Below, piece by piece: positions 1-64,000 of a DNA stretch of 64,000 nucleotides. Every line of letters begins with the position of its first letter. Position 1 is the stretch's first letter. The position numbers and the translations under genes are program-made. Location of the stretch: the NCBI RefSeq assembly GCF_003858635.1, contig NZ_RQJO01000011.1, positions 372,001-436,000 of the forward strand, given 5' to 3'. Origin of the DNA: Larkinella rosea (GTDB lineage: Bacteria > Bacteroidota > Bacteroidia > Cytophagales > Spirosomataceae). Below the pieces are notes generated by a model. It was not told the DNA's origin. It worked only from the letters and a program-made list of their open reading frames with translations, and did no database searches.

Positions 1-1
1 C

Positions 2-1690
2 GTCGAACGGCTAACCAGCACGTTTTCCATCATCCGCCGGAATTATTTGGCCGCTCAGGAAGCCAAACGACTTGATTTTAAGGCTCTGCCGCTCAGCGAT
101 TTGAACCATAATCCGCAGTATGGTGGCCATGCACCAAGACCTATTTTGTACGCACTCATCATTGTGGGCGTGTTTCTGGTTGTTGCGGCCTGTATCAACT
201 TCATTAACGTCGCCACGGCGCGGGCCATCCAACGTTCCAAAGAAGTCGGTATCCGGAAAGCCGTTGGCAGCACGCGCGGGCAATTGATCGGGCAATTTCT
301 GACGGAAACCACCCTGATTACGTTGGCGGCTGTCGGCCTGGCGCTGGTGCTGACTCACTTCAATCTGCCGTTGCTGAATAACGCGCTGGCGATGCTGAAA
401 GCGGATCTTTCCGTGCTGGATGTGTTCCGGCCCGATTCGTTGCTGTGGTTTGGCGGATTAAGTCTGGGCGTTGTTCTGCTGGCCGGGTTTTATCCTTCGC
501 TGGTGCTGTCGCGGTTTAATCCGGTGGCGGCTTTGCGCGGACAACTCACGACGCAGCAGGTCGGAGGCCTGTCGGTCCGGCGGGGACTGGTAGTCGGGCA
601 GTTTTTCATTACGCAGCTTTTTGTGATCGGCGCCATTGTCATGACGATGCAGGTGCGGCATATGCAGCAGATTGATTTAGGTTTCAATAAAGAGTCGGTT
701 TTGACGGTTCCCGTGCCGACTACAAACGTGTTGAAGCAACAAACCCTGCGCGAGCGGCTGGGGCAGATTCCCGGCGTCGTACAGGTGGCGTTGGCGGGTG
801 ATCCACCGGCTTCGTTCCGCCGACCTCCGGTTCCGTTCACGTTCGACAGCCACACTGAACCGGAAAAGTTTCCGATTGCTGTGAAAGTAGGCGACAAAGC
901 CTATGTTTCGCTGTTCAAACTGAAATTGGTTGCCGGTCGGGATTTTCGCGCCAATGATTCAACGGCGAACGAACTGCTGGTCAATCAGGCCATGATCAAC
1001 CAACTGGGGTTGCGCTCGCCCGCCGATATTCTGGACAAACGACTGACGGTTTTTGGGGCCACCCGAACCATCGTTGGCGTGGTGAATGATTTCCAGTTGG
1101 GCGAGGCCCACGGCCCTATTCCGCCTACGGCTATAATCAATCTTCCGACAGAAATGACCATTGCCGCTCTCAAAGTGGCCCCGGCTAATCTGTCCGCAAC
1201 GGTTCGGGCGGTTGAAAAAGTCTGGAATGAACAGTTTTCGCAGCATGTCTTCAAGGCGGTTTTTGTGGATGATCTGATCGATCAGTTTTACACCACCGAA
1301 AAGATTTTGCTGGGACTGATTCAGGTGTTTTCCCTGATTGCCATTCTGATTGGCAGCCTCGGTGTATACGGTCTGGTAACGTTCATGGCCGAATCGAAAA
1401 CGAAGGAAATTGGTGTGCGGAAGGTGCTGGGGGCCACCCGTTCTCAGCTACTCTGGCTGTTTGGCCGGGAGTTTGGCAAACTGGTTTTGCTCGGGTTTCT
1501 GGTGGCCGCACCGCTGGGCGGGTGGCTGATGAACAACTGGCTCCGGGGCTACGAATACCGGGTTGCGCTCAGCTGGTGGATTTTCGCCCTGACTGTCCTG
1601 CTGACCGGAGGAATTACCTTTTTGACGGTTTCGTATGAATCCATCAAGGCGTCTTTAGTGAATCCGGTGAAATCGTTGCGTTCGGAGTAA
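2..1690 (+). CDS. MacB/FtsX-type ABC transporter permease, C-terminal part (5' end outside window)
   Basis: The reading frame is open from base 2 with no start, so the gene begins outside the window. What remains is the second half of the first transmembrane/FtsX block (an ACINFINVATARA helix followed by the KEVGIRKAVGS loop), a middle periplasmic MacB-like core, and a C-terminal FtsX block with a second KEIGVRKVLGA loop and three further helices. It ends in NPVKSLRSE, the same tail as the permeases at 48936-62315. It is therefore one of the eight-helix permeases of the MacB/LolC superfamily that work with a separate ATPase in efflux or envelope export. Whether it has the N-terminal permease prefix cannot be seen. 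It probably belongs to the same paralogue family as the array at the right end. The substrate is unknown. Confidence 0.93.
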   Translation, partial: VERLTSTFSIIRRNYLAAQEAKRLDFKALPLSDLNHNPQYGGHAPRPILYALIIVGVFLVVAACINFINVATARAIQRSKEVGIRKAVGSTRGQLIGQFLTETTLITLAAVGLALVLTHFNLPLLNNALAMLKADLSVLDVFRPDSLLWFGGLSLGVVLLAGFYPSLVLSRFNPVAALRGQLTTQQVGGLSVRRGLVVGQFFITQLFVIGAIVMTMQVRHMQQIDLGFNKESVLTVPVPTTNVLKQQTLRERLGQIPGVVQVALAGDPPASFRRPPVPFTFDSHTEPEKFPIAVKVGDKAYVSLFKLKLVAGRDFRANDSTANELLVNQAMINQLGLRSPADILDKRLTVFGATRTIVGVVNDFQLGEAHGPIPPTAIINLPTEMTIAALKVAPANLSATVRAVEKVWNEQFSQHVFKAVFVDDLIDQFYTTEKILLGLIQVFSLIAILIGSLGVYGLVTFMAESKTKEIGVRKVLGATRSQLLWLFGREFGKLVLLGFLVAAPLGGWLMNNWLRGYEYRVALSWWIFALTVLLTGGITFLTVSYESIKASLVNPVKSLRSE

Positions 1691-1789
1691 ACCGCACGGA
1701 TTTCCATAGTTTACGAAGGGAACATAATTTTTTGATTACCCCGTGTTTTTTATTCTCCTCCTGCCAAAGCATAATAGCCATACAACAAA

Positions 1790-1818
1790 AAAGACGCAGA
1801 TCATCGACCTGCGTCTTT
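1790..1818 (-). terminator. Rho-independent terminator, mainly for the minus-strand T9SS gene cluster
   Basis: A perfect 10-bp stem (AAAGACGCAG / CTGCGTCTTT) closes a 9-nt loop. Read on the minus strand it is followed by a T-rich run, just after the stop codon of the gene at 1838. It also lies about 100 bp after the plus-strand permease stop, so it may act in both directions. Confidence 0.8.
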
Positions 1819-1837
1819 CGAACTAACTTGGTGTATT

Positions 1838-4675
1838 TTATTGCTTCACTATCTTTACCGTAACGCTATTTAGCCCACTACTGACCCGCAGCAATAACAA
1901 CCCCGCCGGGTACGGGCCCACAGATAAAATTTGTTGCTCGATGGCTTTAGCGGCTTCAAGCTGACGCTGGCTGACCAGTCGACCACCGGCGTCAGTCAAC
2001 TGCAACCGCAGCGGCTGGCCTTCCGCTCCCCGAATTTCCACTTGCACGTGCTCCACGGCCGGATTGCCCAACACCGTTACCTGAAGTCCTTCGCTGCTTT
2101 CGGCAGACAGTCGAACCGGCACGTTGCAGCTCAAATTCTTGGGACCGCCTTTTAATTCAAACGTACTGCCCTGCACCCGGGCCATGATCGGCCGCGTAGT
2201 GCCGTCCTTCAGGCTGACCGGGACTTCAAAACGGTAGGCATGCGCCCCGTTGCCCTTGCCGGCATCCTGCAAATCGGAGCGGTAGATGTTGGCGTACGTG
2301 CTGCCAAAAACTTCTTTGGTCGTCGCATGATAAAACTCGACGGTAAGCGGGGTGTTCGGCTTGTTGCGATCCCAGACCCACCCCCGGATGGTACCACATT
2401 CCACCTTGTCGAGGTAACCGTCGAAGCTACCCGTTACATTCGTTGTCGAAGCCGGATTCACCGTAATCGGGAAGCTCACATTGTTGGTATTTCCGAATTG
2501 ATCATCCGCCTGATACAGCACAACCGTGGTGCCTGCTTCGAGCGGGGTACCGCTGATGACCCGGGTCAGGTAGTCAAACACCAGCCCACTTGGCAGCGGA
2601 TTTACCCAATACGTAATTTCATCCCCATCCGGATCGGTGAAAGGCACCAGCGTGGCCGAGAAAGGAACGCCTACCTGGGCCGTCAGTGGCGCAATCAGCA
2701 CCGTGGGCGTCGGAGCCACCGGCGCTTTGTTAACCGGGGCCTCCCAGGATGGATAGCATTGCAATGCCTGCGGGGTCCCTTTCAGATTGAAGTTACTGCC
2801 CCGGACCCGGGCAGTCAGGTAGTGGGTGGTAAAATCCCGCAATGACTCGGGAATGGGAAACCGGAACGCATGGTTGCCGTTGCCTTTCCCGGCATTCAAT
2901 AAATCCTGACGGAATTCGTTGGCCACGATCGTTCCCACCACTGTGGCCCCTTCCAGAATCTCGACTGTCACGGGCGTATTCGGTTTGTTGCCGTCCCAGG
3001 CCCAACCCCGGAAACCGTTGCAATCCGCCCCGTAGATATAGCCGTCGAAAGCTCCACTAACCGATGGAGCTCCGACGGCAACGGTGGGGGATAGAGTAGC
3101 GCTGCAATTACCCCGGGTACAGGTAACCGAATAGACATGCGTCCCGACTGCCGAAGTGACGACCGGAATGGTAGGCCCGACGCCACTTCCCCCACCGGGG
3201 CCATTCCAGGTGATGCGACCGGTTTCGCACCCCTCAACGACCAGCGTAACCCCCGGATAATTCTGCAGGACGGGCTGGGCGACATTGGTTTGAGCCGAAA
3301 GGGATGGCGTGGTACAGGGAGTTTCCCGCAGCACCACCAGCCAGAAATCGCCATTGTCGTTGTCGCCGATCGGGGCCTGCGTTTTGTCTCCGCTGATCGG
3401 TGAATCAGATTCGCCCAGCAGTAGAATATCCCCCGAAGCGGTTTGTGCCATTCCGCCCAGATAATCCCGGTCACTCCCGCCCAGGGTTTTGTCCCAGACG
3501 TAGTGTCCATCGGCGCTCAGTTTAACGACCCAGTAATCGCCATTGCCCCGGCTGGGTTCGGATTTAACGGGGCTGGTAGACGAAAAGGAAACTCCACCGA
3601 CCAGAAAACCGCCGTCGGCCAGGGCGAGCGTTCGGTAACAGTTTTCGCCGGGAGCTCCTCCCAACGTTCTGTCCCATTGTTTGTTACCCGATGCGTCTAC
3701 CTTAACGGCCCAGTAATTGCCCCCACTCAGTCTGGTTTCCGATTTATCGTAGCCAATCCCGGAAGACGAAGTCCCGCCGATCAGAAAACCATTATCGGCA
3801 GTGTTGGTGAGAGAAGCCGCCTGATCATAATTCGATCCGCCGATGGTTTTATCCCAGAGCACCTCACCCGATCCATTGACCTTAACCAGCCAGTAATCAT
3901 AGTCGCCTTTGGAATTTGCCGTTTTATCCCCACTAATACTGGAATTGGAGGTTCCTAAAATCATAAAGTTACCATCCGAGGTCGGCTGAATGTCGTCCGC
4001 ACCATCGTACCCGTTGCCACCGATGGTTTTGTCCCAGATTTTCTGACCGTCCATTCCGAGCTTGATGAGCCAGATATCCCCGTCGCCTTTCGAGTCAGCG
4101 GATTTATCGCCACCGGTATTTGAACTCGACGTTCCTACCACGAAGTAACCATCCGATAAAGCAACCATCCCACTAAAAAACTCGGTTTGATCTCCTCCAA
4201 GTGTTTTATCCCACTGCTTTTCCCCATTGGCATTAATTTTGACAACCCAGATATCCATATCGAAATCACCATGATTGTCTTCGGATTTGTCATCCCCTTT
4301 TTGTGAAATTGAAAATCCGCCCAGCAAGTACCCGCCGTCCGGCGTGGCAATGAGGGTCTTTAGCTCATCCGTATCCTTACCACCGAAGGTTCTATCCCAT
4401 TGTTTTTCCCCATTGGCGTTGTATTTGACCACCCAGTAATCATTTGAACCCCGACGATCCTCGGATTTGTCGTTCCCTGTATTGGATTGAGAGATTCCAC
4501 CCAGGATATACCCCCCGTCGCTGGTTGTCAGGACGACTCGACCGGTCTCAAATCCGGTCCCTCCAATGGTTCGCTCCGATACCTTGGTGACCTGCGCAAA
4601 CAGGCTGGAGCAATGCATAATCAAAAAGGCCAGCAACCACAACGGTCGCCCATAACACCCTGGTAACGTTTTCAT
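1838..4675 (-). CDS. Secreted T9SS cargo protein with seven propeller-like repeats and two GWxWD modules
   Basis: 945 aa. Residues 1-28 are a signal peptide ending ...LFAQ. Residues about 29-455 hold seven repeats of roughly 60 aa, each opening with a [W/S]xxTxGG motif and containing GGYLLGG-like and DYWVVK-like strands; seven repeats fit a seven-bladed beta-propeller. Then follow a Cys-containing Ig-like segment (about 460-545), a first GWAWD module (about 548-645), an Ig-like putative domain (about 655-740), a second GWVWD module (about 745-835) and a C-terminal sorting domain of about 75 aa ending in the basic tail KIVKQ. T9SS domains of this type direct export across the outer membrane and surface attachment. 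It is the last gene of a same-strand run of five related genes and sits 42 bp after its neighbour. The ligand and function are unknown. Confidence 0.88.
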   Translation of the reverse strand: MKTLPGCYGRPLWLLAFLIMHCSSLFAQVTKVSERTIGGTGFETGRVVLTTSDGGYILGGISQSNTGNDKSEDRRGSNDYWVVKYNANGEKQWDRTFGGKDTDELKTLIATPDGGYLLGGFSISQKGDDKSEDNHGDFDMDIWVVKINANGEKQWDKTLGGDQTEFFSGMVALSDGYFVVGTSSSNTGGDKSADSKGDGDIWLIKLGMDGQKIWDKTIGGNGYDGADDIQPTSDGNFMILGTSNSSISGDKTANSKGDYDYWLVKVNGSGEVLWDKTIGGSNYDQAASLTNTADNGFLIGGTSSSGIGYDKSETRLSGGNYWAVKVDASGNKQWDRTLGGAPGENCYRTLALADGGFLVGGVSFSSTSPVKSEPSRGNGDYWVVKLSADGHYVWDKTLGGSDRDYLGGMAQTASGDILLLGESDSPISGDKTQAPIGDNDNGDFWLVVLRETPCTTPSLSAQTNVAQPVLQNYPGVTLVVEGCETGRITWNGPGGGSGVGPTIPVVTSAVGTHVYSVTCTRGNCSATLSPTVAVGAPSVSGAFDGYIYGADCNGFRGWAWDGNKPNTPVTVEILEGATVVGTIVANEFRQDLLNAGKGNGNHAFRFPIPESLRDFTTHYLTARVRGSNFNLKGTPQALQCYPSWEAPVNKAPVAPTPTVLIAPLTAQVGVPFSATLVPFTDPDGDEITYWVNPLPSGLVFDYLTRVISGTPLEAGTTVVLYQADDQFGNTNNVSFPITVNPASTTNVTGSFDGYLDKVECGTIRGWVWDRNKPNTPLTVEFYHATTKEVFGSTYANIYRSDLQDAGKGNGAHAYRFEVPVSLKDGTTRPIMARVQGSTFELKGGPKNLSCNVPVRLSAESSEGLQVTVLGNPAVEHVQVEIRGAEGQPLRLQLTDAGGRLVSQRQLEAAKAIEQQILSVGPYPAGLLLLRVSSGLNSVTVKIVKQ

Positions 4676-4717
4676 GATAATAGATACAATTTTATTTGGT
4701 CGACTGGTGGAGGAAAC

Positions 4718-7552
4718 TCAGGGCTTCAATATTTTCAATGTCACGGATTTCAGCCCGCTGGTGGCCCGCAGAAGTAAGATTCCCGCTGGCTGCTGCTGTA
4801 CGTTGAAAACCGGGCGTTCGATGGCTTTTGCCTGCTCAATCTGGAGGTGGCTGAGCTGCCGGCCGCTGGCGTCGGTCAATTGCAGGTGTAGAGGTCGTCC
4901 CTCCGCGCCCCGCACTTCGACCTGTACCTGCTGCAAAACCGGGTTCCCTAAAACCGTTACCTGAAGTTCGGCGCCATTTTCCGCCGAAAACCGGGCTGGG
5001 GAGTTACACGTCAGCGATTTGCCCGAATCCTTCAAATCATAGGTAGAACCCAGCACCCGGGCCCGAATGGACCGCGTCTGGCCGTCTTTCAAAACCGCCG
5101 GTACCTCAAAACGGTAGGCATGCGCGCCATTGCCTTTGCCCGCGTTTTTGAGATCATCCCGGTAAATGTTGGCCACCGTGCTACCCCAAACCGTCGTGCC
5201 GGTATAAAATTCGACCGTAACGGGCGCATTGGGTTTGTTGCGGTCCCAGACCCAACCCCGGATGGTGCCGCATTCGACTTTGTCCAGATAACCGTCGAAA
5301 CTTCCTGTCACCGCACTCGTTGATTCCGGCAGAACCGTCAGGGTAAAACTCACACTATTTCGCTCGATGAAATCGGAAGCCTCGTACGCCAGTACAAACG
5401 TTCCGGCCACTTTCGGAGTCCCGAAGATGATCCGGTCGAAGGGGTCGAACTCCAGCCCGGCCGGTAAATTATACAGGTCGTAAATCAGCTCTTCGCCTTC
5501 CGGATCGGTGAAAGCCACCAGCGTAGCCGAGAAGGGGACATTGACCTGCGCGGTGACGGGGGCAATCAGGATGGTTGGCGTGGGGGCCACTGGTGGCTTA
5601 TTTTGATTCCCGGAATCCCGGCCTGGCCGACAAACCAGAGCTTTGGGCGAACCCTTCAGAATGAAGCCACTGTTCCGAACGCGGGCCGATAAACTGTGCA
5701 AAGCTCCGTCGACCAGGCTTTGCGGAATCGCATATACGAACGCGTGGTTGCCATTGCCTTTCCCGGCAGCTAATAGATCGGGGCGGAATTCGCCGGCCGT
5801 TAACGTCCCGATCACATTCGGGCCATCCAGTATCTCGACCGTCACCGGCGTGTTGGGTTTGGTCCCGTCCCAGGCCCAGCCCCGGAAGGTGGAGCAATCG
5901 GCCCCATAAACGTATCCGTCGAACGTACTCGCAACCGGAGGTTTAACGATTTCCAAAACCGGCGTAACGGTCGCCGAACAACTGCCTTTGGTACAGGTAA
6001 TGGAATAGGTTCTGGATCCAATTACCGCCGTCGATACGGGAATGAAGGGACCCACGCCCTGCGCACCATCCGGGTCCGTCCAGCTGATCTGCCCGGATTC
6101 ACACCCGTCTACGGTGATCATGACACCGGGCGTATGTTGCAAAATGGGCGATGCCGTTGCGTTGATCGTAATCGTCGGGCTGGGTGTCGTGCAGGGCGTC
6201 TCGTGTAAGGCGACTAACCAATAGTCGGTTTCTCCTTTCGCTTCCTCCGTTTTATCCCCACTGATGTCGGAAAAGGAATCGCCGAGGACATAAAAATCGC
6301 CACTGGCGCTCTGGGCAACATCACCCATTCGGTCTTCATTGTTTCCTCCCAGGGTTTTATCCCAGAGCCAGGTGCCGTCAGCGCCCAGTTTAATAAGCCA
6401 AAAATCGCTATCGCCCCGGCAGTTTTCCGACTTGATTGCATTCCGGTTCGAACGCGAAAATCCACCGGCCAGAAAACCGCCATCGGCGGTAGGTAACAGC
6501 CGGATGCCATAATCTTCCTGCGTTCCTCCCAGGGTTTTATCCCAAACTTTGTTGCCGTTGGCACCAACCCGAACAATCCAATAATCCGCTCCGCCCAGTG
6601 AGTTTGCTGATTTTTCGAAGCCCTGATTGGATCGGGACGTTCCGGCAATTACCACCCCGCCATCCGGAGTTGGCACCCCGTAAGCCGCTTCATCTTCATT
6701 ATCTCCTCCGAGGGTTTTATCCCAGATTTTAGTCCCGTCGGCGTCAATCTTGACCAGCCAGTAATCACTAAAGTCATAAACTGTCCCGCGCACATTTTCG
6801 GTTTTGTCGCCCCCCGCGTTGGAAGAAGACGAGCCCGTCAGCACGAACTTGCCATCTGAGGTTGGAACGATTCCCGTTGATCGCTGAAAAGAATTTCCGC
6901 CGAAGCTCTTATCCCAGATTTTGTTGCCCGTCAGATCAACCCGGACCACCCAATAGTCTCCTGCCCCCTTCAAGGGAGCCGTTCGATCCAGCGTGGGGGG
7001 CGATTGGGAGGTTCCGGCCAGCAGATAGCCTTTGTTTTCCGGAAGAACCGCGATTCCGATGAGATCGTCCGGAAATTCGCCCCCGAAGGTTTTGTCCCAC
7101 TGTTTTGTTCCGTTCTCATCGATCTTAACGATCCAGAAATCGCCGTTACCCCGGCCATCCTCCGATTTATCATTGCCTTTGTTCGAATCGGATGATCCTC
7201 CCAGCAAAAAACCGCCATCGGGTGAAGCAACAATGGTATATAAATCATCATAACCACTTCCTCCGTAGGTTTTATCCCAGATTTTGTTCCCGTTGGCATC
7301 GACCTTCACAATCCAGAAATCCTGAAACCCCAGATTAGCGGTTGTTCTATCCCCACTGATGCCGGAAGGGGAGATTCCGCCCAGCAAAAAACCATCCGCG
7401 AGAGGCAGAATGATTCTGGCCTGCTCAAAGCTGTTTCCCCCAATGGTTTTATCGAAAACTTTGGTGACCTGAGCCTGCAAACAGGTACTCATCAAAAAGA
7501 GCAAAACCGGCAGCCACCGGCGATTGAAATAGGTATGTACTATTTTTTTCAT
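4718..7552 (-). CDS. Secreted T9SS cargo protein, paralogue with seven propeller-like repeats
   Basis: 944 aa from the ATG at 7552, chosen because it gives a clean signal peptide (MKKIVHTYF...LQAQ); an in-frame start 30 nt upstream would add ten polar residues. Seven WDK[TS]xGG repeats occupy about 27-450, again matching a seven-bladed propeller. The rest repeats its neighbours: Ig-like Cys segment, GWAWD module with YGADC, Ig-like linker with a TDPEGEE motif, GWVWD module with DKVEC, then a sorting domain ending KILKP. It lies between two related genes on the same strand (gaps 42 and 91 bp), so co-transcription is plausible. The N-terminal repeats have diverged clearly from those of the gene at 1838, whereas the C-terminal modules are closer. 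Confidence 0.88.
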   Translation of the reverse strand: MKKIVHTYFNRRWLPVLLFLMSTCLQAQVTKVFDKTIGGNSFEQARIILPLADGFLLGGISPSGISGDRTTANLGFQDFWIVKVDANGNKIWDKTYGGSGYDDLYTIVASPDGGFLLGGSSDSNKGNDKSEDGRGNGDFWIVKIDENGTKQWDKTFGGEFPDDLIGIAVLPENKGYLLAGTSQSPPTLDRTAPLKGAGDYWVVRVDLTGNKIWDKSFGGNSFQRSTGIVPTSDGKFVLTGSSSSNAGGDKTENVRGTVYDFSDYWLVKIDADGTKIWDKTLGGDNEDEAAYGVPTPDGGVVIAGTSRSNQGFEKSANSLGGADYWIVRVGANGNKVWDKTLGGTQEDYGIRLLPTADGGFLAGGFSRSNRNAIKSENCRGDSDFWLIKLGADGTWLWDKTLGGNNEDRMGDVAQSASGDFYVLGDSFSDISGDKTEEAKGETDYWLVALHETPCTTPSPTITINATASPILQHTPGVMITVDGCESGQISWTDPDGAQGVGPFIPVSTAVIGSRTYSITCTKGSCSATVTPVLEIVKPPVASTFDGYVYGADCSTFRGWAWDGTKPNTPVTVEILDGPNVIGTLTAGEFRPDLLAAGKGNGNHAFVYAIPQSLVDGALHSLSARVRNSGFILKGSPKALVCRPGRDSGNQNKPPVAPTPTILIAPVTAQVNVPFSATLVAFTDPEGEELIYDLYNLPAGLEFDPFDRIIFGTPKVAGTFVLAYEASDFIERNSVSFTLTVLPESTSAVTGSFDGYLDKVECGTIRGWVWDRNKPNAPVTVEFYTGTTVWGSTVANIYRDDLKNAGKGNGAHAYRFEVPAVLKDGQTRSIRARVLGSTYDLKDSGKSLTCNSPARFSAENGAELQVTVLGNPVLQQVQVEVRGAEGRPLHLQLTDASGRQLSHLQIEQAKAIERPVFNVQQQPAGILLLRATSGLKSVTLKILKP

Positions 7553-7643
7553 AATAAATACTGGATTGGTGGAAGAGTTCACGTTTCAGGAAGGCCGGAA
7601 GACCCTGACCAACGATCAGGATCTTCCGCATGGTTTCCATTTG

Positions 7644-10499
7644 TTATTGCTTTAAGACTTTTACGCTCACCGTCTTGCGGCCATTACTGACCCGGAGGAA
7701 CAGCAAACCGGCCGGTTGGGCAACAACCGGGAACGTCTGTTGCTCCAGCGCCTGAGCGGTTTCGATCTGCCGCTGGCTCACCAGCCGCCCGCTGGCATCG
7801 GTCAATTTCAACTGCAACGACTGGCCCTCCGCCCCCCGGATTTCCACCTGAAGCTGATCGGAAACCGGGTTGCCCAGCACCGTCACCGCAAGCGCTGGTG
7901 CGGTTTCGGCCGACAGCCGGGCCGGGGCACACTGGTAGGCTTTGGCGCCCCCTTTCAACTCATAGGTACTGCCCAAGACCCGCGCTTTTACCAGTGTTCC
8001 ATTGGTTAGACTGCCCGGCGGGGTAAAATTGTAGGCATGCGACCCGTTGCCTTTGCCGGCATCTTTCAAATCCTGACGGAAAATGTTGGCCACCGTGCTG
8101 CCCAAAACCGTGCCCGAACCTTCCAGGTAGAATTCCACCGTCAAGGGCGTGTTGGGCTTCTTGCGGTCCCACACCCAACCCCGGATGCCGCCACAATCCA
8201 GCTTGTCCAGATAGCCTTCAAAGTCGCCTGTCACCGTCGTCGTCGAAGCGGGATTCACCGTCAGCGGGAAGCTCACCGAGTTGGTCAGCACGCCATCGCT
8301 GGCCGAGTAGGCCAGCACAAAGGTACCGGCAACGGTGGGTGTACCCGAGATGACGCGGCTGGTCATGTTGATGGCTAAGCCGTCGGGCAATCCGCTCAGG
8401 GCGTAGGTCAGCGGCTGGTTTTCGGGATCGGTGAAAGCCACCAGGGTTCCCGAGAAAGGCACGCCCACCTGAGCCGCCAGGGGAGCGATTAACACGGTGG
8501 GGGAGGGCGGCACGGGCGCTTTGTTGTCGGGGGAACTGCTGCCTTGGCAGATGAGGGCTTTGGGCGAATCTTTCAGCAGGAAGCTGCTGCCACTGACGCG
8601 GGCCGAGAGGTTGTGAGCCAACCCGTCTTTTAACGAGTTGGGGATGCTCCAGCTGAAGGCGTGTTTGCCGTTGCCTTTGCCAGCGGTTTGCAGGTCCTGC
8701 CGAAACACATCGGCTACAACCGTGGCAATGACGGTGGGGCCATCGAGGATATCGACCGAAACGGCGGTGTTGGGTTTGTTGCGATCCCAGGCCCAGCCCC
8801 GGAAGGTGCTGCAATCGGCGCCGTAGACAAACCCGTCGAACGAACCGCTCACCAGGGAAGGGCTCACCGTAATAGTGGCCGAACCGGGGGGACTGACGCA
8901 GGTTCCGACCGTGCAGGTAGCCGAATACACCAGCGTTCCGGTGGCCGAAGTGGGCACACTGATCGTGGTTCCCGTGCCGCTGGAGCCGCCGGTTTCTTTC
9001 CAATTTACGATTCCCCCCGCGCATGTCGTAATGCTAAGCGAGACGAAGGGGGTGTTCTGGATCACCGTCGCCGAGGTGACGCCGTTGAAGGTCGGATTGG
9101 GAGCCGCCGGAGCAGGCTGGACCAGCAGGGTGACGGAACTGCTGCGGGTGACGTCCCCCGCGATGGCGGTTACCGTAAGGGTGTAGGTAGTGGGGCTATC
9201 GACGGCAGGCGCAGTCAGGGTCGTGCTGCTACCCGAGCCCGTAAAACCGGCAGGCAGGCTACTCCAGGTGTAAGAACCAGGAGTAAAATTGGTGGCAGTG
9301 GCTGAAAGGCTAACGGGGCTACCTGCGCAAACCGTGGTGGCCACTAAAGGAGTAAGCTGGACCGTCGCCGGGCATTGGAAATAGATGTTTAAATAATTCT
9401 TGTTATAATTCCCATACACGACCTCACTCAACCCATCTTTGTTAAGGTCAGCGATGGCTGCTTCGGCGAAATTATATTCAAATTCGATCGACGTGTTGAC
9501 GGGCTCTTTAAAGGTACCCGGGTTCGCTGGATCATTCAACGCAACAGACAAGATGCTGGCATGCCCGTCAAATATGACAAAATCCGGTAAGTTATCGCTG
9601 TTTACGTCCTTCAGATAAAATCGCTCCAGGGATTCGACATTGGCTATTGGAACAGCATTGGCAAAGGTGCCGGGGGTAGCCGTTTGATTGAAGGCCACTT
9701 CAAACCCGTCGCCCGTATCATCAACTATATCAATCAATCCATCGTGATTGATATCAACCAGTTGAGGCTCGTAGGGAATTGCAAGGGTAACCGGGGCCTC
9801 AAAAGCCGTTCCGTCACTGGTGCGGAAATAGACCATGTCTTCGGTTGCGTTGAGCAAGTCTGCCTTTCCATCCGCATTCAGGTCTGCCACGTAAAGCGTT
9901 TGGCCGTAGGAAGTATTAGCCGCAGGGGGTATAATGAAATTACCGGGTTCACCAAATGTTCCCGGATTTCCCGGATCATTCAGGCGCAGGTAGAAGGTTT
10001 TGAGGATGGTAAAGCCACCTGTATCTTCATACTGACTTCCGGCCAAATCCGGCAGCCCGTCTCCGTTAAAATCACCCACTTCTATATTGAAGGTGAGATC
10101 GAACGGATAAGCCACAGGTTCGTGCATCGCTCCCGTATTATCACCTTTATTCAGGTACACCGAAACCGTCAGATTGAACTGAACAACAAGGTCTGTATAG
10201 CCATCTTTGTTGAGGTCTGTCGGGATGAAACGACCCATATAATCGGCATGTGTATACTCAATAGGAGCCAGAAACTGCCCTGAGTTGTCGCCTTTATTCA
10301 GAACAATGTAGAACCGGCTGGTTGGACTACCGGAGTTGGTTGCTAGCAAATCCGGGTACCCATCTTTATTAAAATCGCCGGAATAGACAGCACCCGACAC
10401 ACTCGAGTAGGATTGGGGTGGCAAAAAACACTGGCTCCAACTGGCGGTTGTCAGCAGGGAAAAAAGCAGTAGCAGACTATAATGTAAAGAAAATTTCAT
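7644..10499 (-). CDS. Secreted T9SS protein with FG-GAP/VCBS-type propeller head
   Basis: 951 aa with a signal peptide (MKFSLHYSLLLLFSLL...SWSQ). Residues about 25-375 contain seven Ca-binding-like motifs of the form D[FLIV]NxDxxxD (DFNKDGYPD, DLNKDGYTD, DFNGDGLPD, DLNADGKAD, DINHDGLID, DVNSDNLPD, DLNKDGLSE). These are typical of integrin-alpha-like FG-GAP repeats, which fold as seven-bladed propellers. Two Ig-like segments follow (about 380-560), then GWAWD module, Ig-like linker, GWVWD module and a sorting domain ending KVLKQ. Its linker and tail are very close to those of the gene at 13578, even at DNA level. The likely role is a cell-surface or secreted binding protein; the ligand is unknown. 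Confidence 0.88.
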   Translation of the reverse strand: MKFSLHYSLLLLFSLLTTASWSQCFLPPQSYSSVSGAVYSGDFNKDGYPDLLATNSGSPTSRFYIVLNKGDNSGQFLAPIEYTHADYMGRFIPTDLNKDGYTDLVVQFNLTVSVYLNKGDNTGAMHEPVAYPFDLTFNIEVGDFNGDGLPDLAGSQYEDTGGFTILKTFYLRLNDPGNPGTFGEPGNFIIPPAANTSYGQTLYVADLNADGKADLLNATEDMVYFRTSDGTAFEAPVTLAIPYEPQLVDINHDGLIDIVDDTGDGFEVAFNQTATPGTFANAVPIANVESLERFYLKDVNSDNLPDFVIFDGHASILSVALNDPANPGTFKEPVNTSIEFEYNFAEAAIADLNKDGLSEVVYGNYNKNYLNIYFQCPATVQLTPLVATTVCAGSPVSLSATATNFTPGSYTWSSLPAGFTGSGSSTTLTAPAVDSPTTYTLTVTAIAGDVTRSSSVTLLVQPAPAAPNPTFNGVTSATVIQNTPFVSLSITTCAGGIVNWKETGGSSGTGTTISVPTSATGTLVYSATCTVGTCVSPPGSATITVSPSLVSGSFDGFVYGADCSTFRGWAWDRNKPNTAVSVDILDGPTVIATVVADVFRQDLQTAGKGNGKHAFSWSIPNSLKDGLAHNLSARVSGSSFLLKDSPKALICQGSSSPDNKAPVPPSPTVLIAPLAAQVGVPFSGTLVAFTDPENQPLTYALSGLPDGLAINMTSRVISGTPTVAGTFVLAYSASDGVLTNSVSFPLTVNPASTTTVTGDFEGYLDKLDCGGIRGWVWDRKKPNTPLTVEFYLEGSGTVLGSTVANIFRQDLKDAGKGNGSHAYNFTPPGSLTNGTLVKARVLGSTYELKGGAKAYQCAPARLSAETAPALAVTVLGNPVSDQLQVEIRGAEGQSLQLKLTDASGRLVSQRQIETAQALEQQTFPVVAQPAGLLFLRVSNGRKTVSVKVLKQ

Positions 10500-10534
10500 G
10501 AAGCGAAATGGTTAGATAAATGAGAAGCAGGAAC

Positions 10535-10563
10535 CCCACTCCGGCATTAAATGCCGGAGTGGG
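10535..10563. terminator. Perfect GC-rich hairpin between two T9SS genes
   Basis: A 13-bp perfect stem (CCCACTCCGGCAT / ATGCCGGAGTGGG) with a 3-nt loop lies between the stop of the gene at 10629 and the start of the gene at 10499, both on the minus strand. There is no long T run on the minus side, so it could be a terminator, a processing or stability hairpin, or a repeat-derived palindrome. Confidence 0.6.
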
Positions 10564-10628
10564 CCTGTTTGCAATAGAGATGGTAGTGGGTCGTTGTCTC
10601 GGCCGGAGCCGGGACAACTGCCGCCGTA

Positions 10629-13466
10629 CTACTCTTTGAGCACCTTCAGCGTCGCGCTTTGGCGTCCACTGGTTACCCGCAGCAACAGCAGGCCGGGGGC
10701 CTGGTGATGGATCGATAAATGCTGGTGTTCCAGCGCCTGAGCGGTTTCGATCTGCCGCTGGCTCACCAGCCGCCCGCTGGCATCGGTCAATTTTAGCTGT
10801 AGTGGCTGACCTTCCGCGCCCGTAATCTCGACCTGAAGCTGATCGGAAACCGGGTTGCCCAACACCCGCACCTGCAACCCGGAACCGGTTTCGGCGGATA
10901 AGCGACCCGGGGTGTTACACTTCAGTTCTTTGCCTGACCATTTCAACTCGTAAACCGAACCCTGAACCCGTGCCCGGATCACGCGCTGGGTACCGTCTTT
11001 CAGGGCCGCCGGTGTTTCAAAACCATAGGCATGCGCCCCGTTGCCTTTGCCCGCATCTTTCAAATCCGGTCGGTAGATGTTGGCCAGGGTACTTCCCCAG
11101 ACGGTGACATTCCCCGGGCTGTTCTCGGTGTAAAATTCGACCGTCAGCGGGGTGTTCGGCTTGTTGCGGTCCCAGACCCAGCCCCGGATGCTCCCACACT
11201 CGACCTTGTCCAGATACCCGTCAAAACTGCCCGTCACCGAACTCGTCGATGCCGGAAGCACCGTCAGGTTGAAACTGACACTGTTGGTATTGCCATAGTC
11301 ATCCGCTGCCTGGTAGGCAATTACAAATGTGCCTTCGGTTTTGGGAGTACCGTAAATGATCCGTTCGAACGGATCGAAATACAGGCCGTTGGGCAAATTA
11401 TCCAGCCAGTAAAAAAGTTCGGCACCTTCCGGGTCCGAAAAGGCCACCAGCGTGGCCGAGAAGGGAACGTTTAACTGGGCCACCACGGGCGCAATCAGAA
11501 CGGTTGGTGTCGGTGCAACGGGAGGTTTGTTTTCCGGAAAATCCCCCTGGCGACAGACCAGTGCCTTCGGTGAGCCTTTCAGGATGAAGTTACTCCCACG
11601 GATGCGGGCTGTTAGAAGGTGCAGGTTATTATCGATCAGGCGTTCCGGAATGGAAAAATAGAAGGCATGGTTGCCGTTGCCCTTGCCCGCCTTCTGGAGG
11701 TCCGCCCGAAATTCACCGGCCGTCAGCGTTCCGATCACATTGGGTCCGTCCAGAATTTCGACCGAAACCGGGGTGTTGGGTTTGTTGCCATCCCAGGCCC
11801 AGCCCCGGAAGGTGCTACAATCCGCTCCGTACACATAACCGTCGAACGCGCCCGAAACCGATGAGCCGACCACTTCTACCGTCGGCGTAATGGTCGCCGA
11901 ACAACTGCCCCGGGTGCAGGTGACCGAATACATCTTTGTACCGATGGCTGAAGTCGGTACGGGAATGAAGGGGCCGGCGCCCTGAACACCGTTGGGACCA
12001 CTCCAGCTGATCTGCCCGGATTCACATCCATTGACCGTCAGCATGACTTCCGGGGTATTCTGGAGGATGGGAATGGTGGTGCTGTTGAGCTGATAGGTCA
12101 GTGTCGGCGTGGTGCAAGGCGACTCCCGCAAGGCAACCAGCCAGTAGTTCAATACGCCTTTTACGTTCTCGGTTTTATCCCCACCGGCGTTTGAATACGA
12201 GCCCCCCAGAAGATAAAAGTCGCCGGTGGCGCTTTGGCTAATCCCGGCCAGTTCATCATAATCCGTGCCCCCCAGGGTTTTGTCCCACGACCATTCCCCT
12301 TGCGAAGTCAGTTTGACCACCCAGAAATCGCGGTCTCCCCGGCTATCTTCCGACTTGAGGGCATTGCGAGTTGAATTGGAGAATCCGCCGACCAAATAAC
12401 CGCCGTCAGCAGTAGAAATGATTTTGGTGGGGTAATCGCCGTAGATTCCTCCCAGGGTCTTATCCCAGCTTTTGTGACCGTCGGCATCGACCTTCACCAC
12501 CCAATAATCGGAAACCCCGAAACAATTTGTCGATTTATCAAAACTTTTGTTGGACGAGGATGCTCCGCTTACCACCACTCCGCCATCGGAAGTGGCCGTG
12601 CCGGAGAGTGCGTCATCGTCCTGGTCTCCCCCGATGGTTTTATCCCAGAGCTTATTCCCGTCGGCGTCAATCTTGACCAGCCAGTAATCATTGGTACCGC
12701 GTACATTTTCGGTTTTATCGCCCCCGGCATTGGACCACGATGAACCGAACAGCACAAATTTTCCGTCCGAAGTGGGAATAATATTCGTCAAATACTGAAA
12801 TTCGGATCCGCCATATGCTTTATCCCAGACTTTATTCCCGTCCAGATCAACCCGGATCACCCAGTAATCGCCGGCACTCTTCAGAGGTGCCGTCTTATCC
12901 GGCCCCGGGGGCGAGGAAGACAGACACCCCAGCAGGTATCCCTGATTGTTTGGAAGCACGGCGATATCCATAATCTGGTCCTCCAGTTCTCCCCCAAAGG
13001 TCTTGTCCCAGCGTTTGGTGCCATCCGAATCGATTTTTACGAGCCAGCAGTCGGCGTAACCCCGGCCGTTCTCCGATTTATCCCCGCCAGCATCCGAGTC
13101 GGAGGCACCGCCCAGCAAAAAACCGCCATCGGGTGTCGCCACGATGGTCATTAAGGACTCGTAGTTGCTGCCGCCGATGGTTTTATCCCAGAGCTTCCCA
13201 CCACTGGCATTGACCTTGACGAGCCAGATATCGTTCGCGCCTTTGCTGTCTTCGGTTTTGTCACCACTGCTATTGGAGGACGAATTTCCGCCCAGCAGAA
13301 AACCGCCATCGCCCGTCGCAAGAATAAATTTGGCATTATCAAACGCATTGCCGCCGATGGTTTTATCGAAAACTTTGGTGACTTGTGCCCGCAGGACAGT
13401 GGTCGCCAAAAGGAATAAGAACGGTAACCACCAGCGATTGAATTGAATACATAAAATTTTATTCAT
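10629..13466 (-). CDS. Secreted T9SS cargo protein, third paralogue with seven propeller-like repeats
   Basis: 945 aa with signal peptide MNKILCIQF...VLRAQ (about 28 residues). Seven WDK[TA]xGG repeats span about 29-450, with recurrent GGDKTE and DYWLVK strands. The common tail follows: Ig-like Cys segment, GWAWD module, Ig-like linker, GWVWD module (slightly longer because of an ENSPGN insertion) and a sorting domain ending KVLKE. It is most similar to the gene at 4718, and the one between them (7644) has a different head. The cluster therefore alternates heads on a constant tail. A hairpin at 10535-10563 follows its stop. Confidence 0.88.
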   Translation of the reverse strand: MNKILCIQFNRWWLPFLFLLATTVLRAQVTKVFDKTIGGNAFDNAKFILATGDGGFLLGGNSSSNSSGDKTEDSKGANDIWLVKVNASGGKLWDKTIGGSNYESLMTIVATPDGGFLLGGASDSDAGGDKSENGRGYADCWLVKIDSDGTKRWDKTFGGELEDQIMDIAVLPNNQGYLLGCLSSSPPGPDKTAPLKSAGDYWVIRVDLDGNKVWDKAYGGSEFQYLTNIIPTSDGKFVLFGSSWSNAGGDKTENVRGTNDYWLVKIDADGNKLWDKTIGGDQDDDALSGTATSDGGVVVSGASSSNKSFDKSTNCFGVSDYWVVKVDADGHKSWDKTLGGIYGDYPTKIISTADGGYLVGGFSNSTRNALKSEDSRGDRDFWVVKLTSQGEWSWDKTLGGTDYDELAGISQSATGDFYLLGGSYSNAGGDKTENVKGVLNYWLVALRESPCTTPTLTYQLNSTTIPILQNTPEVMLTVNGCESGQISWSGPNGVQGAGPFIPVPTSAIGTKMYSVTCTRGSCSATITPTVEVVGSSVSGAFDGYVYGADCSTFRGWAWDGNKPNTPVSVEILDGPNVIGTLTAGEFRADLQKAGKGNGNHAFYFSIPERLIDNNLHLLTARIRGSNFILKGSPKALVCRQGDFPENKPPVAPTPTVLIAPVVAQLNVPFSATLVAFSDPEGAELFYWLDNLPNGLYFDPFERIIYGTPKTEGTFVIAYQAADDYGNTNSVSFNLTVLPASTSSVTGSFDGYLDKVECGSIRGWVWDRNKPNTPLTVEFYTENSPGNVTVWGSTLANIYRPDLKDAGKGNGAHAYGFETPAALKDGTQRVIRARVQGSVYELKWSGKELKCNTPGRLSAETGSGLQVRVLGNPVSDQLQVEITGAEGQPLQLKLTDASGRLVSQRQIETAQALEHQHLSIHHQAPGLLLLRVTSGRQSATLKVLKE

Positions 13467-13577
13467 ACATTCTTTGTTTAAGTTAGTTTAGTGTTTACGA
13501 ATATTGGTTCAATAGTCTGATTTAAAGCCTGTTATGATTCGGTTTGGCTAAGTACAAGACCAAGTTTGTGGAACGGG

Positions 13578-16500
13578 TTATTGCTTCAAAATTTTCAGAC
13601 TCATTGTTTTAATTCCGCTGTTAACCCGCAACAGCAGTAACCCGGCGGGTTGTTGTCCAACGAAAATGGTCTGTTGCTCTAGGGCAACCGCCCCGTCGAT
13701 CTGCCGCTGGCTCACCAGCCGCCCGCTGGCATCGGTCAATTTCAGCTGCAATGGTTGGCCCTCCGCGCCCCGGATTTCCACCTGGAGCTGATCGGAAACC
13801 GGATTGCCCAAGACCGTCACCTGAAGTCCTTCGGCGGTTTCGGCCGATAAGCGGGCGGGAGCAGGCGCAAAACAGGTCAGCACTTTGGGACCGCCTTTCA
13901 GATCGTACGTACTGCCCAACACCCGCGCCATGATGGGCCGCTGGACGCCATCCTTCAGGCCGTCCGGTACGGTAAAGCTGTAGGCATGCGCCCCATTGCC
14001 TTTGCCGGCAGTCTTCAGATCCTCCCGGTAGATATTCGCCACCGTGCTACCGAAGACTTCTTTGGTGAGAGTATGATAAAATTCTACTGTCAGGGGCGTA
14101 TTGGGTTTGTTGCGATCCCAGACCCAACCCCGGATTGTGCCGCATTCTACCTTGTCCAGGAAACCCTCAAAGTTGCCCGTCACGGTCGTGGTGGAAGCCG
14201 GGTTGACCGTCAGCGGGAAGCTTACCGAGTTGGTCAGCACGCCATCGCTGGCCGAATAGGCCAACACAAAGGTGCCGGCAACGGTGGGTGTGCCCGAAAT
14301 CACCCGGCTGGTCGTGTTAATCGATAACCCATCGGGTAAACCGCTCAGGGCGTAGGTCAATGGCTGGCCTTCCGGGTCGGTGAAAGCCACCAGCGTGCTG
14401 GAGAAGGGCACATTTACCTGAGCCGCCAGCGGAGCGATCAGAATGGAGGGAGAAGGCGGCACGGGTGCTTTGTTGGCGGGCGAACTACTGCCCTGACAGA
14501 CGAGGGATTTGGGTGAATCTTTCAGGATAAAGCCGCTGCCACTGACGCGGGCCGAGAGGCTGTGGGCTAAACCGTCTTTCAGGCTTTGGGGAATGCTCCA
14601 GCTGAAGGCGTGTTTGCCGTTGCCTTTGCCAGCCGTTAGCAGGTCCTGGCGGAACACATCGGCCAGCAGGGTGGCAACCACCGTCGCTCCATCGAGGATA
14701 TCGACCGAGACGGGGGTGTTGGGTTTGTTACGGTCCCAGGCCCAGCCCCGGAAGGTACTGCAATCGGCTCCGTAGATAAAACCGTCGAATGAACCGGTTA
14801 CCGCCGAAGAACTAATCGAGACCGTAAGGGTGCCGGGCGCACTGGGGCAAATCCCCCCCGTGCAGGTGGCCGAGTAAATGATACTCGCCACCGCCGATGT
14901 GGGCACATTGATCACCGTACCGGTTCCGGAAGAAGCATCGGAACCTTTCCAGGTAGCGGCTCCACCCGGACATCCCGTGATGTTGACCGTGACATTGGCC
15001 GTATTCTGCCAGATCGGAAGGCTTACCGATGGGTTCAGGCTGAGCGAGGGGGCCGCGCCGGAATTGACACTAAGAGAAAAAGCGTTGGTAGTCAGTGAAT
15101 TACAGGCGGACGTGATCACCAGTTGATAACTGCCCCCATCACCGGCCTGCACATGGGTCAGACTGAGGGCCGCGGTGGTCTGGGAAGCGCCCAGGGAATT
15201 CCCATCCCTGAACCACTGGAACGTTAGCGAACCAATGCCCGAGGCCGAAACCGGTACGCTGACCGCGCTTCCGATGCAAACCGTCGAAGCCGACACCGGC
15301 TGTCCGGTAATGGTAACCCCCTGAAATTCATAGGCTCCTATATCGACAGTATTGACAAAGCGCGGGTTCCCGGCCAGATCGGTGGTGATGCCCGTCAGCT
15401 CGGTTGCGGTATTGGTTCCGGCATTTACCGGCAGCGAGCAGGCCACCAGTTGCAGGTTCTCATTATCGGCATCCACGAAAGGGGACGTCGCGGTGGTCAG
15501 GTTACTCGGATCAGTAAGCGCAGCGCTGGTCGAGGCATCGATCAGGCTATGGTTCGAAAAATAGCTTCCATAAAAGGAGGAAATGGGATTCTCCCCATTG
15601 TCGTACAGAATGCAATTCGTAAAGTGCACCTGACCGACCTGATTAGAAGTGCCACCGCAGTCTAAATAGACAACACCGTTTCCGGAGCTACCGCTGTTTT
15701 TACTAAAGCTGCAGTTGGTCAGGGTGAGGATGCTGGTCCCCCCGTTCTGGGCATCACCAAATAAAGTTCCCCCTTCTCCGACGGATGTATTTCCGATAGA
15801 ACTACAATTCGTAATAACCGGACTTGCGTTACCACTTGCTCCATTGTTATGGATTGCAGCCGCACCGGTCCTGTTGCTGAAATAGCCGGTAACCTGATTT
15901 TTAGTGAAACTACAGGCGATAATAACCGGACTACAGTTCCCGCCAATGCCATTGTTATACATACCGGCCCCGGCAACGGAAGCGGTGTTCAACCGGAAGG
16001 TACAGCGTTCAATCCGGGGTTTATTGGTTCCTCCTTCGGAATGGTTATAAATGGCCCCGCCAACCAGAGCCTGGTTTTTGAGGAAGGTACACTGCCGAAT
16101 ACAGATCGGATTATTGGGATCTGCGCCCCGGCTGTTAAAAATACCTCCTCCACGTTGGTCACTGGTGTTACTTTCAAAGTGACAATCCGTAATAACGGTA
16201 TTGCTGCCGGGCTGGACCCCCTGATTGTACATAGCCCCACCATGCGCCCCGGCCGAATTCAGCATAAACGTACAGCTGGCGATCGTGGGAGCCGTGGGTT
16301 GTCCACCCAGTTCCAGGTTGAGAATTCCACCACCCCAGTTATCCGAATCGGTGCCATTTGCCCGTCCCCCCGTAATGACAACGCCGTCCAGGCGCGTCTG
16401 GCTGCTGGCACTGTAGAACCGCACCACATGGTAGCTGTTGCCGTTGTCCAGGGTGTTGTTGTTGTCGATATCGCCCGAGAGTGTCGTGCTGGACGGATTG

Positions 16501-16844
16501 GTGGTCCGGTTTCCGGTGCCGGGATCATACCCCCCGTACACCTGAACTCCCGAAGCGATGGTGAAGGATTGGGTTCGGTCCGTGGTGGCGGTGGGTTTGT
16601 AGGTACCCTGCCCGACCAGAACCGTCGTGCCCGTCGGGGAGGTCGCCAGCAGGGTTTGCAGCGAGGTTCCGGCGTAGGCCGTTGCCCAGGAAGTTCCATC
16701 CTGAGTGGTTGTTCCCCCGGTTGGGGTAACATACGAAACCTGAGCGGAAGCTGACCAGACTACGAAGAACAGCGCAAAAATTGAAAGCAGGCATAGGCCG
16801 TTTTTACCCGGGGCCGTTACAGGGAAGGGTAGATTTCTATTCAT
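13578..16844 (-). CDS. Secreted T9SS protein with beta-helix-like head and Ig-like domains
   Basis: 1088 aa with a signal peptide (about 1-35, ending SASAQ). Residues about 36-505 hold the pattern of a right-handed beta-helix of the polymorphic outer-membrane/choice-of-anchor type: TYKPTAT, a GGYDPGTG motif, and repeated GGA[MI]YN and CTF segments, ending with DIGAYEF. Next come an Ig-like segment (about 510-600), a second Ig-like segment, GWAWD module, Ig-like linker, GWVWD module and a sorting domain ending KILKQ. Such heads usually bind or cleave polysaccharide, but no catalytic residues can be assigned by eye. This is the first gene of the five-gene minus-strand run, and 343 bp without another gene lie upstream. 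Confidence 0.87.
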   Translation of the reverse strand: MNRNLPFPVTAPGKNGLCLLSIFALFFVVWSASAQVSYVTPTGGTTTQDGTSWATAYAGTSLQTLLATSPTGTTVLVGQGTYKPTATTDRTQSFTIASGVQVYGGYDPGTGNRTTNPSSTTLSGDIDNNNTLDNGNSYHVVRFYSASSQTRLDGVVITGGRANGTDSDNWGGGILNLELGGQPTAPTIASCTFMLNSAGAHGGAMYNQGVQPGSNTVITDCHFESNTSDQRGGGIFNSRGADPNNPICIRQCTFLKNQALVGGAIYNHSEGGTNKPRIERCTFRLNTASVAGAGMYNNGIGGNCSPVIIACSFTKNQVTGYFSNRTGAAAIHNNGASGNASPVITNCSSIGNTSVGEGGTLFGDAQNGGTSILTLTNCSFSKNSGSSGNGVVYLDCGGTSNQVGQVHFTNCILYDNGENPISSFYGSYFSNHSLIDASTSAALTDPSNLTTATSPFVDADNENLQLVACSLPVNAGTNTATELTGITTDLAGNPRFVNTVDIGAYEFQGVTITGQPVSASTVCIGSAVSVPVSASGIGSLTFQWFRDGNSLGASQTTAALSLTHVQAGDGGSYQLVITSACNSLTTNAFSLSVNSGAAPSLSLNPSVSLPIWQNTANVTVNITGCPGGAATWKGSDASSGTGTVINVPTSAVASIIYSATCTGGICPSAPGTLTVSISSSAVTGSFDGFIYGADCSTFRGWAWDRNKPNTPVSVDILDGATVVATLLADVFRQDLLTAGKGNGKHAFSWSIPQSLKDGLAHSLSARVSGSGFILKDSPKSLVCQGSSSPANKAPVPPSPSILIAPLAAQVNVPFSSTLVAFTDPEGQPLTYALSGLPDGLSINTTSRVISGTPTVAGTFVLAYSASDGVLTNSVSFPLTVNPASTTTVTGNFEGFLDKVECGTIRGWVWDRNKPNTPLTVEFYHTLTKEVFGSTVANIYREDLKTAGKGNGAHAYSFTVPDGLKDGVQRPIMARVLGSTYDLKGGPKVLTCFAPAPARLSAETAEGLQVTVLGNPVSDQLQVEIRGAEGQPLQLKLTDASGRLVSQRQIDGAVALEQQTIFVGQQPAGLLLLRVNSGIKTMSLKILKQ

Positions 16845-17187
16845 AAGTTTACACCATGGATGGGTTTGGCTTCCAGGCGATAAACCTAAGTGGATTTTCA
16901 GGGAAGGACTATCTCAATCTTCCCAATTACTATAACAATCTTCCCACCCGGTAAAAATTGGAAAAATAAGCCCTAAAACTTTACGGCAAAGGTTGAGTTG
17001 GGACAAAAACGATAGAGATTGGTAGGATTGTGATAGCGTTCCTGCCCGCAGCCCGGTGGGTTTGTGCTGGAGAAGACGGCTGGTTTCCAATCCGTACCAG
17101 ATTGGGTGAGTATACTCCAAATACAGACAGACCCGCCTGAGCCAGGCGGGTCTTGTTTTACGGTGCGTATGGAAGACAGCTCTTTCG
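16845..17187. other. Intergenic region between the T9SS cluster and the hybrid kinase
   Basis: No convincing gene in 343 bp. It must hold the promoter of the minus-strand gene at 16844. A terminator hairpin (17130-17152) for the hybrid kinase lies at its right end. One 68-codon frame on the minus strand has no recognisable features. Confidence 0.6.
17130..17152. terminator. Rho-independent terminator after the hybrid sensor kinase
   Basis: A 10-bp stem (GACCCGCCTG / CAGGCGGGTC) with a 3-nt loop lies 36 bp beyond the stop codon of the minus-strand hybrid kinase. The plus-strand side is followed by TTGTTTTA, so it may work in both directions. Confidence 0.8.
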
Positions 17188-20100
17188 TTACAAGGATTTG
17201 GTTTGGGCCAGATATTGCCTTGGGGTCAGTTGGTAGTGCTGTCGAAACATTTTGGTGAAGTGCGCCGGAGATTCAAACCCCACCAGGTTGGCGGTCTCCG
17301 AAATCGGTCGCCCGGCCACCAGCAACTGGATGGATCGCTTCAGGCGGTACACCCGAATAAAATCACTGGGGGTCATTCCCGTTACCGCTCTCATTTTTCG
17401 GTAAAGACTCATCCGGCTCAGGTTCGTATGTTTCATCATGTCTTCGACCCGAAACTCCGAATTGTCGAGATTGACTTCCATAAGCAGCGTGATACTTTGC
17501 AGAAACGGATCGGTGTCGGCGGGAATCTGTTCGGATCGGGAAGCTCCCGGCTGCATTAACTCGGCCTGAAGCCGCTCCCGCGTCCGACGCTGATTCTCCA
17601 GGAGATTCCGGATTCGCAACTGCAACTCCAGCACATGGAAAGGCTTGGTCAGGTAGTCATCCGCCCCCCGCGTCAACCCCTCGATCCGATCCTGATAGGA
17701 CACCTTTGCTGTTAGCAGCATCACCGGAATGTGGCTGGTCCGGAGGTCACTTTTCAAGCGGTTGCAGAAAGTATAGCCGTCCATCACCGGCATCATCACA
17801 TCACTGATAATGATATCCGGCATCTGTTCAAGCGCCAGCGCCAGGCCTTCCTGCCCGTTACGAGCCTGCTTAACTTCGTACCTGGGAAAGCTTTCAATGA
17901 TAAATTGCACCAGATCGGTATTATCCTCGACCAAAAGTATCCGAACCCGTTCGTTGCCAACCTCTTCGGTGGGACTAATTGTCGACAACGCAATGCTCGT
18001 CGGTCCTTTTTCAGCAACCTGGGCCACCCGAACCGGCAACCAGACCCGGAAAAGCGTGCCCAGCCCTTCCCGGCTCTCCACCATGATCTGTCCCTGTTGG
18101 CACTCCACCAGTTCTTTGACCAGCGAGAGCCCGATGCCCGTTCCCGACGGCCGGTTCGGAAGATGTTCCGTTACCGTTTCAACCTGATAATACCGGTTAA
18201 AGATCAGCGGTACACTAACGGGAGAAATGCCAATACCCGTATCATGCACCTCGAGTTCGATCCCTTCCTGCTGTCCTTCCAGAGGCTGCACCCGCACCCA
18301 CACACTTCCCCCTTTCGGCGTAAACTTCAGGGCATTCGACACCAGATTATAGATGATCTGCTCGAGCTTGTCGGAATCAAACCAGTAGTGTGACACCAGG
18401 CGGTTTTCGAAAAAAAAGCCGATGCCCAGCCCCGAAGCCTGTTCCCGAAACGGGGCCAGCCACTGGTCCAGACATTGGCCTAAATCGCCCAGCGACTCGT
18501 TGACGGTCATCAGGTTGGCTTCCAGTTTGGAGAAGTCCATCAATTGGTTAATCAGCCGCAGCAAATGGCGGGCCTGGGCTTCCATGATCGATACCCGGCG
18601 CACGATTCCGGGCTCCAGCGGCTGTTGCAGCAATTGTTCGGCGGGCGACAAAATCAGCGTTAAAGGCGTCCGGAACTCGTGGGTCACATTGGCAAAAAAC
18701 CGGGTTTTCATTGCATCCACTTCCCGGAGTTTCGCAGCTTCGTGTTCCCTCAGCGCCATCGATTGCTGCATCTTGAGCCGGTTGACGTAATTCTGAAACA
18801 GGCCGTAAGCCATTCCGACCACAATGAGGGTATAGAACGCATACGCCCACCAGGTGGCCCACCAAGGTGGATCAATGACAATTTTCAGGGTTCTTATCCT
18901 CGAACTCCAGAGGCCGGTCAAGTTGCTCGCGTTCAGGCGCAGGGTGTACGTACCGGGCCTTAAATCCGTAAAAACCGCTTCGGGCCGACGGTTTTCAACC
19001 CAGTTGCGGTCCAGTCCCACCAGTTGGTAGCGATACCGGTTTTTATCGTGTTTGTTGAACTGCAGAACCGCAAATTCAATGGTCAGAAAGTTTTGATTAT
19101 AAGGCAGGCTTAGTTCGTGGATGGCCTGAATCGGTAAGTCGCCCAGGGGCGAGTCCGGACCCGGTGCGACCGGTTTATTATTGACGTAAAGTTTCGTGAT
19201 CTCGGTGGTGGGCTGAAACGAATCCGGGCGAATCTGACTCGGGTAGAAAGCCGTAATCCCCTCTAACCCGCCCATCAGGATGCGTTCCTCGGTGGTCCCG
19301 GTCCGTCGGAATTCCGCACCACGGCGCACCGGTGCGGGTAGGTGCAAAAAGTGAAACCGGTTGAACTCCTCGGCCAAAATACCGTCTTCGGTTGTATAGG
19401 TCTGGATGTGCAGGGTTTGCCGGTCGATGCGGCAGAGCCCCTTGTTGGTGCCCGCCCACACAGTTCCCTGCTGATCGGGAATCACCGAATAGATTACGTT
19501 GTTGGGAAGGCCATCAATGACCGACAACCGTTTGGTCAAACCGGTTTTTTTGTTGAAAAGACAAATGCCGCTACCGAAGGTGCCGATCCAGAGCAGGTCC
19601 GGATTCTGCGGGTCAGGGGCCATCGCCAGCAGGGCATTGGTGCTGAGCGACGCCGGGTTATTACGGGTATGGGTGTAGGGTTTGATACGTCCGTTGGTCC
19701 GGTCAATCCGCAGTAAACCGCCGGAAGAGGTAGCCAGCCAAAGCGCCTGGTCATCCACAACCAGCATCTGGTGTGTGTTTAGCGGTGGGTGAGGGATGGG
19801 GTAAGGGAATGCCCTCCACTGGGTTTGCTGCTCATCATACCAAAAAGCGGTTGTATCGAAAACCGCCCACACACGCCCGGTCGGGTCCGTGGCCAGGGGG
19901 CAGGTTTTATAGCCGATGACATCGCTTTCGAAAGGGGTCGGAAAAGGAACGGGGTCGAGTTTGTTTTTCTGAAAATCAACCCGATAGAAATTGGAACTCC
20001 CCATGTTATACCACATTCGTCCGCGCTGATCGAACGTGTAGCGGAAATTGTAACTGGATAGCACGACCTTGCTGGCGGGGGCAGGTTGACGGGGAACCTG

Positions 20101-21198
20101 GAGCCAGGTGAGCAGATCCGTTACAAAATCGGTTTGATAGAGCGCCGTTTGAAAAGGCTGATTGCGCAGATCGTATTTTCGAACGCCCTTGCCCGATGTT
20201 CCCAGCCAGAGTACGTCCGATTGATCCACGAAGGCACATTGATAGGTGTATTGATTTTGGGCACTGCCCGCATCGAGCAAACGGACTCCGTGCTGATCGC
20301 TAAAGCTATAAATGGCGGCATGGTGGGTAAAATAGATCATTCCGTGGCTATCCTCCGCAAAATGCCTGTACCCGCCCGGCCTGGAAACAGGGGGAAGCGG
20401 GTATTTGCGAACCTGCCCGGATTTGGGATTGATAATCCATAACCAGTGATCGGAGGTAAGCATCACATCGCCGGATTTGCAGATCCAGAATCCGTTTACC
20501 GTAGATTCTAAAACCGGTCGTTGCAAATACGACCGGACAGAACGGGTTTTCCAGTCAATACGGTCGAGTCCCTTTACGGTTACGACCCACAGATTACCGG
20601 TAGGATCTTCCCGGAGTCCAATCACATAATTGTCACTGAGTGATTGCGGCTGCCTGGGATCGTGCTGAAAACGCCTGACTTGTCGGGTACGCAGGTCCAG
20701 ACAAACCAACCCCTTATCCATCGATGTTTTCCAGAGCTGGTCATGGCGATCGACGTAATACCGGGACACTAAAATATCCTTCGATTTTAAGGGTTTAAAG
20801 TTAGGCTGTTTCGAAAGATTGGTAAACTGCTCCGTAACAGGGTCGAAAATGTCCAGATCGTTCAGTTCATTGGAAACCCAGAGTTTTCCGTGGCTATCCA
20901 CCTGTATTTGCGCCACTTCGGCGGTTGAAAGCGAGGGGCGTCCGTTCGGGTCCGGCTGAAATACTTTGAACTGGCTGCCGTCGTAGCGGGCCAGCCCGTC
21001 GCGGGTGGCCATCCAGATAAACCCCTGCCGGTCCTGCACAATGGAAGGCACAAACGCCTGGGGCAGTCCCTGCCGATCGGTGATCAACTCGGGCGTGGGC
21101 AGCGTTTTGGGTTGAGCCAGCAGGCCAGAAAAGGGATAGAAGATCCATCCCCACACCAACCAGCCTATCAGTACTAATTGACCGTAATGTTGCTTCAT
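17188..21198 (-). CDS. Hybrid two-component system: sensor histidine kinase, receiver and AraC-type output in one protein
   Basis: 1336 aa. A signal/anchor segment (about 1-28) is followed by a large periplasmic sensor of Reg_prop-type strands (repeated G[LF]xR[IY]D and WIGT motifs), a Y_Y_Y-like Ig domain (about 680-770) and one membrane helix (about 780-805). The HisKA domain has the phospho-accepting His at about 840 (THEFRTPL). The ATPase domain has NALKFTPKGG and DTGIGI. A receiver domain begins at about 1084 with its acceptor Asp near 1133 (ISDVMMPVMDG), and the last 107 residues are an AraC/XylS HTH pair. This architecture is the Bacteroidota HTCS family, which usually senses polysaccharide fragments and activates nearby genes. 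No SusC/SusD pair is present, so the adjacent T9SS cluster is the obvious candidate target; that is inference. Confidence 0.95.
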   Translation of the reverse strand: MKQHYGQLVLIGWLVWGWIFYPFSGLLAQPKTLPTPELITDRQGLPQAFVPSIVQDRQGFIWMATRDGLARYDGSQFKVFQPDPNGRPSLSTAEVAQIQVDSHGKLWVSNELNDLDIFDPVTEQFTNLSKQPNFKPLKSKDILVSRYYVDRHDQLWKTSMDKGLVCLDLRTRQVRRFQHDPRQPQSLSDNYVIGLREDPTGNLWVVTVKGLDRIDWKTRSVRSYLQRPVLESTVNGFWICKSGDVMLTSDHWLWIINPKSGQVRKYPLPPVSRPGGYRHFAEDSHGMIYFTHHAAIYSFSDQHGVRLLDAGSAQNQYTYQCAFVDQSDVLWLGTSGKGVRKYDLRNQPFQTALYQTDFVTDLLTWLQVPRQPAPASKVVLSSYNFRYTFDQRGRMWYNMGSSNFYRVDFQKNKLDPVPFPTPFESDVIGYKTCPLATDPTGRVWAVFDTTAFWYDEQQTQWRAFPYPIPHPPLNTHQMLVVDDQALWLATSSGGLLRIDRTNGRIKPYTHTRNNPASLSTNALLAMAPDPQNPDLLWIGTFGSGICLFNKKTGLTKRLSVIDGLPNNVIYSVIPDQQGTVWAGTNKGLCRIDRQTLHIQTYTTEDGILAEEFNRFHFLHLPAPVRRGAEFRRTGTTEERILMGGLEGITAFYPSQIRPDSFQPTTEITKLYVNNKPVAPGPDSPLGDLPIQAIHELSLPYNQNFLTIEFAVLQFNKHDKNRYRYQLVGLDRNWVENRRPEAVFTDLRPGTYTLRLNASNLTGLWSSRIRTLKIVIDPPWWATWWAYAFYTLIVVGMAYGLFQNYVNRLKMQQSMALREHEAAKLREVDAMKTRFFANVTHEFRTPLTLILSPAEQLLQQPLEPGIVRRVSIMEAQARHLLRLINQLMDFSKLEANLMTVNESLGDLGQCLDQWLAPFREQASGLGIGFFFENRLVSHYWFDSDKLEQIIYNLVSNALKFTPKGGSVWVRVQPLEGQQEGIELEVHDTGIGISPVSVPLIFNRYYQVETVTEHLPNRPSGTGIGLSLVKELVECQQGQIMVESREGLGTLFRVWLPVRVAQVAEKGPTSIALSTISPTEEVGNERVRILLVEDNTDLVQFIIESFPRYEVKQARNGQEGLALALEQMPDIIISDVMMPVMDGYTFCNRLKSDLRTSHIPVMLLTAKVSYQDRIEGLTRGADDYLTKPFHVLELQLRIRNLLENQRRTRERLQAELMQPGASRSEQIPADTDPFLQSITLLMEVNLDNSEFRVEDMMKHTNLSRMSLYRKMRAVTGMTPSDFIRVYRLKRSIQLLVAGRPISETANLVGFESPAHFTKMFRQHYQLTPRQYLAQTKSL

Positions 21199-21245
21199 TC
21201 ACTACGCTGGGTTTAAAATGCCACGAAGTAAGAACACTTTTTCAA

Positions 21246-21267
21246 TATGTTACTAGTTCGTAACATA
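21246..21267. promoter_or_regulatory. Inverted repeat upstream of the hybrid kinase
   Basis: Perfect 8-bp arms TATGTTAC / GTAACATA separated by 6 nt, about 50 bp upstream of the kinase start codon. The spacing and symmetry suit an operator bound by a dimer. The regulator is unknown; autoregulation is possible. Confidence 0.4.
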
Positions 21268-21490
21268 CTTTTTACTTAACGTATTTTGAATGAAGCAACG
21301 CTGTGTGTGCCGTTAATCCGGACTATTCTTATTCCTTGGCAGAACGATTGTTTTTTTGATTTGCAAACTATTTTCCAGCCAGGGTGCCTGGCAGACGAAA
21401 CGGAATGCCAAGCAAGCGAAGACAAATTGGCCGTTCACCATCAGGAATGCGCGTACCAGGCTACGTAAATTATATCCGACTATTTAGCCT

Positions 21491-22471
21491 TTAAGCAACC
21501 CTGGCGGGAAGCTGACTGTTTTCATAAAAGGCCAGTTGAAGTAACAACGTACTGGCAATCTGCTCCAGTGTTTCCTGGGTGAGAAAGCCCTGGTGGGCAG
21601 TCAGAAGAGCCCTGGGATGGGAACGAAGCCGATTTAAATCGTCATCTTCGATCGGTTGAGTACTCCAGTCCCGGTGAAACCAGGCACTTTCCCGGTCATA
21701 GACGTCGGCTGCATAACCGGCGAGTTGCCGTTGGTCGAGGGCATCCAGAACCGCTTTCGTATCGACGATCTTACCCCGGCTGGTGTTGACCAGAATGGCC
21801 GTTGGCTTCATGATCGATAGGGCCTGTGAATCGATGAGCCGAGTCGTTCGGGACGTTAACGGGCAATGGAGCGAAACCACATCCGATTCGGCCAGTAGTT
21901 CGGGTAGCCAGACATATTTAATTCCCTCATTGATCAGCGCCGGATGAGGCTTAAGGTCATTGGCCAGCATCTGGCAACCAAACCCTTTCATGATTTGCAG
22001 GAATGCGTGACCGATATGTCCCGTGCCAATGACACCGATCGTCTTGCCGTGCAAATCGTTCCCGATCAAGCCATCCAGGGTAAAGTTCCCCGTTGTTACC
22101 CGCTCATGCGCCTGGGGCAAATGGCGAACCAGACTCATTAATAAAGCAACGGCATGCTCCGCTACCGAAAAAGGCGAATACCCCGGAATCCGGATTATCT
22201 CCAGATCAAGTTCTTCGGCCACGCGCCTATCTACGTTGTCCAAACCAACGCAACGCATGGCAATGACGGTTATTCCCCGCATTTTCAACAACCGCAAAAC
22301 CGGTTCGCTCAAATCGTCGTGGGCAAAAGCGCACACCGCCTGGTGACCAATGGCCTTCCCCACCGTGTTTTCGCTCAGCGGTTCTTCAATGAAGGTAATC
22401 TGATGATGGTTCTGGTAACGAATAAACCCCGGACGATCATAACTGGCAGTACTGAAAAAGGCGATTTTCAT
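21491..22471 (-). CDS. ldhA: D-2-hydroxyacid dehydrogenase, probably D-lactate dehydrogenase
   Basis: 326 aa from the ATG at 22471 (MKIAFFSTASYD); a start 21 nt upstream is possible but adds nothing typical. The NAD-binding Rossmann motif GVIGTGHIGHAF, the RxxGxxN-like segment MRCVGLDNVD, the catalytic-Arg loop NTSRGKIVDT and the catalytic His in TAHQGFLT are all visible. The IPGYSPFSVAEHAVAL segment is typical of the fermentative D-LDH subgroup, which reduces pyruvate to D-lactate and reoxidises NADH when respiration is limited. It is the last gene of a probable minus-strand operon with LOG, a membrane protein, a secreted protein and a PNPOx-like protein. The position at the edge of a stress island supports a low-oxygen role. 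Substrate preference is inferred from the family. Confidence 0.88.
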   Translation of the reverse strand: MKIAFFSTASYDRPGFIRYQNHHQITFIEEPLSENTVGKAIGHQAVCAFAHDDLSEPVLRLLKMRGITVIAMRCVGLDNVDRRVAEELDLEIIRIPGYSPFSVAEHAVALLMSLVRHLPQAHERVTTGNFTLDGLIGNDLHGKTIGVIGTGHIGHAFLQIMKGFGCQMLANDLKPHPALINEGIKYVWLPELLAESDVVSLHCPLTSRTTRLIDSQALSIMKPTAILVNTSRGKIVDTKAVLDALDQRQLAGYAADVYDRESAWFHRDWSTQPIEDDDLNRLRSHPRALLTAHQGFLTQETLEQIASTLLLQLAFYENSQLPARVA

Positions 22472-22559
22472 GGCAAGCGTGTTTAGGAGCATCTAAATTG
22501 CGCAGCTTTGTCTTGGACTGAAATGACCAGGCTCAGGTATTGATCTGATTTAAAGCCGG

Positions 22560-23330
22560 TTATATTTTTTCCAGTAACCACCAGAGCGGTCGGCGTCGCC
22601 GGATTACGCGAAAATTGCTTTCCACATACGTTCGGATGTGGGTCATGGCTTCATTGAGGTCGTCCGTCAATAAAACCAGTTTTAGATCCTGCTCACTGAT
22701 GGTTCCCGCCCGAATCATTTGGTGGAGATAATCCAGTAAGGGCTGGTAGTAGGCCCGGTCCATCAAAACCACCGGAAACCGCTGCAAAATACCGGTTTGT
22801 ACCAGTGTCAATGTTTCGAACAGCTCATCCATCGTCCCCCAGCCCCCCGGCATCACAACAAAGGCATAGGAGTACTTGACCAGCAGCACCTTGCGGACAA
22901 AGAAGAAATCAATGGTGACCTGTTTATGCAGATAGCCATTGGGTTTTTGTTCAAACGGCAGCCGGATGTTGCAACCCACTGACCGCCCTCCGGCTTCGAA
23001 TGCGCCCCGGTTGGCCGCTTCCATCAGGCCCGGCCCTCCGCCGGTCATCACGGTAAAACCCAGGTCAGAAACGGCGCGGCCAACCTGCTGGGCCAGCTGA
23101 TAATACCGATGAGATGCCTTAAACCGGGCTGAGCCAAATACCGTTATGCAGGGTCCCTCAAAATGCAATGCCCGAAACCCTTTTAGAAACTGCCAACCGA
23201 TTTGACCAATAAACCGCAGTTCTGACTGACGGCTTTTCGGACCTTCCAACGCCTGGGTCAGCACGGTATTGAGCAGGGGGCTTACGGACTTGGCGGTCGC
23301 TGGCGAAACACCTGACGGAACAGTTCGCAT
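22560..23330 (-). CDS. LOG family protein (lysine decarboxylase-like nucleosidase)
   Basis: 256 aa from the ATG at 23330, four bases after the stop of the upstream gene; a longer frame to 23423 would overlap that gene by about 90 bp and is less likely. Two signature motifs of the LOG family are present: GGGPGLMEAANRGA and PGGWGTMDELFE. Characterised members are phosphoribohydrolases that release free cytokinin-type bases from nucleoside monophosphates, or nucleotide 5'-monophosphate nucleosidases. 'Lysine decarboxylase' is a historical misnomer. The N-terminal 50 residues and a basic C-terminal tail are extra to the core. The physiological substrate here is unknown. The tight spacing suggests translation coupled to the membrane protein at 23335. 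Confidence 0.88.
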   Translation of the reverse strand: MRTVPSGVSPATAKSVSPLLNTVLTQALEGPKSRQSELRFIGQIGWQFLKGFRALHFEGPCITVFGSARFKASHRYYQLAQQVGRAVSDLGFTVMTGGGPGLMEAANRGAFEAGGRSVGCNIRLPFEQKPNGYLHKQVTIDFFFVRKVLLVKYSYAFVVMPGGWGTMDELFETLTLVQTGILQRFPVVLMDRAYYQPLLDYLHQMIRAGTISEQDLKLVLLTDDLNEAMTHIRTYVESNFRVIRRRRPLWWLLEKI

Positions 23331-23334
23331 AGCG

Positions 23335-23862
23335 TTAGGACTCGATTGGTGCAGGGCTCGCTGGTTTTCTCTTTTTTCCACTTCTTCGGATTTTGGCTGT
23401 TTCCCACAGATACGTACCGTCATGGAATTGCTGCAAACGGTAAAACGCGATGGCCATCAAAACGGTAGCTGGAAAGGCGGCATACCAGCCCAGCGGGGCG
23501 ATTGCCAGACCAAAGATCAACCCATCCCAGCAACCCAGGCGAAACAAATCGCCTTTGAGTGTCATCGTCAACGCGATCAGGGCCTGACTGGCGGCTATCA
23601 CCAGGATCATGGGTTTAATAATGGTGGCAAACGGGCCTAAAATAAACCATTTATACACGGGAATGGCCGTGTCGGCGTAATCCTGATACACCCAGGGAGC
23701 TTCCAAAGCCGTTGTGGCATTGAACCAGGCCGCCCAGCTAAACAGGAGCAGATAAAAAAGGCGGGTCAGGCGGGGCCAGTGTTTGCTGCTCCAGATCGTG
23801 GAGAGAAAGAGCAGATTGACGACCGTGTAAGTAGTCCAGAAAAGGGTTGGCGAAAAAAACAT
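23335..23862 (-). CDS. Membrane protein of unknown function
   Basis: 175 aa with about four hydrophobic helices: residues about 5-22, 32-50, 70-100 and 110-140. A basic, lysine- and arginine-rich C-terminus (KIRRSGKKRKPA) is probably cytoplasmic. I do not recognise the family. It lies 30 bp after a secreted-protein gene and 4 bp before the LOG gene, so it is almost certainly in that operon. Confidence 0.75.
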   Translation of the reverse strand: MFFSPTLFWTTYTVVNLLFLSTIWSSKHWPRLTRLFYLLLFSWAAWFNATTALEAPWVYQDYADTAIPVYKWFILGPFATIIKPMILVIAASQALIALTMTLKGDLFRLGCWDGLIFGLAIAPLGWYAAFPATVLMAIAFYRLQQFHDGTYLWETAKIRRSGKKRKPASPAPIES

Positions 23863-23892
23863 GGTTTCCGGGTTCTAAGAGTTATCCATTCG

Positions 23893-24579
23893 TTACTGTG
23901 CGTAATGAAAACCGCCCCCGCCAACCGTCAGCGTCACATAAAAGCCATTGAGGGCATATTCGGGTTTCACCTGGTTCGGCTGACCATCGGGAAGCTGCTG
24001 CCAGTGTGCTGATTTTGAACTGGCGACGTAACCGATCCGCAAGCCCAGCCAAAACCCCTTTGTCTCCTCCGGGCCGACGGATGGATCGGGCACCAGTAAG
24101 CGGTTTAGATGCAGCGAGAGATCGGTCGAATGGCTGGATAACACCGCAATATGCGGTTGGAAGCCGTCCTGATGAATGGTGATTAAGGAGGAGGATATTC
24201 CCTGTCCGATGGCCGAGTAACATACCCATCGACGGGTATCGAAAAGCACGTAGCCCAGCTTGATCTGTCCGATTCCCGCGGCCCGTTCCACCCGGGTTTG
24301 CTGAACGGAAATGCTGCGGGCCGTGAGGGCCGAAGCGCTGAGCCCGGCCATCAACCGGTTTCGGCGCAGCCAACCTTCCGCTCCGCTGTAAATAAAGTGG
24401 TCGTTGAGTGAGGGAAACCAGTCGGGGGCAAAGGTTCGGGCAACATTCCCTGATTTGGGCGCATTGAGATAACCCAGTTGAAAAAAGCCGAAACTCCCCC
24501 GCACCGACTGGGCGGGTGCAATAGTCTGGCATGCCAATAGCAAGGCCGCGGAAAAATAGAGTAAAGAAATCCGTCTCAT
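23893..24579 (-). CDS. Secreted or outer-membrane protein of unknown function
   Basis: 228 aa. The N-terminus (MRRISLLYFSAALLLACQTIAPAQ) is a signal peptide with a likely cut after APAQ; a Cys at 17 could alternatively be a lipobox. The body has alternating hydrophobic/aromatic strands (GSFGFFQLGY, GFWLGLRIGYVA, GFYVTLTVGGGGF) and ends in F-H-Y-A-Q, as in small outer-membrane beta-barrels. A competing frame of 242 codons over the same bases lacks these features. It sits in the middle of the operon between the PNPOx-like protein and the membrane protein. Confidence 0.72.
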   Translation of the reverse strand: MRRISLLYFSAALLLACQTIAPAQSVRGSFGFFQLGYLNAPKSGNVARTFAPDWFPSLNDHFIYSGAEGWLRRNRLMAGLSASALTARSISVQQTRVERAAGIGQIKLGYVLFDTRRWVCYSAIGQGISSSLITIHQDGFQPHIAVLSSHSTDLSLHLNRLLVPDPSVGPEETKGFWLGLRIGYVASSKSAHWQQLPDGQPNQVKPEYALNGFYVTLTVGGGGFHYAQ

Positions 24580-24687
24580 TCCGTTGGGTGTCAGGTGAAG
24601 ATATGCTCACGAAACGGGTATAAAACTGCGACTGAATGGGGAGAAGAAGTATGACAAATGTGGGTGGCTAACGTGATTATAGTCAGC

Positions 24688-25128
24688 TTATTGAGTATAG
24701 CAGCGACCCGATTTGCGGTGAATCTGGATGCGGTAAACCACCGGATACACGACGTGATGATCAGTGGGGGTAATTTCACCGGGATACCCCATTTTCTCCC
24801 CGGTAAAAACCGGGATTTTGCGGTGTTCCAGTAAATACAGGGCGTATTCCCGCTCGTCTCCGGTTAACTCCTGAAAGATTCCTTCAATCAGCACACTATG
24901 CCAGACACCGTCACGTATCATTTCGTCAATCTCAAAAGCGACGTGGGGATTTTTACGAAGGAGCTGGATCTTGGTGCCTTCGCGGGTCAGACCCAAAATG
25001 GCGTTTCCGTCATAATAATACATGACCGGTTCAATCAAAATTCGGTCATCGGCGGCACAACCAATGCGCCCAAAATACTGATTAACCAGCATGGAATCGA
25101 TGACTTCAGTCGTGAGTTCGGTTAACAT
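24688..25128 (-). CDS. Pyridoxamine 5'-phosphate oxidase-like flavin-binding protein
   Basis: 146 aa. The small split-barrel fold is suggested by GRIGCAADDRILIEPVMYYYDGNAILG at the front, the strand pattern NPHVAFEIDEM, and WHSVLIEGIF. Members bind FMN or F420 and include general stress proteins and nitroimidazole-resistance-like proteins. It is the first gene of the minus-strand operon that ends with the D-lactate dehydrogenase, and is divergent from Hsp20. Similar PNPOx-like proteins occur beside Usp and Hsp20 genes in stress regulons of other phyla. The exact reaction is unknown. Confidence 0.85.
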   Translation of the reverse strand: MLTELTTEVIDSMLVNQYFGRIGCAADDRILIEPVMYYYDGNAILGLTREGTKIQLLRKNPHVAFEIDEMIRDGVWHSVLIEGIFQELTGDEREYALYLLEHRKIPVFTGEKMGYPGEITPTDHHVVYPVVYRIQIHRKSGRCYTQ

Positions 25129-25387
25129 GATTTTGGAAAGCGGATGGATAAACCGCTCTCCAAAAATAGCTTCGCATTGGAGCGCGATCCATGTGTTTGG
25201 TCAGATCAACCTGTGATTTTGGTTGGTTACCGAACCTGGCCCACGAACAATGGTTGACAACAATTAGCTTCAGAGTTGAGGTTGATCACGGATTACTCCC
25301 GGGCCACTGCACAATTTTGCTGAAGTAGCAGCTGGTCTACTGTTAGCCAGCCTTGTCGTCTTATGTTCCACTAAACAACAGGTAGCC
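25129..25387. promoter_or_regulatory. Divergent promoter region between the PNPOx-like operon and Hsp20
   Basis: 259 bp with starts on both sides. Two FNR-like half-matches are visible (TTGACAACAATTA near 25253 and TTGATCACGGATTA near 25281), each with one good half-site only. They are weaker than the palindromes elsewhere in the island, and I do not claim them as sites. Confidence 0.4.
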
Positions 25388-25807
25388 ATGAAACCGGCAC
25401 TTCGAAATTCGCTTTTGACCACCTTCTCCAATCTGTTTGATGATGAATTCTTCAGCAATGCGGTGTTCCGCGATCCGGGCTTTCCGGCTGTAAATGTCCG
25501 CGAAGAAGCGGATCAGTTTCAACTGGAAGTCATTGCACCGGGTTTAAAAAAGGAGGATTTTAAACTCGCCCTGAATGACCGTATGCTGACCATTTCGGCC
25601 GAGAACACGACCGAATCGGACGAAAAGAACGTTTCGTATCGTCGGAAAGAATACAGCTACCAGTCTTTTCAGCGCACGTTTGATTTGCCTGAAAACATCG
25701 AAGCAGACAGCGTCCAGGCTACGTATGTCGATGGTGTTTTGAAAATTGGCCTGAAGAAAAAGGCACTTCAGCCGAAACCCGCGCCCAAACTAATTACGAT
25801 TGAGTAA
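25388..25807 (+). CDS. Hsp20/alpha-crystallin family small heat-shock protein
   Basis: 139 aa with the usual plan: a short N-terminal arm rich in Phe (TTFSNLFDDEFF), an alpha-crystallin domain from about 35 to 125 (FPAVNVREEADQF, APGLKKEDF, DGVLKIGLKKK) and a C-terminal I-x-I anchor (LITIE) for oligomer assembly. Small heat-shock proteins hold unfolding proteins for later refolding by ATP-dependent chaperones. The gene is monocistronic, with a terminator at 25820. It sits in an island rich in universal stress proteins, much as hspX does in the mycobacterial dormancy regulon. Confidence 0.95.
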   Translation: MKPALRNSLLTTFSNLFDDEFFSNAVFRDPGFPAVNVREEADQFQLEVIAPGLKKEDFKLALNDRMLTISAENTTESDEKNVSYRRKEYSYQSFQRTFDLPENIEADSVQATYVDGVLKIGLKKKALQPKPAPKLITIE

Positions 25808-25819
25808 TCAGCGAGCCAC

Positions 25820-25851
25820 AAAAAGCGGTGAGTTAGTATTCACCGCTTTTT
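25820..25851. terminator. Bidirectional Rho-independent terminator between Hsp20 and L,D-transpeptidase
   Basis: An 11-bp stem (AAAAAGCGGTG / CACCGCTTTTT) with a 10-nt loop, flanked by A and T runs on both strands. It separates two convergent genes and can serve both. Confidence 0.88.
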
Positions 25852-25865
25852 TATGGCATTTTCCA

Positions 25866-26996
25866 TCACAGTTTGACGCTTTTCCAGCCATAGACATCGG
25901 GGTAAAAATCCAATGAATTAGCCAAACCCGGTTCAATCGTTTGGTAGGTAATGACGACGGGGACGGGTCTGGGCAGGGGAAGGGTTCGGGAAGGAAGGCT
26001 GACCTGGCGGTTTTCCAAAAAGTCCGGCGAAAAAAAAGAAGAGTGCAGGAGCAGATTCGCCAGTTCCACCGGTTTGGCTACCCGAATGCATCCGTGACTC
26101 AAAAACCGGCTGGTGTGGTTAAATAACTCCCGGTGGTTGGTGTCGTGCAGATAAATATCGAATGGACTGTTAACATCAAATTTCATGATGCCCAGTGCGT
26201 TATCACAACCGGTCGACTGGCGCAGTCGGTAGGGGAAATTGCGGGCTGAAAGCACCTGCCAATTGATGGATTCCGGATGGACGATACGCCCTTTCGTATC
26301 CAGTACCTGCATTTTCAGGGCATCCAGTACCCCCGCTGGGTTTCGCCTGATTTTCGGTAGTAGTTCCTTGACGGCAATCGAATGGGGGACATTCCAATAC
26401 GGATAGGTAATGATCCGGGTTATGACGGCACCAAAAAGAGGAGTTGGCGTGTGACTTGTACCGACAATGACCCGCGACAGTAGTTCCTGATTTCCCTGGC
26501 GATCCAGCACCCGCAGCGTAGCGGATGGAATATTGACCACCACCATCCGGTCCGAAGCCAGGCGGTTCAGCCAGCGATACTGATTCAGCGCCGATCGAAT
26601 GTCGGCCAGGTGCGGCAGCGAATCTTTACTGAACGAAACCAGCGAATCCAGGCTGGCGCGCAGTCGGCGGTACGGCTCAAAAACCGGCTCCAGTGATCCT
26701 AAAAGAGCGGCCCAGTCCGGATCTTTTGCCCGAATCCGTTCGACTACGCGGTTGACACCCGCCGAATCGATCCGTTCGGGTAATTGCCAGAAACTTAGTC
26801 GTTCGGGACGGCTGCCGTAGGCCAGCTCAAAGGCAAACCGGCTAATGGTGGCGCTGTCCTGATTCACACCCGCCGTATCCAGGCCGGATCGATAAAGAAA
26901 CTGGCTCCATTCCGATAAAGATTGTCCAGCGCTACCCGGAACACGGGCGATCTGGATCAATAGCGTCGCCAAAAGCATTTTCAGAATACGATTCAT
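25866..26996 (-). CDS. L,D-transpeptidase (YkuD domain, YcbB-like)
   Basis: 376 aa with a signal peptide (about 1-24, PGSAGQ). An N-terminal region (about 25-150) without clear motifs precedes the catalytic domain. That domain has VVNIPSATLRVLDRQG, TPTPLF, and the active-site motif SHGCIRV with nucleophile Cys at 303. The HDTN motif just before it and a lid-like segment (about 190-260) fit YcbB-type enzymes. These form 3-3 crosslinks in peptidoglycan or attach proteins to it, often during stress or stationary phase. The gene is divergent from the small-protein/Usp operon, and the shared 196-bp promoter region carries an FNR-like palindrome at 27079-27090. Confidence 0.92.
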   Translation of the reverse strand: MNRILKMLLATLLIQIARVPGSAGQSLSEWSQFLYRSGLDTAGVNQDSATISRFAFELAYGSRPERLSFWQLPERIDSAGVNRVVERIRAKDPDWAALLGSLEPVFEPYRRLRASLDSLVSFSKDSLPHLADIRSALNQYRWLNRLASDRMVVVNIPSATLRVLDRQGNQELLSRVIVGTSHTPTPLFGAVITRIITYPYWNVPHSIAVKELLPKIRRNPAGVLDALKMQVLDTKGRIVHPESINWQVLSARNFPYRLRQSTGCDNALGIMKFDVNSPFDIYLHDTNHRELFNHTSRFLSHGCIRVAKPVELANLLLHSSFFSPDFLENRQVSLPSRTLPLPRPVPVVITYQTIEPGLANSLDFYPDVYGWKSVKL

Positions 26997-27078
26997 TGCT
27001 GCGAATAAAGGATACGATCTAACCCCAAAGTACCGGAGGATTAGAGTACCATTCCCTAACGGTTATAAGCCCGTTCGC

Positions 27079-27090
27079 TGATTTAGATCA
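27079..27090. promoter_or_regulatory. FNR/CRP-like palindrome TGATTTAGATCA
   Basis: An exact TGAT-N4-ATCA palindrome in the divergent region between the L,D-transpeptidase (start 26996) and the small gene at 27193. It is the reverse complement of the site at 42735-42746 in all 12 bases. Confidence 0.55.
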
Positions 27091-27192
27091 TTTTTTAGTC
27101 CGATGAATATCAGTGCCTTGTCAGCGAATCCTCATTTATTTTTGCTCTGCTTTCTTCGTAAGCAGCTTACTCCTAACTCCAAAACCACAGCC

Positions 27193-27438
27193 ATGACTTT
27201 CGAACCGACCCGTCATCAATTAGCTTTCGTGCTCCCCGAATCTTTCCGGAAAGCCGAAGTGATCTTTCAGAAACGATTAGCCCAGAGTGAAGACGTTCGC
27301 CTGGTGGTTCAGCCTAACCATCGTCCTCGACAGGTGGTCTCCACCCAGGCGCTAAGCAGCGGAATCTGGCACGTCATTTTAAACTGGTGGGATGGCAGGG
27401 GACAGTACTGGGCCGAAAAGGATATCGTGATTCATTAA
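27193..27438 (+). CDS. Small protein of unknown function at the head of a Usp operon
   Basis: 81 aa from the ATG at 27193. An upstream in-frame ATG at 27103 would add 30 residues resembling a weak hydrophobic leader, but it sits close to the FNR-like site and is less likely. No signal peptide is present in the short form. Visible features are VLPESFRKAEVIFQKRL and a Trp-rich end (ILNWWDGRGQYWAEKDI). I do not recognise the family. It lies 33 bp upstream of a universal stress protein gene, so it is probably co-transcribed with it. Confidence 0.65.
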   Translation: MTFEPTRHQLAFVLPESFRKAEVIFQKRLAQSEDVRLVVQPNHRPRQVVSTQALSSGIWHVILNWWDGRGQYWAEKDIVIH

Positions 27439-27471
27439 AACTCTTTTTCTCATGTTAGCCTTTGCGGTTCT

Positions 27472-28290
27472 ATGAAAACCATCGTTTTAGCCACTGACTT
27501 TTCAAAAAGTGCCAAACCGGCCTCCGATTTTGCGCTTCAACTCGCGGAACAACTAAAAGCCCGGCTGGTGCTGTTACACGTGTATCATCACCCGCTGCGG
27601 CTCCCGCCTTTACAGGCGGTGTTTACCCCCCTGGAGGAGAAAAACAAAGTAAGCTCCCGGCGAAAGCTTTACCGGCTGCGCGACCAGCTGAAAAAACGAT
27701 GCGGGGATGTACCCATTTCCATCCTCAACCGGGAAGGGGCTACCCTGGACACCATCAAAGCGGTCGTTAAAGAGCAAAAGGCGGAGTTGCTGGTGATGGG
27801 AACGGCCGGGGCCAACTCGCCGGGAGCGTATTATTTCGGTAGTCAGGCCACGGAGATGATTCTACGCACGCCGGTACCCCTGCTGCTGGTGCCCCCAGCG
27901 GCTCATTTTGTGCCTTTTAAACACATAGTCGTGGCCATTGACCTTGAAAAACCGGTGAATGCGCTGGCGCTGGATGGCGTACTCCGGTTTTCCAACCGCT
28001 TCGATGCCTTTTTGAACGTTCTCTGTGTCAGTAATCATCCCGCCGATCCGGTTGTCCAACAGGCTTCCGAAGCCATCCGGGATTTGCTCGCTCATTGCCC
28101 GCACACGTTGTCCATCGTTAAAGGAGACGATTTGACCGAAACAATTTTGCAGTATGCCACTGAAAACCGGGCGGATCTGATTATGATGCTGCCCAACGCC
28201 CATAACCAATTCCTGTTTTCAGTGTTGGAGAGCAACACCCAGCAAATGGCACGGCAATCCGATGTCCCGGTACTGGCCATCGTTTCCTGA
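27472..28290 (+). CDS. Universal stress protein, tandem UspA domains
   Basis: 272 aa. The first UspA domain (about 1-142) starts MKTIVLATDFSKSA and has an ATP-loop-like segment GTAGANSPGAYYFGSQ ending in VPLLLVPP. The second (about 148-272) starts FKHIVVAIDLEKP and ends VPVLAIVS, but lacks a clear G-x2-G-x9-G[ST] loop, so it may not bind nucleotide. Usp proteins help cells survive starvation, hypoxia and oxidative stress. This gene and its neighbours at 27193, 28305 and 28694 are closely spaced on one strand and probably form an operon. Confidence 0.93.
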   Translation: MKTIVLATDFSKSAKPASDFALQLAEQLKARLVLLHVYHHPLRLPPLQAVFTPLEEKNKVSSRRKLYRLRDQLKKRCGDVPISILNREGATLDTIKAVVKEQKAELLVMGTAGANSPGAYYFGSQATEMILRTPVPLLLVPPAAHFVPFKHIVVAIDLEKPVNALALDGVLRFSNRFDAFLNVLCVSNHPADPVVQQASEAIRDLLAHCPHTLSIVKGDDLTETILQYATENRADLIMMLPNAHNQFLFSVLESNTQQMARQSDVPVLAIVS

Positions 28291-28304
28291 AATGTAACCC
28301 CGTC

Positions 28305-28673
28305 ATGAAACCGTTCGTTATCACCTCCCTGTTGAGCTGTCGACAGCTCAATCAGCATTGGCAGCGCCAGTTCCCTTTTTTAAAACTGCTGGTCTATTCG
28401 CTTTCGGATCGCCCGGTGGCCGGAAACGAAATCGAACGGCCACTGAACGAACTGAATTCGCACCTTGGTGCGCTACGCTGGTTGCGGGTGGATCCGGGCA
28501 TGTCCGTCAATGCGTTTGAAATTGCCTTTCACTATACGTTCGGTATGCGGGTCGAAGTGCTGCGCAAACTGGGGTACACCTGGGATGATACGGAATACAC
28601 CAAATCCTGGACATTGCAGGAGCAAAACCGAAAGGGAGCAGCGATTTCGACGAATTACGCCCTTCACATCTAA
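28305..28673 (+). CDS. Protein of unknown function between two Usp genes
   Basis: 122 aa, starting 14 bp after the upstream Usp stop and ending 20 bp before the next Usp start. No signal peptide or membrane helix is present. Visible features are a Cys at 11, a hydrophilic middle, and a Thr/Trp/Asp-rich segment LGYTWDDTEYTKSWTLQEQ. Competing overlapping frames on both strands lack a good context. I do not recognise the family. The operon position suggests a part in the same stress response. Confidence 0.7.
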   Translation: MKPFVITSLLSCRQLNQHWQRQFPFLKLLVYSLSDRPVAGNEIERPLNELNSHLGALRWLRVDPGMSVNAFEIAFHYTFGMRVEVLRKLGYTWDDTEYTKSWTLQEQNRKGAAISTNYALHI

Positions 28674-28693
28674 TACCCTGAATCCGATTGTCC

Positions 28694-29566
28694 ATGAAAA
28701 ATATTCTGTTGCTGACCGACTTTTCGGAGGCTTCCCAAAAAGCGATCCGGTTCGCTCAAACGCTGTTTGAAGAAATTCCGGCAGCGTTCGACCTGTTGCA
28801 CGTCTATGCCGTTGATCCGGGAGTCATGTACGGTTTGCAAATGGAAGAGGCCGAACAGAATGTCACCCGAAGGCTGCACCAATTTTTGGCGGAACTACCG
28901 ATCCAGCCCGTACCGGAGTATCAATCCTACCAGTGTTTGACAGCTGCCGGTAATCCGATTCGCGCGGTGGAGGCTGCTCTGGAGCAGAAACCGTACGCGT
29001 ATGTGGTGGTCGGGGCCAGTGGTGCCGGATTGATGCCGGTGTTGGGAAGTGTGGCAACCGGACTGATCCGGCAGGTTAAAACGAATGTGCTGGTGGTGCC
29101 CCAACATACGATTATCCGGCCCATTCGGGAAGTCGTTCTGGCAACGGATTACCGTTCGCTGAAACAGATGAGTTGTCTGCAACCGCTTGAAGAACTAGGT
29201 CAGTTAAAACCGATTCGACTGACCGGGCTATCGATTGTGGATAACCAGACACCCCTGTTGATTGGTGAAGACTTTGAGCAGTACCGGCAGCAAATGGCTC
29301 ACCGGTTTGATTCGGTCGAAACCGGTGCGTATCAGGTATTAGACGAAGAAGTAGAACACGGAATCAATGCGTATTTAACCACTCATTCCGTGGATTTACT
29401 CGTAACGGTCCCGCACCGAAAAACCTTGCTGGATACGGTCTACAACCGAAGCCTGACGCGTCGACTGGCCTATAAACCGCGTGTTCCATTGCTGGCCCTG
29501 TATGACCCTGAACCGGTCGGACAATCGCCGGAAAATAAAGAATACAGGTGGGATTTTCCGTACTAA
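28694..29566 (+). CDS. Universal stress protein, tandem UspA domains
   Basis: 290 aa from the ATG at 28694 (MKNILLLTDFSEAS); a TTG two codons earlier is less likely. The first domain (about 1-140) has a nucleotide-loop-like segment GASGAGLMPVLGSVATGL before TNVLVVPQ. The second domain (about 145-275) is more divergent and lacks the Gly loop. The C-terminal 20 residues are polar. It is the last gene of the small-protein/Usp/unknown/Usp run. Confidence 0.92.
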   Translation: MKNILLLTDFSEASQKAIRFAQTLFEEIPAAFDLLHVYAVDPGVMYGLQMEEAEQNVTRRLHQFLAELPIQPVPEYQSYQCLTAAGNPIRAVEAALEQKPYAYVVVGASGAGLMPVLGSVATGLIRQVKTNVLVVPQHTIIRPIREVVLATDYRSLKQMSCLQPLEELGQLKPIRLTGLSIVDNQTPLLIGEDFEQYRQQMAHRFDSVETGAYQVLDEEVEHGINAYLTTHSVDLLVTVPHRKTLLDTVYNRSLTRRLAYKPRVPLLALYDPEPVGQSPENKEYRWDFPY

Positions 29567-29656
29567 ATCGGCAAAGCAACGGGTTTTCTGAATTGGTATC
29601 CCTTGGTAAGTACAAGCAATTCTACACTTTATATAAACCTAAACTTGTCATTCGTC

Positions 29657-30097
29657 ATGCAATGGAAGCACTTTCATCGTTCGGTGGCGGGCCTTTCAGG
29701 ATTATTGCTGGTAAGCTTACCGTGGGCGTGCCTGGACGACCATCGGCCACCAACGGCCAACGAACTACTCCTTATCAATTGCCGGTCGGGCTGGATGCCG
29801 GTGGGTGTATATTCCCAGGGAGACCGGGTGGGAGATGCCGCACCAGCTTGTTACCGGATGATTTTTCAAAGCAATGGCCAACTGATCTTTAACCGGCAGC
29901 AATGTAGCAGTCCGGACACGGCAACCGTTGTGGCCGAATGGTCATTAACATCGAATAGCCTTTCACTGCCCTACCGGCCGGGTAATATTTACGGGCCACC
30001 CACCGGAGGTCTGGTTGAAGAATTGACCAGCTCTTCCCTGAAATTCAGCTACCGGGGTGGTCCTGATAAAATCACTGAAGTCTGGGCCTGCCCTTAA
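29657..30097 (+). CDS. Small exported protein, possibly a lipoprotein
   Basis: 146 aa from the ATG at 29657, which places a hydrophobic segment (GLSGLLLVSLPWAC) directly after a basic start. The Cys ending LPWAC could be lipidated, but the -3 position is Pro, so the lipobox is not canonical. Four further Cys residues are present (INCRSGW, ACYRM, QQCSS, WACP). I do not recognise the family; small lipocalin-like domains in Bacteroidota have a similar look. Its stop overlaps the stop of the convergent gene at 30094 by 4 bp. Confidence 0.65.
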   Translation: MQWKHFHRSVAGLSGLLLVSLPWACLDDHRPPTANELLLINCRSGWMPVGVYSQGDRVGDAAPACYRMIFQSNGQLIFNRQQCSSPDTATVVAEWSLTSNSLSLPYRPGNIYGPPTGGLVEELTSSSLKFSYRGGPDKITEVWACP

Positions 30098-30342
30098 TTG
30101 CAGGAAAAGTCAACAATCGCTCCTCGAAAGGAAATATCGCCACATTTGCAGGTGTACTTCCCCCCCGGGCAATCCATGGATCGGGTGTCATAAAATCCGG
30201 TCGGCCCCGAATTGTCGAAGAGTTGACAGGAGCAGGTTACCAGTTGGGTCGGCTGGTGGTCTTGGATCGTACACGACCAGGGCAAACCGGAGATGAACAG
30301 TACCAATGCAACAGAAAGGGCTTTTCGGACTCGGGTTTTCAT
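30094..30342 (-). CDS. Small Cys-rich exported protein
   Basis: 82 aa. A signal-like start (MKTRVRKALSVALVLFISGLPWSC) is followed by about 58 residues with six Cys in the order CxC...C...CxC...C. That suggests a small disulfide-stabilised domain outside the cytoplasm. The leader end LPWSC closely resembles LPWAC of the convergent gene at 29657, so the two may share an export route or ancestry. No family is recognised. Confidence 0.6.
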   Translation of the reverse strand: MKTRVRKALSVALVLFISGLPWSCTIQDHQPTQLVTCSCQLFDNSGPTGFYDTRSMDCPGGKYTCKCGDISFRGAIVDFSCN

Positions 30343-30389
30343 CGGAATAAAAGGGGGTTATTTACTGCAAAAAAGATTGATTTTAGTAG

Positions 30390-30431
30390 CAGAATCTCCG
30401 GCCAGGCGCTTGGCCGGGGATTCTGTTTTTT
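30390..30431 (+). terminator. Strong Rho-independent terminator
   Basis: A 15-bp stem with one G-T wobble (CAGAATCTCCGGCCA / TGGCCGGGGATTCTG), a 6-nt loop and a T6 run on the plus strand. It lies 10 bp beyond the ppsA stop on the minus strand, where a weaker T run also follows, so it may act both ways. Confidence 0.82.
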
Positions 30432-30440
30432 CCGGTCTGT

Positions 30441-32837
30441 TTAGAGCGTGTCGAGGAGCAATGCAGTTTCGGCTTCGTCGATGGTTTTTAGTCCGCGCAG
30501 AAATGCATCCGGCGTCAGCGAAATGCTGCTGATGCCTTCTTCCGTCAGGAACCGGGCAAAAGCCGGATTATCGCTGGGACCTTGCCCACAGATACCTACC
30601 GGTCGGCCAGTGCGATGGGCTTGCCGGATCAACAGTTGAATCAATTCCCGGACCGTTGGGTTGTTTTCGTCAAAAAGCCCCTGCACCGTCGACGAATCCC
30701 GATCTACGCCCAACGCCAGCTGGGTCAGATCGTTGGAGCCGATGGAAAAACCGTCGAAGAGTTCGGCAAAGGCTTCGGCCTGGATAATGTTACTGGGTAT
30801 TTCGGCCATGACATATACTTCCAGCTCGTTCTCGTGCCGGGTCAGACCAAAGTTTTCCATAACCGCCAGCACCCGCTTTCCTTCTTCGATTGTCCGGCAA
30901 AACGGGATCATCAGTTTGACGTTCGTAAAACCCATCTGATTGCGTACCCGGCGCATCGCATCGCATTCCAGCCGAAAACCATCCATATACCGAAGGTCGT
31001 AGTAGCGACTGGCTCCGCGCCAGCCCAGCATCGGATTTTCTTCCACCGGCTCAAAATCACGACCGCCCAGCAGGTTGGCATATTCGTTGGTTTTGAAATC
31101 ACTCATCCGAACGATGACCGGGCGCGGGTAGAAACTGGCCGCTACCATCGCCACCGATTGGGCCAATTTGTCAACAAAAAATTCCTGCTTGGTCGCGTAG
31201 AGGTGCGTGAGCCGCGTTATTTCTTCCCGAACCGTTGCGTCTTTTACCGCTTCGAACTTCGCCAGTGCCATCGGGTGTATGCCAATGGCATTGGCGATAA
31301 TAAACTCCAGCCGCATCAGGCCTACCCCGTCGCTGGGCAATTGAGACAACCGCAAGGCCTGAGAAGGATCACCCAGAATGAGCTGGCATTTGGTCCGGGG
31401 TTTGGGCAAATCCGTCAGGTTGATCTCTTCTTTGGTAAACGGAACGGCCCCGTCGTAAATGAATCCTTCCTGCGCATCCAGGCAGGAAACCGTAATGGTG
31501 GTGCCATCTTTAATGACTTTTGTACCGTTATTGGTGCCAACCACGGCCAAAGCCCCCACCTCCCGGGCGACAATGGCCGCGTGGCTGGTCCGCCCCCCCC
31601 GGTTGGTGACAATGGCGGAAACTTTCTTGAGAATCGGGTCCCAGTCGGGCGTGGTGATGTCGGTGACCAGGATATCCGATGCGCCGATGGATGCGGGAAC
31701 GTCTTTGGGCGAAGCCACCACCCGTGCCGTTCCCGTGACAATTCGTTGGCCGATGCCCTGGCCCCGCGTCAGAATTTTCCCGGATACGGGTAGTTGGTAT
31801 TCCGTCAATTGCAACTTCGACGCGCCCAGATTCGTCATGGGCCGGGCCTGAACGATGTAGAGATGTTGATCGATGCTGTCCTTGGCCCATTCGATGTCCA
31901 TCGGTTTTTGGTAATGTTCTTCGATCAATAAAGCCCAGCTGGCCAACTGGTTCACTTCCGTATCGGTCAGGACCAGCCGTTGCTGCCGTTCCGCAGACGT
32001 AACCGTATTTCGGGTTAGTTTCCCTTCTTCCAACGAATCTCCGTAGATCATCGTAACGGATTTATCGCCCACTTTTCGGCTGACAACGGCGTTGGGCCGT
32101 TTGCTTATGGATGGTTTAAAAACGTAAAATTCATCGGGATTAACAGAGCCCAGAACGACGTTTTCCCCCAGTCCCCAGCTCCCGGTGATCAGCATCAACT
32201 TTTCGTGGCCGGTATCGGGGTCCACGGTAAAACAAACGCCCGAAGAAGCCTGATCGGAGCGAACCATTTTCTGAACCCCCACCGAAAGGGCGACTTTCAA
32301 ATGATCGAATCCATTATCGTGGCGGTATTTGATCGCCCGGTCCGTGAATAATGAAGCATAACAGGCCCGGCAAGCCTGTACCAGCTGATCGTCCGTTTGA
32401 ATATTGAGAAACGATTCGTGCTGACCGGCAAAACTGGCACTGGCCAGATCTTCGGCGGTGGCGCTGCTGCGTACCGCCACCTGAATCGGATCCGGATAAT
32501 GATGCTTTAAATCGGTGAATGACTTCTTGAGCGCTTCCGTAATTTCCGGTGGAAAGCCTGCCTGTTGGATGAGGGCCCGAATCTGATTTCCGATGGAAGC
32601 CAGGTTGGAAAAGGTTCGTGTATCTAATTCATCAATCAATTTCTGAATAGGCGCGCGAAGTTGATTGTACTGAAGGAATTCACCATACGCATCGGTGGTT
32701 AGGGCAAAACCGTCCGGAATGCGAACGCCGTAAAACCGCAAGCCGTTGAACATTTCACCCAGCGAAGCATTTTTGCCTCCAACCCGGGCAATCATTCCAT
32801 TGTTAATCTGGCTGAACGGAAGTATCCACGTTTTCAT
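30441..32837 (-). CDS. ppsA: Phosphoenolpyruvate synthase
   Basis: 798 aa from the ATG at 32837 (MKTWILPFSQIN); a start 66 nt upstream would add a non-homologous leader. Order of domains: N-terminal PPDK/PEP-synthase ATP-grasp domain (about 1-350, VGGKNASLGEMF, RSSATAEDLASASFAGQHESFL), swivelling phosphohistidine domain with catalytic His at about 419 (GGRTSHAAIVAREVG), and C-terminal TIM barrel (EIPSNI, IGSNDLTQLALGVDRD, GICGQGPSDN with the catalytic Cys). It converts pyruvate, ATP and water to PEP, AMP and phosphate for gluconeogenesis. It is divergent from a Usp gene, and the shared region has two exact FNR-like palindromes on its side. Pairing with PfkB in the same island suggests control of the PEP-pyruvate node under stress. 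Confidence 0.95.
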   Translation of the reverse strand: MKTWILPFSQINNGMIARVGGKNASLGEMFNGLRFYGVRIPDGFALTTDAYGEFLQYNQLRAPIQKLIDELDTRTFSNLASIGNQIRALIQQAGFPPEITEALKKSFTDLKHHYPDPIQVAVRSSATAEDLASASFAGQHESFLNIQTDDQLVQACRACYASLFTDRAIKYRHDNGFDHLKVALSVGVQKMVRSDQASSGVCFTVDPDTGHEKLMLITGSWGLGENVVLGSVNPDEFYVFKPSISKRPNAVVSRKVGDKSVTMIYGDSLEEGKLTRNTVTSAERQQRLVLTDTEVNQLASWALLIEEHYQKPMDIEWAKDSIDQHLYIVQARPMTNLGASKLQLTEYQLPVSGKILTRGQGIGQRIVTGTARVVASPKDVPASIGASDILVTDITTPDWDPILKKVSAIVTNRGGRTSHAAIVAREVGALAVVGTNNGTKVIKDGTTITVSCLDAQEGFIYDGAVPFTKEEINLTDLPKPRTKCQLILGDPSQALRLSQLPSDGVGLMRLEFIIANAIGIHPMALAKFEAVKDATVREEITRLTHLYATKQEFFVDKLAQSVAMVAASFYPRPVIVRMSDFKTNEYANLLGGRDFEPVEENPMLGWRGASRYYDLRYMDGFRLECDAMRRVRNQMGFTNVKLMIPFCRTIEEGKRVLAVMENFGLTRHENELEVYVMAEIPSNIIQAEAFAELFDGFSIGSNDLTQLALGVDRDSSTVQGLFDENNPTVRELIQLLIRQAHRTGRPVGICGQGPSDNPAFARFLTEEGISSISLTPDAFLRGLKTIDEAETALLLDTL

Positions 32838-32894
32838 GTCTGTTTCTGGTTTAAGATCAGACGGCAAGCTAGCGGCTGGCGGTTCGTTTATACA

Positions 32895-32906
32895 TGATGG
32901 CAATCA
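32895..32906. promoter_or_regulatory. FNR/CRP-like palindrome TGATGGCAATCA, upstream of ppsA
   Basis: Exact TGAT-N4-ATCA, centred 63 bp upstream of the ppsA start codon. A second exact copy is centred 22 bp away, two helical turns, on the same DNA face. Confidence 0.55.
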
Positions 32907-32916
32907 TTTAAAGTAC

Positions 32917-32928
32917 TGATAGTCATCA
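32917..32928. promoter_or_regulatory. FNR/CRP-like palindrome TGATAGTCATCA, upstream of ppsA
   Basis: Second exact TGAT-N4-ATCA in the ppsA/Usp divergent region, 22 bp centre to centre from the first. A third, one-mismatch site (TGACAATAATCA) lies at 33006-33017, nearer the Usp gene. Confidence 0.55.
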
Positions 32929-33005
32929 AGTAAGGATATAGTTGTCATCCAGAACCCGGTGCCGGTTTCCCACTGGCGGTTTTTGCCGATTCGAAGCTGG
33001 CAGAC

Positions 33006-33017
33006 TGACAATAATCA
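33006..33017. promoter_or_regulatory. FNR/CRP-like site TGACAATAATCA, one mismatch, upstream of Usp
   Basis: One base from TGAT-N4-ATCA, 79 bp before the Usp start at 33097. It is listed because of the two exact copies in the same divergent region. Confidence 0.38.
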
Positions 33018-33096
33018 CCCGGTTTCATGGGATCAGTCATTTAGAAAGGCATGGTTTCCAGCTTGTTTTGAGACATCAAGCAAAAACCAGTTCACC

Positions 33097-33924
33097 ATGA
33101 AAACGATTGTGGTTCCCACGGATCTAAGCTCCATAACGACGTATGCCCTTGATGTAGCCGTCGGTCTGGCACGCACGCACCAGGCTGAAGTGATTCTTTT
33201 ACATACCGTGCTCTATCAACTGATGCCTCAACCAGCCGTTGATTACACGCCGGAAGTGTCGGCGCTATCGGCGGAATTTTATGAGGAAACCGTAAAAGAG
33301 GCTGAAGAAAGTCTCCGGAAACTGGCGGCTAATCCGAACTACGCGGGCGTAAGCATTAAAACAAAATTGGGCAGCAGCTTCGACGGTTTGGTTCGAACCA
33401 TCAACGAACTGCCCGCCGATCTGATCGTACTGGCTTCCAAAGGGGCGTCCGGTTTGATGGAATGGCTGGAAGGTTCTACCGCCGAATTAATCGTACGGCA
33501 CGCCCACTGTCCCGTGCTGGTGGTAAAAAAACCGATTGAACACTTTCAACCCCAGTCCATTATTTGCGGGATCGACGTAGACGACAAGCTAAAGGAACGT
33601 CATCCGTACCCGTTCCAGTTGACGGATCAGGGTTTGCAGCAGTTTGTTTATGTGCTGACTCCCACCGATCCTCGTCAGCCCGACGGCATCCGTGAATGGA
33701 TGGATGAGTTTGCGTTGATAAAAGGGATTGCTCATTACAAGTTTACGATCTGGCGCGACCAAACCGTCCCGAAAGGACTTTTGAACTATGCGGATGAGGT
33801 AAAGGCCGACCTGATCGTTCTCTACACCCATGGCCATAAAGGGCTGCGGCATCTCCTTCAGGGAAGTGTAGCCGAAGATGTCCTGAACCATGCCGAAGTA
33901 CCCGTTTTAATTATGCGGGCTTAA
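33097..33924 (+). CDS. Universal stress protein, tandem UspA domains with intact nucleotide loops
   Basis: 275 aa from the ATG at 33097 (MKTIVVPTDLSS); the open frame extends upstream to 32959 but that part crosses the promoter region. Both UspA domains have a recognisable ATP-binding loop: SKGASGLMEWLEGSTAE in the first and THGHKGLRHLLQGSVAE in the second. That is unlike the two Usp proteins upstream, where the second loop is lost. It is divergent from ppsA and 29 bp upstream of an SDR gene, probably in one transcript. Confidence 0.94.
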   Translation: MKTIVVPTDLSSITTYALDVAVGLARTHQAEVILLHTVLYQLMPQPAVDYTPEVSALSAEFYEETVKEAEESLRKLAANPNYAGVSIKTKLGSSFDGLVRTINELPADLIVLASKGASGLMEWLEGSTAELIVRHAHCPVLVVKKPIEHFQPQSIICGIDVDDKLKERHPYPFQLTDQGLQQFVYVLTPTDPRQPDGIREWMDEFALIKGIAHYKFTIWRDQTVPKGLLNYADEVKADLIVLYTHGHKGLRHLLQGSVAEDVLNHAEVPVLIMRA

Positions 33925-33953
33925 CCGTATTGAAAGCCAAGATTAACATTCGT

Positions 33954-34706
33954 ATGAAGGACTTACAAGGAAAAGTGGCACTGGTGACCGGAGCCGCTTC
34001 GGGGATTGGAGAAGCCATCGCGTTGCTGTATGGTCAACACGGAGCCCGTGTCATGCTCTCCGATGTCAATGAAGCAAGGGGCCAACAGGTTGCCGATCAG
34101 GTCGTGGCCGAAGGCGGTATCGCCCGGTTTTTCAAAGCCGATGTCGGCGATCCAACGCAGTGTCAGCAACTCATTGAGGAAACCGTTTCCGCATTTGGTG
34201 GCCTCGATATGGCCTGCAACAATGCCGGTATCGGTGGCGAATTGAACCAGACCGGGGATTATTCGCTGGAAGGCTGGCAGAAGATCATTAATATCAATCT
34301 CAATAGCGTATTCTACTGCCTGAAGTACGAACTGGAAGCCATGCTGGCCCAAAATCGTACCGGGTCGATCATTAATATGGCTTCCATTCTGGGTCAGGTC
34401 GGTACGGCGATGTCGCCGGGGTACGTGGCCGCCAAACATGGCGTGGTGGGTTTGACCCAAACCTCAGCCATTGAATACGCGCCGAAAGGAATCCGCATCA
34501 ATGCCGTCGGACCGGCCTATATCGACACGCCCCTGTTAGGCGTATTACCGGCCGACGTAAAGGCATCGCTGATTGGACTTCATCCCATTGGGCGGCTGGG
34601 CCGGGCCGAAGAAGTGGCCGAACTGGTCATCTGGCTCTCGTCGGAAAAAGCTTCGTTTGTGACAGGTTCGTATTATCCCATCGACGGGGGGTACCTGGCC
34701 CGGTAA
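33954..34706 (+). CDS. Short-chain dehydrogenase/reductase
   Basis: 250 aa from the ATG at 33954. A TTG 24 nt upstream is less likely. Classical SDR motifs: TGAASGIGEA for NAD(P) binding, NNAG after beta-4, Ser in INMASILG, and the catalytic YVAAK, with a C-terminal GSYYPIDGGYLAR. Asp in LSDVN after beta-2 favours NAD(H) over NADP(H). The substrate cannot be told from sequence; close relatives are annotated as 3-oxoacyl-ACP reductase or glucose dehydrogenase without proof. It follows a Usp gene by 29 bp. Confidence 0.92.
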   Translation: MKDLQGKVALVTGAASGIGEAIALLYGQHGARVMLSDVNEARGQQVADQVVAEGGIARFFKADVGDPTQCQQLIEETVSAFGGLDMACNNAGIGGELNQTGDYSLEGWQKIININLNSVFYCLKYELEAMLAQNRTGSIINMASILGQVGTAMSPGYVAAKHGVVGLTQTSAIEYAPKGIRINAVGPAYIDTPLLGVLPADVKASLIGLHPIGRLGRAEEVAELVIWLSSEKASFVTGSYYPIDGGYLAR

Positions 34707-34786
34707 TCGGGCAGCGTACGCCAAAAGCTTGATAAAGCGACTGAACAAGGTATTTTAGCGTTGACTACCGTAACTGAATGGGCAAT

Positions 34787-34798
34787 TGATCGGGATAA
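34787..34798. promoter_or_regulatory. FNR/CRP-like site TGATCGGGATAA, one mismatch, upstream of pfkB
   Basis: One base from TGAT-N4-ATCA, 59 bp before the pfkB start. A -7-like box TACGTTTT (34827-34834, 7 of 8 to TAnnTTTG) follows at a spacing similar to that seen before the ATPase at 39939. Confidence 0.35.
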
Positions 34799-34857
34799 AA
34801 CTCCAGACAGTTGCCCACTTTTTTAGTACGTTTTACCACCCGGAAATCAAAATTGCC

Positions 34858-35844
34858 ATGATCATTACCCTGACCCTGAATCCCTCGGTTGACATCAGTA
34901 CAACGATTGACCATCTGGTGCCGGAACAGAAACTGCGGTGCGCAGCAGCCCGCTATGATCCGGGCGGAGGGGGCATTAATGTTTCCCGGGCCATTCACCG
35001 CCTGGGTGGAAAATCACGGGCGGTCTTTCCGGTTGGCGGAGCAACCGGTTCACTACTGGAACAACTGGTAGCCGAGCAGCAAATTGATTTCCAAACCGTC
35101 CCGATGGCGGGCTGGACCCGGCAGAGTTTTGTGGTGACGGAAACCTCGACCCGGCAACAATTCCGGTTTGGATTGCCCGGGCCAGCCTGGTCTATGGACG
35201 AACGTGAGCTTTTTCTAAACACGGTATTGACCTTTCCCAAGCCCATTGACTATGTCGTCATCAGTGGTAGTTTTCCGCCCGGCCTTCCGGCGGATTATTG
35301 CGCAGTCATCGCCCGAATAGTCAGGCAACGGGGTGCCCGGTTGATTCTCGACACCTCCGGTGAACCTTTGCGGATGGCCGTTCAGGAAGGCGCATTTTTG
35401 CTCAAACCTAATTTGGGGGAACTAGCTTCGCTGGTTGGGGTGGATAAACTGGAGCTGGACGAAGTGGAGGAAGCCGCCCGCTCGGTCATCCAGCGGGGCT
35501 GGTGTGAAGTGGTGGTCCTCTCACTGGGGCCGGCGGGCGCTTTGCTGGTAGCCAAAACCGGCCATGCCGATCAGCGCATTGAACGTTTCCGGGTTCCGGC
35601 CCCGACGGTTAAAAAGCAGAGTACGGTGGGCGCCGGTGACAGCATGGTCGGCGGAATGATTTACGCATTGTCGCAGGGCAAATCCTACGAAGAGATGCTG
35701 CGGTTCGGTGTAGCCTGTGGCACGGCCGCCACCATGAATCCCGGCACCGAACTATTTCATAAAGACGATGTGGAACGACTGCTGAACTGGATCAATCAAT
35801 CCGGAAAGAAGGTTTTTTTACCCGTTGCCGACGGGATCAATTAG
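34858..35844 (+). CDS. pfkB: PfkB-type 6-phosphofructokinase (Pfk-2 like)
   Basis: 328 aa from the ATG at 34858; the open frame upstream to 34786 covers the promoter. Ribokinase-fold family: the substrate motif PGGGGINVSRAI, then WTRQSFVV, GSFPPGLP, KPNLGEL, and the anion-hole motif STVGAGDSMVGGM with the catalytic Asp. These segments match E. coli Pfk-2 well, better than 1-phosphofructokinase (FruK), so fructose-6-phosphate is the likely substrate. In mycobacteria a pfkB gene belongs to the DosR dormancy regulon. Here it sits between an SDR gene and a Mg-type P-ATPase, with its own candidate promoter. Confidence 0.9.
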   Translation: MIITLTLNPSVDISTTIDHLVPEQKLRCAAARYDPGGGGINVSRAIHRLGGKSRAVFPVGGATGSLLEQLVAEQQIDFQTVPMAGWTRQSFVVTETSTRQQFRFGLPGPAWSMDERELFLNTVLTFPKPIDYVVISGSFPPGLPADYCAVIARIVRQRGARLILDTSGEPLRMAVQEGAFLLKPNLGELASLVGVDKLELDEVEEAARSVIQRGWCEVVVLSLGPAGALLVAKTGHADQRIERFRVPAPTVKKQSTVGAGDSMVGGMIYALSQGKSYEEMLRFGVACGTAATMNPGTELFHKDDVERLLNWINQSGKKVFLPVADGIN

Positions 35845-35895
35845 CCGGTTTCAAAATCACCAGGATGCTGATTTTCCACAAATTAAGAGCCTTCT

Positions 35896-38439
35896 TCATC
35901 GGTCCATCGGGCGGTTTTCAACCTTTTCGGCGGTTAGATTGAATCTAAAAAAAACGATTTTAAGGAGATCCGCCGTAACGGTGTAAACGATCAGGATCAG
36001 CGATAAAGCGATCAGTTGCCGCGCGTGGGCTACGGAAAATCCGAGCATCTGAGCCAGGGGCGAAACCGGTAAATAAACCGTCATTAAAAGCGATAACAGT
36101 CCCGTAACGATCAGCCAGTTACCCGGCCTGCTTTGAAGAAACGATTTCCGGGTACGGATGACAAACAAAATGATAATTTCCGTAATGGCCGATTCCAGAA
36201 ACCAGCCGGTTTGAAAGGAGGAGCCCGAAAGATGAAAGTAATAATACAGCATATAAAACGTGATGAAATCAAACAGCGAACTGTGGAGCCCAAAAACGAT
36301 CATAAAATTCCGGATCATTTTCAGGTCCCATTTTCGGGGTGAAGTCAGTTGCTCACCATCCACCTGGTCCGACGCAATGGTCAGAAAAGGCAGGTCGGTA
36401 ATCAGATTGGTCAGCAGAATTTGCTTGGGGAGCATGGGCAGGAAAGGCAGCAGCAAAGAAGCGCCCGCCACACTGAACATATTGCCAAAGGTGGCGCCGG
36501 TCGTGATGAAAATATACTTCATGGAATTCACGAAAGACTTCCGCCCTTCTTCAATGCCATCGGCCAGCACCGACAACTCTTTTTCCAGCAACACAAAATC
36601 GGCGGCTTCCTGCGCCACATCCACGCCGTTGCTGGTGGATATGCCGACATCCGCTGCGTGAATAGCCGCGACATCGTTGATGCCATCGCCGATGTAGGCC
36701 ACGGTGGCATTCGATTTTTGTAATGCTTTGATGATGCGTTCTTTCTGATGTGGTTCGATTTCGGCAAATACATTCGTTTGCCGAACCTGCACGATGAGCG
36801 CTTCCGGACTGAGCCGGTCCATCTCTTCTCCCGTCAGAATAAGGGGCTGATCGATATCGATCAGCCGGGCGGTATGCAAAGCGACGTACCGATTGTCGCC
36901 GGTAATAATCTTTACCTGAATGTGCAGGTGCCGCAACCGTTCGATGGAAGCCTGGGCACTTTCTTTCAGCGGATCTTCCAATACGATGAAGCCCAGAAAA
37001 ATCATTTGCTGTTCATCGTCCCGGGTGATTTGATCCGCCGTTAGTGGTTTATACGCCAGACCCAGCACGCGGTAACCGGTTTGACAATAGGCCGCAAACC
37101 GGTTTTCAATTTCGTTGCGGGTTGTGGCTGAAAGAGGCTCAGGATGACCCGGTTGTGACTCCACCAAACTACACACTGCCAGTATATTGCTCAGAGCGCC
37201 TTTGGTGATAAAAAACCGCTGGTTCCCTTTCCGGACCGCGATGCTCAGCCGTTTGCGAATGAAATCATACGGGATCTCATCCCGCTTTTCATACCCTTCG
37301 GCGGGTAGGTTTAAGGCACCGATGGCCTGATCAATGGGATTTGAAAAACCCTGCTGAAAAGTCGCATTCAGGTAAGCGTATAGGCCGATGCGTTCGTCGG
37401 CCAGCCCCTGCCAGTTCACGATCTCTTTTACGGTGGCCGTGCCTTCGGTAATGGTGCCGGTTTTGTCGGTACACAACACCGACACTTCCCCAAAATTGAA
37501 AATGGAGGATAGCTTTTTAACGATGACCTTTTTCTGGAGCATCCGCCGGGCACCCGCCGACATGGCAAAGGTCATGATGGCGGGTAAAAGCTCAGGCGCC
37601 ATGCCGATGGCAAGCGCCAGTGAAAACAGGATCGAATCGAAAACCGGCTTCTTAAAATACAGGTTGGCCATCAGAATAACGAGTGACAGCAGAACCGTTA
37701 TCCGCAGCAGAAAGTAACCGAAGTGTTTGATGCCTTTCTCAAAAGCGGTTTCCGGGGTTTGCGAAAGGCTGTGGGCTAGTTGACCAAATACCGTTTGACT
37801 ACCCGTTTGAACCACCAGGGCGTGCGCACGACCGCTGATGACGTTGGTTCCCTGCCACAGACAGTTCGTCTTCTGACGGAGCGGAGCGGTATCCGGGATG
37901 TCACCCACCATCTTTTCAACGGGATACGATTCGCCGGTCAGTGAACTTTCGTTCACATGCAGTTCATTGCTTTCCAGGATGCGGCAGTCGGCCGGAATGA
38001 TATCGCCCGCATTCAGAATCAGGACGTCGCCGGGCACAACCTCCTGCGTTACCACCGATATCTCTTTCCCGTCGCGTAAAACCGTATGTTTCAGGGCGAT
38101 CAGGGACCGCAGTTTTTCAATGGCGCGTCCTGCATTCAACTCCTGCCAAAAGCCCAGCAAACCCGTGGTTAGCAGGATACCGAGAATGATCAGCATATCC
38201 GAGGTTTCTCCCAGCATCGCCGACAGGATAACGGCGACCACCAGCAACAACACCAGAGGACTGGTAAATTGGCGAACAAGGAGCTTGAACTCCCGTTGGA
38301 AGCGGCTTTCCGTGCGAAATAGCTGGCGTTGCTCCTGAATGCGTTTCGCGGCCACCGCACTGTCAAGCCCGGTTAAAGTAGTTTGAAGCTGGACTACTAC
38401 CTGTTCCGGAGGTAACGAAGAAAAAGGTTGGCTGTTCAT
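35896..38439 (-). CDS. mgtA: Magnesium-type P-type ATPase (P3B)
   Basis: 847 aa from the second ATG (MNSQPFSSLPPEQ); a start four codons earlier is possible. P-type hallmarks: TGES in the actuator domain, CTDKTGTITEG with the phosphorylated Asp, KGALSNIL for nucleotide binding, and GDGINDVAAIHAADVGIS. The domain order, about ten helices, and the MAPELLPAIMTFAMSAGARRM segment in helix 4 are those of MgtA/MgtB, which import Mg2+. It has no neighbours in operon and is convergent with pfkB. The gene is divergent from the one at 38624, and their shared region holds a one-mismatch FNR-like site. Confidence 0.93.
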   Translation of the reverse strand: MNSQPFSSLPPEQVVVQLQTTLTGLDSAVAAKRIQEQRQLFRTESRFQREFKLLVRQFTSPLVLLLVVAVILSAMLGETSDMLIILGILLTTGLLGFWQELNAGRAIEKLRSLIALKHTVLRDGKEISVVTQEVVPGDVLILNAGDIIPADCRILESNELHVNESSLTGESYPVEKMVGDIPDTAPLRQKTNCLWQGTNVISGRAHALVVQTGSQTVFGQLAHSLSQTPETAFEKGIKHFGYFLLRITVLLSLVILMANLYFKKPVFDSILFSLALAIGMAPELLPAIMTFAMSAGARRMLQKKVIVKKLSSIFNFGEVSVLCTDKTGTITEGTATVKEIVNWQGLADERIGLYAYLNATFQQGFSNPIDQAIGALNLPAEGYEKRDEIPYDFIRKRLSIAVRKGNQRFFITKGALSNILAVCSLVESQPGHPEPLSATTRNEIENRFAAYCQTGYRVLGLAYKPLTADQITRDDEQQMIFLGFIVLEDPLKESAQASIERLRHLHIQVKIITGDNRYVALHTARLIDIDQPLILTGEEMDRLSPEALIVQVRQTNVFAEIEPHQKERIIKALQKSNATVAYIGDGINDVAAIHAADVGISTSNGVDVAQEAADFVLLEKELSVLADGIEEGRKSFVNSMKYIFITTGATFGNMFSVAGASLLLPFLPMLPKQILLTNLITDLPFLTIASDQVDGEQLTSPRKWDLKMIRNFMIVFGLHSSLFDFITFYMLYYYFHLSGSSFQTGWFLESAITEIIILFVIRTRKSFLQSRPGNWLIVTGLLSLLMTVYLPVSPLAQMLGFSVAHARQLIALSLILIVYTVTADLLKIVFFRFNLTAEKVENRPMDR

Positions 38440-38515
38440 AAAATCGAGCAAGGGCTACGTCCGCGTTCAGTGCATCTGAACGTTCAAATCTAGCGAAGTG
38501 CATGGTGAACGAAAT

Positions 38516-38527
38516 TGATACCTGTCA
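38516..38527. promoter_or_regulatory. FNR/CRP-like site TGATACCTGTCA, one mismatch, between mgtA and the gene at 38624
   Basis: One base away from TGAT-N4-ATCA, with an extra T before it (TTGAT). It is centred about 82 bp upstream of the mgtA start and about 102 bp before the divergent gene. Confidence 0.38.
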
Positions 38528-38623
38528 TACTTCCAGGCAATTATTGTCATTTCGGCAAGCGGCTGATCTTAAGTAAATTAGGGCTTTTCTTCCTGGTCTC
38601 TAACCCAACCTGGATATATTGTT

Positions 38624-39793
38624 ATGGGTACGATTCGCATCTTGTTTGCCAGTATTCTCGGTTTTCATGGTCTGATCCACCTGACCGGTTTTGTCAGGGG
38701 TCGGTATTTGACAAAGGCCGGTTTACTCCCGGAAACGACCATCATCCCCTTATCGGAACCGGAGACGAAAGCCGTTGGCGTTTTCTGGCTGGTCACGGGG
38801 CTGTTCTTTTTAACGGCGGCAGGCGGTTTTCTAACCGGCATGGCCCGGTGGTGGCTGGTTGCGTTTGGCGCGATCCTTTTTTCACAGCTGTTGATCCTGC
38901 TTCATTGGCAAGCGGCTAAAACCGGCACTGTTATGAACCTGATTGCTTTGATTATTAGTTTGCCAGCTTACGCAGACTGGAAACTCACGATCAGGATACA
39001 GGCTGAAATTCAGGGACTTATGAGTCAGGTCAATACTGAAAAGCCGTCAGTCATTACGATTCAGCAAGTAGAAACATTGCCGCCGGTTGTTCGAAAATGG
39101 CTCATCAGCGCCCAGGTACCCGGAAAAGAACGCATTCAAACCGTTCAGTTGAAACAACAGGGTCAGATGCGCACCAAGGCTACCGGGAACTGGATGCCCG
39201 TTGAAGCGCAGCAGTGTTTTACCACCGACAAGCCCGGTTTTATCTGGAGCGCCCGCATTAAGGCAGCTCCGCTTTTTTATCTGGCGGGACGGGATAAGTA
39301 CGATCAAGGACATGGCAATATGCTGATTAAGGCACTGTCCTTCTGGCCCATTGCGAATGCGAGCGGAAAAGAAATCGATCAGGGAACGATGCTGCGGTTT
39401 TTGGCCGAACTGGTCTGGTTTCCAACGGCGGCATTAAACCCGTACATCCACTGGGAAGAACTCAGTGCCACCACCGCCCGGGCCACCATGAATTACGGAA
39501 AAGTCACCGCATCCGGCGTTTTTACATTCACCCCTGAGGGCGATGTGATTCGTTTCGTCGCTCAGCGCTACGGCGAATTTGAAGGAACTTACCGGCTGGA
39601 AACCTGGTCAATAGCTATGAAAAACCACCAAAAATTAGCCGGTATTCGAATTCCGGTGGAGGCATCAGTTACCTGGAAATTAAAAACCGGTGATTTTACG
39701 TGGTATGTGTTAAGGATAACGGAAATACATTATAATGAACGGTGCCATTTTACTTCGAGTAGCTCCGGATCAACACCGGCCTCCTGGCATTGA
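38624..39793 (+). CDS. Membrane-anchored DUF6544-like protein
   Basis: 389 aa. Residues about 1-120 contain four hydrophobic helices (IRILFASILGFHGLIHL, FWLVTGLFFLTAAGGFL, WLVAFGAILFSQLLIL, MNLIALIISLPAYA). The rest is a soluble domain with PPVVRKWLISAQVPGKERI, TDKPGFIWSARIKAAPLFYL and FLAELVWFPTAALNP, which I recognise as the DUF6544 (older DUF6920) type. The function is unknown. It is divergent from mgtA. Confidence 0.8.
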   Translation: MGTIRILFASILGFHGLIHLTGFVRGRYLTKAGLLPETTIIPLSEPETKAVGVFWLVTGLFFLTAAGGFLTGMARWWLVAFGAILFSQLLILLHWQAAKTGTVMNLIALIISLPAYADWKLTIRIQAEIQGLMSQVNTEKPSVITIQQVETLPPVVRKWLISAQVPGKERIQTVQLKQQGQMRTKATGNWMPVEAQQCFTTDKPGFIWSARIKAAPLFYLAGRDKYDQGHGNMLIKALSFWPIANASGKEIDQGTMLRFLAELVWFPTAALNPYIHWEELSATTARATMNYGKVTASGVFTFTPEGDVIRFVAQRYGEFEGTYRLETWSIAMKNHQKLAGIRIPVEASVTWKLKTGDFTWYVLRITEIHYNERCHFTSSSSGSTPASWH

Positions 39794-39852
39794 CCTCCAC
39801 AACCTTACTCCCTTATTGCTCCGGTAACGTATTAATCCCATTTTCAAAAACT

Positions 39853-39864
39853 TGATTAATATCA
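39853..39864. promoter_or_regulatory. FNR/CRP-like palindrome TGATTAATATCA before the cation ATPase
   Basis: Exact TGAT-N4-ATCA. A perfect Bacteroidota -7 box (TAAATTTG) starts 30.5 bp downstream of its centre. That would place the site at roughly -43 from a start point near 39902, the class II activator position. Confidence 0.6.
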
Positions 39865-39888
39865 GGTTATACCCTTTTTAAGGTCAGT

Positions 39889-39896
39889 TAAATTTG
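39889..39896 (+). promoter_or_regulatory. -7 promoter box TAAATTTG
   Basis: Full match to TAnnTTTG, 43 bp before the ATG of the ATPase at 39939. There is no good -33 TTTG at the usual distance; an activator-dependent promoter would explain that. Confidence 0.55.
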
Positions 39897-39938
39897 GACC
39901 TGGAAAGTGCATTTTGGGGATATTTAACTCCAGTCCTC

Positions 39939-42437
39939 ATGGCTAACACCCGGCTACCCGATTTTTCCTTCCCCTTACTAGGCTTGACAACGAGCGAGGT
40001 TGAAACGGCCCGCCAACGATTTGGCCGGAATGAAACAGAATCAACGGATTCTGCCTCCCTGTTAAAGCTGGTGGTTGAAGTGGTTTCGGAACCCATGTTT
40101 ATTCTGCTGGCGGTGGCCAGTCTGATCTACGTCCTGCTGAGGCAATGGGAGGAAGGCCTGTTATTAGCCCTGGCGATGCTGTTGGTAGCGGGAATTTCCC
40201 TCTTCCAAACCGTGCGGAGCAACCGGGCTCTCCAGGCGCTTCGAGCGTTATCTCAAAACCGGGTTTCGGTACTTCGCAATGGGGAACTTTTGCCGGTTCC
40301 TATTGAGGAAATAGTGGTGGGCGACTTGATCTGGGTGTCAGAAGGGCAAACGGTTCCGGCGGACGGCATCCTTGTAAAAGCCAACGACTGCTCGGTCGAT
40401 GAAGCCATTTTAACGGGAGAGTCGGTTCCGGTGGCCAAAACCGCTCCAGCCATCGACCGCTTCCTGGCCGGTACGATGCTCACCTCCGGAAGTGCCTATG
40501 TGCGCGTAACCTCAGTCGGAACGCAAACCGAAGTTGGAAAGCTAGGGCACACGCTTCAGTCCATTAAAGTAGAGAAAACCCCTTTGCAACGACAGATTAA
40601 CGGGTTCGTGCAGCGGATGGCCTGGGTGGGATTTGGCGCATTCGCCCTGGTCTGGGGGATTAATTATAGCCATTCCGGTGACTGGGCCACCTCCCTGTTG
40701 CTGGGCTTAACCATTGCCATGTCGGTATTGCCTGAAGAAATTCCTGTCGCCTTTAGTAGTTTTATGGCACTGGGCGCTGCCCGCATGATCCGGCTGGGCG
40801 TATTGACCCGGCAACCTCAGACGGTAGAAAGCCTGGGATCGGCTTCGGTCATCTGCACCGACAAAACCGGCACCATCACCCAGGAAGGAATGACAGTGGT
40901 TTCCCTGTATGATGGAAAAACCCGCGAATTAGTGCCCTTGAATGCAACTTTATCCGACTCCGTAAAGGATGTCCTGGTTTTTGCGCGTTGGGCCAGCGAA
41001 CCAACTCCGTTCGACCCCATGGAACGGGCTATCGAGTCGGCTTATCAAACGCATTGTAGCCAGGAAATAGCAGCGATCCAACACGAATATCCGCTGGATG
41101 GAACGCCCCCCATGATGACCCACGTCTATGGCACCGGTCCGGTCCGCGTGGCGGGGAAAGGCGCGGTGGAACGGATTGTCAGGATTTGTCATTTGTCAGA
41201 AGTCGAAAAGGCTGACATCCTTCGGCAGGCTACACGTCTGGCTAAGCAAGGTTACCGGGTGCTGGGAATTGCCGGGAGCGAGTGGCCGGACATTGACTTT
41301 CCCGTTAATCAGGATGATTTTCAGTGGGTATTCAAAGGGATGATCGCGTTGGAAAACCCACCTAAAGCCAATGCCCGGGCCGTTCTTGACCAATTTCATC
41401 AGGCTGGGATTACCGTTAAAATGCTCACCGGCGATTCGCCGGAAACCGCTCAGGCTATTGCCAGTCAGGTCGCAATACCGAATTCCGACCATTACCTGAC
41501 GGGTCAGCAGGTGATGGCTTTATCGGAAACGGAACTGCAAATGGAAGTGAAGCGGGTCACTATATTTGCCCGGATGTTTCCGGATGCCAAACTCCGGGTT
41601 ATCCGGGCACTAAAAGCCAATGGCGAAGTGGTTGCGATGACGGGAGACGGCGTCAATGATGGTCCTGCGCTCAAAGCCGCCCACATTGGGGTAGCCATGG
41701 GTCGTCGCGGAACGGAAGTCGCCAAACAGGCTGCGGCTCTGGTTTTGGTGGATGATGATCTGAACGCCATGGTCGGTGCCATCGCCCAGGGCCGACGCAT
41801 TTATCAGAACCTGAAGCGGGCTGTTGGTTACATTGTCTCCATTCATATTCCCATTATTTTAACCGTGACGGTGCCTTTACTTTTTGGCTGGCGGTACGTG
41901 AATCTCTTTAGCCCGATTCACATTATTTTTCTGGAGTTAGTGATGGGGCCAACCAGCTCGATTGCCTTCGAAAATGAACCCGCCGAACCCGGTTTGATGC
42001 GTCAACGACCCCGCCGATTTACGGATACTTTTTTCACCGCGGGCGAGCTGGGTTTGAACATGTTGCAGGGGGTACTCATTGCGCTGGTTGTTTTAGGTAT
42101 CTATTATCAGGCCATGCTGGCTGGTGCTGCCATTGACAAGGTGCGAACAATGACCTTTGTAACGCTGGTCCTGAGCAACGTTTGGTTGACTCTGGTAAAT
42201 AGGTCGAAACGGGAATCCGTGTTATCGACCATCCGCCGACCCAATTCCTTGTTTTGGCTGATGCTTTTCCTGACCCTGTTGATGCTGATGCTGACCCTGG
42301 TGGTTCCGACGGTGCGCCGAGTGGTTCAATTTACGGAAGTGACAGAAAAAGAAATGCTCCACTGCTTTTATTGGTCACTTTCCGGTGTGGTTTGGATTGA
42401 AGGGTATAAATACTGGAAACGTGTACCGCTAAAATAA
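39939..42437 (+). CDS. Cation-translocating P-type ATPase (P2, calcium-ATPase-like)
   Basis: 832 aa from the ATG at 39939; a TTG at 39894 would lie inside the promoter's -7 box. Hallmarks: LTGESVPV, ICTDKTGTITQEG with the phosphorylated Asp, KGAVERIVRI, and GDGVNDGPALKAAHIGVAMG. Helix 4 reads SVLPEEIPVAF, the bacterial variant of the PEGLP/PEEFP ion-site motif. The fold and length fit P2-type pumps related to SERCA and to mycobacterial CtpF, a DosR-regulated ATPase. The transported ion is probably Ca2+ or another divalent cation; this cannot be settled from sequence alone. Confidence 0.93.
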   Translation: MANTRLPDFSFPLLGLTTSEVETARQRFGRNETESTDSASLLKLVVEVVSEPMFILLAVASLIYVLLRQWEEGLLLALAMLLVAGISLFQTVRSNRALQALRALSQNRVSVLRNGELLPVPIEEIVVGDLIWVSEGQTVPADGILVKANDCSVDEAILTGESVPVAKTAPAIDRFLAGTMLTSGSAYVRVTSVGTQTEVGKLGHTLQSIKVEKTPLQRQINGFVQRMAWVGFGAFALVWGINYSHSGDWATSLLLGLTIAMSVLPEEIPVAFSSFMALGAARMIRLGVLTRQPQTVESLGSASVICTDKTGTITQEGMTVVSLYDGKTRELVPLNATLSDSVKDVLVFARWASEPTPFDPMERAIESAYQTHCSQEIAAIQHEYPLDGTPPMMTHVYGTGPVRVAGKGAVERIVRICHLSEVEKADILRQATRLAKQGYRVLGIAGSEWPDIDFPVNQDDFQWVFKGMIALENPPKANARAVLDQFHQAGITVKMLTGDSPETAQAIASQVAIPNSDHYLTGQQVMALSETELQMEVKRVTIFARMFPDAKLRVIRALKANGEVVAMTGDGVNDGPALKAAHIGVAMGRRGTEVAKQAAALVLVDDDLNAMVGAIAQGRRIYQNLKRAVGYIVSIHIPIILTVTVPLLFGWRYVNLFSPIHIIFLELVMGPTSSIAFENEPAEPGLMRQRPRRFTDTFFTAGELGLNMLQGVLIALVVLGIYYQAMLAGAAIDKVRTMTFVTLVLSNVWLTLVNRSKRESVLSTIRRPNSLFWLMLFLTLLMLMLTLVVPTVRRVVQFTEVTEKEMLHCFYWSLSGVVWIEGYKYWKRVPLK

Positions 42438-42861
42438 ATGACGAAGAGGAGCCTGTTTTTGCTTTTCAAATGATGCTGCATGTGGTCTGAGGGGATTGTA
42501 AGCCTGAATGGCGCTTGCCCAGGGCCATTATTGGCACGTGTTGGCACCAGGGAATCCATGACCATCGTGCCGGTTTTAAGCGCAATTGCCTGGGTGTTTG
42601 GACGCTTTAGAGACAGGCTCCTTAAAAACCGCCCGTTATAATTGACAGTCAGCTAAGGCTCCATCAGGTAAACGGGTAAAAACCCTGACCTTCCCTATAA
42701 CAGGCCGTCGTTACGAAAGCCATGGGAGAAAAATTGATCTAAATCAGTGCTGATTTTGAGCCGCGTCATGGGGGTGGGAAAGCGGTTTGGCTACTTTTGA
42801 TTTATCTGAAAGTTGCTAAAAGGCCAGTTGCCTTCTGTTTTCAACGGAACTTCTTACCGCG
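42438..42861 (+). other. Intergenic region with nested inverted repeats and a candidate promoter
   Basis: 424 bp without a gene. It contains three nested inverted-repeat pairs: AGGAGCCTGT 42447-42456 with 42613-42622, GCGCTT 42511-42516 with 42578-42583, and GGCACG 42533-42538 with 42566-42571. This could be a structured leader, a small RNA or a remnant of a mobile element. The right part holds an FNR-like site (42735-42746) and a -7 box TACTTTTG (42792-42799) for the gene at 42862. Confidence 0.5.
42735..42746. promoter_or_regulatory. FNR/CRP-like palindrome TGATCTAAATCA before the metzincin-like gene
   Basis: Exact TGAT-N4-ATCA, identical to the reverse complement of the site at 27079. A perfect -7 box (TACTTTTG, 42792-42799) follows. 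The site centre would be near -65 from the predicted start point, the class I activator position. Confidence 0.55.
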
Positions 42862-45723
42862 ATGAATCAACGTGTATTTATTCAGCCCCTGGCTTTGCTG
42901 GCTGCCTTACTGCTGGTCAGCAACGTCGCTCTCTCCCAAACGATCTGGCGTTTCAGTGTGGTGGTCGCTGTAGAAAAGCAGACGGCCGAGTTTTATCAGA
43001 ATATGCTTTCCAAACCGATCCGGCAGATCGTGCTGGAGCAGATGGCCACCGTCAACGCGAACTTTAATAACGGGACGGGTCACTTCAATGGGGTGTATGA
43101 CTTTCGGGTCGATTCCCTGTATGTTTTTGACGGAGATGCCGGCATTGAAGTGTCCCGACCCCATCCCAAATACCAGTACGGACTGGTGATTGACGGCGCC
43201 TTTACACCCAACAATCTGGGTGGAGGCTGGTGGGGAGATCGTCAGGTCATCTATCACAAGTGGACCTGGAGTACAGTTTTCAACAGCGGCCCTTTTGGCC
43301 CAGGGGCAACTGACGGCCTGACCCATGAGTTTGGCCATGCGCGCGGTGGAATTGACATTTATGGGATGCGGGTCGAAGGCTCGAAGAACCCCGTTAACGG
43401 TCAGACCTTCGAGCCGGTGAACTCGATCATGAATTTCCCCTACGGCAATATCGTCTGGGATGAATACACCACCCACCTGCTGAATTCAACTACCGACACC
43501 GGCCCCATCGTTGGCGACGATTGGATACTCAGGCCGTTTCCAAAAGCGATAGCTATCCGGGCGGTGGACAATAAGGGGCAACCGGTAAGCAATGTAATTT
43601 TGGAAGTTTTTCCCATGGAATGGTTCTCCTATGCGGTTTCCCCAACGCCTATCTTAAAGGCAGCAACAGGGGCCAACGGCATCTACCCGTTCGCCACCAA
43701 CCCTTATGGGCCGGGGTCCCTTAACTATCCGTGGCACATCCGATACCCCAATTTTCTGGTAAAGGCAACGTATAATTCTGAGGTTGTCTACAAGTGGATG
43801 CCATTATATGATGCGCAGAATGTTTATTTTCGAGACGGATATAATTCAACCTATAACGCCGAAATCGTACTGCCCGTGAGCGTTCCTTCGGGTAATTTCG
43901 AGGGGTATCTCGATAAAGTCGAGTGCAACAGTCTCCGAGGCTGGGTCTGGGATCGCAACCAACCCAATACCCCATTGACCGTCGAGTTTCTGCAAGGCAG
44001 TTCCCTGGCTTCCGCTACCCCGGTCGGCACCACATTGGCCAACATCTACCGCACCGATTTGAAAGATGCCGGCAAAGGCAACGGAACGCACGGCTATGTT
44101 TTTAGTACACCTGAAAGTCTTAAGGACAACCAGACTCACACCCTTTGGGGACGGGTGCAAGGTTCGAATTATGTGCTGATGTGGGCCCCCAAAAACCTGA
44201 CCTGTGAAGGATCGGGGACGCCTGCCAATGCCGCTCCGGTTGCACCGGTTGTCAATCCGCTGTCGGCCACGGTCAATGCCGGATTTACCGCCAGCCTGAT
44301 GGCTTTTACCGATGCTGAGAATGATCCGCTGACGTATACGCTGGCGGGTTTACCCATGGGCCTGAGCTTTGATGCCGCAACCCGCAGCATCAGTGGGACT
44401 CCCTCGGTCAGCGGCACCTTCCTGCTAACGTATTCGGCTAAAGACGACCAGCATGCCCCGGTGGCGACCACTTTGACATTGACAATTAAGTCGGCCAGTT
44501 CTATAGTAACCGGTAACTTTGAGGGCTTTCTGGATGTGGTTGAGTGCAGCAGCATTCAAGGTTGGGTCTGGGATCGAAACCAACCCAACACCCCAATGAC
44601 CGTCGAGTTTTTGCAAGGCAGTTCCCTGGCTTCCGCCACCCCGGTCGGCACCACGTTGGCCAACATCTACCGCACGGATTTGAAAGATGCCGGCAAAGGC
44701 AACGGAACGCACGGCTATGTTTTTAGTACACCTGAAAGTCTTAAGGACAACCAGACTCACACCCTTTGGGGACGGGTGCAAGGTTCGAATTATGTGCTGA
44801 TGTGGGCCCCCAAAAACCTGACCTGTGAAGGATCGGGGACGCCTGCCAATGCCGCTCCGGTTGCACCGGTTGTCAATCCGCTGTCGGCCACGGTCAATGC
44901 CGGATTTACCGCCAGCCTGATGGCTTTTACCGATGCTGAGAATGATCCGCTGACGTATACGCTGGCGGGTTTACCCATGGGCCTGAGCTTTGATGCCGCA
45001 ACCCGCAGCATCAGTGGGACTCCCTCGGTCAGCGGCACCTTCCTGCTAACGTATTCGGCTAAAGACGACCAGCATGCTCCGGTGGCGACCACTTTGACAT
45101 TGACAATTAAATCGGCCAGTTCTATAGTAACCGGTAACTTTGAAGGCTTTCTGGATGTGGTTGAGTGCAGCAGCATTCAAGGCTGGGTCTGGGATCGCAA
45201 CCAACCCAATACCCCAATGACCGTCGAGTTTTTTGCCAATGGACTTTCCCTGGGTACAACTCCTGCCAATATCTTTCGACCGGATCTGGTCGCAGCTGGC
45301 AAAGGCAACGGAATCCATGGTTACGCATTTACCACCCCTGCCAGTCTTAAAACCGGCATTTCCTATCAGATCAGTGCCAAAGTACAAAACAGCAATTATG
45401 TATTGCTGTGGGCTCCGAAAGTGCTGACCTGTCCGGTGGGGAGCCGTCTCAGCGAAGAAAAGAGTGCCGAAGCCAGCCATGCATTGGAAATAGGGCCAAA
45501 TCCCTCCACTGGCCAGTTTGAGATTCGTTATCAATTGGACCCCGGACAACAGGGTGAAATACGCATTATCGACATGATGGGTCGTGAATGGTATCGCCAA
45601 CAGGTGCAGGGTTCTGGTGTCCAACAGCAGCGTATCACTTTGCCCGATGCAAGCGGCCTTTTTCTACTTCAATTGCGGCAGAAAACGGGTTCAGTGACAA
45701 GAAAATTAGTGTTTGAAAAATAA
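42862..45723 (+). CDS. Secreted T9SS protein with metzincin-like protease head and three GWxWD modules
   Basis: 953 aa; the signal peptide ends NVALSQ (about 26). The head (about 27-340) has HEFGHARGGID with H155, E156, H159 and D165 in the HExxHxxGxxD spacing of metzincins that use Asp as third zinc ligand (snapalysin-like), and a Met-turn candidate SIMN with M190. This suggests a zinc endopeptidase; it is not a confirmed family match. Then come a GWVWD module (about 345-445), Ig-like linker, second GWVWD module, second linker, third GWVWD module, and a sorting domain ending KLVFEK. Modules one and two plus their linkers are a 621-bp tandem duplication. The gene has its own candidate FNR-dependent promoter, unlike the cluster at 1838-16844. 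Confidence 0.85.
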   Translation: MNQRVFIQPLALLAALLLVSNVALSQTIWRFSVVVAVEKQTAEFYQNMLSKPIRQIVLEQMATVNANFNNGTGHFNGVYDFRVDSLYVFDGDAGIEVSRPHPKYQYGLVIDGAFTPNNLGGGWWGDRQVIYHKWTWSTVFNSGPFGPGATDGLTHEFGHARGGIDIYGMRVEGSKNPVNGQTFEPVNSIMNFPYGNIVWDEYTTHLLNSTTDTGPIVGDDWILRPFPKAIAIRAVDNKGQPVSNVILEVFPMEWFSYAVSPTPILKAATGANGIYPFATNPYGPGSLNYPWHIRYPNFLVKATYNSEVVYKWMPLYDAQNVYFRDGYNSTYNAEIVLPVSVPSGNFEGYLDKVECNSLRGWVWDRNQPNTPLTVEFLQGSSLASATPVGTTLANIYRTDLKDAGKGNGTHGYVFSTPESLKDNQTHTLWGRVQGSNYVLMWAPKNLTCEGSGTPANAAPVAPVVNPLSATVNAGFTASLMAFTDAENDPLTYTLAGLPMGLSFDAATRSISGTPSVSGTFLLTYSAKDDQHAPVATTLTLTIKSASSIVTGNFEGFLDVVECSSIQGWVWDRNQPNTPMTVEFLQGSSLASATPVGTTLANIYRTDLKDAGKGNGTHGYVFSTPESLKDNQTHTLWGRVQGSNYVLMWAPKNLTCEGSGTPANAAPVAPVVNPLSATVNAGFTASLMAFTDAENDPLTYTLAGLPMGLSFDAATRSISGTPSVSGTFLLTYSAKDDQHAPVATTLTLTIKSASSIVTGNFEGFLDVVECSSIQGWVWDRNQPNTPMTVEFFANGLSLGTTPANIFRPDLVAAGKGNGIHGYAFTTPASLKTGISYQISAKVQNSNYVLLWAPKVLTCPVGSRLSEEKSAEASHALEIGPNPSTGQFEIRYQLDPGQQGEIRIIDMMGREWYRQQVQGSGVQQQRITLPDASGLFLLQLRQKTGSVTRKLVFEK
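43982..45223 (+). repeat. 621-bp tandem duplication (207 aa per unit)
   Basis: Two consecutive units (43982-44602 and 44603-45223) with the same frame and an exact 621-bp period. Most of each unit is identical; a C/T difference in CAGCATGC[C/T]CCGG is one of few changes. The unit covers most of one GWxWD module plus the Ig-like linker. So little divergence suggests a recent duplication or continuing gene conversion. Confidence 0.93.
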
Positions 45724-45785
45724 TAATAACCAGCAAATACTCAAATTTTGACGTTCCACTAAAAACGGGATCGTACGCAATTAAT

Positions 45786-46402
45786 TTATGTGATTCCGCA
45801 TCGGTAGAGTACTCGTTGGCGTAACAAATTTATCCGAACCAGATCGGTAGCTGGCAGACACGCAGCGACTTCCATAAAACCGCGTTCAACAGTCGGGTCG
45901 ATTACGACCTGAGCCCACGCACCCGCCTGAGGGGAACGCTGACCTATGCAGACTATGATTCGCGAGTCGTCTGCTGCTGGGGACCAGCTACAATCACTCG
46001 CCCACGGACGCAGCCTGTATGCGGACCTCAGCCGGGGCTTTTCACCACCGGGTTCAACGACCATTTTCCGTACACGAACGCCGACCGCTGCGGATTTCTC
46101 ACCTTTTCAGTTTACCAATTACGAACCTGGAGGATGGAACGCACGCGATACACCGGTTTGTCGACTTTACCATCAGTAACCGGGCGACGGATGTCGTTCA
46201 GAATCTGAGTGGCTACGACATGCCCAGGCTCTCCGCTGGATTGCCAACACTGAGCTTACCTACAAACCGCGCCGGGTGAAGGGGCTGCGGACCTCGCTAG
46301 AGTGGCAACGGGTTAGCTTGTGGTTTCAGAATCAGCCCAATACCATTCAGTATTTTGGCCGGACAGAGGGGGAGAAGCGTAATGATTTGATTCAGTATCT
46401 TG
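45786..46402 (+). pseudogene. Remnant of a TonB-dependent receptor (outer-membrane barrel part)
   Basis: No intact frame, but several pieces in changing frames read like a SusC-type barrel: SWQTRSDFHKTAFNSRVDYD then LSPRTRLRGTLTYADYDS in one frame (about 45840-45965), ANTELTYKPRRVKG and TSLEWQRVSLWFQNQPNTIQ (about 46235-46355) in another. Stops and frameshifts separate them. The remnant ends at about 46402, where transposase-like sequence begins. It may be a receptor gene broken by an insertion and then decayed. The family assignment rests on short stretches only. Confidence 0.48.
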
Positions 46403-46771
46403 GATGTATATAGTCGAAAAATCCTATATTCCCTTTTCCAAAGGGGCATCCGGAAAGCTAATGTTGTTGAGCATTTCCGTATATTCAACGAGCCTATGGC
46501 TTAAAACGGGTACAAATCCGCAACGAAAACGGCTCCCCATTCATCTCGCACCTGGTAAAGCGGTTTTTGCGCGATCAACCGGCGGAGCAGGTATTATGAT
46601 GCCCGGCTGGCTATTGACGATTATGTAACGTTTTACAATGATCCATGGGGAAATTAAAAACACGACCCCGCTCGAAAAGGGCAGGAAGGCATAAAATTAC
46701 GTTCGGAACAACCGGTGAAGGAACCAGATTGGGAAGCGGTTAAAGCCGCTCGACTGACTAAACTGTTTTGA
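46394..46771 (+). pseudogene. Decayed IS3-family transposase (integrase core, C-terminal part)
   Basis: Pieces in shifted frames follow the order of an IS3 orfB. First comes ILDVYSRKILYSLFQRGIRK then ANVVEHFR (46397-46495). Next, in another frame, is AYGLKRVQIRNENGSPFISH then LVKRFLRDQ. A gap follows where the rest of the catalytic core is missing. Then comes ARLAIDDYVTFYND and, after one in-frame stop, EGIKLRSEQPVKEPDWEAVK ending LTKLF at 46771. The DVYSRK strand and the [RN]xNG[SP]xFIS strand are typical of DDE integrase cores. No terminal inverted repeats were identified. It is certainly not functional. Confidence 0.62.
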
Positions 46772-46829
46772 AAAAATGCTCCAACTTTATAGGGGTTGAT
46801 ACACTAACTATTTTTTGCTACCAGCAGCC

Positions 46830-48134
46830 ATGAACCGATACCGAATCGCCCTGATTAGTCTATTTACAGTCATTGTATACTCCGGAATTGCTCGGGCTCA
46901 AGCCAAAATCCTGACAGAAGCGATTCCAGAGGCTGGCGGCTTTTCAGCATCCCGACTGGCTCGATTGGATTCTGGAATGAGAAACTGGGTCAACCGGAAA
47001 TGGATAAATGGTTCCGTTGTCCTGATTGCCCGCCATGGCAAAATTGTTTTTTACAAAGCGCACGGGTACAATGATCCAGCCACGAAAGAACCTCTTGACA
47101 AAAACGGTATCTTTCGGGTAGCCTCACAAACAAAAGCACTCACAACGGTGGCCGTTATGATGCTGTGGGAGGAAGGGAAATTTGCGCTGGATGATCCGGT
47201 TTCTAAGTTCATTCCCTCCTTCGCCAATCAAAATGTGCTGGCGACCTTCAACGCTAAAGATACAACTTATACGACCGTTCCGGCCAAGCGTTCCGTCACC
47301 ATTCGTGACCTGCTGACCCATACATCAGGGTTGGGATATCCTTCCATCGGTCCTCCGGCCGAAAGCGCCATTTACGCCAAAAGTAAGCTGACCGGAGGGG
47401 TTGGCGTCAAAGGGCAGACACTGGCTGACGCCATGACCCGCTTGGGCCGACTGCCGCTTTTTTTTCAACCCGGCGAGCAATGGAAATACGGATTGAATAT
47501 GGACTTATTAGGCTATCTGGTTGAGAAGTGGTCAGGCATGAACCTGGAAGAGTTCTTCACGAAGCGTATTTGCCAGCCTCTGGGCATGAAAGATACTTAT
47601 TTCAACGTGCCAGCCGAAAAAGCTACGCGACTGGTCAACTTTTTCCAGGGGGATTCTGCGGGAACGATCAAAAGGCAGGCATCGGTTTTTGGTGGAGCGC
47701 TCGATATGAATTACCCATGCCAACAGCATGCCTATTTTTCGGGAGGTGGGGGCATGTCGTCCACGGTTTATGATTACGCTGTTTTTCTGCAAATGTTGCT
47801 AAATGGTGGTACCTATAATGGGATACGGCTCCTGGCCCGGAATACAGTGCGGCTGATGACCATGAATCAGATCGGCGACCTGAACCCGAACGTCGGCGAC
47901 CACGCGCTTGATAATAAATTTGGGTTTGGTTTTCTGGTGATTTCTGAAAATGGAAGTCGGTTTACGCCCAGCCAGGTTGGTACCTATTCCTGGGGGGGCG
48001 TATTTTCAACCTCTTATTGGGTTGATCCTAAAGAGGATATGCTGGTATTAATTTACCGGCAGATGTGGGGGCCGTATGTGGTAAATACCGATAAAGCCTT
48101 TAAACCACTGGTATATCAAGCTATCAATGATTGA
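46830..48134 (+). CDS. Secreted serine hydrolase (class C beta-lactamase/esterase family)
   Basis: 434 aa from the ATG at 46830, giving a signal peptide that ends GIARAQ. The S-x-x-K motif is SQTK with Ser99 and Lys102; Tyr220 in YGLN matches the Y-x-N element. A Gly-rich GGGGMSS near residue 308 may take the place of the third (KTG/HxG) motif. The fold is that of the serine beta-lactamase/DD-peptidase clan. Members include esterases, D-aminopeptidases and penicillin-binding proteins, and true beta-lactamase activity should not be assumed. It stands alone, just after the IS remnant. Confidence 0.9.
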   Translation: MNRYRIALISLFTVIVYSGIARAQAKILTEAIPEAGGFSASRLARLDSGMRNWVNRKWINGSVVLIARHGKIVFYKAHGYNDPATKEPLDKNGIFRVASQTKALTTVAVMMLWEEGKFALDDPVSKFIPSFANQNVLATFNAKDTTYTTVPAKRSVTIRDLLTHTSGLGYPSIGPPAESAIYAKSKLTGGVGVKGQTLADAMTRLGRLPLFFQPGEQWKYGLNMDLLGYLVEKWSGMNLEEFFTKRICQPLGMKDTYFNVPAEKATRLVNFFQGDSAGTIKRQASVFGGALDMNYPCQQHAYFSGGGGMSSTVYDYAVFLQMLLNGGTYNGIRLLARNTVRLMTMNQIGDLNPNVGDHALDNKFGFGFLVISENGSRFTPSQVGTYSWGGVFSTSYWVDPKEDMLVLIYRQMWGPYVVNTDKAFKPLVYQAIND

Positions 48135-48141
48135 TAAATAG

Positions 48142-48294
48142 ATTGTCCAGAAATCCCTGCGAAATTTACTAAAAGTCCGGCAGTACCGGCCTTTCACAGC
48201 ATCAAATAATCGTGATGATATCGAGCGGAATGAGTTTGCCATTAGCTATGAAGCTAACAAACCGGAGTTGAAATTGGAAATGATCCGCTGGTGA
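48142..48294 (+). pseudogene. Possible gene fragment (C-terminal end)
   Basis: A frame of 50 codons without a start, ending at a TGA, reads as ordinary protein (for example YRPFTASNNRDDIERNEF). It has no recognisable family. It lies directly after the serine hydrolase. It could be the tail of a deleted gene or chance. Confidence 0.22.
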
Positions 48295-48445
48295 GCTTCG
48301 GGGCTATAGATGGCCATTTCCCCGCTAACAAAGGGAAGATGAAGTGTGGTGGAGATATGCATAATTGCGCACCGGATTTTACAAATTTGGTCTAAAACTG
48401 CACAGAAAATAAAGGAATAAGGGTGGGGCATAGGGCCAATACCCT

Positions 48446-48482
48446 TGTCCGTTTTGGTACGTCGGTTGTCCGCTTTTGGACA
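48446..48482. promoter_or_regulatory. Paired operator upstream of PadR (TGTCC...GGACA)
   Basis: Site 1 is TGTCCGTTTTGGTAC (48446-48460, imperfect); site 2 is the dyad TGTCCGCTTTTGGACA (48467-48482). They start 21 bp apart, two helical turns. Site 2 sits where the -33 element of the box at 48497 would be, so binding should repress. Nearly the same pair recurs at 63067-63104. Confidence 0.58.
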
Positions 48483-48516
48483 AATTCCTCCTTCTGTATT
48501 TTCGTAAAACTGCATT

Positions 48517-48541
48517 TAAAGGCCCTTTAGGGCTTTTTTTG
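48517..48541 (+). terminator. Short hairpin with T run in the PadR leader
   Basis: A small stem (AAGGCCC / GGGCTTT, with a G-T wobble) and loop TTTA is followed by a T run. It lies between the operator and the PadR start codon, so it could be a terminator for upstream transcripts or an attenuator in the PadR leader. Confidence 0.5.
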
Positions 48542-48591
48542 TTAGTTGGCACCGCATTTGATCGACATTATCGTATAAAATAACCTTTAGC

Positions 48592-48930
48592 ATGAAAAGG
48601 GCTTTTTTGGGTGAATTCGAAGAAGTGGTTTTGCTGACCGTGGCCGTTCTGGACGAGAGCGCGTATGGGGTTACCATAACGCAGGAAATCGAGCAGAAAA
48701 CCGGTCGGGCGGTGGGCTTCAGTACCGTTCATACGACGCTGCAGCGGTTGGAAGAAAAGGGCTATCTGTCTTCGAAAATGAGCGGAGCCACGGCCGAGCG
48801 GGGTGGTCGCCGGAAGCGGTTTTTTGCGGTGACAACGGCCGGTCGGAAAGCCCTGATGGAAGTGAAAAACATTCGCGAACAATTGTGGGATGCGCTTCCT
48901 CCGCAAACGCTGCAATTGATGGGAGGGTGA
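48592..48930 (+). CDS. PadR-family transcriptional regulator
   Basis: 112 aa. The winged-helix PadR domain covers nearly all of it: EVVLLTVAVLDESAYGVTIT, then TVHTTLQRLEEKGYL as recognition helix, then the wing KMSGATAERGGRRKRFFAVT, and a short C-terminal dimer helix. PadR proteins are usually repressors of nearby transport or efflux genes. It ends 5 bp before the first permease, and a Shine-Dalgarno-like GGGAGGGTGAAGGG spans the junction. It most likely regulates itself and the permease array. Confidence 0.94.
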   Translation: MKRAFLGEFEEVVLLTVAVLDESAYGVTITQEIEQKTGRAVGFSTVHTTLQRLEEKGYLSSKMSGATAERGGRRKRFFAVTTAGRKALMEVKNIREQLWDALPPQTLQLMGG

Positions 48931-48935
48931 AGGGT

Positions 48936-51584
48936 ATGAATCATGAACCACCCCGTTGGGCTTCGGCTTTGCTTTCGTGGCTTGGCGATCCCGAAACCGC
49001 CGAGGAAGTGCAGGGCGATTTGCTCGAGCTGTATGCGCACTGGGTCGAGACCGTGGGCGAGCGCGAAGCCCGCTGGCGGTATGTGCTGAGTGCCTTGAAG
49101 TTAGTACGGCCCCTGGCCAAACGAAAAGAAACGGAATCTTCAACTCCTTTTTTCCTACGTCCCGACATGATCCGGAATTATCTGAAAATCGCCTGGCGGA
49201 ATCTGGTTCTTCACAAAGCCTTTACTTTCATCAACATCATCGGGCTGGCCGTTGGCATGGCGACCTGCCTGCTCATTGTGCTGTTTGTTACGCACGAACT
49301 GAGTTACGACCGGTATCATGCCAAATCGGACCGGACGTACCGAATGACCATCTACGGCCAGATTGGCGGGAAAGAGATCAAAGCTGCGCAGGTCAGCGTA
49401 CCGGCGGGCCCGGCGCTGGTGCACGACTACGCGGGCGTCGAATCGCTAACCCGTTTGGCACTGGATGGAACCTTTATTGTCAAACAGGGACCAAACAGTT
49501 TCAAGGAAGCGCGCGTCGTTTTTGCGGATTCTAACTTTTTCGAGGTTTTTTCAATCCCGCTGCTGAAAGGAAACCGCAAAACCGCTCTGCTGGAGCCGAA
49601 CACGATCGTGCTGACGGAAACAGCAGCCCGGAAATATTTTGGCGGGCAGGACCCCATCGGGCAATCGCTGAAATTGGGTAACCGGGGCGTTTTTCGGGTA
49701 ACGGGCGTGTGTCAGGATGTTCCTTCTAACACCCATTTTCATTACGATCTATTCGGGTCGCTTCGCTCCATTCAGTTGCGCGAAACCTGGCTGTCGAGTG
49801 GCATTCTGACGTACATCGTGCTGCAGCCTGGCTATTCGATTCACCAGCTGGAAGCGAAAATGCCGGAGATGATTAAGAAATATGTCGGGCCCGAAGTTCA
49901 GCAACTTCTGGGCATGAGTCTGTCTGATTTTACCCAGAAAGGCAATAGTTTCGAGTTTCGGTTTCAGCCTATTACCGACATTCACCTGCATTCCGACTAC
50001 GAAGGCGAAATTGAAGCCAACAGCGATATCAAGTACGTCTATATTTTTTCGCTCATTGCGGTTTTTATTCTGCTGGTGGCCTGCATCAATTTCATGAACC
50101 TGTCCACGGCGGGTTCGGCGGGCCGGGCCAAGGAAGTGGGAATCCGGAAAGTACTGGGCTCGTTGCAGAAGCAGCTCATCGGCCAGTTTCTGAGCGAGTC
50201 GGTTTTGGTCACGATGCTATCGCTGATCGGCGCGCTGTTTCTGGTCTGGGCCGCCCTGCCGGTTTTTAATCAGCTGACCGGCAAGGAATTTGGATTAAAA
50301 GAAATAACCGGCGGCTGGATGTTACCGGGAATCCTGCTGACCAGTCTGCTCATCGGTTTGCTGGCGGGGAGTTACCCTGCGTTTTTCCTGTCGGCTTTCA
50401 AGCCGGTCAGCGTCCTGAAAGGCAGCATCCGGGCCGGTTTTAAAAGCGGCTGGCTGCGCAACTCGCTGGTAACCATTCAATTTGTGGTTTCGATCGGCAT
50501 GATCATCGGAACGATGGTCGTGTATCAGCAGCTGCAATTCATTCAGAACAAAAAAGTAGGATTCGACAGAGACCAGGTACTCATTCTGCACGATACCTAT
50601 ACACTCGGTAAACAAATCAATGCCTTCAAAACCGAACTGAAAAAACTGGCGCCGGTGCTGAACGTAACGCTGGCGGGTTACCTGCCCGCCGGGGCTTCCA
50701 ACAACGGGACTGACGGTTTTCAACCCGACAATGGCGACCCGCAAGCGACGGTTTATCGTGAGAAAAGCTACTACATCGACGAAGATTACCTGCCCACGAT
50801 GGGTATTAAACTGGCGCAGGGCCGAAACTTCTCGAAAACCTTTCTTTCCGATAGCGTGGGCATTCTGGTCAACGAAGCGGCTGTCAAGCGGTTTGGCTGG
50901 AAAAAACCGATCGGCCAGCAACTCTGGCGAATAGGAAATGGCAACCCGGACAGTCACCGGAAATTCACCGTCGTTGGAGTGGTAAAAGACTTTCACTTCG
51001 AGTCGATGCACCAGCACATTGCGCCACTGGTGATGTTTTACGGTTCCGATAACTTCCAGATGGCACTCCGGATTCGCACCGAGAACCTGCCGGAATTGCT
51101 GAAAACGGTGGAGCAGAAGTGGAAAGCGCAAACCGATAACCCCTTTGCCTATTCGTTCCTGAACGACCGGTTTAATAAGATGTATCGTTCCGAACACGTT
51201 GTTAGCCAGCTGTTTGGCATTTTCGCCGGACTGACGGTGATCATTTCGTGCCTCGGTTTGTTCGGGCTGGCGATGTTCACGGCCCAGCAACGGACGAAGG
51301 AGATCGGTGTTCGGAAAGTGCTGGGCGCTTCCGTCGCCAGTGTCGTGGCCCTATTGTCGAAAGATTTCCTGAAACTGGTGGTGGTGGCCATCCTGATTGC
51401 GACGCCAATTGCCTGGTACGCCATGAATCGCTGGTTGCAGGATTTCGCCTACAGGATCGATCTCGCGTGGTGGGTGTTTGCCCTGGCGGGTTTGCTGGCG
51501 GTTCTGATCGCGCTGCTCACCGTGAGTTACCAAAGCATCAAAGCCGCGCTGGTGAATCCGGTAAAGTCACTGCGTTCGGAGTAA
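48936..51584 (+). CDS. MacB-like ABC transporter permease with N-terminal permease prefix
   Basis: 882 aa from the ATG at 48936 (MNHEPPRWASALLSWL); the frame open from 48885 overlaps PadR. Residues about 1-75 are a soluble prefix (GDPETAEEVQGDLLELYAHW) known as permease prefix domain 2. Next are MIRNYLKIAWRNL with the first transmembrane helix, a MacB-type periplasmic core, an FtsX block (about 380-520, KEVGIRKVLGS), a second core and a second FtsX block with KEIGVRKVLGA, ending NPVKSLRSE. The permease has eight helices and needs a LolD/MacB-type ATPase, which is not encoded nearby. The tight coupling to PadR suggests regulated expression. The substrate is unknown. Confidence 0.94.
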   Translation: MNHEPPRWASALLSWLGDPETAEEVQGDLLELYAHWVETVGEREARWRYVLSALKLVRPLAKRKETESSTPFFLRPDMIRNYLKIAWRNLVLHKAFTFINIIGLAVGMATCLLIVLFVTHELSYDRYHAKSDRTYRMTIYGQIGGKEIKAAQVSVPAGPALVHDYAGVESLTRLALDGTFIVKQGPNSFKEARVVFADSNFFEVFSIPLLKGNRKTALLEPNTIVLTETAARKYFGGQDPIGQSLKLGNRGVFRVTGVCQDVPSNTHFHYDLFGSLRSIQLRETWLSSGILTYIVLQPGYSIHQLEAKMPEMIKKYVGPEVQQLLGMSLSDFTQKGNSFEFRFQPITDIHLHSDYEGEIEANSDIKYVYIFSLIAVFILLVACINFMNLSTAGSAGRAKEVGIRKVLGSLQKQLIGQFLSESVLVTMLSLIGALFLVWAALPVFNQLTGKEFGLKEITGGWMLPGILLTSLLIGLLAGSYPAFFLSAFKPVSVLKGSIRAGFKSGWLRNSLVTIQFVVSIGMIIGTMVVYQQLQFIQNKKVGFDRDQVLILHDTYTLGKQINAFKTELKKLAPVLNVTLAGYLPAGASNNGTDGFQPDNGDPQATVYREKSYYIDEDYLPTMGIKLAQGRNFSKTFLSDSVGILVNEAAVKRFGWKKPIGQQLWRIGNGNPDSHRKFTVVGVVKDFHFESMHQHIAPLVMFYGSDNFQMALRIRTENLPELLKTVEQKWKAQTDNPFAYSFLNDRFNKMYRSEHVVSQLFGIFAGLTVIISCLGLFGLAMFTAQQRTKEIGVRKVLGASVASVVALLSKDFLKLVVVAILIATPIAWYAMNRWLQDFAYRIDLAWWVFALAGLLAVLIALLTVSYQSIKAALVNPVKSLRSE
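48984..49181 (+). repeat. Near-identical tract shared with 51726-51923
   Basis: About 198 bp covering most of the permease prefix is the same in the first two permease genes except for about three single-base changes. The sequence before and after the tract differs strongly. The offset is 2742 bp. This looks like gene conversion or a recent prefix transfer. Confidence 0.85.
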
Positions 51585-51680
51585 CTAATTAACAATTAAT
51601 AATGAAAAGACTTCGTGGTTTCTACTAATCAAGTTCCCGAGTGGGATTAACTGTTCATTGTTAATTATTCATTGTTCATT

Positions 51681-54311
51681 ATGAAAAAACCACCTCGCTG
51701 GTCTTCAACGCTGCTCTCCTGGCTGGGCGATCCCGAAACCGCCGAGGAAGTGCAGGGCGATTTGCTCGAGCTGTATGCGCACTGGGTCGAGACCGTGGGC
51801 GAGCGCGAAGCCCGCTGGCGGTATGTGCTGAGTGCCTTGAAGTTAGTACGGCCCCTGGCCAAACGAAAAGACACGGAATCTTCAACTCCTTTTTTCCTGC
51901 GTCCCGATATGATCCGGAATTATTTCAAAATCGCACTACGAAACTTTGTGAAACACAAGGGGTATTCCGCCATCAATGTTTCCGGGCTGGCGGCTGGGAT
52001 GGCCGTTGCCATTCTGATTGGGCTGTGGATTTACGACGAACTATCGTTCAATACGTACCACAAAACCTACGATCTCGTGGCGCAGGTGATGCAGCACCAG
52101 ACCGTCAACGGGCGAAAATACACCGGTCCGGCCACGCCGTTTCCGTTGGGCCGGGAGCTTCAGACGCGGTACGGAAGTAATTTCAAATACGTCGTCATGT
52201 CTTCCTGGGAGGGCGATCATTTTCTGTCACAGGGCGATCAAAAGATTACCCAGAAGGGAAGTTACATGGATGTGGATGCGCCCCGGATGCTCGCCCTGCG
52301 CATGCTGAAAGGGTCGCAGGACGGGCTGAGAGAACCGCATTCCATTTTGCTGGCCGAATCCGCGGCTCACGCCCTTTTTGGCAACCGCGATCCGTTGAAT
52401 CAGTTGATCAAAATTGATAACAAGCTGGACGTGAAAGTTACCGGCGTCTACGAAGACGTTCCGTACAACGCCCGGTACCATGAGGTGACGTTCATTGCGC
52501 CCTGGGAACTGTACGTTTCCTCGGAAAAATGGATTCAGCGCGACCGCGACCAAAGCAATTGGGGCGATAATTCGTTCCAGATTTTTGTCCAGATTGCCGA
52601 CAACACGGACTTTGACACGGTGAACAAAAACATTCTGCTGTCCAAGTTCAACAATGTTCCCCCCGAAGACCGGAAATACAAAGCCGAGGTGGTGCTGCAG
52701 CCCATGCACGACTGGCGGCTGCGGTCGAATTGGGAAAATGGCGTTAAAACCGGCGGGCTGATTGAATACATCTGGTTGTTTGGATTCATCGGGTTGTTTG
52801 TGCTGTTGCTGGCCTGCATCAATTTCATGAATCTGAGCACGGCCCGTTCCGAAAAACGCGCCAAAGAAGTGGGCATTCGCAAAGCCATCGGGTCGGTTCG
52901 CGGCCAGTTGGTGATTCAATTTTTTAACGAATCACTGCTGGTGGTGATCTGCGCCTTTACGCTGTCCCTGTTGCTGGTCTTGCTGGTGTTGCCCTGGTTT
53001 AATGAGGTCGCCGACAAACAATTGCGGATTTTATGGGAGAAACCGCTGTTCTGGCTTTTTGCAGTCGGGTTTACACTGCTCACCGGTTTTGTTGCCGGTA
53101 GCTATCCCGCGCTGTATCTGTCGTCGTTCCAACCCGTCAAGGTGTTAAAAGGGACTTTCAAGGCGGGGCGGTTTGCCTCTTTACCGCGCAAAGTGCTGGT
53201 TGTCATTCAGTTTACGGTTTCGCTGGCGCTGATCATCGGCACCATCATTGTCTACAACCAGATTCAGTATTCCAAAGACCGGCCCATTGGTTACAACCGC
53301 GACGGGTTGATGATGATTCAGATGAAGTCGCCGGATTTTTACGGGAAGTTTGACCTGCTGCGGACGGAACTCAAGAACGCCAACGTGATTGAGGAACTGG
53401 CCGAATCGTCGAGTCCGCTGACCAGCGTCTGGTCGAACAACGGCGGTTTTCACTGGGCGGGCAAAGATCCCAACCTGGACGTTGATTTTGCAACGATCTG
53501 GGTGACGCACGAATTCGGAAAAACCGTGGGCTGGCAATTTAAAGAAGGGCGGGATTTTTCGCGGCAGTTTTCGTCGGATTCGTCTTCCGTTGTGCTGAAC
53601 GAAGCGGCCGTGAAATTCATGGGAATCAAGGACCCGGTCGGCACCGTCATCCGCTGGGGCACGGGCAAGGATATGGAGGAATTTAAAGTGGTCGGCGTCA
53701 TCAAAGACATGCTCATGCTGTCGCCCTACGAACCGGTCAAACAGACGATTTACCTGCTGAATTACGGAAATGTCAATTGGATCAACCTGAAACTCAATCC
53801 AAACAAGAGCGCCAGCGAATGCCTGACTACGATTGAAGCGGTTTTCAAAAAACACATTCCGTCGGCCCCGTTCGATTACAAATTTGCGGATGTCGAATTC
53901 GGGAAGAAGTTTGCCTACGAAGAACGCATCGGCAAGTTAGCGACTTTTTTTGCCGGTCTGGCCATTTTCATCAGTTGCCTGGGCCTGTTCGGTCTGGCAT
54001 CGTTCATAGCCGAACAGCGCACTAAAGAGATTGGCATTCGGAAAGTACTGGGCGCCAGCACGCTGAATCTGTGGCGTTTGCTGTCCAGTGATTTCATCGT
54101 CCTGATCCTGATTTCATTCTCCATCGCAACTCCGGCCGCCTGGTATTTCATGGACGACTGGCTGCAGCAGTATGATTACCGGTCCGAAATCTCCTGGTGG
54201 ATCTTTGCCGCGTCGGGCATCGGAGCCCTGCTCATCACCCTGCTGACAGTCAGTTTCCAAAGCATCAAAGCGGCTTTGATGAATCCGGTGAAGTCACTGC
54301 GCTCGGAGTAG
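51681..54311 (+). CDS. MacB-like ABC transporter permease with N-terminal permease prefix
   Basis: 876 aa from the ATG at 51681. Its prefix is nearly identical to that of the upstream gene, but the rest is a different paralogue, closer to the gene at 57227 (shared IGLWIYDELSFNTYH and a DWRLRSNWENG-type core). Layout: prefix, helix 1, periplasmic core, FtsX block (KEVGIRKAIGS), second core, FtsX block (KEIGIRKVLGA), tail NPVKSLRSE. It starts 96 bp after the previous gene, and an AT-rich repeat fills that gap. Confidence 0.93.
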   Translation: MKKPPRWSSTLLSWLGDPETAEEVQGDLLELYAHWVETVGEREARWRYVLSALKLVRPLAKRKDTESSTPFFLRPDMIRNYFKIALRNFVKHKGYSAINVSGLAAGMAVAILIGLWIYDELSFNTYHKTYDLVAQVMQHQTVNGRKYTGPATPFPLGRELQTRYGSNFKYVVMSSWEGDHFLSQGDQKITQKGSYMDVDAPRMLALRMLKGSQDGLREPHSILLAESAAHALFGNRDPLNQLIKIDNKLDVKVTGVYEDVPYNARYHEVTFIAPWELYVSSEKWIQRDRDQSNWGDNSFQIFVQIADNTDFDTVNKNILLSKFNNVPPEDRKYKAEVVLQPMHDWRLRSNWENGVKTGGLIEYIWLFGFIGLFVLLLACINFMNLSTARSEKRAKEVGIRKAIGSVRGQLVIQFFNESLLVVICAFTLSLLLVLLVLPWFNEVADKQLRILWEKPLFWLFAVGFTLLTGFVAGSYPALYLSSFQPVKVLKGTFKAGRFASLPRKVLVVIQFTVSLALIIGTIIVYNQIQYSKDRPIGYNRDGLMMIQMKSPDFYGKFDLLRTELKNANVIEELAESSSPLTSVWSNNGGFHWAGKDPNLDVDFATIWVTHEFGKTVGWQFKEGRDFSRQFSSDSSSVVLNEAAVKFMGIKDPVGTVIRWGTGKDMEEFKVVGVIKDMLMLSPYEPVKQTIYLLNYGNVNWINLKLNPNKSASECLTTIEAVFKKHIPSAPFDYKFADVEFGKKFAYEERIGKLATFFAGLAIFISCLGLFGLASFIAEQRTKEIGIRKVLGASTLNLWRLLSSDFIVLILISFSIATPAAWYFMDDWLQQYDYRSEISWWIFAASGIGALLITLLTVSFQSIKAALMNPVKSLRSE
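51726..51923 (+). repeat. Near-identical tract shared with 48984-49181
   Basis: Second copy of the about 198-bp prefix tract. See the entry at 48984. Confidence 0.85.
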
Positions 54312-54322
54312 ACAATGAATAT

Positions 54323-54426
54323 GAATAATGAACAATTAACAATGAATAATGCATATGAATTTGTTCAGTATGTTGAATGTCAGTGGATTGTAAATTATTC
54401 ATTGTTGATTATTAATTGTTCATTAT
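54323..54426. repeat. AT-rich imperfect inverted repeat abutting a permease start
   Basis: The left arm (54323-54350) and right arm (54394-54426) are built from ATTCATTGTT/AACAATGAAT units and pair apart from a 6-nt insertion. The right arm runs into the ATG at 54425. A related, shorter arrangement fills 51585-51680. It looks like a dispersed palindromic element. Confidence 0.6.
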
Positions 54427-57049
54427 GAAAACCCCGCCCCGCGGGCTATCCTTTCTGCTTTCCCGGTTAGGAGATCCCAACACGCTGGAAGAAGTGCAGG
54501 GCGACCTGCTCGAATTGTACACACACTGGGTCGAAACCGTGGGCGAGCGCGAAGCCCGCTGGCGGTACGGCCTGAGTGTCCTGAAATTAATGCGGCCTTT
54601 TGCCCGACGAAAAGAAGCTTATCCAACAACATTACTGAGCCCTGCCATGATCCGCAATTATGTCAAAATCGCCTTTCGAAACCTCACCAAAAGCAAGGGG
54701 TATTCCTTCATTAACATCACGGGCCTGGCCGTCGGAATGGCTTGTACCGTCGTGCTTTTTCTGGTGGTTAAACACGAAACAAGCTATGACCGGCACTACA
54801 CCAACGGCGACCGGATGTATCGGTTAGAAACGGAAAATATCAAGGAAAAACATTCCTATCCGGGTACGTATACGGGCATGGCCAACGCCCTGCGCTCCGA
54901 CCTGCCCGAAGCGGAACGGGTTGTGCCGTTGATCCAGGTCGGAGGCACAACATTTGCCGATCCTTCGGCTGAAAACCGGTTTAAAGAAAAATTCGTGTTT
55001 GCCGGCAATGAGTTGTTCCATCTGCTGGATTATCAATGGCTGGCGGGAAATCCAAAAACCGCCCTAGCGCAACCAAACACCATCGTTTTGACCCGGACGT
55101 ATGCCGAAAAGTATTTTGGCAGCACCGATGTACTCGGCAAAACCATTCGGATGGACGACAAGCAAAATCTGCAGGTTGTCGGTCTGCTGGAAGATTATCC
55201 CGTTACAACCAGTTTTCCGTTCAACATGCTGGTTTCGTTCTCCACGATCAAAAACACCAACCCCGATTACGATCTAAATAGATGGAACGGCTGGAACGAC
55301 AATTTTCAGGTCTATGTACTCCTCAAAAAAGGCCTTGATCCCGAAACACTGACGAAGCGGTTTCAGGGAATTGTGGTGAAGTACATGGGCAGGGAAGCGT
55401 TGCCGGACAAGCGGTTTTTTCTGAATCCGGTGTCCAACCTGCATTATGGCAGTAACATGAGTGGCCGGACGGCGAATGTAAGCTTGCTCAAAACGCTGTC
55501 GTTCATCGGTTTGCTGGTGTTGCTGATTGCCTGTTTCAACTTCATTAACCTCAGCACCGCTCAGGCTTTCAAGCGCGCCAAAGAGGTCGGCATTCGGAAG
55601 GCGGTGGGCAGCAATCGCTGGTCGCTGGTGTATCAGTTTCTGACCGAAGCCGGGTTGCTGACCTGTTTGGCGGTTCTGACGGCGGTTTTGCTGGCTCAGC
55701 TGGTTCTGCCGATCGCGGCTGGAGCGCTGGCCGTTCCGATCACATCCACGGATTTGTTCTCGTGGCAAACCGGGCTGTTTGCCTTCATCCTGGCGTGCCT
55801 GACCACCTTGCTGGCGGGCGTCTACCCGGCGTTCCGGCTGTCGGGCATGGAGCCGATCTGGGCGCTGAAAAACAACACGCTGGCGCAGGGAAAACCCTGG
55901 TTTTCGCTGCGCCAGGGGCTGGTCGTCGTGCAGTTTACGGTTTCGTTGATTCTCATTAGCTGCGCGATGCTCATCAACCAGCAGCTCACTTTTTTCCAGA
56001 AAGCAGATCTGGGTTTCAATAAGGAAGCCATCATTACCGTTGGGTTGCCCAACAATAAGCCCGAAAAACTGCAAACGTTCCGGAATCAGCTGGCGGAACT
56101 TCCACAGATCAAAGACGTCAGTTTTTCGTTCAACAGCGCATCGGCCGAAAGCAACTGGATGCAGGGAATGCAGTATCGCAAAGGTGCCCAAGCCATCGAC
56201 GTCAAGACCCAGATGAAAATGGGCGACTCGCATTTTTTGGATACCTACGGCATTCAATTGCTGGCCGGCGAGAAACTCAGGGATTCCGATACCTCTTCCA
56301 CCTCGTTTAAACTCCTGGCCAATGAAATATTCCTGAACCGGATCGGCATTAAAAACCCAGCCGATGCCATCGGGGAAAAAGTGTACTACGGTGATGGTAA
56401 GGAATTTGCAACGATTGTTGGGGTTGTGAAAAACTTTAACGTCAATTCCCTGCACCAGAAAATCGATCCGACGGTGATTCAGGTCGTTCCCAATAATTTT
56501 TACCAGGCGGGTATCAAGTTACAAAGCGAAAAACCAACCGCCGAAACGATTCAGGCGGCTTTAACGCACATCGAAAAAGCCTGGACGGCCACGTTCCCGA
56601 ATCAGGTGTTTGACTACAGTTTTCTGGATGAAACGCTGAAGCAGGCCTACCAGTCGGAAACCCGAACGGCAAAACTGATCGAAGTATCGACCTTTCTGGC
56701 GGTTTTCATTGCCTGCCTCGGGTTGTTCGGTCTGGCGACTTTCACCGCCGAACAGCGGACAAAAGAAATCGGCGTCCGGAAAGTGCTGGGCGCGTCGGTG
56801 GGCAGCATCATCGGGTTGCTAAGCCGGGATTTCCTGAAACTGGTGCTGATCGCCGTTGTGCTGGCATCGCCCATTGCCTGGTATGCCATGAGCGAGTGGC
56901 TCCGGAACTTCGAGTTCAGGATCGAAATCGAATGGTGGATTTTTGCCCTGACCGGTTTGTTAATGGGCACCATCGCCCTACTGACGGTCAGTTTCCAAAG
57001 CATCAAAGCCGCGCTGATGAATCCGGTGAAGAGTTTGCGCTCGGAGTAG
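54425..57049 (+). CDS. MacB-like ABC transporter permease with N-terminal permease prefix
   Basis: 874 aa from the ATG at 54425. The prefix (GDPNTLEEVQGDLLELYTHW) is more divergent than in the first two genes. First helix region: SFINITGLAVGMACTVVLFLV. FtsX blocks contain KEVGIRKAVGS and KEIGVRKVLGA, and the tail is NPVKSLRSE. Its second periplasmic core (LGFNKEAIITVGLPNN) resembles that of the partial permease at 2-1690, so those two belong to one subgroup. Confidence 0.93.
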   Translation: MKTPPRGLSFLLSRLGDPNTLEEVQGDLLELYTHWVETVGEREARWRYGLSVLKLMRPFARRKEAYPTTLLSPAMIRNYVKIAFRNLTKSKGYSFINITGLAVGMACTVVLFLVVKHETSYDRHYTNGDRMYRLETENIKEKHSYPGTYTGMANALRSDLPEAERVVPLIQVGGTTFADPSAENRFKEKFVFAGNELFHLLDYQWLAGNPKTALAQPNTIVLTRTYAEKYFGSTDVLGKTIRMDDKQNLQVVGLLEDYPVTTSFPFNMLVSFSTIKNTNPDYDLNRWNGWNDNFQVYVLLKKGLDPETLTKRFQGIVVKYMGREALPDKRFFLNPVSNLHYGSNMSGRTANVSLLKTLSFIGLLVLLIACFNFINLSTAQAFKRAKEVGIRKAVGSNRWSLVYQFLTEAGLLTCLAVLTAVLLAQLVLPIAAGALAVPITSTDLFSWQTGLFAFILACLTTLLAGVYPAFRLSGMEPIWALKNNTLAQGKPWFSLRQGLVVVQFTVSLILISCAMLINQQLTFFQKADLGFNKEAIITVGLPNNKPEKLQTFRNQLAELPQIKDVSFSFNSASAESNWMQGMQYRKGAQAIDVKTQMKMGDSHFLDTYGIQLLAGEKLRDSDTSSTSFKLLANEIFLNRIGIKNPADAIGEKVYYGDGKEFATIVGVVKNFNVNSLHQKIDPTVIQVVPNNFYQAGIKLQSEKPTAETIQAALTHIEKAWTATFPNQVFDYSFLDETLKQAYQSETRTAKLIEVSTFLAVFIACLGLFGLATFTAEQRTKEIGVRKVLGASVGSIIGLLSRDFLKLVLIAVVLASPIAWYAMSEWLRNFEFRIEIEWWIFALTGLLMGTIALLTVSFQSIKAALMNPVKSLRSE

Positions 57050-57053
57050 TCTT

Positions 57054-57222
57054 GAACTGGGATTACGCGGATTAAAAGATTAAGAGGATATAATAGAAGG
57101 TTGCGGTAGCTCATCCTTTTAATCCCGCTACGGCGGACCGTTTTAATCTGCGGAATCCCACGGGGCCGCCCAAGCGGTTCAGGAATATCCTCTTAATCCT
57201 TAAATCTGCGTAATCCCAGTTC
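57054..57222. repeat. Long inverted repeat (REP/MITE-like) between permease genes
   Basis: 37-bp arms at 57054-57090 and 57186-57222 pair with only a few mismatches (GAACTGGGATTACG... against ...CGTAATCCCAGTTC). The spacer contains further fragments of the same type (TTTTAATCTGCGGAATCCCA). The right arm ends 4 bp before the next start codon. Confidence 0.78.
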
Positions 57223-57226
57223 AGAC

Positions 57227-59854
57227 ATGAAACCGCCCCGCTGGCTCTCTGCATTGCTTTCCTGCTTCGGCGACCCCAACACGCTGGAAGAAGTGCAGGG
57301 CGACCTGCTCGAACTGTATGCGTATTGGGTCGAGACCGTGGGGGAGCGGAAGGCTCGCTGGCGGTATGGTTGGAGCGCCATCAAACTCATGCGGCCATTG
57401 ACCCGACGAAAACCGAGTGACTATTCTTCACCCTTTTTACTGAGCCCCGATATGATCCGGAATTATCTAAAAATTGCGTTGCGCAATCTGGCGAAAAACA
57501 AGGCCTATTCGTTCATCAACATTGGCGGACTGGCGGTGGGCATGGCGGTGGCCATTCTCAATGGCCTGTGGATTTACGACGAACTGTCGTTCAACACCTA
57601 CCACCAAAACTACGACCGCATTGCGCAGGTCACCGAACTCGGTGTGACGAAGGAGAAACGGCCTTATTTGCAAACGTCTTTGCCGTATCCGGTGGCTACG
57701 GAACTGAAAACGAGCTACTCCACCTACTTCAAACACATTCTGATTGCCCAGCAACCGAGTGATTATATCCTGGCATCGGGCGATACGAAACTGACGCAGA
57801 AAGGGCAGTTTATCGAAGCCGGAGCACCGGAAATGCTGAGTCTGAAAATGCGGAGCGGAACCTGGGCGGGGCTGAACGATCCGCATTCGGTGTTGCTGTC
57901 CGTATCGGCGGCCCGGGCGCTGTTCGGGAATACCGACCCGATCGATAAGTTCGTGAAAATCAACACGGAAATGGATGCGAAAGTGACGGGCGTTTTCGAA
58001 GATCTGCCCCACAATACCGCTTTCCACGAAATCCGGTTTTTCGCCCCGTTCGACTTGTACACGTCGGTCAATACCTGGGTGAAGCAACAGCAGTGGGACA
58101 ACTGGTTTCTGTTTGTTTACGCTCAGATTCAGCCCAATACGGACTACGCTCAGGTTTCGGATCGGATCAAAGACATTGAACTAAACGCCCTTCGAAAACT
58201 GGAAGGGAAGCAGGAACAGATCGATCGAAAACCGCAAATCAGTCTGTTGCCGATGAGCCGCTGGCATTTGCACGGCAGCTACCACGCCGACGACAGAGGG
58301 CCGGTGCAAATGGTCTGGCTGATTGGCCTGATTGGCGTTTTTGTCCTGCTGCTGGCCTGCATCAACTTCATGAACCTCAGCACCGCCCGGAGCGAGAAAC
58401 GCGCCAAGGAGGTCGGAATCCGCAAATCCGTCGGATCGCAGCGGGCGCAACTGGTCAGCCAGTTTTTTAGCGAATCGTTTCTGGTTGTGCTGCTGGCGTT
58501 TAGCCTCGCGTTGCTGCTGACAACGCTGTCGCTGCCGTGGTTTAACGACATTGCCGCCAAGCAGTTGAGTGTTCCCTGGGCGAACCCGTATTTCTGGCTG
58601 GCAAGTCTTGGGTTTACGTTGCTGACCGGTTTTGTGGCCGGAAGCTACCCGGCCCTGTATTTGTCGTCGTTCCAGCCGGTCAAAGTGCTCAAGGGCGTTG
58701 TTCGCGTGGGGCGGTTTGCTTCGGTGCCGCGCAAGGTGTTGGTGGTGATTCAGTTTACGGTTTCGGTGACGCTGATCATCAGTACGAGTATAGTCTATCG
58801 GCAGCTCCAACACGCCAAAAACCGCCCCATCGGTTACAACCGCAACGGTCTGCTGCAGATCCAGAAAAAAACAGCGGAGTTTTCGGGGAAATTTGACGTG
58901 CTGCGAACCGAGCTGAAAAATACCGGCGCGGTGGTCGAAGTGGCCGAATCCCGCAGTTCGGTCGCTAACATCACCATGTGGAACGGCGGTTTTTCCCGGA
59001 AAGGAAAAGAGATTCTCTGCCCCAATGGCTGCGGCACGCTCTCGGTGACGCCGGAGTACGGAAAAACCGTGGGCTGGGAATTTATGGCGGGTCGGGATTT
59101 CGACCGGGGATTTTCGACCGATTCGTCAGGGCTGGTCGTCAATGAATCATTTGCCAAAATGATCGGGCTGAAAAATCCCGTCGGCGAAGCCCTTGCCTGG
59201 AATCCGGGCTGGCGTAATACAAAGTATTTCAATGTTTTGGGTGTCGTAAAAGACATGGTGGCGATGTCGCCCTACGAGCAAACCGTGCCGACGGTTTTCT
59301 TTCTGGAAAACTACCACAACTGGATCAACATTCGCATCAATCCGGCGATGAGTCCGGCGGAAGCGCTGCCCAAAATTGAAGCGGTTTTTAAGAAAATCAT
59401 TCCCAGCGCACCCTTCGATTACCAATTTGCTGATCAGGAATACGCCCTGAAGTTTGCCGCCGAGGAACGAATTGGCAAGCTGGCGGGTGTTTTCGCCGGT
59501 CTGGCCATTTTTATTTCCTGTCTGGGACTATTCGGGCTGGCGTCGTTCATGGCCGAACAGCGCACCAAAGAGATTGGCGTTCGGAAAGTGCTGGGCGCTT
59601 CGGTGCTGAATCTCTGGGGATTGCTGTCGAAAGACTTTGTGCTTTTGGTGCTCATCGGTTTCGGCATTGCCACGCCCATCGCCTATTATTCCCTCAGCGA
59701 CTGGCTCCAGAATTACCAGTACCGCACCGAAATCTCCTGGTGGATTTTTGCCGCATCCGGCGCCGGAGCGCTGGCGATTACCTTATTGACGGTCAGCTTT
59801 CAGAGCATCAAAGCCGCGCTGGTGAATCCGGTGAAGTCGCTGCGTTCGGAATAA
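57227..59854 (+). CDS. MacB-like ABC transporter permease with N-terminal permease prefix
   Basis: 875 aa. Prefix GDPNTLEEVQGDLLELYAYW, then MIRNYLKIALRNL and the helix/core/FtsX/core/FtsX plan. KEVGIRKSVGS and KEIGVRKVLGA mark the two FtsX loops, and the tail is NPVKSLRSE. It is the nearest paralogue of the gene at 51681 (same WIYDELSFNTYH and similar C-terminal EISWWIFAASG). The repeat at 57054-57222 separates it from the upstream gene. Confidence 0.93.
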   Translation: MKPPRWLSALLSCFGDPNTLEEVQGDLLELYAYWVETVGERKARWRYGWSAIKLMRPLTRRKPSDYSSPFLLSPDMIRNYLKIALRNLAKNKAYSFINIGGLAVGMAVAILNGLWIYDELSFNTYHQNYDRIAQVTELGVTKEKRPYLQTSLPYPVATELKTSYSTYFKHILIAQQPSDYILASGDTKLTQKGQFIEAGAPEMLSLKMRSGTWAGLNDPHSVLLSVSAARALFGNTDPIDKFVKINTEMDAKVTGVFEDLPHNTAFHEIRFFAPFDLYTSVNTWVKQQQWDNWFLFVYAQIQPNTDYAQVSDRIKDIELNALRKLEGKQEQIDRKPQISLLPMSRWHLHGSYHADDRGPVQMVWLIGLIGVFVLLLACINFMNLSTARSEKRAKEVGIRKSVGSQRAQLVSQFFSESFLVVLLAFSLALLLTTLSLPWFNDIAAKQLSVPWANPYFWLASLGFTLLTGFVAGSYPALYLSSFQPVKVLKGVVRVGRFASVPRKVLVVIQFTVSVTLIISTSIVYRQLQHAKNRPIGYNRNGLLQIQKKTAEFSGKFDVLRTELKNTGAVVEVAESRSSVANITMWNGGFSRKGKEILCPNGCGTLSVTPEYGKTVGWEFMAGRDFDRGFSTDSSGLVVNESFAKMIGLKNPVGEALAWNPGWRNTKYFNVLGVVKDMVAMSPYEQTVPTVFFLENYHNWINIRINPAMSPAEALPKIEAVFKKIIPSAPFDYQFADQEYALKFAAEERIGKLAGVFAGLAIFISCLGLFGLASFMAEQRTKEIGVRKVLGASVLNLWGLLSKDFVLLVLIGFGIATPIAYYSLSDWLQNYQYRTEISWWIFAASGAGALAITLLTVSFQSIKAALVNPVKSLRSE

Positions 59855-59945
59855 ATAGCAGAGGGCGTTGGGCATAGGGGTAAGGGCGTGGGTGCGTGTC
59901 TTGGGTTAAACGGTTTTATTTTGTTTCCTGAACCACGAAAAGCGT

Positions 59946-62315
59946 ATGATCCGGAATTATGTCAAAATTGCCTGGCGGAACCTGATTCGCAACAAAGCGT
60001 TTTCGATCATCAACATTTCCGGGCTGGCGCTCGGCATGGCCGCGAGCCTGTTGATTTTTTTGTGGATTCAGGACGAACGGAGCATCGGTACGCAGTACCC
60101 GAACGCGGCTCAGTTGTTTCGGGTGATGGAAAATGAAATCGCCGATGGCCGGATTGTGACCGACGAAGACACGCCCGGCATTCTGGCCGACGAGCTCAAA
60201 AAGCGGTTTCCGGAAGTCGTGTATGCCGCCGGTTTTTCGGATACAGAGGAGCACGTGCTCTCGGTGGGCGAGAAGGTCGCCCGGCAAAAGGGAAACTTTG
60301 TCGGGGCCGACTGGCTGAAAATGTATGGTATACCACTGCTGGCGGGTTCTGCCACTACGGCCCTCCGTTCGCCGAACAATCTGGTGATCTCGGAAAAACT
60401 GGCTGAAATCTATTTTGGCGATCCAACGTCGGCGCTGGGCCAATCCATCCGGTTTGATAATTATACGGACTATCAGGTGACCGCCGTTTTCAGGAATTTA
60501 CCCGCCAACGCACCTGATCAGTACGATTTCCTGCTCAATTGGGAACGCTACCTGAACCGCGAACCCTGGCTGAAAGTCTGGGAAAATGCGGGTCCCGGCA
60601 CCCGGCTGCAACTCCGGCCCGATGCCGATCCGGCGCGATTCAATGCCAAACTGAAACCGTTTCTGAAAGGCCGTAATAAAGACATCAGCGCCCATTTTAA
60701 CATCGAATTATTTCTGCAACCGGAGTCGGAAGCGTATCTGTATTCCACCTTCAAAAACGGCCAGCGCGACGGCGGGCGCATCGAATATGTGCGGTTATTC
60801 GTTGTGGTAGCGGTTTTTATCCTGTTCATTGCCTGCATCAATTTCATGAACCTAGCGACGGCCCGATCGGTGAAACGGGCGCGGGAAGTGGGCGTCCGGA
60901 AAGTAGTAGGCGCCGAACGCGCGTCGCTGATCGGGCAGTTTATGGGCGAAGCCCTGCTGCTGACCACGCTCGCACTTGCGCTGGCCATTGGGCTGGTGCT
61001 GGTGATGTTACCGGTTTTCAACCAGCTCACGGATAAGCAATTGGCCTTGCCGTTGAACCAGCCGCTGTTCTGGATCGCTCTGGTGGGGCTGTTGGTGCTG
61101 ACGGGCGGTTTGGCCGGAAGCTATCCGGCTTTACTGCTGTCGTCGTTCAGTCCGGTGCGGGTGCTGAAGGGAACGCTCCGTTTTGGGGCCGGAGCGCAAC
61201 TGTTCCGGCGCGGGCTGGTGGTGTTTCAGTTTGTGCTCTCGATGCTGCTGATTACCGGAACTGTCATCATTTACCGGCAACTTCAGTACCTCCAGTCTAA
61301 AAATCTGGGCTACGACCGCGAGAACCTGATTCAGATGCACGGTGAAGGTAAAATTGCTCAGAAATACCAGCTGTTCAAACAGGAATTGCTGCGAATGCCG
61401 GGGATTCAATCGGTTTCGCACATGCAAACCAACCCACTGGCAAATGGAAACACGACCGACGGCGTCGACTGGACGGGCAAAGATCCGACCTCCATGATTC
61501 AGTTCAACAATACCTGGGTGGGCTATGATTTTGTCAAAACGATGAAAATGAAGATCGTCCGCGGGCGGGATTTTTCACCCGGTTTTGGTACGGATTCCAC
61601 CAATTACCTCATCAATCAGTCGGCTGCGAAGCGGATGGGCTACAAAGATCCGGTCGGACAGCCGCTTTCGTTCGGGCGGAAACCGGGGGTTATTGTGGGC
61701 GTGATCGAAGATTTTCATTTCAATTCGCTGCACAGCTCGATTCGTCCGCTCATCATCCGGCTGGAAGAGAACTGGAATTACGACAACATCCTGATCCGAC
61801 CTCAACCGGGCCAGGCCGAACAGGCGCTGGCGAGCCTCGAAACCCTCACCCGGCGACTGAATCCGGCCTTTCCGTTTGCTTATTCGTTTGTCGATACCGA
61901 GTACGCGAAGCTCTACAAAAGCGAAACCGTGGTGGGAAAACTGGCGACGGTTTTTGCGGTTTTAGCCATTTTCATTGCCTGCCTCGGCCTGTTTGGCCTG
62001 GCGGCTTTTATGGCCGAACAGCGCACCAAAGAAATCGGTGTTCGGAAAGTGCTCGGCGCGTCGGTTGTCGGCATTGTGGCCCTGCTCTCGCAGGATTTCC
62101 TGAAACTGGTGCTGATCGCCATCGTCCTCGCGTCGCCGGTTGCCTGGTACGCCATGAACCAGTGGCTTCAGGGGTTTGCCTACCAGATCGACCTCGACGG
62201 TTGGGTGTTTGTACTGGCCGGGGCGTTGTCCATCGGCGTCGCCCTGCTGACCATCAGTTTCCAAAGCATCAAAGCCGCGTTGATGAATCCGGTGAAGTCC
62301 CTGCGTTCGGAGTAA
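59946..62315 (+). CDS. MacB-like ABC transporter permease without prefix
   Basis: 789 aa. It starts directly at MIRNYVKIAWRNLIRNKAFS, so the prefix found in the four upstream genes is absent, and no prefix-like frame is visible in the 91-bp gap. Otherwise it has the same plan: core, FtsX block (REVGVRKVVGA), core, FtsX block (KEIGVRKVLGA), tail NPVKSLRSE. The preceding gap holds a G-rich stretch (GGGCATAGGGGTAAGGG). Confidence 0.93.
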   Translation: MIRNYVKIAWRNLIRNKAFSIINISGLALGMAASLLIFLWIQDERSIGTQYPNAAQLFRVMENEIADGRIVTDEDTPGILADELKKRFPEVVYAAGFSDTEEHVLSVGEKVARQKGNFVGADWLKMYGIPLLAGSATTALRSPNNLVISEKLAEIYFGDPTSALGQSIRFDNYTDYQVTAVFRNLPANAPDQYDFLLNWERYLNREPWLKVWENAGPGTRLQLRPDADPARFNAKLKPFLKGRNKDISAHFNIELFLQPESEAYLYSTFKNGQRDGGRIEYVRLFVVVAVFILFIACINFMNLATARSVKRAREVGVRKVVGAERASLIGQFMGEALLLTTLALALAIGLVLVMLPVFNQLTDKQLALPLNQPLFWIALVGLLVLTGGLAGSYPALLLSSFSPVRVLKGTLRFGAGAQLFRRGLVVFQFVLSMLLITGTVIIYRQLQYLQSKNLGYDRENLIQMHGEGKIAQKYQLFKQELLRMPGIQSVSHMQTNPLANGNTTDGVDWTGKDPTSMIQFNNTWVGYDFVKTMKMKIVRGRDFSPGFGTDSTNYLINQSAAKRMGYKDPVGQPLSFGRKPGVIVGVIEDFHFNSLHSSIRPLIIRLEENWNYDNILIRPQPGQAEQALASLETLTRRLNPAFPFAYSFVDTEYAKLYKSETVVGKLATVFAVLAIFIACLGLFGLAAFMAEQRTKEIGVRKVLGASVVGIVALLSQDFLKLVLIAIVLASPVAWYAMNQWLQGFAYQIDLDGWVFVLAGALSIGVALLTISFQSIKAALMNPVKSLRSE

Positions 62316-62359
62316 GGGACAAAAGCTTAGCCCTGAATAACGAAACCGGTAAGGCGGGT

Positions 62360-62977
62360 TTAAGTAATAAAGCGGCAGTGGGAGATGAAAATCGTCAGCA
62401 GACGGAGCATATCGGTTTTGAATTTGGTAAACCGGAATTTTGATCGAATAATCGACTGTCGACGCGTCAATTCGTCCGGGGGAGTGGTCCAGAAAAACGT
62501 GTCGTAACAATAATCGAAGAACAACTGGAGTTGTGGTTTGCTGTACGGTTTAAAAAGAAAATCCTCTTCAAGCTGATACGCATAATCCCCATATAGATTA
62601 AAAAAACCAATCAATTCGCTGGTCACATCCGGATTTTGTAGAATCTGTTCCTCTTTTAAGGCACTACTCAAGAGTGTTTGAAGGTAATCAAGATCGTAGA
62701 CGGTATAGGCATCCGGTCCGGTTAATACGGCAAGCCATGGATGAAAATTGCTTTCATCAAACACGGAAATAGAATTCGCGGCAATGAAGTCGGCAATTTG
62801 ATCGATTCGGGAAAACAGCAGAATCCGGTTTTCCGGATCAAGCAGGAGTTTATCCTGCTGCTCGCTGTCCGCCATATCCGTACCCCACATCATGTAGTAG
62901 AATGCCTCATTTAGTTTAACCTTGATGAGGTATTTGCGGTATGTCTCCGATACGGCATTATTGTGCGTTTCTTCCAT
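62360..62977 (-). CDS. Protein of unknown function
   Basis: 205 aa, no signal peptide or membrane helix. Acidic and aromatic-rich segments (NEAFYYMMWGTDMAD, FFDYCYDTFFW) stand out. I do not recognise the family. It is convergent with the permease at 59946 and divergent from the permease at 63284. The divergent region carries the TGTCC...GGACA operator pair, so it may be co-regulated with the permease. Confidence 0.68.
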   Translation of the reverse strand: MEETHNNAVSETYRKYLIKVKLNEAFYYMMWGTDMADSEQQDKLLLDPENRILLFSRIDQIADFIAANSISVFDESNFHPWLAVLTGPDAYTVYDLDYLQTLLSSALKEEQILQNPDVTSELIGFFNLYGDYAYQLEEDFLFKPYSKPQLQLFFDYCYDTFFWTTPPDELTRRQSIIRSKFRFTKFKTDMLRLLTIFISHCRFIT

Positions 62978-63064
62978 CGGTTTCGGGTAGGAACAAGTCG
63001 TTCAGAAGAGCCAGTCCGGCGTTTCTTAAAAGTAGGCATTTTAACGAATTGCAGCTATTTTCAG

Positions 63065-63106
63065 CCTGTCCGGTTTTGATCCATTTGTTGTCCAAAACCG
63101 GACAGG
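63065..63106. promoter_or_regulatory. Paired TGTCC...GGACA operator in a 14-bp inverted repeat
   Basis: A perfect inverted repeat with 14-bp arms (CCTGTCCGGTTTTG, 63065-63078, and its complement, 63093-63106). Inside it the dyad TGTCCAAAACCGGACA (63089-63104) is, on the minus strand, TGTCCGGTTTTGGACA. That matches the site at 48467-48482 in 15 of 16 bases. A second, partial copy starts at 63067, 22 bp away, again two helical turns. Confidence 0.6.
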
Positions 63107-63181
63107 AAGCGCTCCTGTGTTTTTTAAAATAGGCTTCTGTTGCGTATTTAGCACCTTTTTGCCTGACTGGCACTCCATTTG

Positions 63182-63282
63182 TTTTTATGTACCCACGGCC
63201 TTTAGTCCGTGAGATCCGAATCATTCCATAATCTAATTTATATTGAAAATCTCACGGACTTTAGTCCGTGGGTACATAAAAA
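63182..63282. repeat. REP-like palindromic pair abutting the last permease start
   Basis: Two inverted arms (63182-63214 and 63249-63282) share TTTTTATGTACCCACGG and CCGTGAGAT. Each arm contains a smaller palindrome around TTTAGTCCGTG. The right arm ends one base before the ATG at 63284. The structure resembles a REP doublet (REPIN). Confidence 0.75.
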
Positions 63283-63283
63283 T

Positions 63284-64000
63284 ATGATCCGCAACTACCT
63301 CACTATCACGTTTCGCACCCTGCGACGGTATCGCACCTACAGCCTGCTGAACATCACCGGTTTGGCGGTGGGGCTGGCGTGCGGAATTCTGATTTTTCTG
63401 GTGGTGAATTTTCAACTGAGTTTTGATCAGTACCACCGGAAAGCCGACCGGACGTACCGCATTGTCACGGAACTCCGGCACGAAACCGTTTCCTACAACC
63501 GGGGAACGCCCAAGGCGCTGGCCGAGGTCCTGCGCCGGGATTATCCGCTGATCGAAACCGCGGCCCGGATCATGCGCGTTCGGAGCGGCTTGCTCAGTTT
63601 GCCCCGGACCGATGGCGGTTTTCAGCAGAAATTTCAGGAAGACCGGACGATTTGTTTTGCCGATCCCGATTTGTTTGATGTCTTTGATTTTCAGTGGAAA
63701 ACCGGTTCGCCCGCGTCCAGCCTGACGAGGCCGAATTCGGCGGTTCTGACGGAAAAATACGCCCGAAAATACTTTGGCGATGCCGACCCGATCGGGCGCG
63801 TGCTGCGGCTGGATAATCAATGGAACCTGACCGTTACCGGTATTTTGAAAGATCATCCGGTCAACACCAACCTGAGCGATGAGGTCTATATTTCGTACGG
63901 CACGCTGTCCGGTTTGAGCGATGAAATGGCGCAGTCGCTTCGGAACTGGCAGGATCTCGACAGCGAAGAAATGACGTATGTCACCCTGCCCGAAACCGCT
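63284..64000 (+). CDS. MacB-like ABC transporter permease without prefix (3' end outside window)
   Basis: 239 codons visible, open to the window edge. It starts MIRNYLTITFRTLRRYRTYS with no prefix. The first transmembrane helix (SLLNITGLAVGLACGILIFL) and most of the first MacB core (YARKYFGDADPIGRVLRLDN) are present. Its first 150 residues are most like those of the gene at 54425 (shared LVVxxxxSxDxYHxxADRxYR), but the copy is clearly diverged. The FtsX blocks are not in the window. Confidence 0.92.
   Translation, partial: MIRNYLTITFRTLRRYRTYSLLNITGLAVGLACGILIFLVVNFQLSFDQYHRKADRTYRIVTELRHETVSYNRGTPKALAEVLRRDYPLIETAARIMRVRSGLLSLPRTDGGFQQKFQEDRTICFADPDLFDVFDFQWKTGSPASSLTRPNSAVLTEKYARKYFGDADPIGRVLRLDNQWNLTVTGILKDHPVNTNLSDEVYISYGTLSGLSDEMAQSLRNWQDLDSEEMTYVTLPETA

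Follow-up and report, generated by a model that had tools for sequence, protein, structure and literature searches.

Gene content of the island

The window analysed here is a stretch of 64,000 nt of Larkinella rosea DNA (assembly GCF_003858635.1, contig NZ_RQJO01000011.1, positions 372,001-436,000, forward strand), to which all coordinates refer, and the island is its segment 21491-42437, about 21 kb of a host genome of 8.17 Mb. Gene families were assigned with Pfam and NCBIfam profile searches; the genes are listed below from their likely starts, with the limit of the open reading frame added where it differs.

21491..22492, minus: 2-hydroxyacid dehydrogenase, D-LDH-like (Pfam); last gene of the run 24579-21491
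22560..23423, minus: LOG-like Rossmann protein (TIGR00730; Pfam/NCBIfam); also in loci L049, L136, L137, L248 and L249
23335..23862, minus: gene 23335, hydrophobic, putative membrane protein (by eye); recurs in L249 and L251
23893..24579, minus: gene 23893, signal-peptide-like start (by eye); recurs in L249 and L257
24688..25128, minus: PNPOx-like protein (Pyridox_ox_2; Pfam)
25388..25807, plus: Hsp20 (Pfam HSP20)
25866..26996, minus: L,D-transpeptidase (LDT; YkuD, Pfam)
27193..27438, plus: gene 27193, predicted soluble FixH/CcoH-like domain, 81 aa (FixH profile)
27472..28290, plus: Usp, two domains (Pfam)
28305..28673, plus: gene 28305, putative new small family, 122 aa (no Pfam family)
28688..29566, plus: Usp, one recognised domain (Pfam)
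29657..30097, plus: gene 29657, secreted-looking (by eye)
30441..32837 (ORF to 32903), minus: PEP synthase (TIGR01418, above cut-off)
33097..33924 (ORF from 32959), plus: Usp, two domains (Pfam)
33954..34706 (ORF from 33930), plus: SDR oxidoreductase (Pfam)
34858..35844 (ORF from 34786), plus: PfkB-family hexose kinase (TIGR03168, above cut-off)
35896..38438 (ORF to 38451), minus: MgtA-like P-type ATPase (TIGR01524, above cut-off)
38624..39793, plus: DUF6544/DUF6920 protein (Pfam)
39939..42437 (ORF from 39894), plus: P-type cation ATPase, Ca-type-like (below Ca-family cut-offs)
42862..45723, plus: Ig-domain protein with Por-type C-terminal match (Por_Secre_tail 25.2 bits, cut-off 27)

An initial annotation had reported that named stress and energy families cluster within these 21 kb, and the Pfam searches find all of them at the positions it gave. 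Of the three tandem-domain universal stress proteins (Usp) that it counted, two hold, but the second half of 28688-29566 is unrecognised by Pfam. The whole genome yields seven Usp domain matches in four genes, three of which lie inside the island, and three Hsp20 matches, one of them inside. Genes 23335 and 23893 matched no Pfam or NCBIfam family. Both flanks look unrelated to the island: the left one holds a hybrid two-component regulator next to large ORFs, and the right one a beta-lactamase-family protein, the protein whose C-terminus gives the Por-type match, and more large ORFs.

Fnr-type boxes at fixed promoter spacing

The intergenic regions of the island carry repeated copies of an Fnr-type box, TGATnnnnATCA, counted when exact or with at most one mismatch (no strand assigned).

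24674..24685: box, one mismatch; upstream of the run 24579-21491
25277..25288: box, one mismatch; common to PNPOx and Hsp20; towards Hsp20, 29.5 bp upstream of CAATTTTG
27079..27090: exact box; 52.5 bp before TATTTTTG (plus) and TACTTTGG (minus)
27101..27112: box, one mismatch; 22 bp from the 27079 box, 30.5 bp before TATTTTTG
32895..32928: two exact boxes in tandem at a 22-bp distance, in the gap separating PEP synthase from Usp
33006..33017: box, one mismatch; 51.5 bp upstream of the Usp gene's TTGTTTTG
34787..34798: box, one mismatch; upstream of PfkB
38516..38527: box, one mismatch; 29.5 bp before TAGATTTG (minus), 52.5 bp before TAAATTAG (plus)
39853..39864: exact box; 30.5 bp upstream of TAAATTTG
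42735..42746: exact box ahead of 42862; 51.5 bp upstream of TACTTTTG

With at most one mismatch, a box stands at 11 of the 12 gene or operon starts in the island, as against 20 of 172 random host starts, 37 of 189 starts in relatives and 3 of 12 starts flanking the island in the window; exact boxes occur at 5/12 island starts and 0/172 random host starts, a further control giving 1. Between genes, there are five exact boxes in 3191 bp of the island against one in 51892 bp, or five in 3425 bp against two in 52219 bp under an alternative gene mask. These intergenic counts replaced a plain genome count of TTGATnnnnATCA (80 forward, 99 reverse), which is uninformative since it does not set apart the matches that fall within genes. 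The exact tandem box at 32895-32928 occurs once in the host genome and is conserved in the congener G239, where the 38516 box is found in exact form. No box lies upstream of the window copy of gene 29657, and at its homologue in locus L049 an exact box stands 51.5 bp upstream of TACTTTTG.

The boxes also keep a preferred distance to the promoter: the Bacteroidota -7 element TAnnTTTG follows them at 29.5 or 51.5 bp, which corresponds to box positions near -41.5 and -63.5, the element itself being placed at -12 to -5 in PMC9723704. Both distances were first noticed in the window and then tested in other loci, with box and -7 element each allowed at most one mismatch and a tolerance of 1 bp on either side. 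Preferred distances account for 10 of 16 pairs in the island (p=3e-8), 52 of 183 in 16 loci of relatives that hold gene 28305 (p=2.6e-17) and 72 of 154 in 18 loci anchored on gene 27193, with peaks at 51.5, 29.5 and 73.5 bp (p=2e-39). Class-wide, in a sample of 141 of 150 listed places (nine rows of the repeat array G804:C29 were removed), 20 fall at 29.5 and 11 at 51.5, where 4.5 each are expected (p=1.6e-9). A weak excess is seen in random loci of relatives too (11/71, p=0.016). All these p-values assume independent, evenly spread pairs, and they overstate the significance because paired boxes share one -7 element and some loci come from one genus. Within the island, the PfkB box lacks a -7-like element at either preferred distance, and the elements on the PNPOx side and the 24579 side are poor. 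The shared boxes at fixed promoter spacing support a predicted common control of the island genes, and by the same geometry the gene at 42862 is a possible additional member of the regulon beyond the 21491-42437 span.

Recurrence of the gene set in relatives

A neighbourhood comparison, which the initial annotation had proposed, took short homologues of gene 27193 as anchors; it covered 18 loci from 17 family genomes and was set against 38 random loci (18 from the host and 20 from the gene-28305 relatives, none from the 17 compared genomes). Contrary to the lack of repeated co-occurrence that the annotation had named as grounds for rejection, five families co-occur repeatedly: Usp in 15 of the 18 loci, LDT in 11, D-LDH in 6, and PNPOx and PfkB in 5 each, all against 0/38 random loci. 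With a profile of higher sensitivity, Usp appeared in 1 of the 20 random loci of relatives. The remaining members named by the initial annotation did not recur significantly in this set, namely SDR (1/18 vs 7/38), P-type ATPases (2/18 vs 1/38), and Hsp20 and PEP synthase (each 1/18 vs 0/38). SDR was seen alongside Usp in the congeners G239 and G250. Among the genes proposed as new members, 27193 served as the anchor, 23335 and 23893 are not significant (each 2/18 vs 0/38, as are LOG and 28305), and DUF6544 (38624) is absent from the 18 loci, appearing elsewhere only in G239 among the loci examined. Hsp20 was rejected as an anchor for the island, a poor marker because few of its 80 best loci have Usp (5, leaving 75 without) or 28305 (3: L049, L080 and L113). 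Judged by gene content and spacing, both the core gene families and the geometry of the boxes reappear in other genera and in other taxonomic families.

Gene 27193, which has no Pfam or NCBIfam match, is reached by a profile built from three FixH proteins (8.8e-9, one-sequence search) and has homologues in 37 of 81 genomes of the family, in short and FixH-length forms. The predicted -7 element lies upstream of its start, and the 81-aa product read from 27193 is without the N-terminal membrane anchor of FixH/CcoH; we class it as a soluble FixH-like domain. The AF2 model of gene 28305 has a pLDDT of 88, and a fold search returned 0 matches at E<=0.001, the top-ranked being ubiquitin-like at an uninterpretable TM of about 0.26. 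The f48 matches of the 28305 profile (4/16 genomes) were all set aside; the two inspected, L143 and L144, look MazG-like by eye.

Tandem boxes and a candidate regulator

Across Bacteroidota, tandem boxes were found in 25 of 395 genomes, compared with 1 in a reversed control; 37 sites were counted, of which 36 were listed and used. Taking one locus per genome, all 25 lie between ORFs. Eight of them, the window included, precede a recognised island family (Hsp20 in three, and 28305, LOG plus Usp, Usp, PNPOx, and PEP synthase plus Usp), and about two thirds precede genes outside the island families.

Gene neighbourhoods suggest, as the likely regulator, a fusion of a response regulator with a Crp/Fnr domain (REC-Crp); its domains are REC, cNMP and HTH_Crp, and the candidate kinases have PAS and HisKA domains. 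It is present in at least 19 of the 25 tandem-box genomes and at least 37 of the 370 others (p=3.6e-13), and 12 of the 36 listed tandem sites have a REC-Crp gene no more than 20 kb away, far above a chance level that assumes 1.5 copies per 4.5 Mb. It shares a 20-kb locus with gene 28305 in 12 of 16 loci, against 1 of 20 control loci; three of these 16 come from one genus (L129-L131) and three were found via Hsp20 (left out: L132, L143-L145, duplicate stretches). Gene 28305 appears to be a new small family tied to the REC-Crp regulator. The host has three REC-Crp genes (L164, L165 and L166), all outside the window; two one-mismatch boxes 22 bp apart lie upstream of the L164 pair, and no such box pair was seen at L165 and L166. 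In some relatives REC-Crp adjoins a FixL-type kinase or a cbb3 operon, and the neighbours of boxes or regulator include cbb3/FixGHIS, HemN, HemA (by eye) and FixL-type kinases; the kinase PAS of L080 is itself FixL-type (1.1e-28 to FixL 1d06). A low-oxygen role of the island is supported only by association.

Interpretation and alternatives

We consider it probable that the island is a modular survival regulon for low oxygen or energy stress, gathered in one place and controlled by REC-Crp and PAS kinases. Falling oxygen or respiratory flux would lead a PAS histidine kinase to phosphorylate REC-Crp, which would unite the roles of FixJ and FixK in one protein, dimerise, bind the boxes and recruit RNA polymerase. 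Of the products, Hsp20 would protect proteins; PEP synthase, PfkB and the D-LDH-like enzyme would rewire carbon flow; the P-type ATPases would adjust ions; the L,D-transpeptidase would remodel peptidoglycan; and the Usps would keep non-growing cells alive.

The rival that deserves most attention, in our judgement unlikely though well short of negligible, is that a stand-alone Crp/Fnr-type protein reads the boxes and the island is an ordinary Fnr/Crp regulon. The host has two such proteins (L011 and L012), and six of the 25 tandem-box genomes list only stand-alone relatives, in two cases with one lying 78 or 757 bp from a box, so another Fnr-like protein could read them. However, the gene found repeatedly near boxes and near 28305/Usp loci is REC-Crp, the paired boxes belong to the host pair L164, and, by sequence comparison only, the recognition helix differs (REVISR and RVVISR in the host stand-alone proteins, TE(S/T)(L/M)IR in REC-Crp). 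Less probable still is a response to carbon or energy starvation or general stress rather than oxygen, with the Fnr-like box conveying carbon status. PEP synthase, PfkB and Usp would fit it, and the host L164 kinase PAS matches that of a multi-sensor kinase (10jx) more closely than DosP or FixL, so the host kinase is ambiguous as a heme-binding, direct oxygen sensor. Against the starvation reading stand the cbb3, heme and FixL-type neighbours in some relatives and the finding that oxygen limitation increases cbb3 and heme synthesis in Flavobacterium psychrophilum (PMC9723704; the excerpted text does not name the box).

That common stress genes merely cluster loosely or by chance, free of common control, seems very improbable. 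The SDR and P-type ATPases are indeed common genes that failed to recur significantly, as did most Hsp20 loci to include Usp, but box frequency, box spacing and the recurrence of the five families already contradict this reading for the core set. A true DosR regulon transferred from Actinobacteria would account for the similar gene content, and we give it almost no credence: DosR boxes with up to three mismatches number 25 in the window against 26.0 expected, the candidate regulator and its PAS kinases are not of DosR type, and the 80 best Hsp20 loci are labelled Bacteroidota.

Beyond the REC-Crp reading of the island itself, we lean, with less assurance, towards a phylum-wide dormancy or low-oxygen regulon in Bacteroidota, in which PAS kinases, some FixL-type, and REC-Crp would read 22-bp-phased Fnr-type arrays (-41.5, -63.5, -85.5) and drive largely uncharacterised effectors, including the soluble FixH-like protein, LDT and 28305; this would be a DosRS-like system of independent origin whose regulator fuses FixJ and FixK. 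A box code with fixed spacing to the Bacteroidota -7 element would allow the regulon to be predicted from the sequences of many genomes and put to direct test. The island points to the assembly of a DosR-like set (Usp, Hsp20, PfkB, ion pumps) under a different regulator, and such parallel assembly raises the question of what these genes share for survival. It also offers candidate roles for L,D-transpeptidation in hypoxia and for two uncharacterised families. Our literature search, mostly at abstract level, found no description of this regulon, of a REC-Crp oxygen regulator in Bacteroidota, or of Bacteroidota entering low-oxygen non-growing states through such a regulon.

Comparison with known systems

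DosR is a NarL-type regulator with GAF heme kinases, and the P-type ATPase CtpF belongs to its regulon. Like the DosR (DevR) regulon of Mycobacterium tuberculosis, the island combines Usps, Hsp20, PfkB, a cation ATPase and (predicted) two-component control; earlier work lists RafH, nitroreductases and PfkB (PMC5309233) and ten Usps (PMC6127331) in that regulon. Unlike it, the island has a REC-Crp rather than a NarL-type candidate regulator and PAS rather than GAF kinases, includes LDT, PEP synthase, D-LDH-like and FixH-like genes, and sits in a different phylum. The suggestion that it is a functional counterpart of DosR is supported in part, by gene content, by recurrence of the core families and by boxes common to the island's own genes; DosR-box matches are at chance level, the candidate regulator differs, and a survival role and joint induction by low oxygen, NO or stationary phase are predictions.

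The DosR analogy for such an island is not new. In PMC6127331 it was earlier drawn for the lxa locus of Burkholderia cenocepacia, a 50-gene low-oxygen cluster whose members include six Usps, an alpha-crystallin and a phosphofructokinase, and for which Anr/FixK-type control was proposed. By content, the gene set is only partly shared. In contrast to the separate FixL, FixJ and FixK/Anr-type proteins of lxa, the island candidate fuses REC and Crp, and its box spacing fits the Bacteroidota -7 element.

TGATnnnnATCA is the Fnr consensus, with activator classes at -41.5 and -63.5. The island shares this core at about -41.5/-63.5 with Fnr/Anr/FixK regulons, along with cbb3, HemN and Usp as neighbours or targets; unlike Fnr, the REC-Crp proteins are response regulators, and the 12 examined, with 1-3 Cys each, have no Fnr-type four-cysteine cluster. 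With the rhizobial FixL-FixJ-FixK pathway the proposed system has in common a kinase PAS that is FixL-type by sequence in L080, and a predicted pathway that joins response-regulator and Crp-type activator functions; there, however, FixJ and FixK are separate steps, whereas here receiver and Crp are fused and the putative targets are survival genes.

Island content and recurrence in relatives

The island is real and recurring, and the presence of the gene families named in the initial annotation was borne out by Pfam and NCBIfam. Three of the four Usp genes in the whole 8.17 Mb host genome lie inside it, between flanks of apparently unrelated gene content. By eye, these flanks hold runs of large, mutually similar ORFs: five large similar-looking ORFs on the left (window 1838-16844) and, on the right (48592-62315), a small ORF, then four proteins that resemble one another and a further large ORF.

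To sample recurrence, short homologues of the soluble FixH-like gene 27193 were used as anchors; they gave 18 loci in 17 genomes of the family, which were compared with 38 random loci. The families that recurred were Usp (15/18), L,D-transpeptidase (11/18), D-lactate dehydrogenase (6/18), PNPOx and PfkB (5/18 each), each 0/38 in random loci; the SDR was found in 1/18 vs 7/38 and DUF6544 in 0/18. Under a more sensitive profile, Usp appeared in 1/20 control loci. The TIGR00730-type LOG protein and genes 28305, 23335 and 23893 were each found in 2/18 anchored loci vs 0/38; for Hsp20, PEP synthase and 29657 the count was 1/18 each, again vs 0/38; P-type ATPases were found in 2/18 vs 1/38. A single relative's locus, L249, combines Usps, L,D-transpeptidase, LOG, 23335, 23893, D-lactate dehydrogenase, REC-Crp (the receiver-Crp fusion described below), a kinase, a box and FixH/CcoG-like genes. 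L140, from another family, has PNPOx, two P-type ATPases, two copies of 28305, PEP synthase and Usps. Within the genus the island is patchy: the congener G239 retains the stretch from PEP synthase to DUF6544, G250 retains Usp-SDR and G227 Usp-PfkB; the fetched stretches of G205 hold one other Usp and no further island genes. Of the Hsp20 loci listed, the nearest to carry a species or strain name is that of Larkinella sp. C7 (80% identity).

As for the genes of unknown function, 27193 resembles FixH minus its membrane anchor and has homologues in 37/81 family genomes. Gene 28305 matched no Pfam family and is present in 12/395 genomes of the phylum (four f48 hits excluded); its predicted structure is confident (pLDDT 88), and a structure search with the model returned no clear structural relative. 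Gene 38624 is a DUF6544/DUF6920 protein with a box upstream and recurs at genus level only. An AAA_33 protein (L049:11970-13580), which we take to resemble Rv2004c of the DosR regulon, was also seen, and AAA_33 and 28305 share a locus in four cases (L049, L129, L130, L131).

Fnr-type boxes and promoter spacing

The core consensus of Fnr is TGATnnnnATCA. Scanning 260 bp before each gene start and allowing up to one mismatch, we found a box before 11 of the 12 island gene or operon starts, 29657 being the sole exception, vs 20/172 random host starts, 37/189 starts in relatives and 3/12 in the window flanks. Exact boxes precede 5/12 island starts vs 0/172 and 1/189 random starts in host and relatives, and divergent gene pairs have boxes in common. 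The island has 5 exact boxes in its 3191 bp of intergenic sequence, compared with 1 in 51892 bp across 18 random stretches of 20 kb, and the 4092 intergenic bp of the flanks have none; under a different gene mask, a first count was 5 in 3425 vs 2 in 52219. The exact tandem pair, 22 bp apart, occurs once genome-wide, between PEP synthase and Usp; G239 retains it, and also the box that separates the ATPase gene from the DUF6544 gene.

Most island promoters have a TAnnTTTG-like element whose first T follows the box centre by 29.5-30.5 or 51.5-52.5 bp. Because the available text of PMC9723704 places this element at -12 to -5, the box centres would fall near -41.5 and -63.5. The element is poor at 24579, PNPOx and PEP synthase, and the PfkB box is not at a preferred distance from any such element. 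The preferred spacings were counted in several sets of loci, for which p-values assume independent pairs, although the pairs are not wholly independent.

Box-element pairs at the preferred spacings
16 gene-28305 loci: 52/183, 13.7 expected
18 gene-27193 loci: 72/154, 11.6 expected (third peak at 73.5)
Host random stretches: 6/50, 3.75 expected
Relatives' random stretches: 11/71, 5.3 expected
Other Hsp20 loci: 37/417, 31.3 expected

Class-wide, of 141 places among the matches listed, 20 stood at 29.5 and 11 at 51.5, where 4.5 would be expected at either distance, and none of seven control palindromes in 97 loci stood at the preferred distances. The composite pattern of a box with TAnnTTTG at 21-47 bp occurs nine times genome-wide, three of them in the window, and five of the remaining six lie within ORFs. 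In another genome, a regular repeat array with TTGATAAACATCA and TATCTTTG, CRISPR-like by eye, matched this pattern (G804:C29:327-1628). Judged from these sequence patterns, the island is probably under common control.

An exact box also lies 51.5 bp before TACTTTTG, upstream of an Ig-domain protein whose C terminus gave a Por-type match (window 42735-45723), so the regulon may extend to a protein that is secreted or exposed at the cell surface.

Candidate regulator and signal

Near 28305 we found a gene of about 350 amino acids that fuses receiver, cNMP-binding and Crp-type helix-turn-helix domains (REC-Crp), a candidate regulator. It shares a 20-kb locus with 28305 in 12/16 loci and occurs in 1/20 control loci. 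Tandem boxes were present in 25/395 genomes; REC-Crp was found in at least 19 of these 25 vs at least 37 of the 370 others, and six of the 25 had no fusion among the matches listed. It lies within 20 kb of 12/36 tandem sites among those listed. The proteins read keep the receiver motif CD(I/V), and a four-cysteine cluster was looked for in them and was absent. The host has three REC-Crp genes, two adjoining a full PAS kinase; two one-mismatch boxes, 22 bp apart, accompany the pair at L164, with one box at L165 and none at L166. Small thioredoxin-like ORFs, identified by eye, recur near kinase/REC-Crp pairs or island pieces:

L164:12655-13086, thioredoxin-like ORF
L165:12163-12513, thioredoxin-like ORF
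L049:3138-3476, thioredoxin-like ORF
L225:4354-4692, thioredoxin-like ORF

In a survey of 25 tandem-box loci, one per genome and with our own gene calls, the boxes were intergenic in all 25, with a recognised island family downstream in eight, the window included. Other genes behind them, by eye, included HemA, a FixL-like kinase (L178), a Crp-type protein, a hydrogenase and a hibernation-factor-like protein, and at several loci the downstream genes had no evident link. In other Bacteroidota (L170, L172, L174, L175, L185), tandem boxes also stand before genes whose products, by eye, are release-factor-like and ribosome-hibernation-like proteins, a nitroreductase, a hydrogenase and an ATP-cone protein.

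The kinase adjoining REC-Crp at L080 has a FixL-type PAS domain (1.1e-28), and 28305 adjoins CcoN-like genes at L134, L136 and L138. The PAS domain of the host kinase at L164 matched DosP at about 5e-9 and FixL at 6e-8, and the PAS of a multi-sensor kinase, 10jx, better, at 1.7e-10. From the kinase domains and CcoN neighbours, oxygen is our best inference for the signal and no more. A low-oxygen function of the island is likely.

Comparison with known systems

The initial annotation had proposed a counterpart of the DosR regulon. The island is indeed like that regulon in gene content and presumed purpose; however, it differs in failing the tests for a DosR box and a DosR-type regulator. A nearer precedent, as far as the available text of PMC6127331 goes, is the Burkholderia lxa locus, for which the comparison with DosR has previously been drawn. 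What sets the present island apart is its fused candidate regulator, the geometry of its boxes and its set of effectors.
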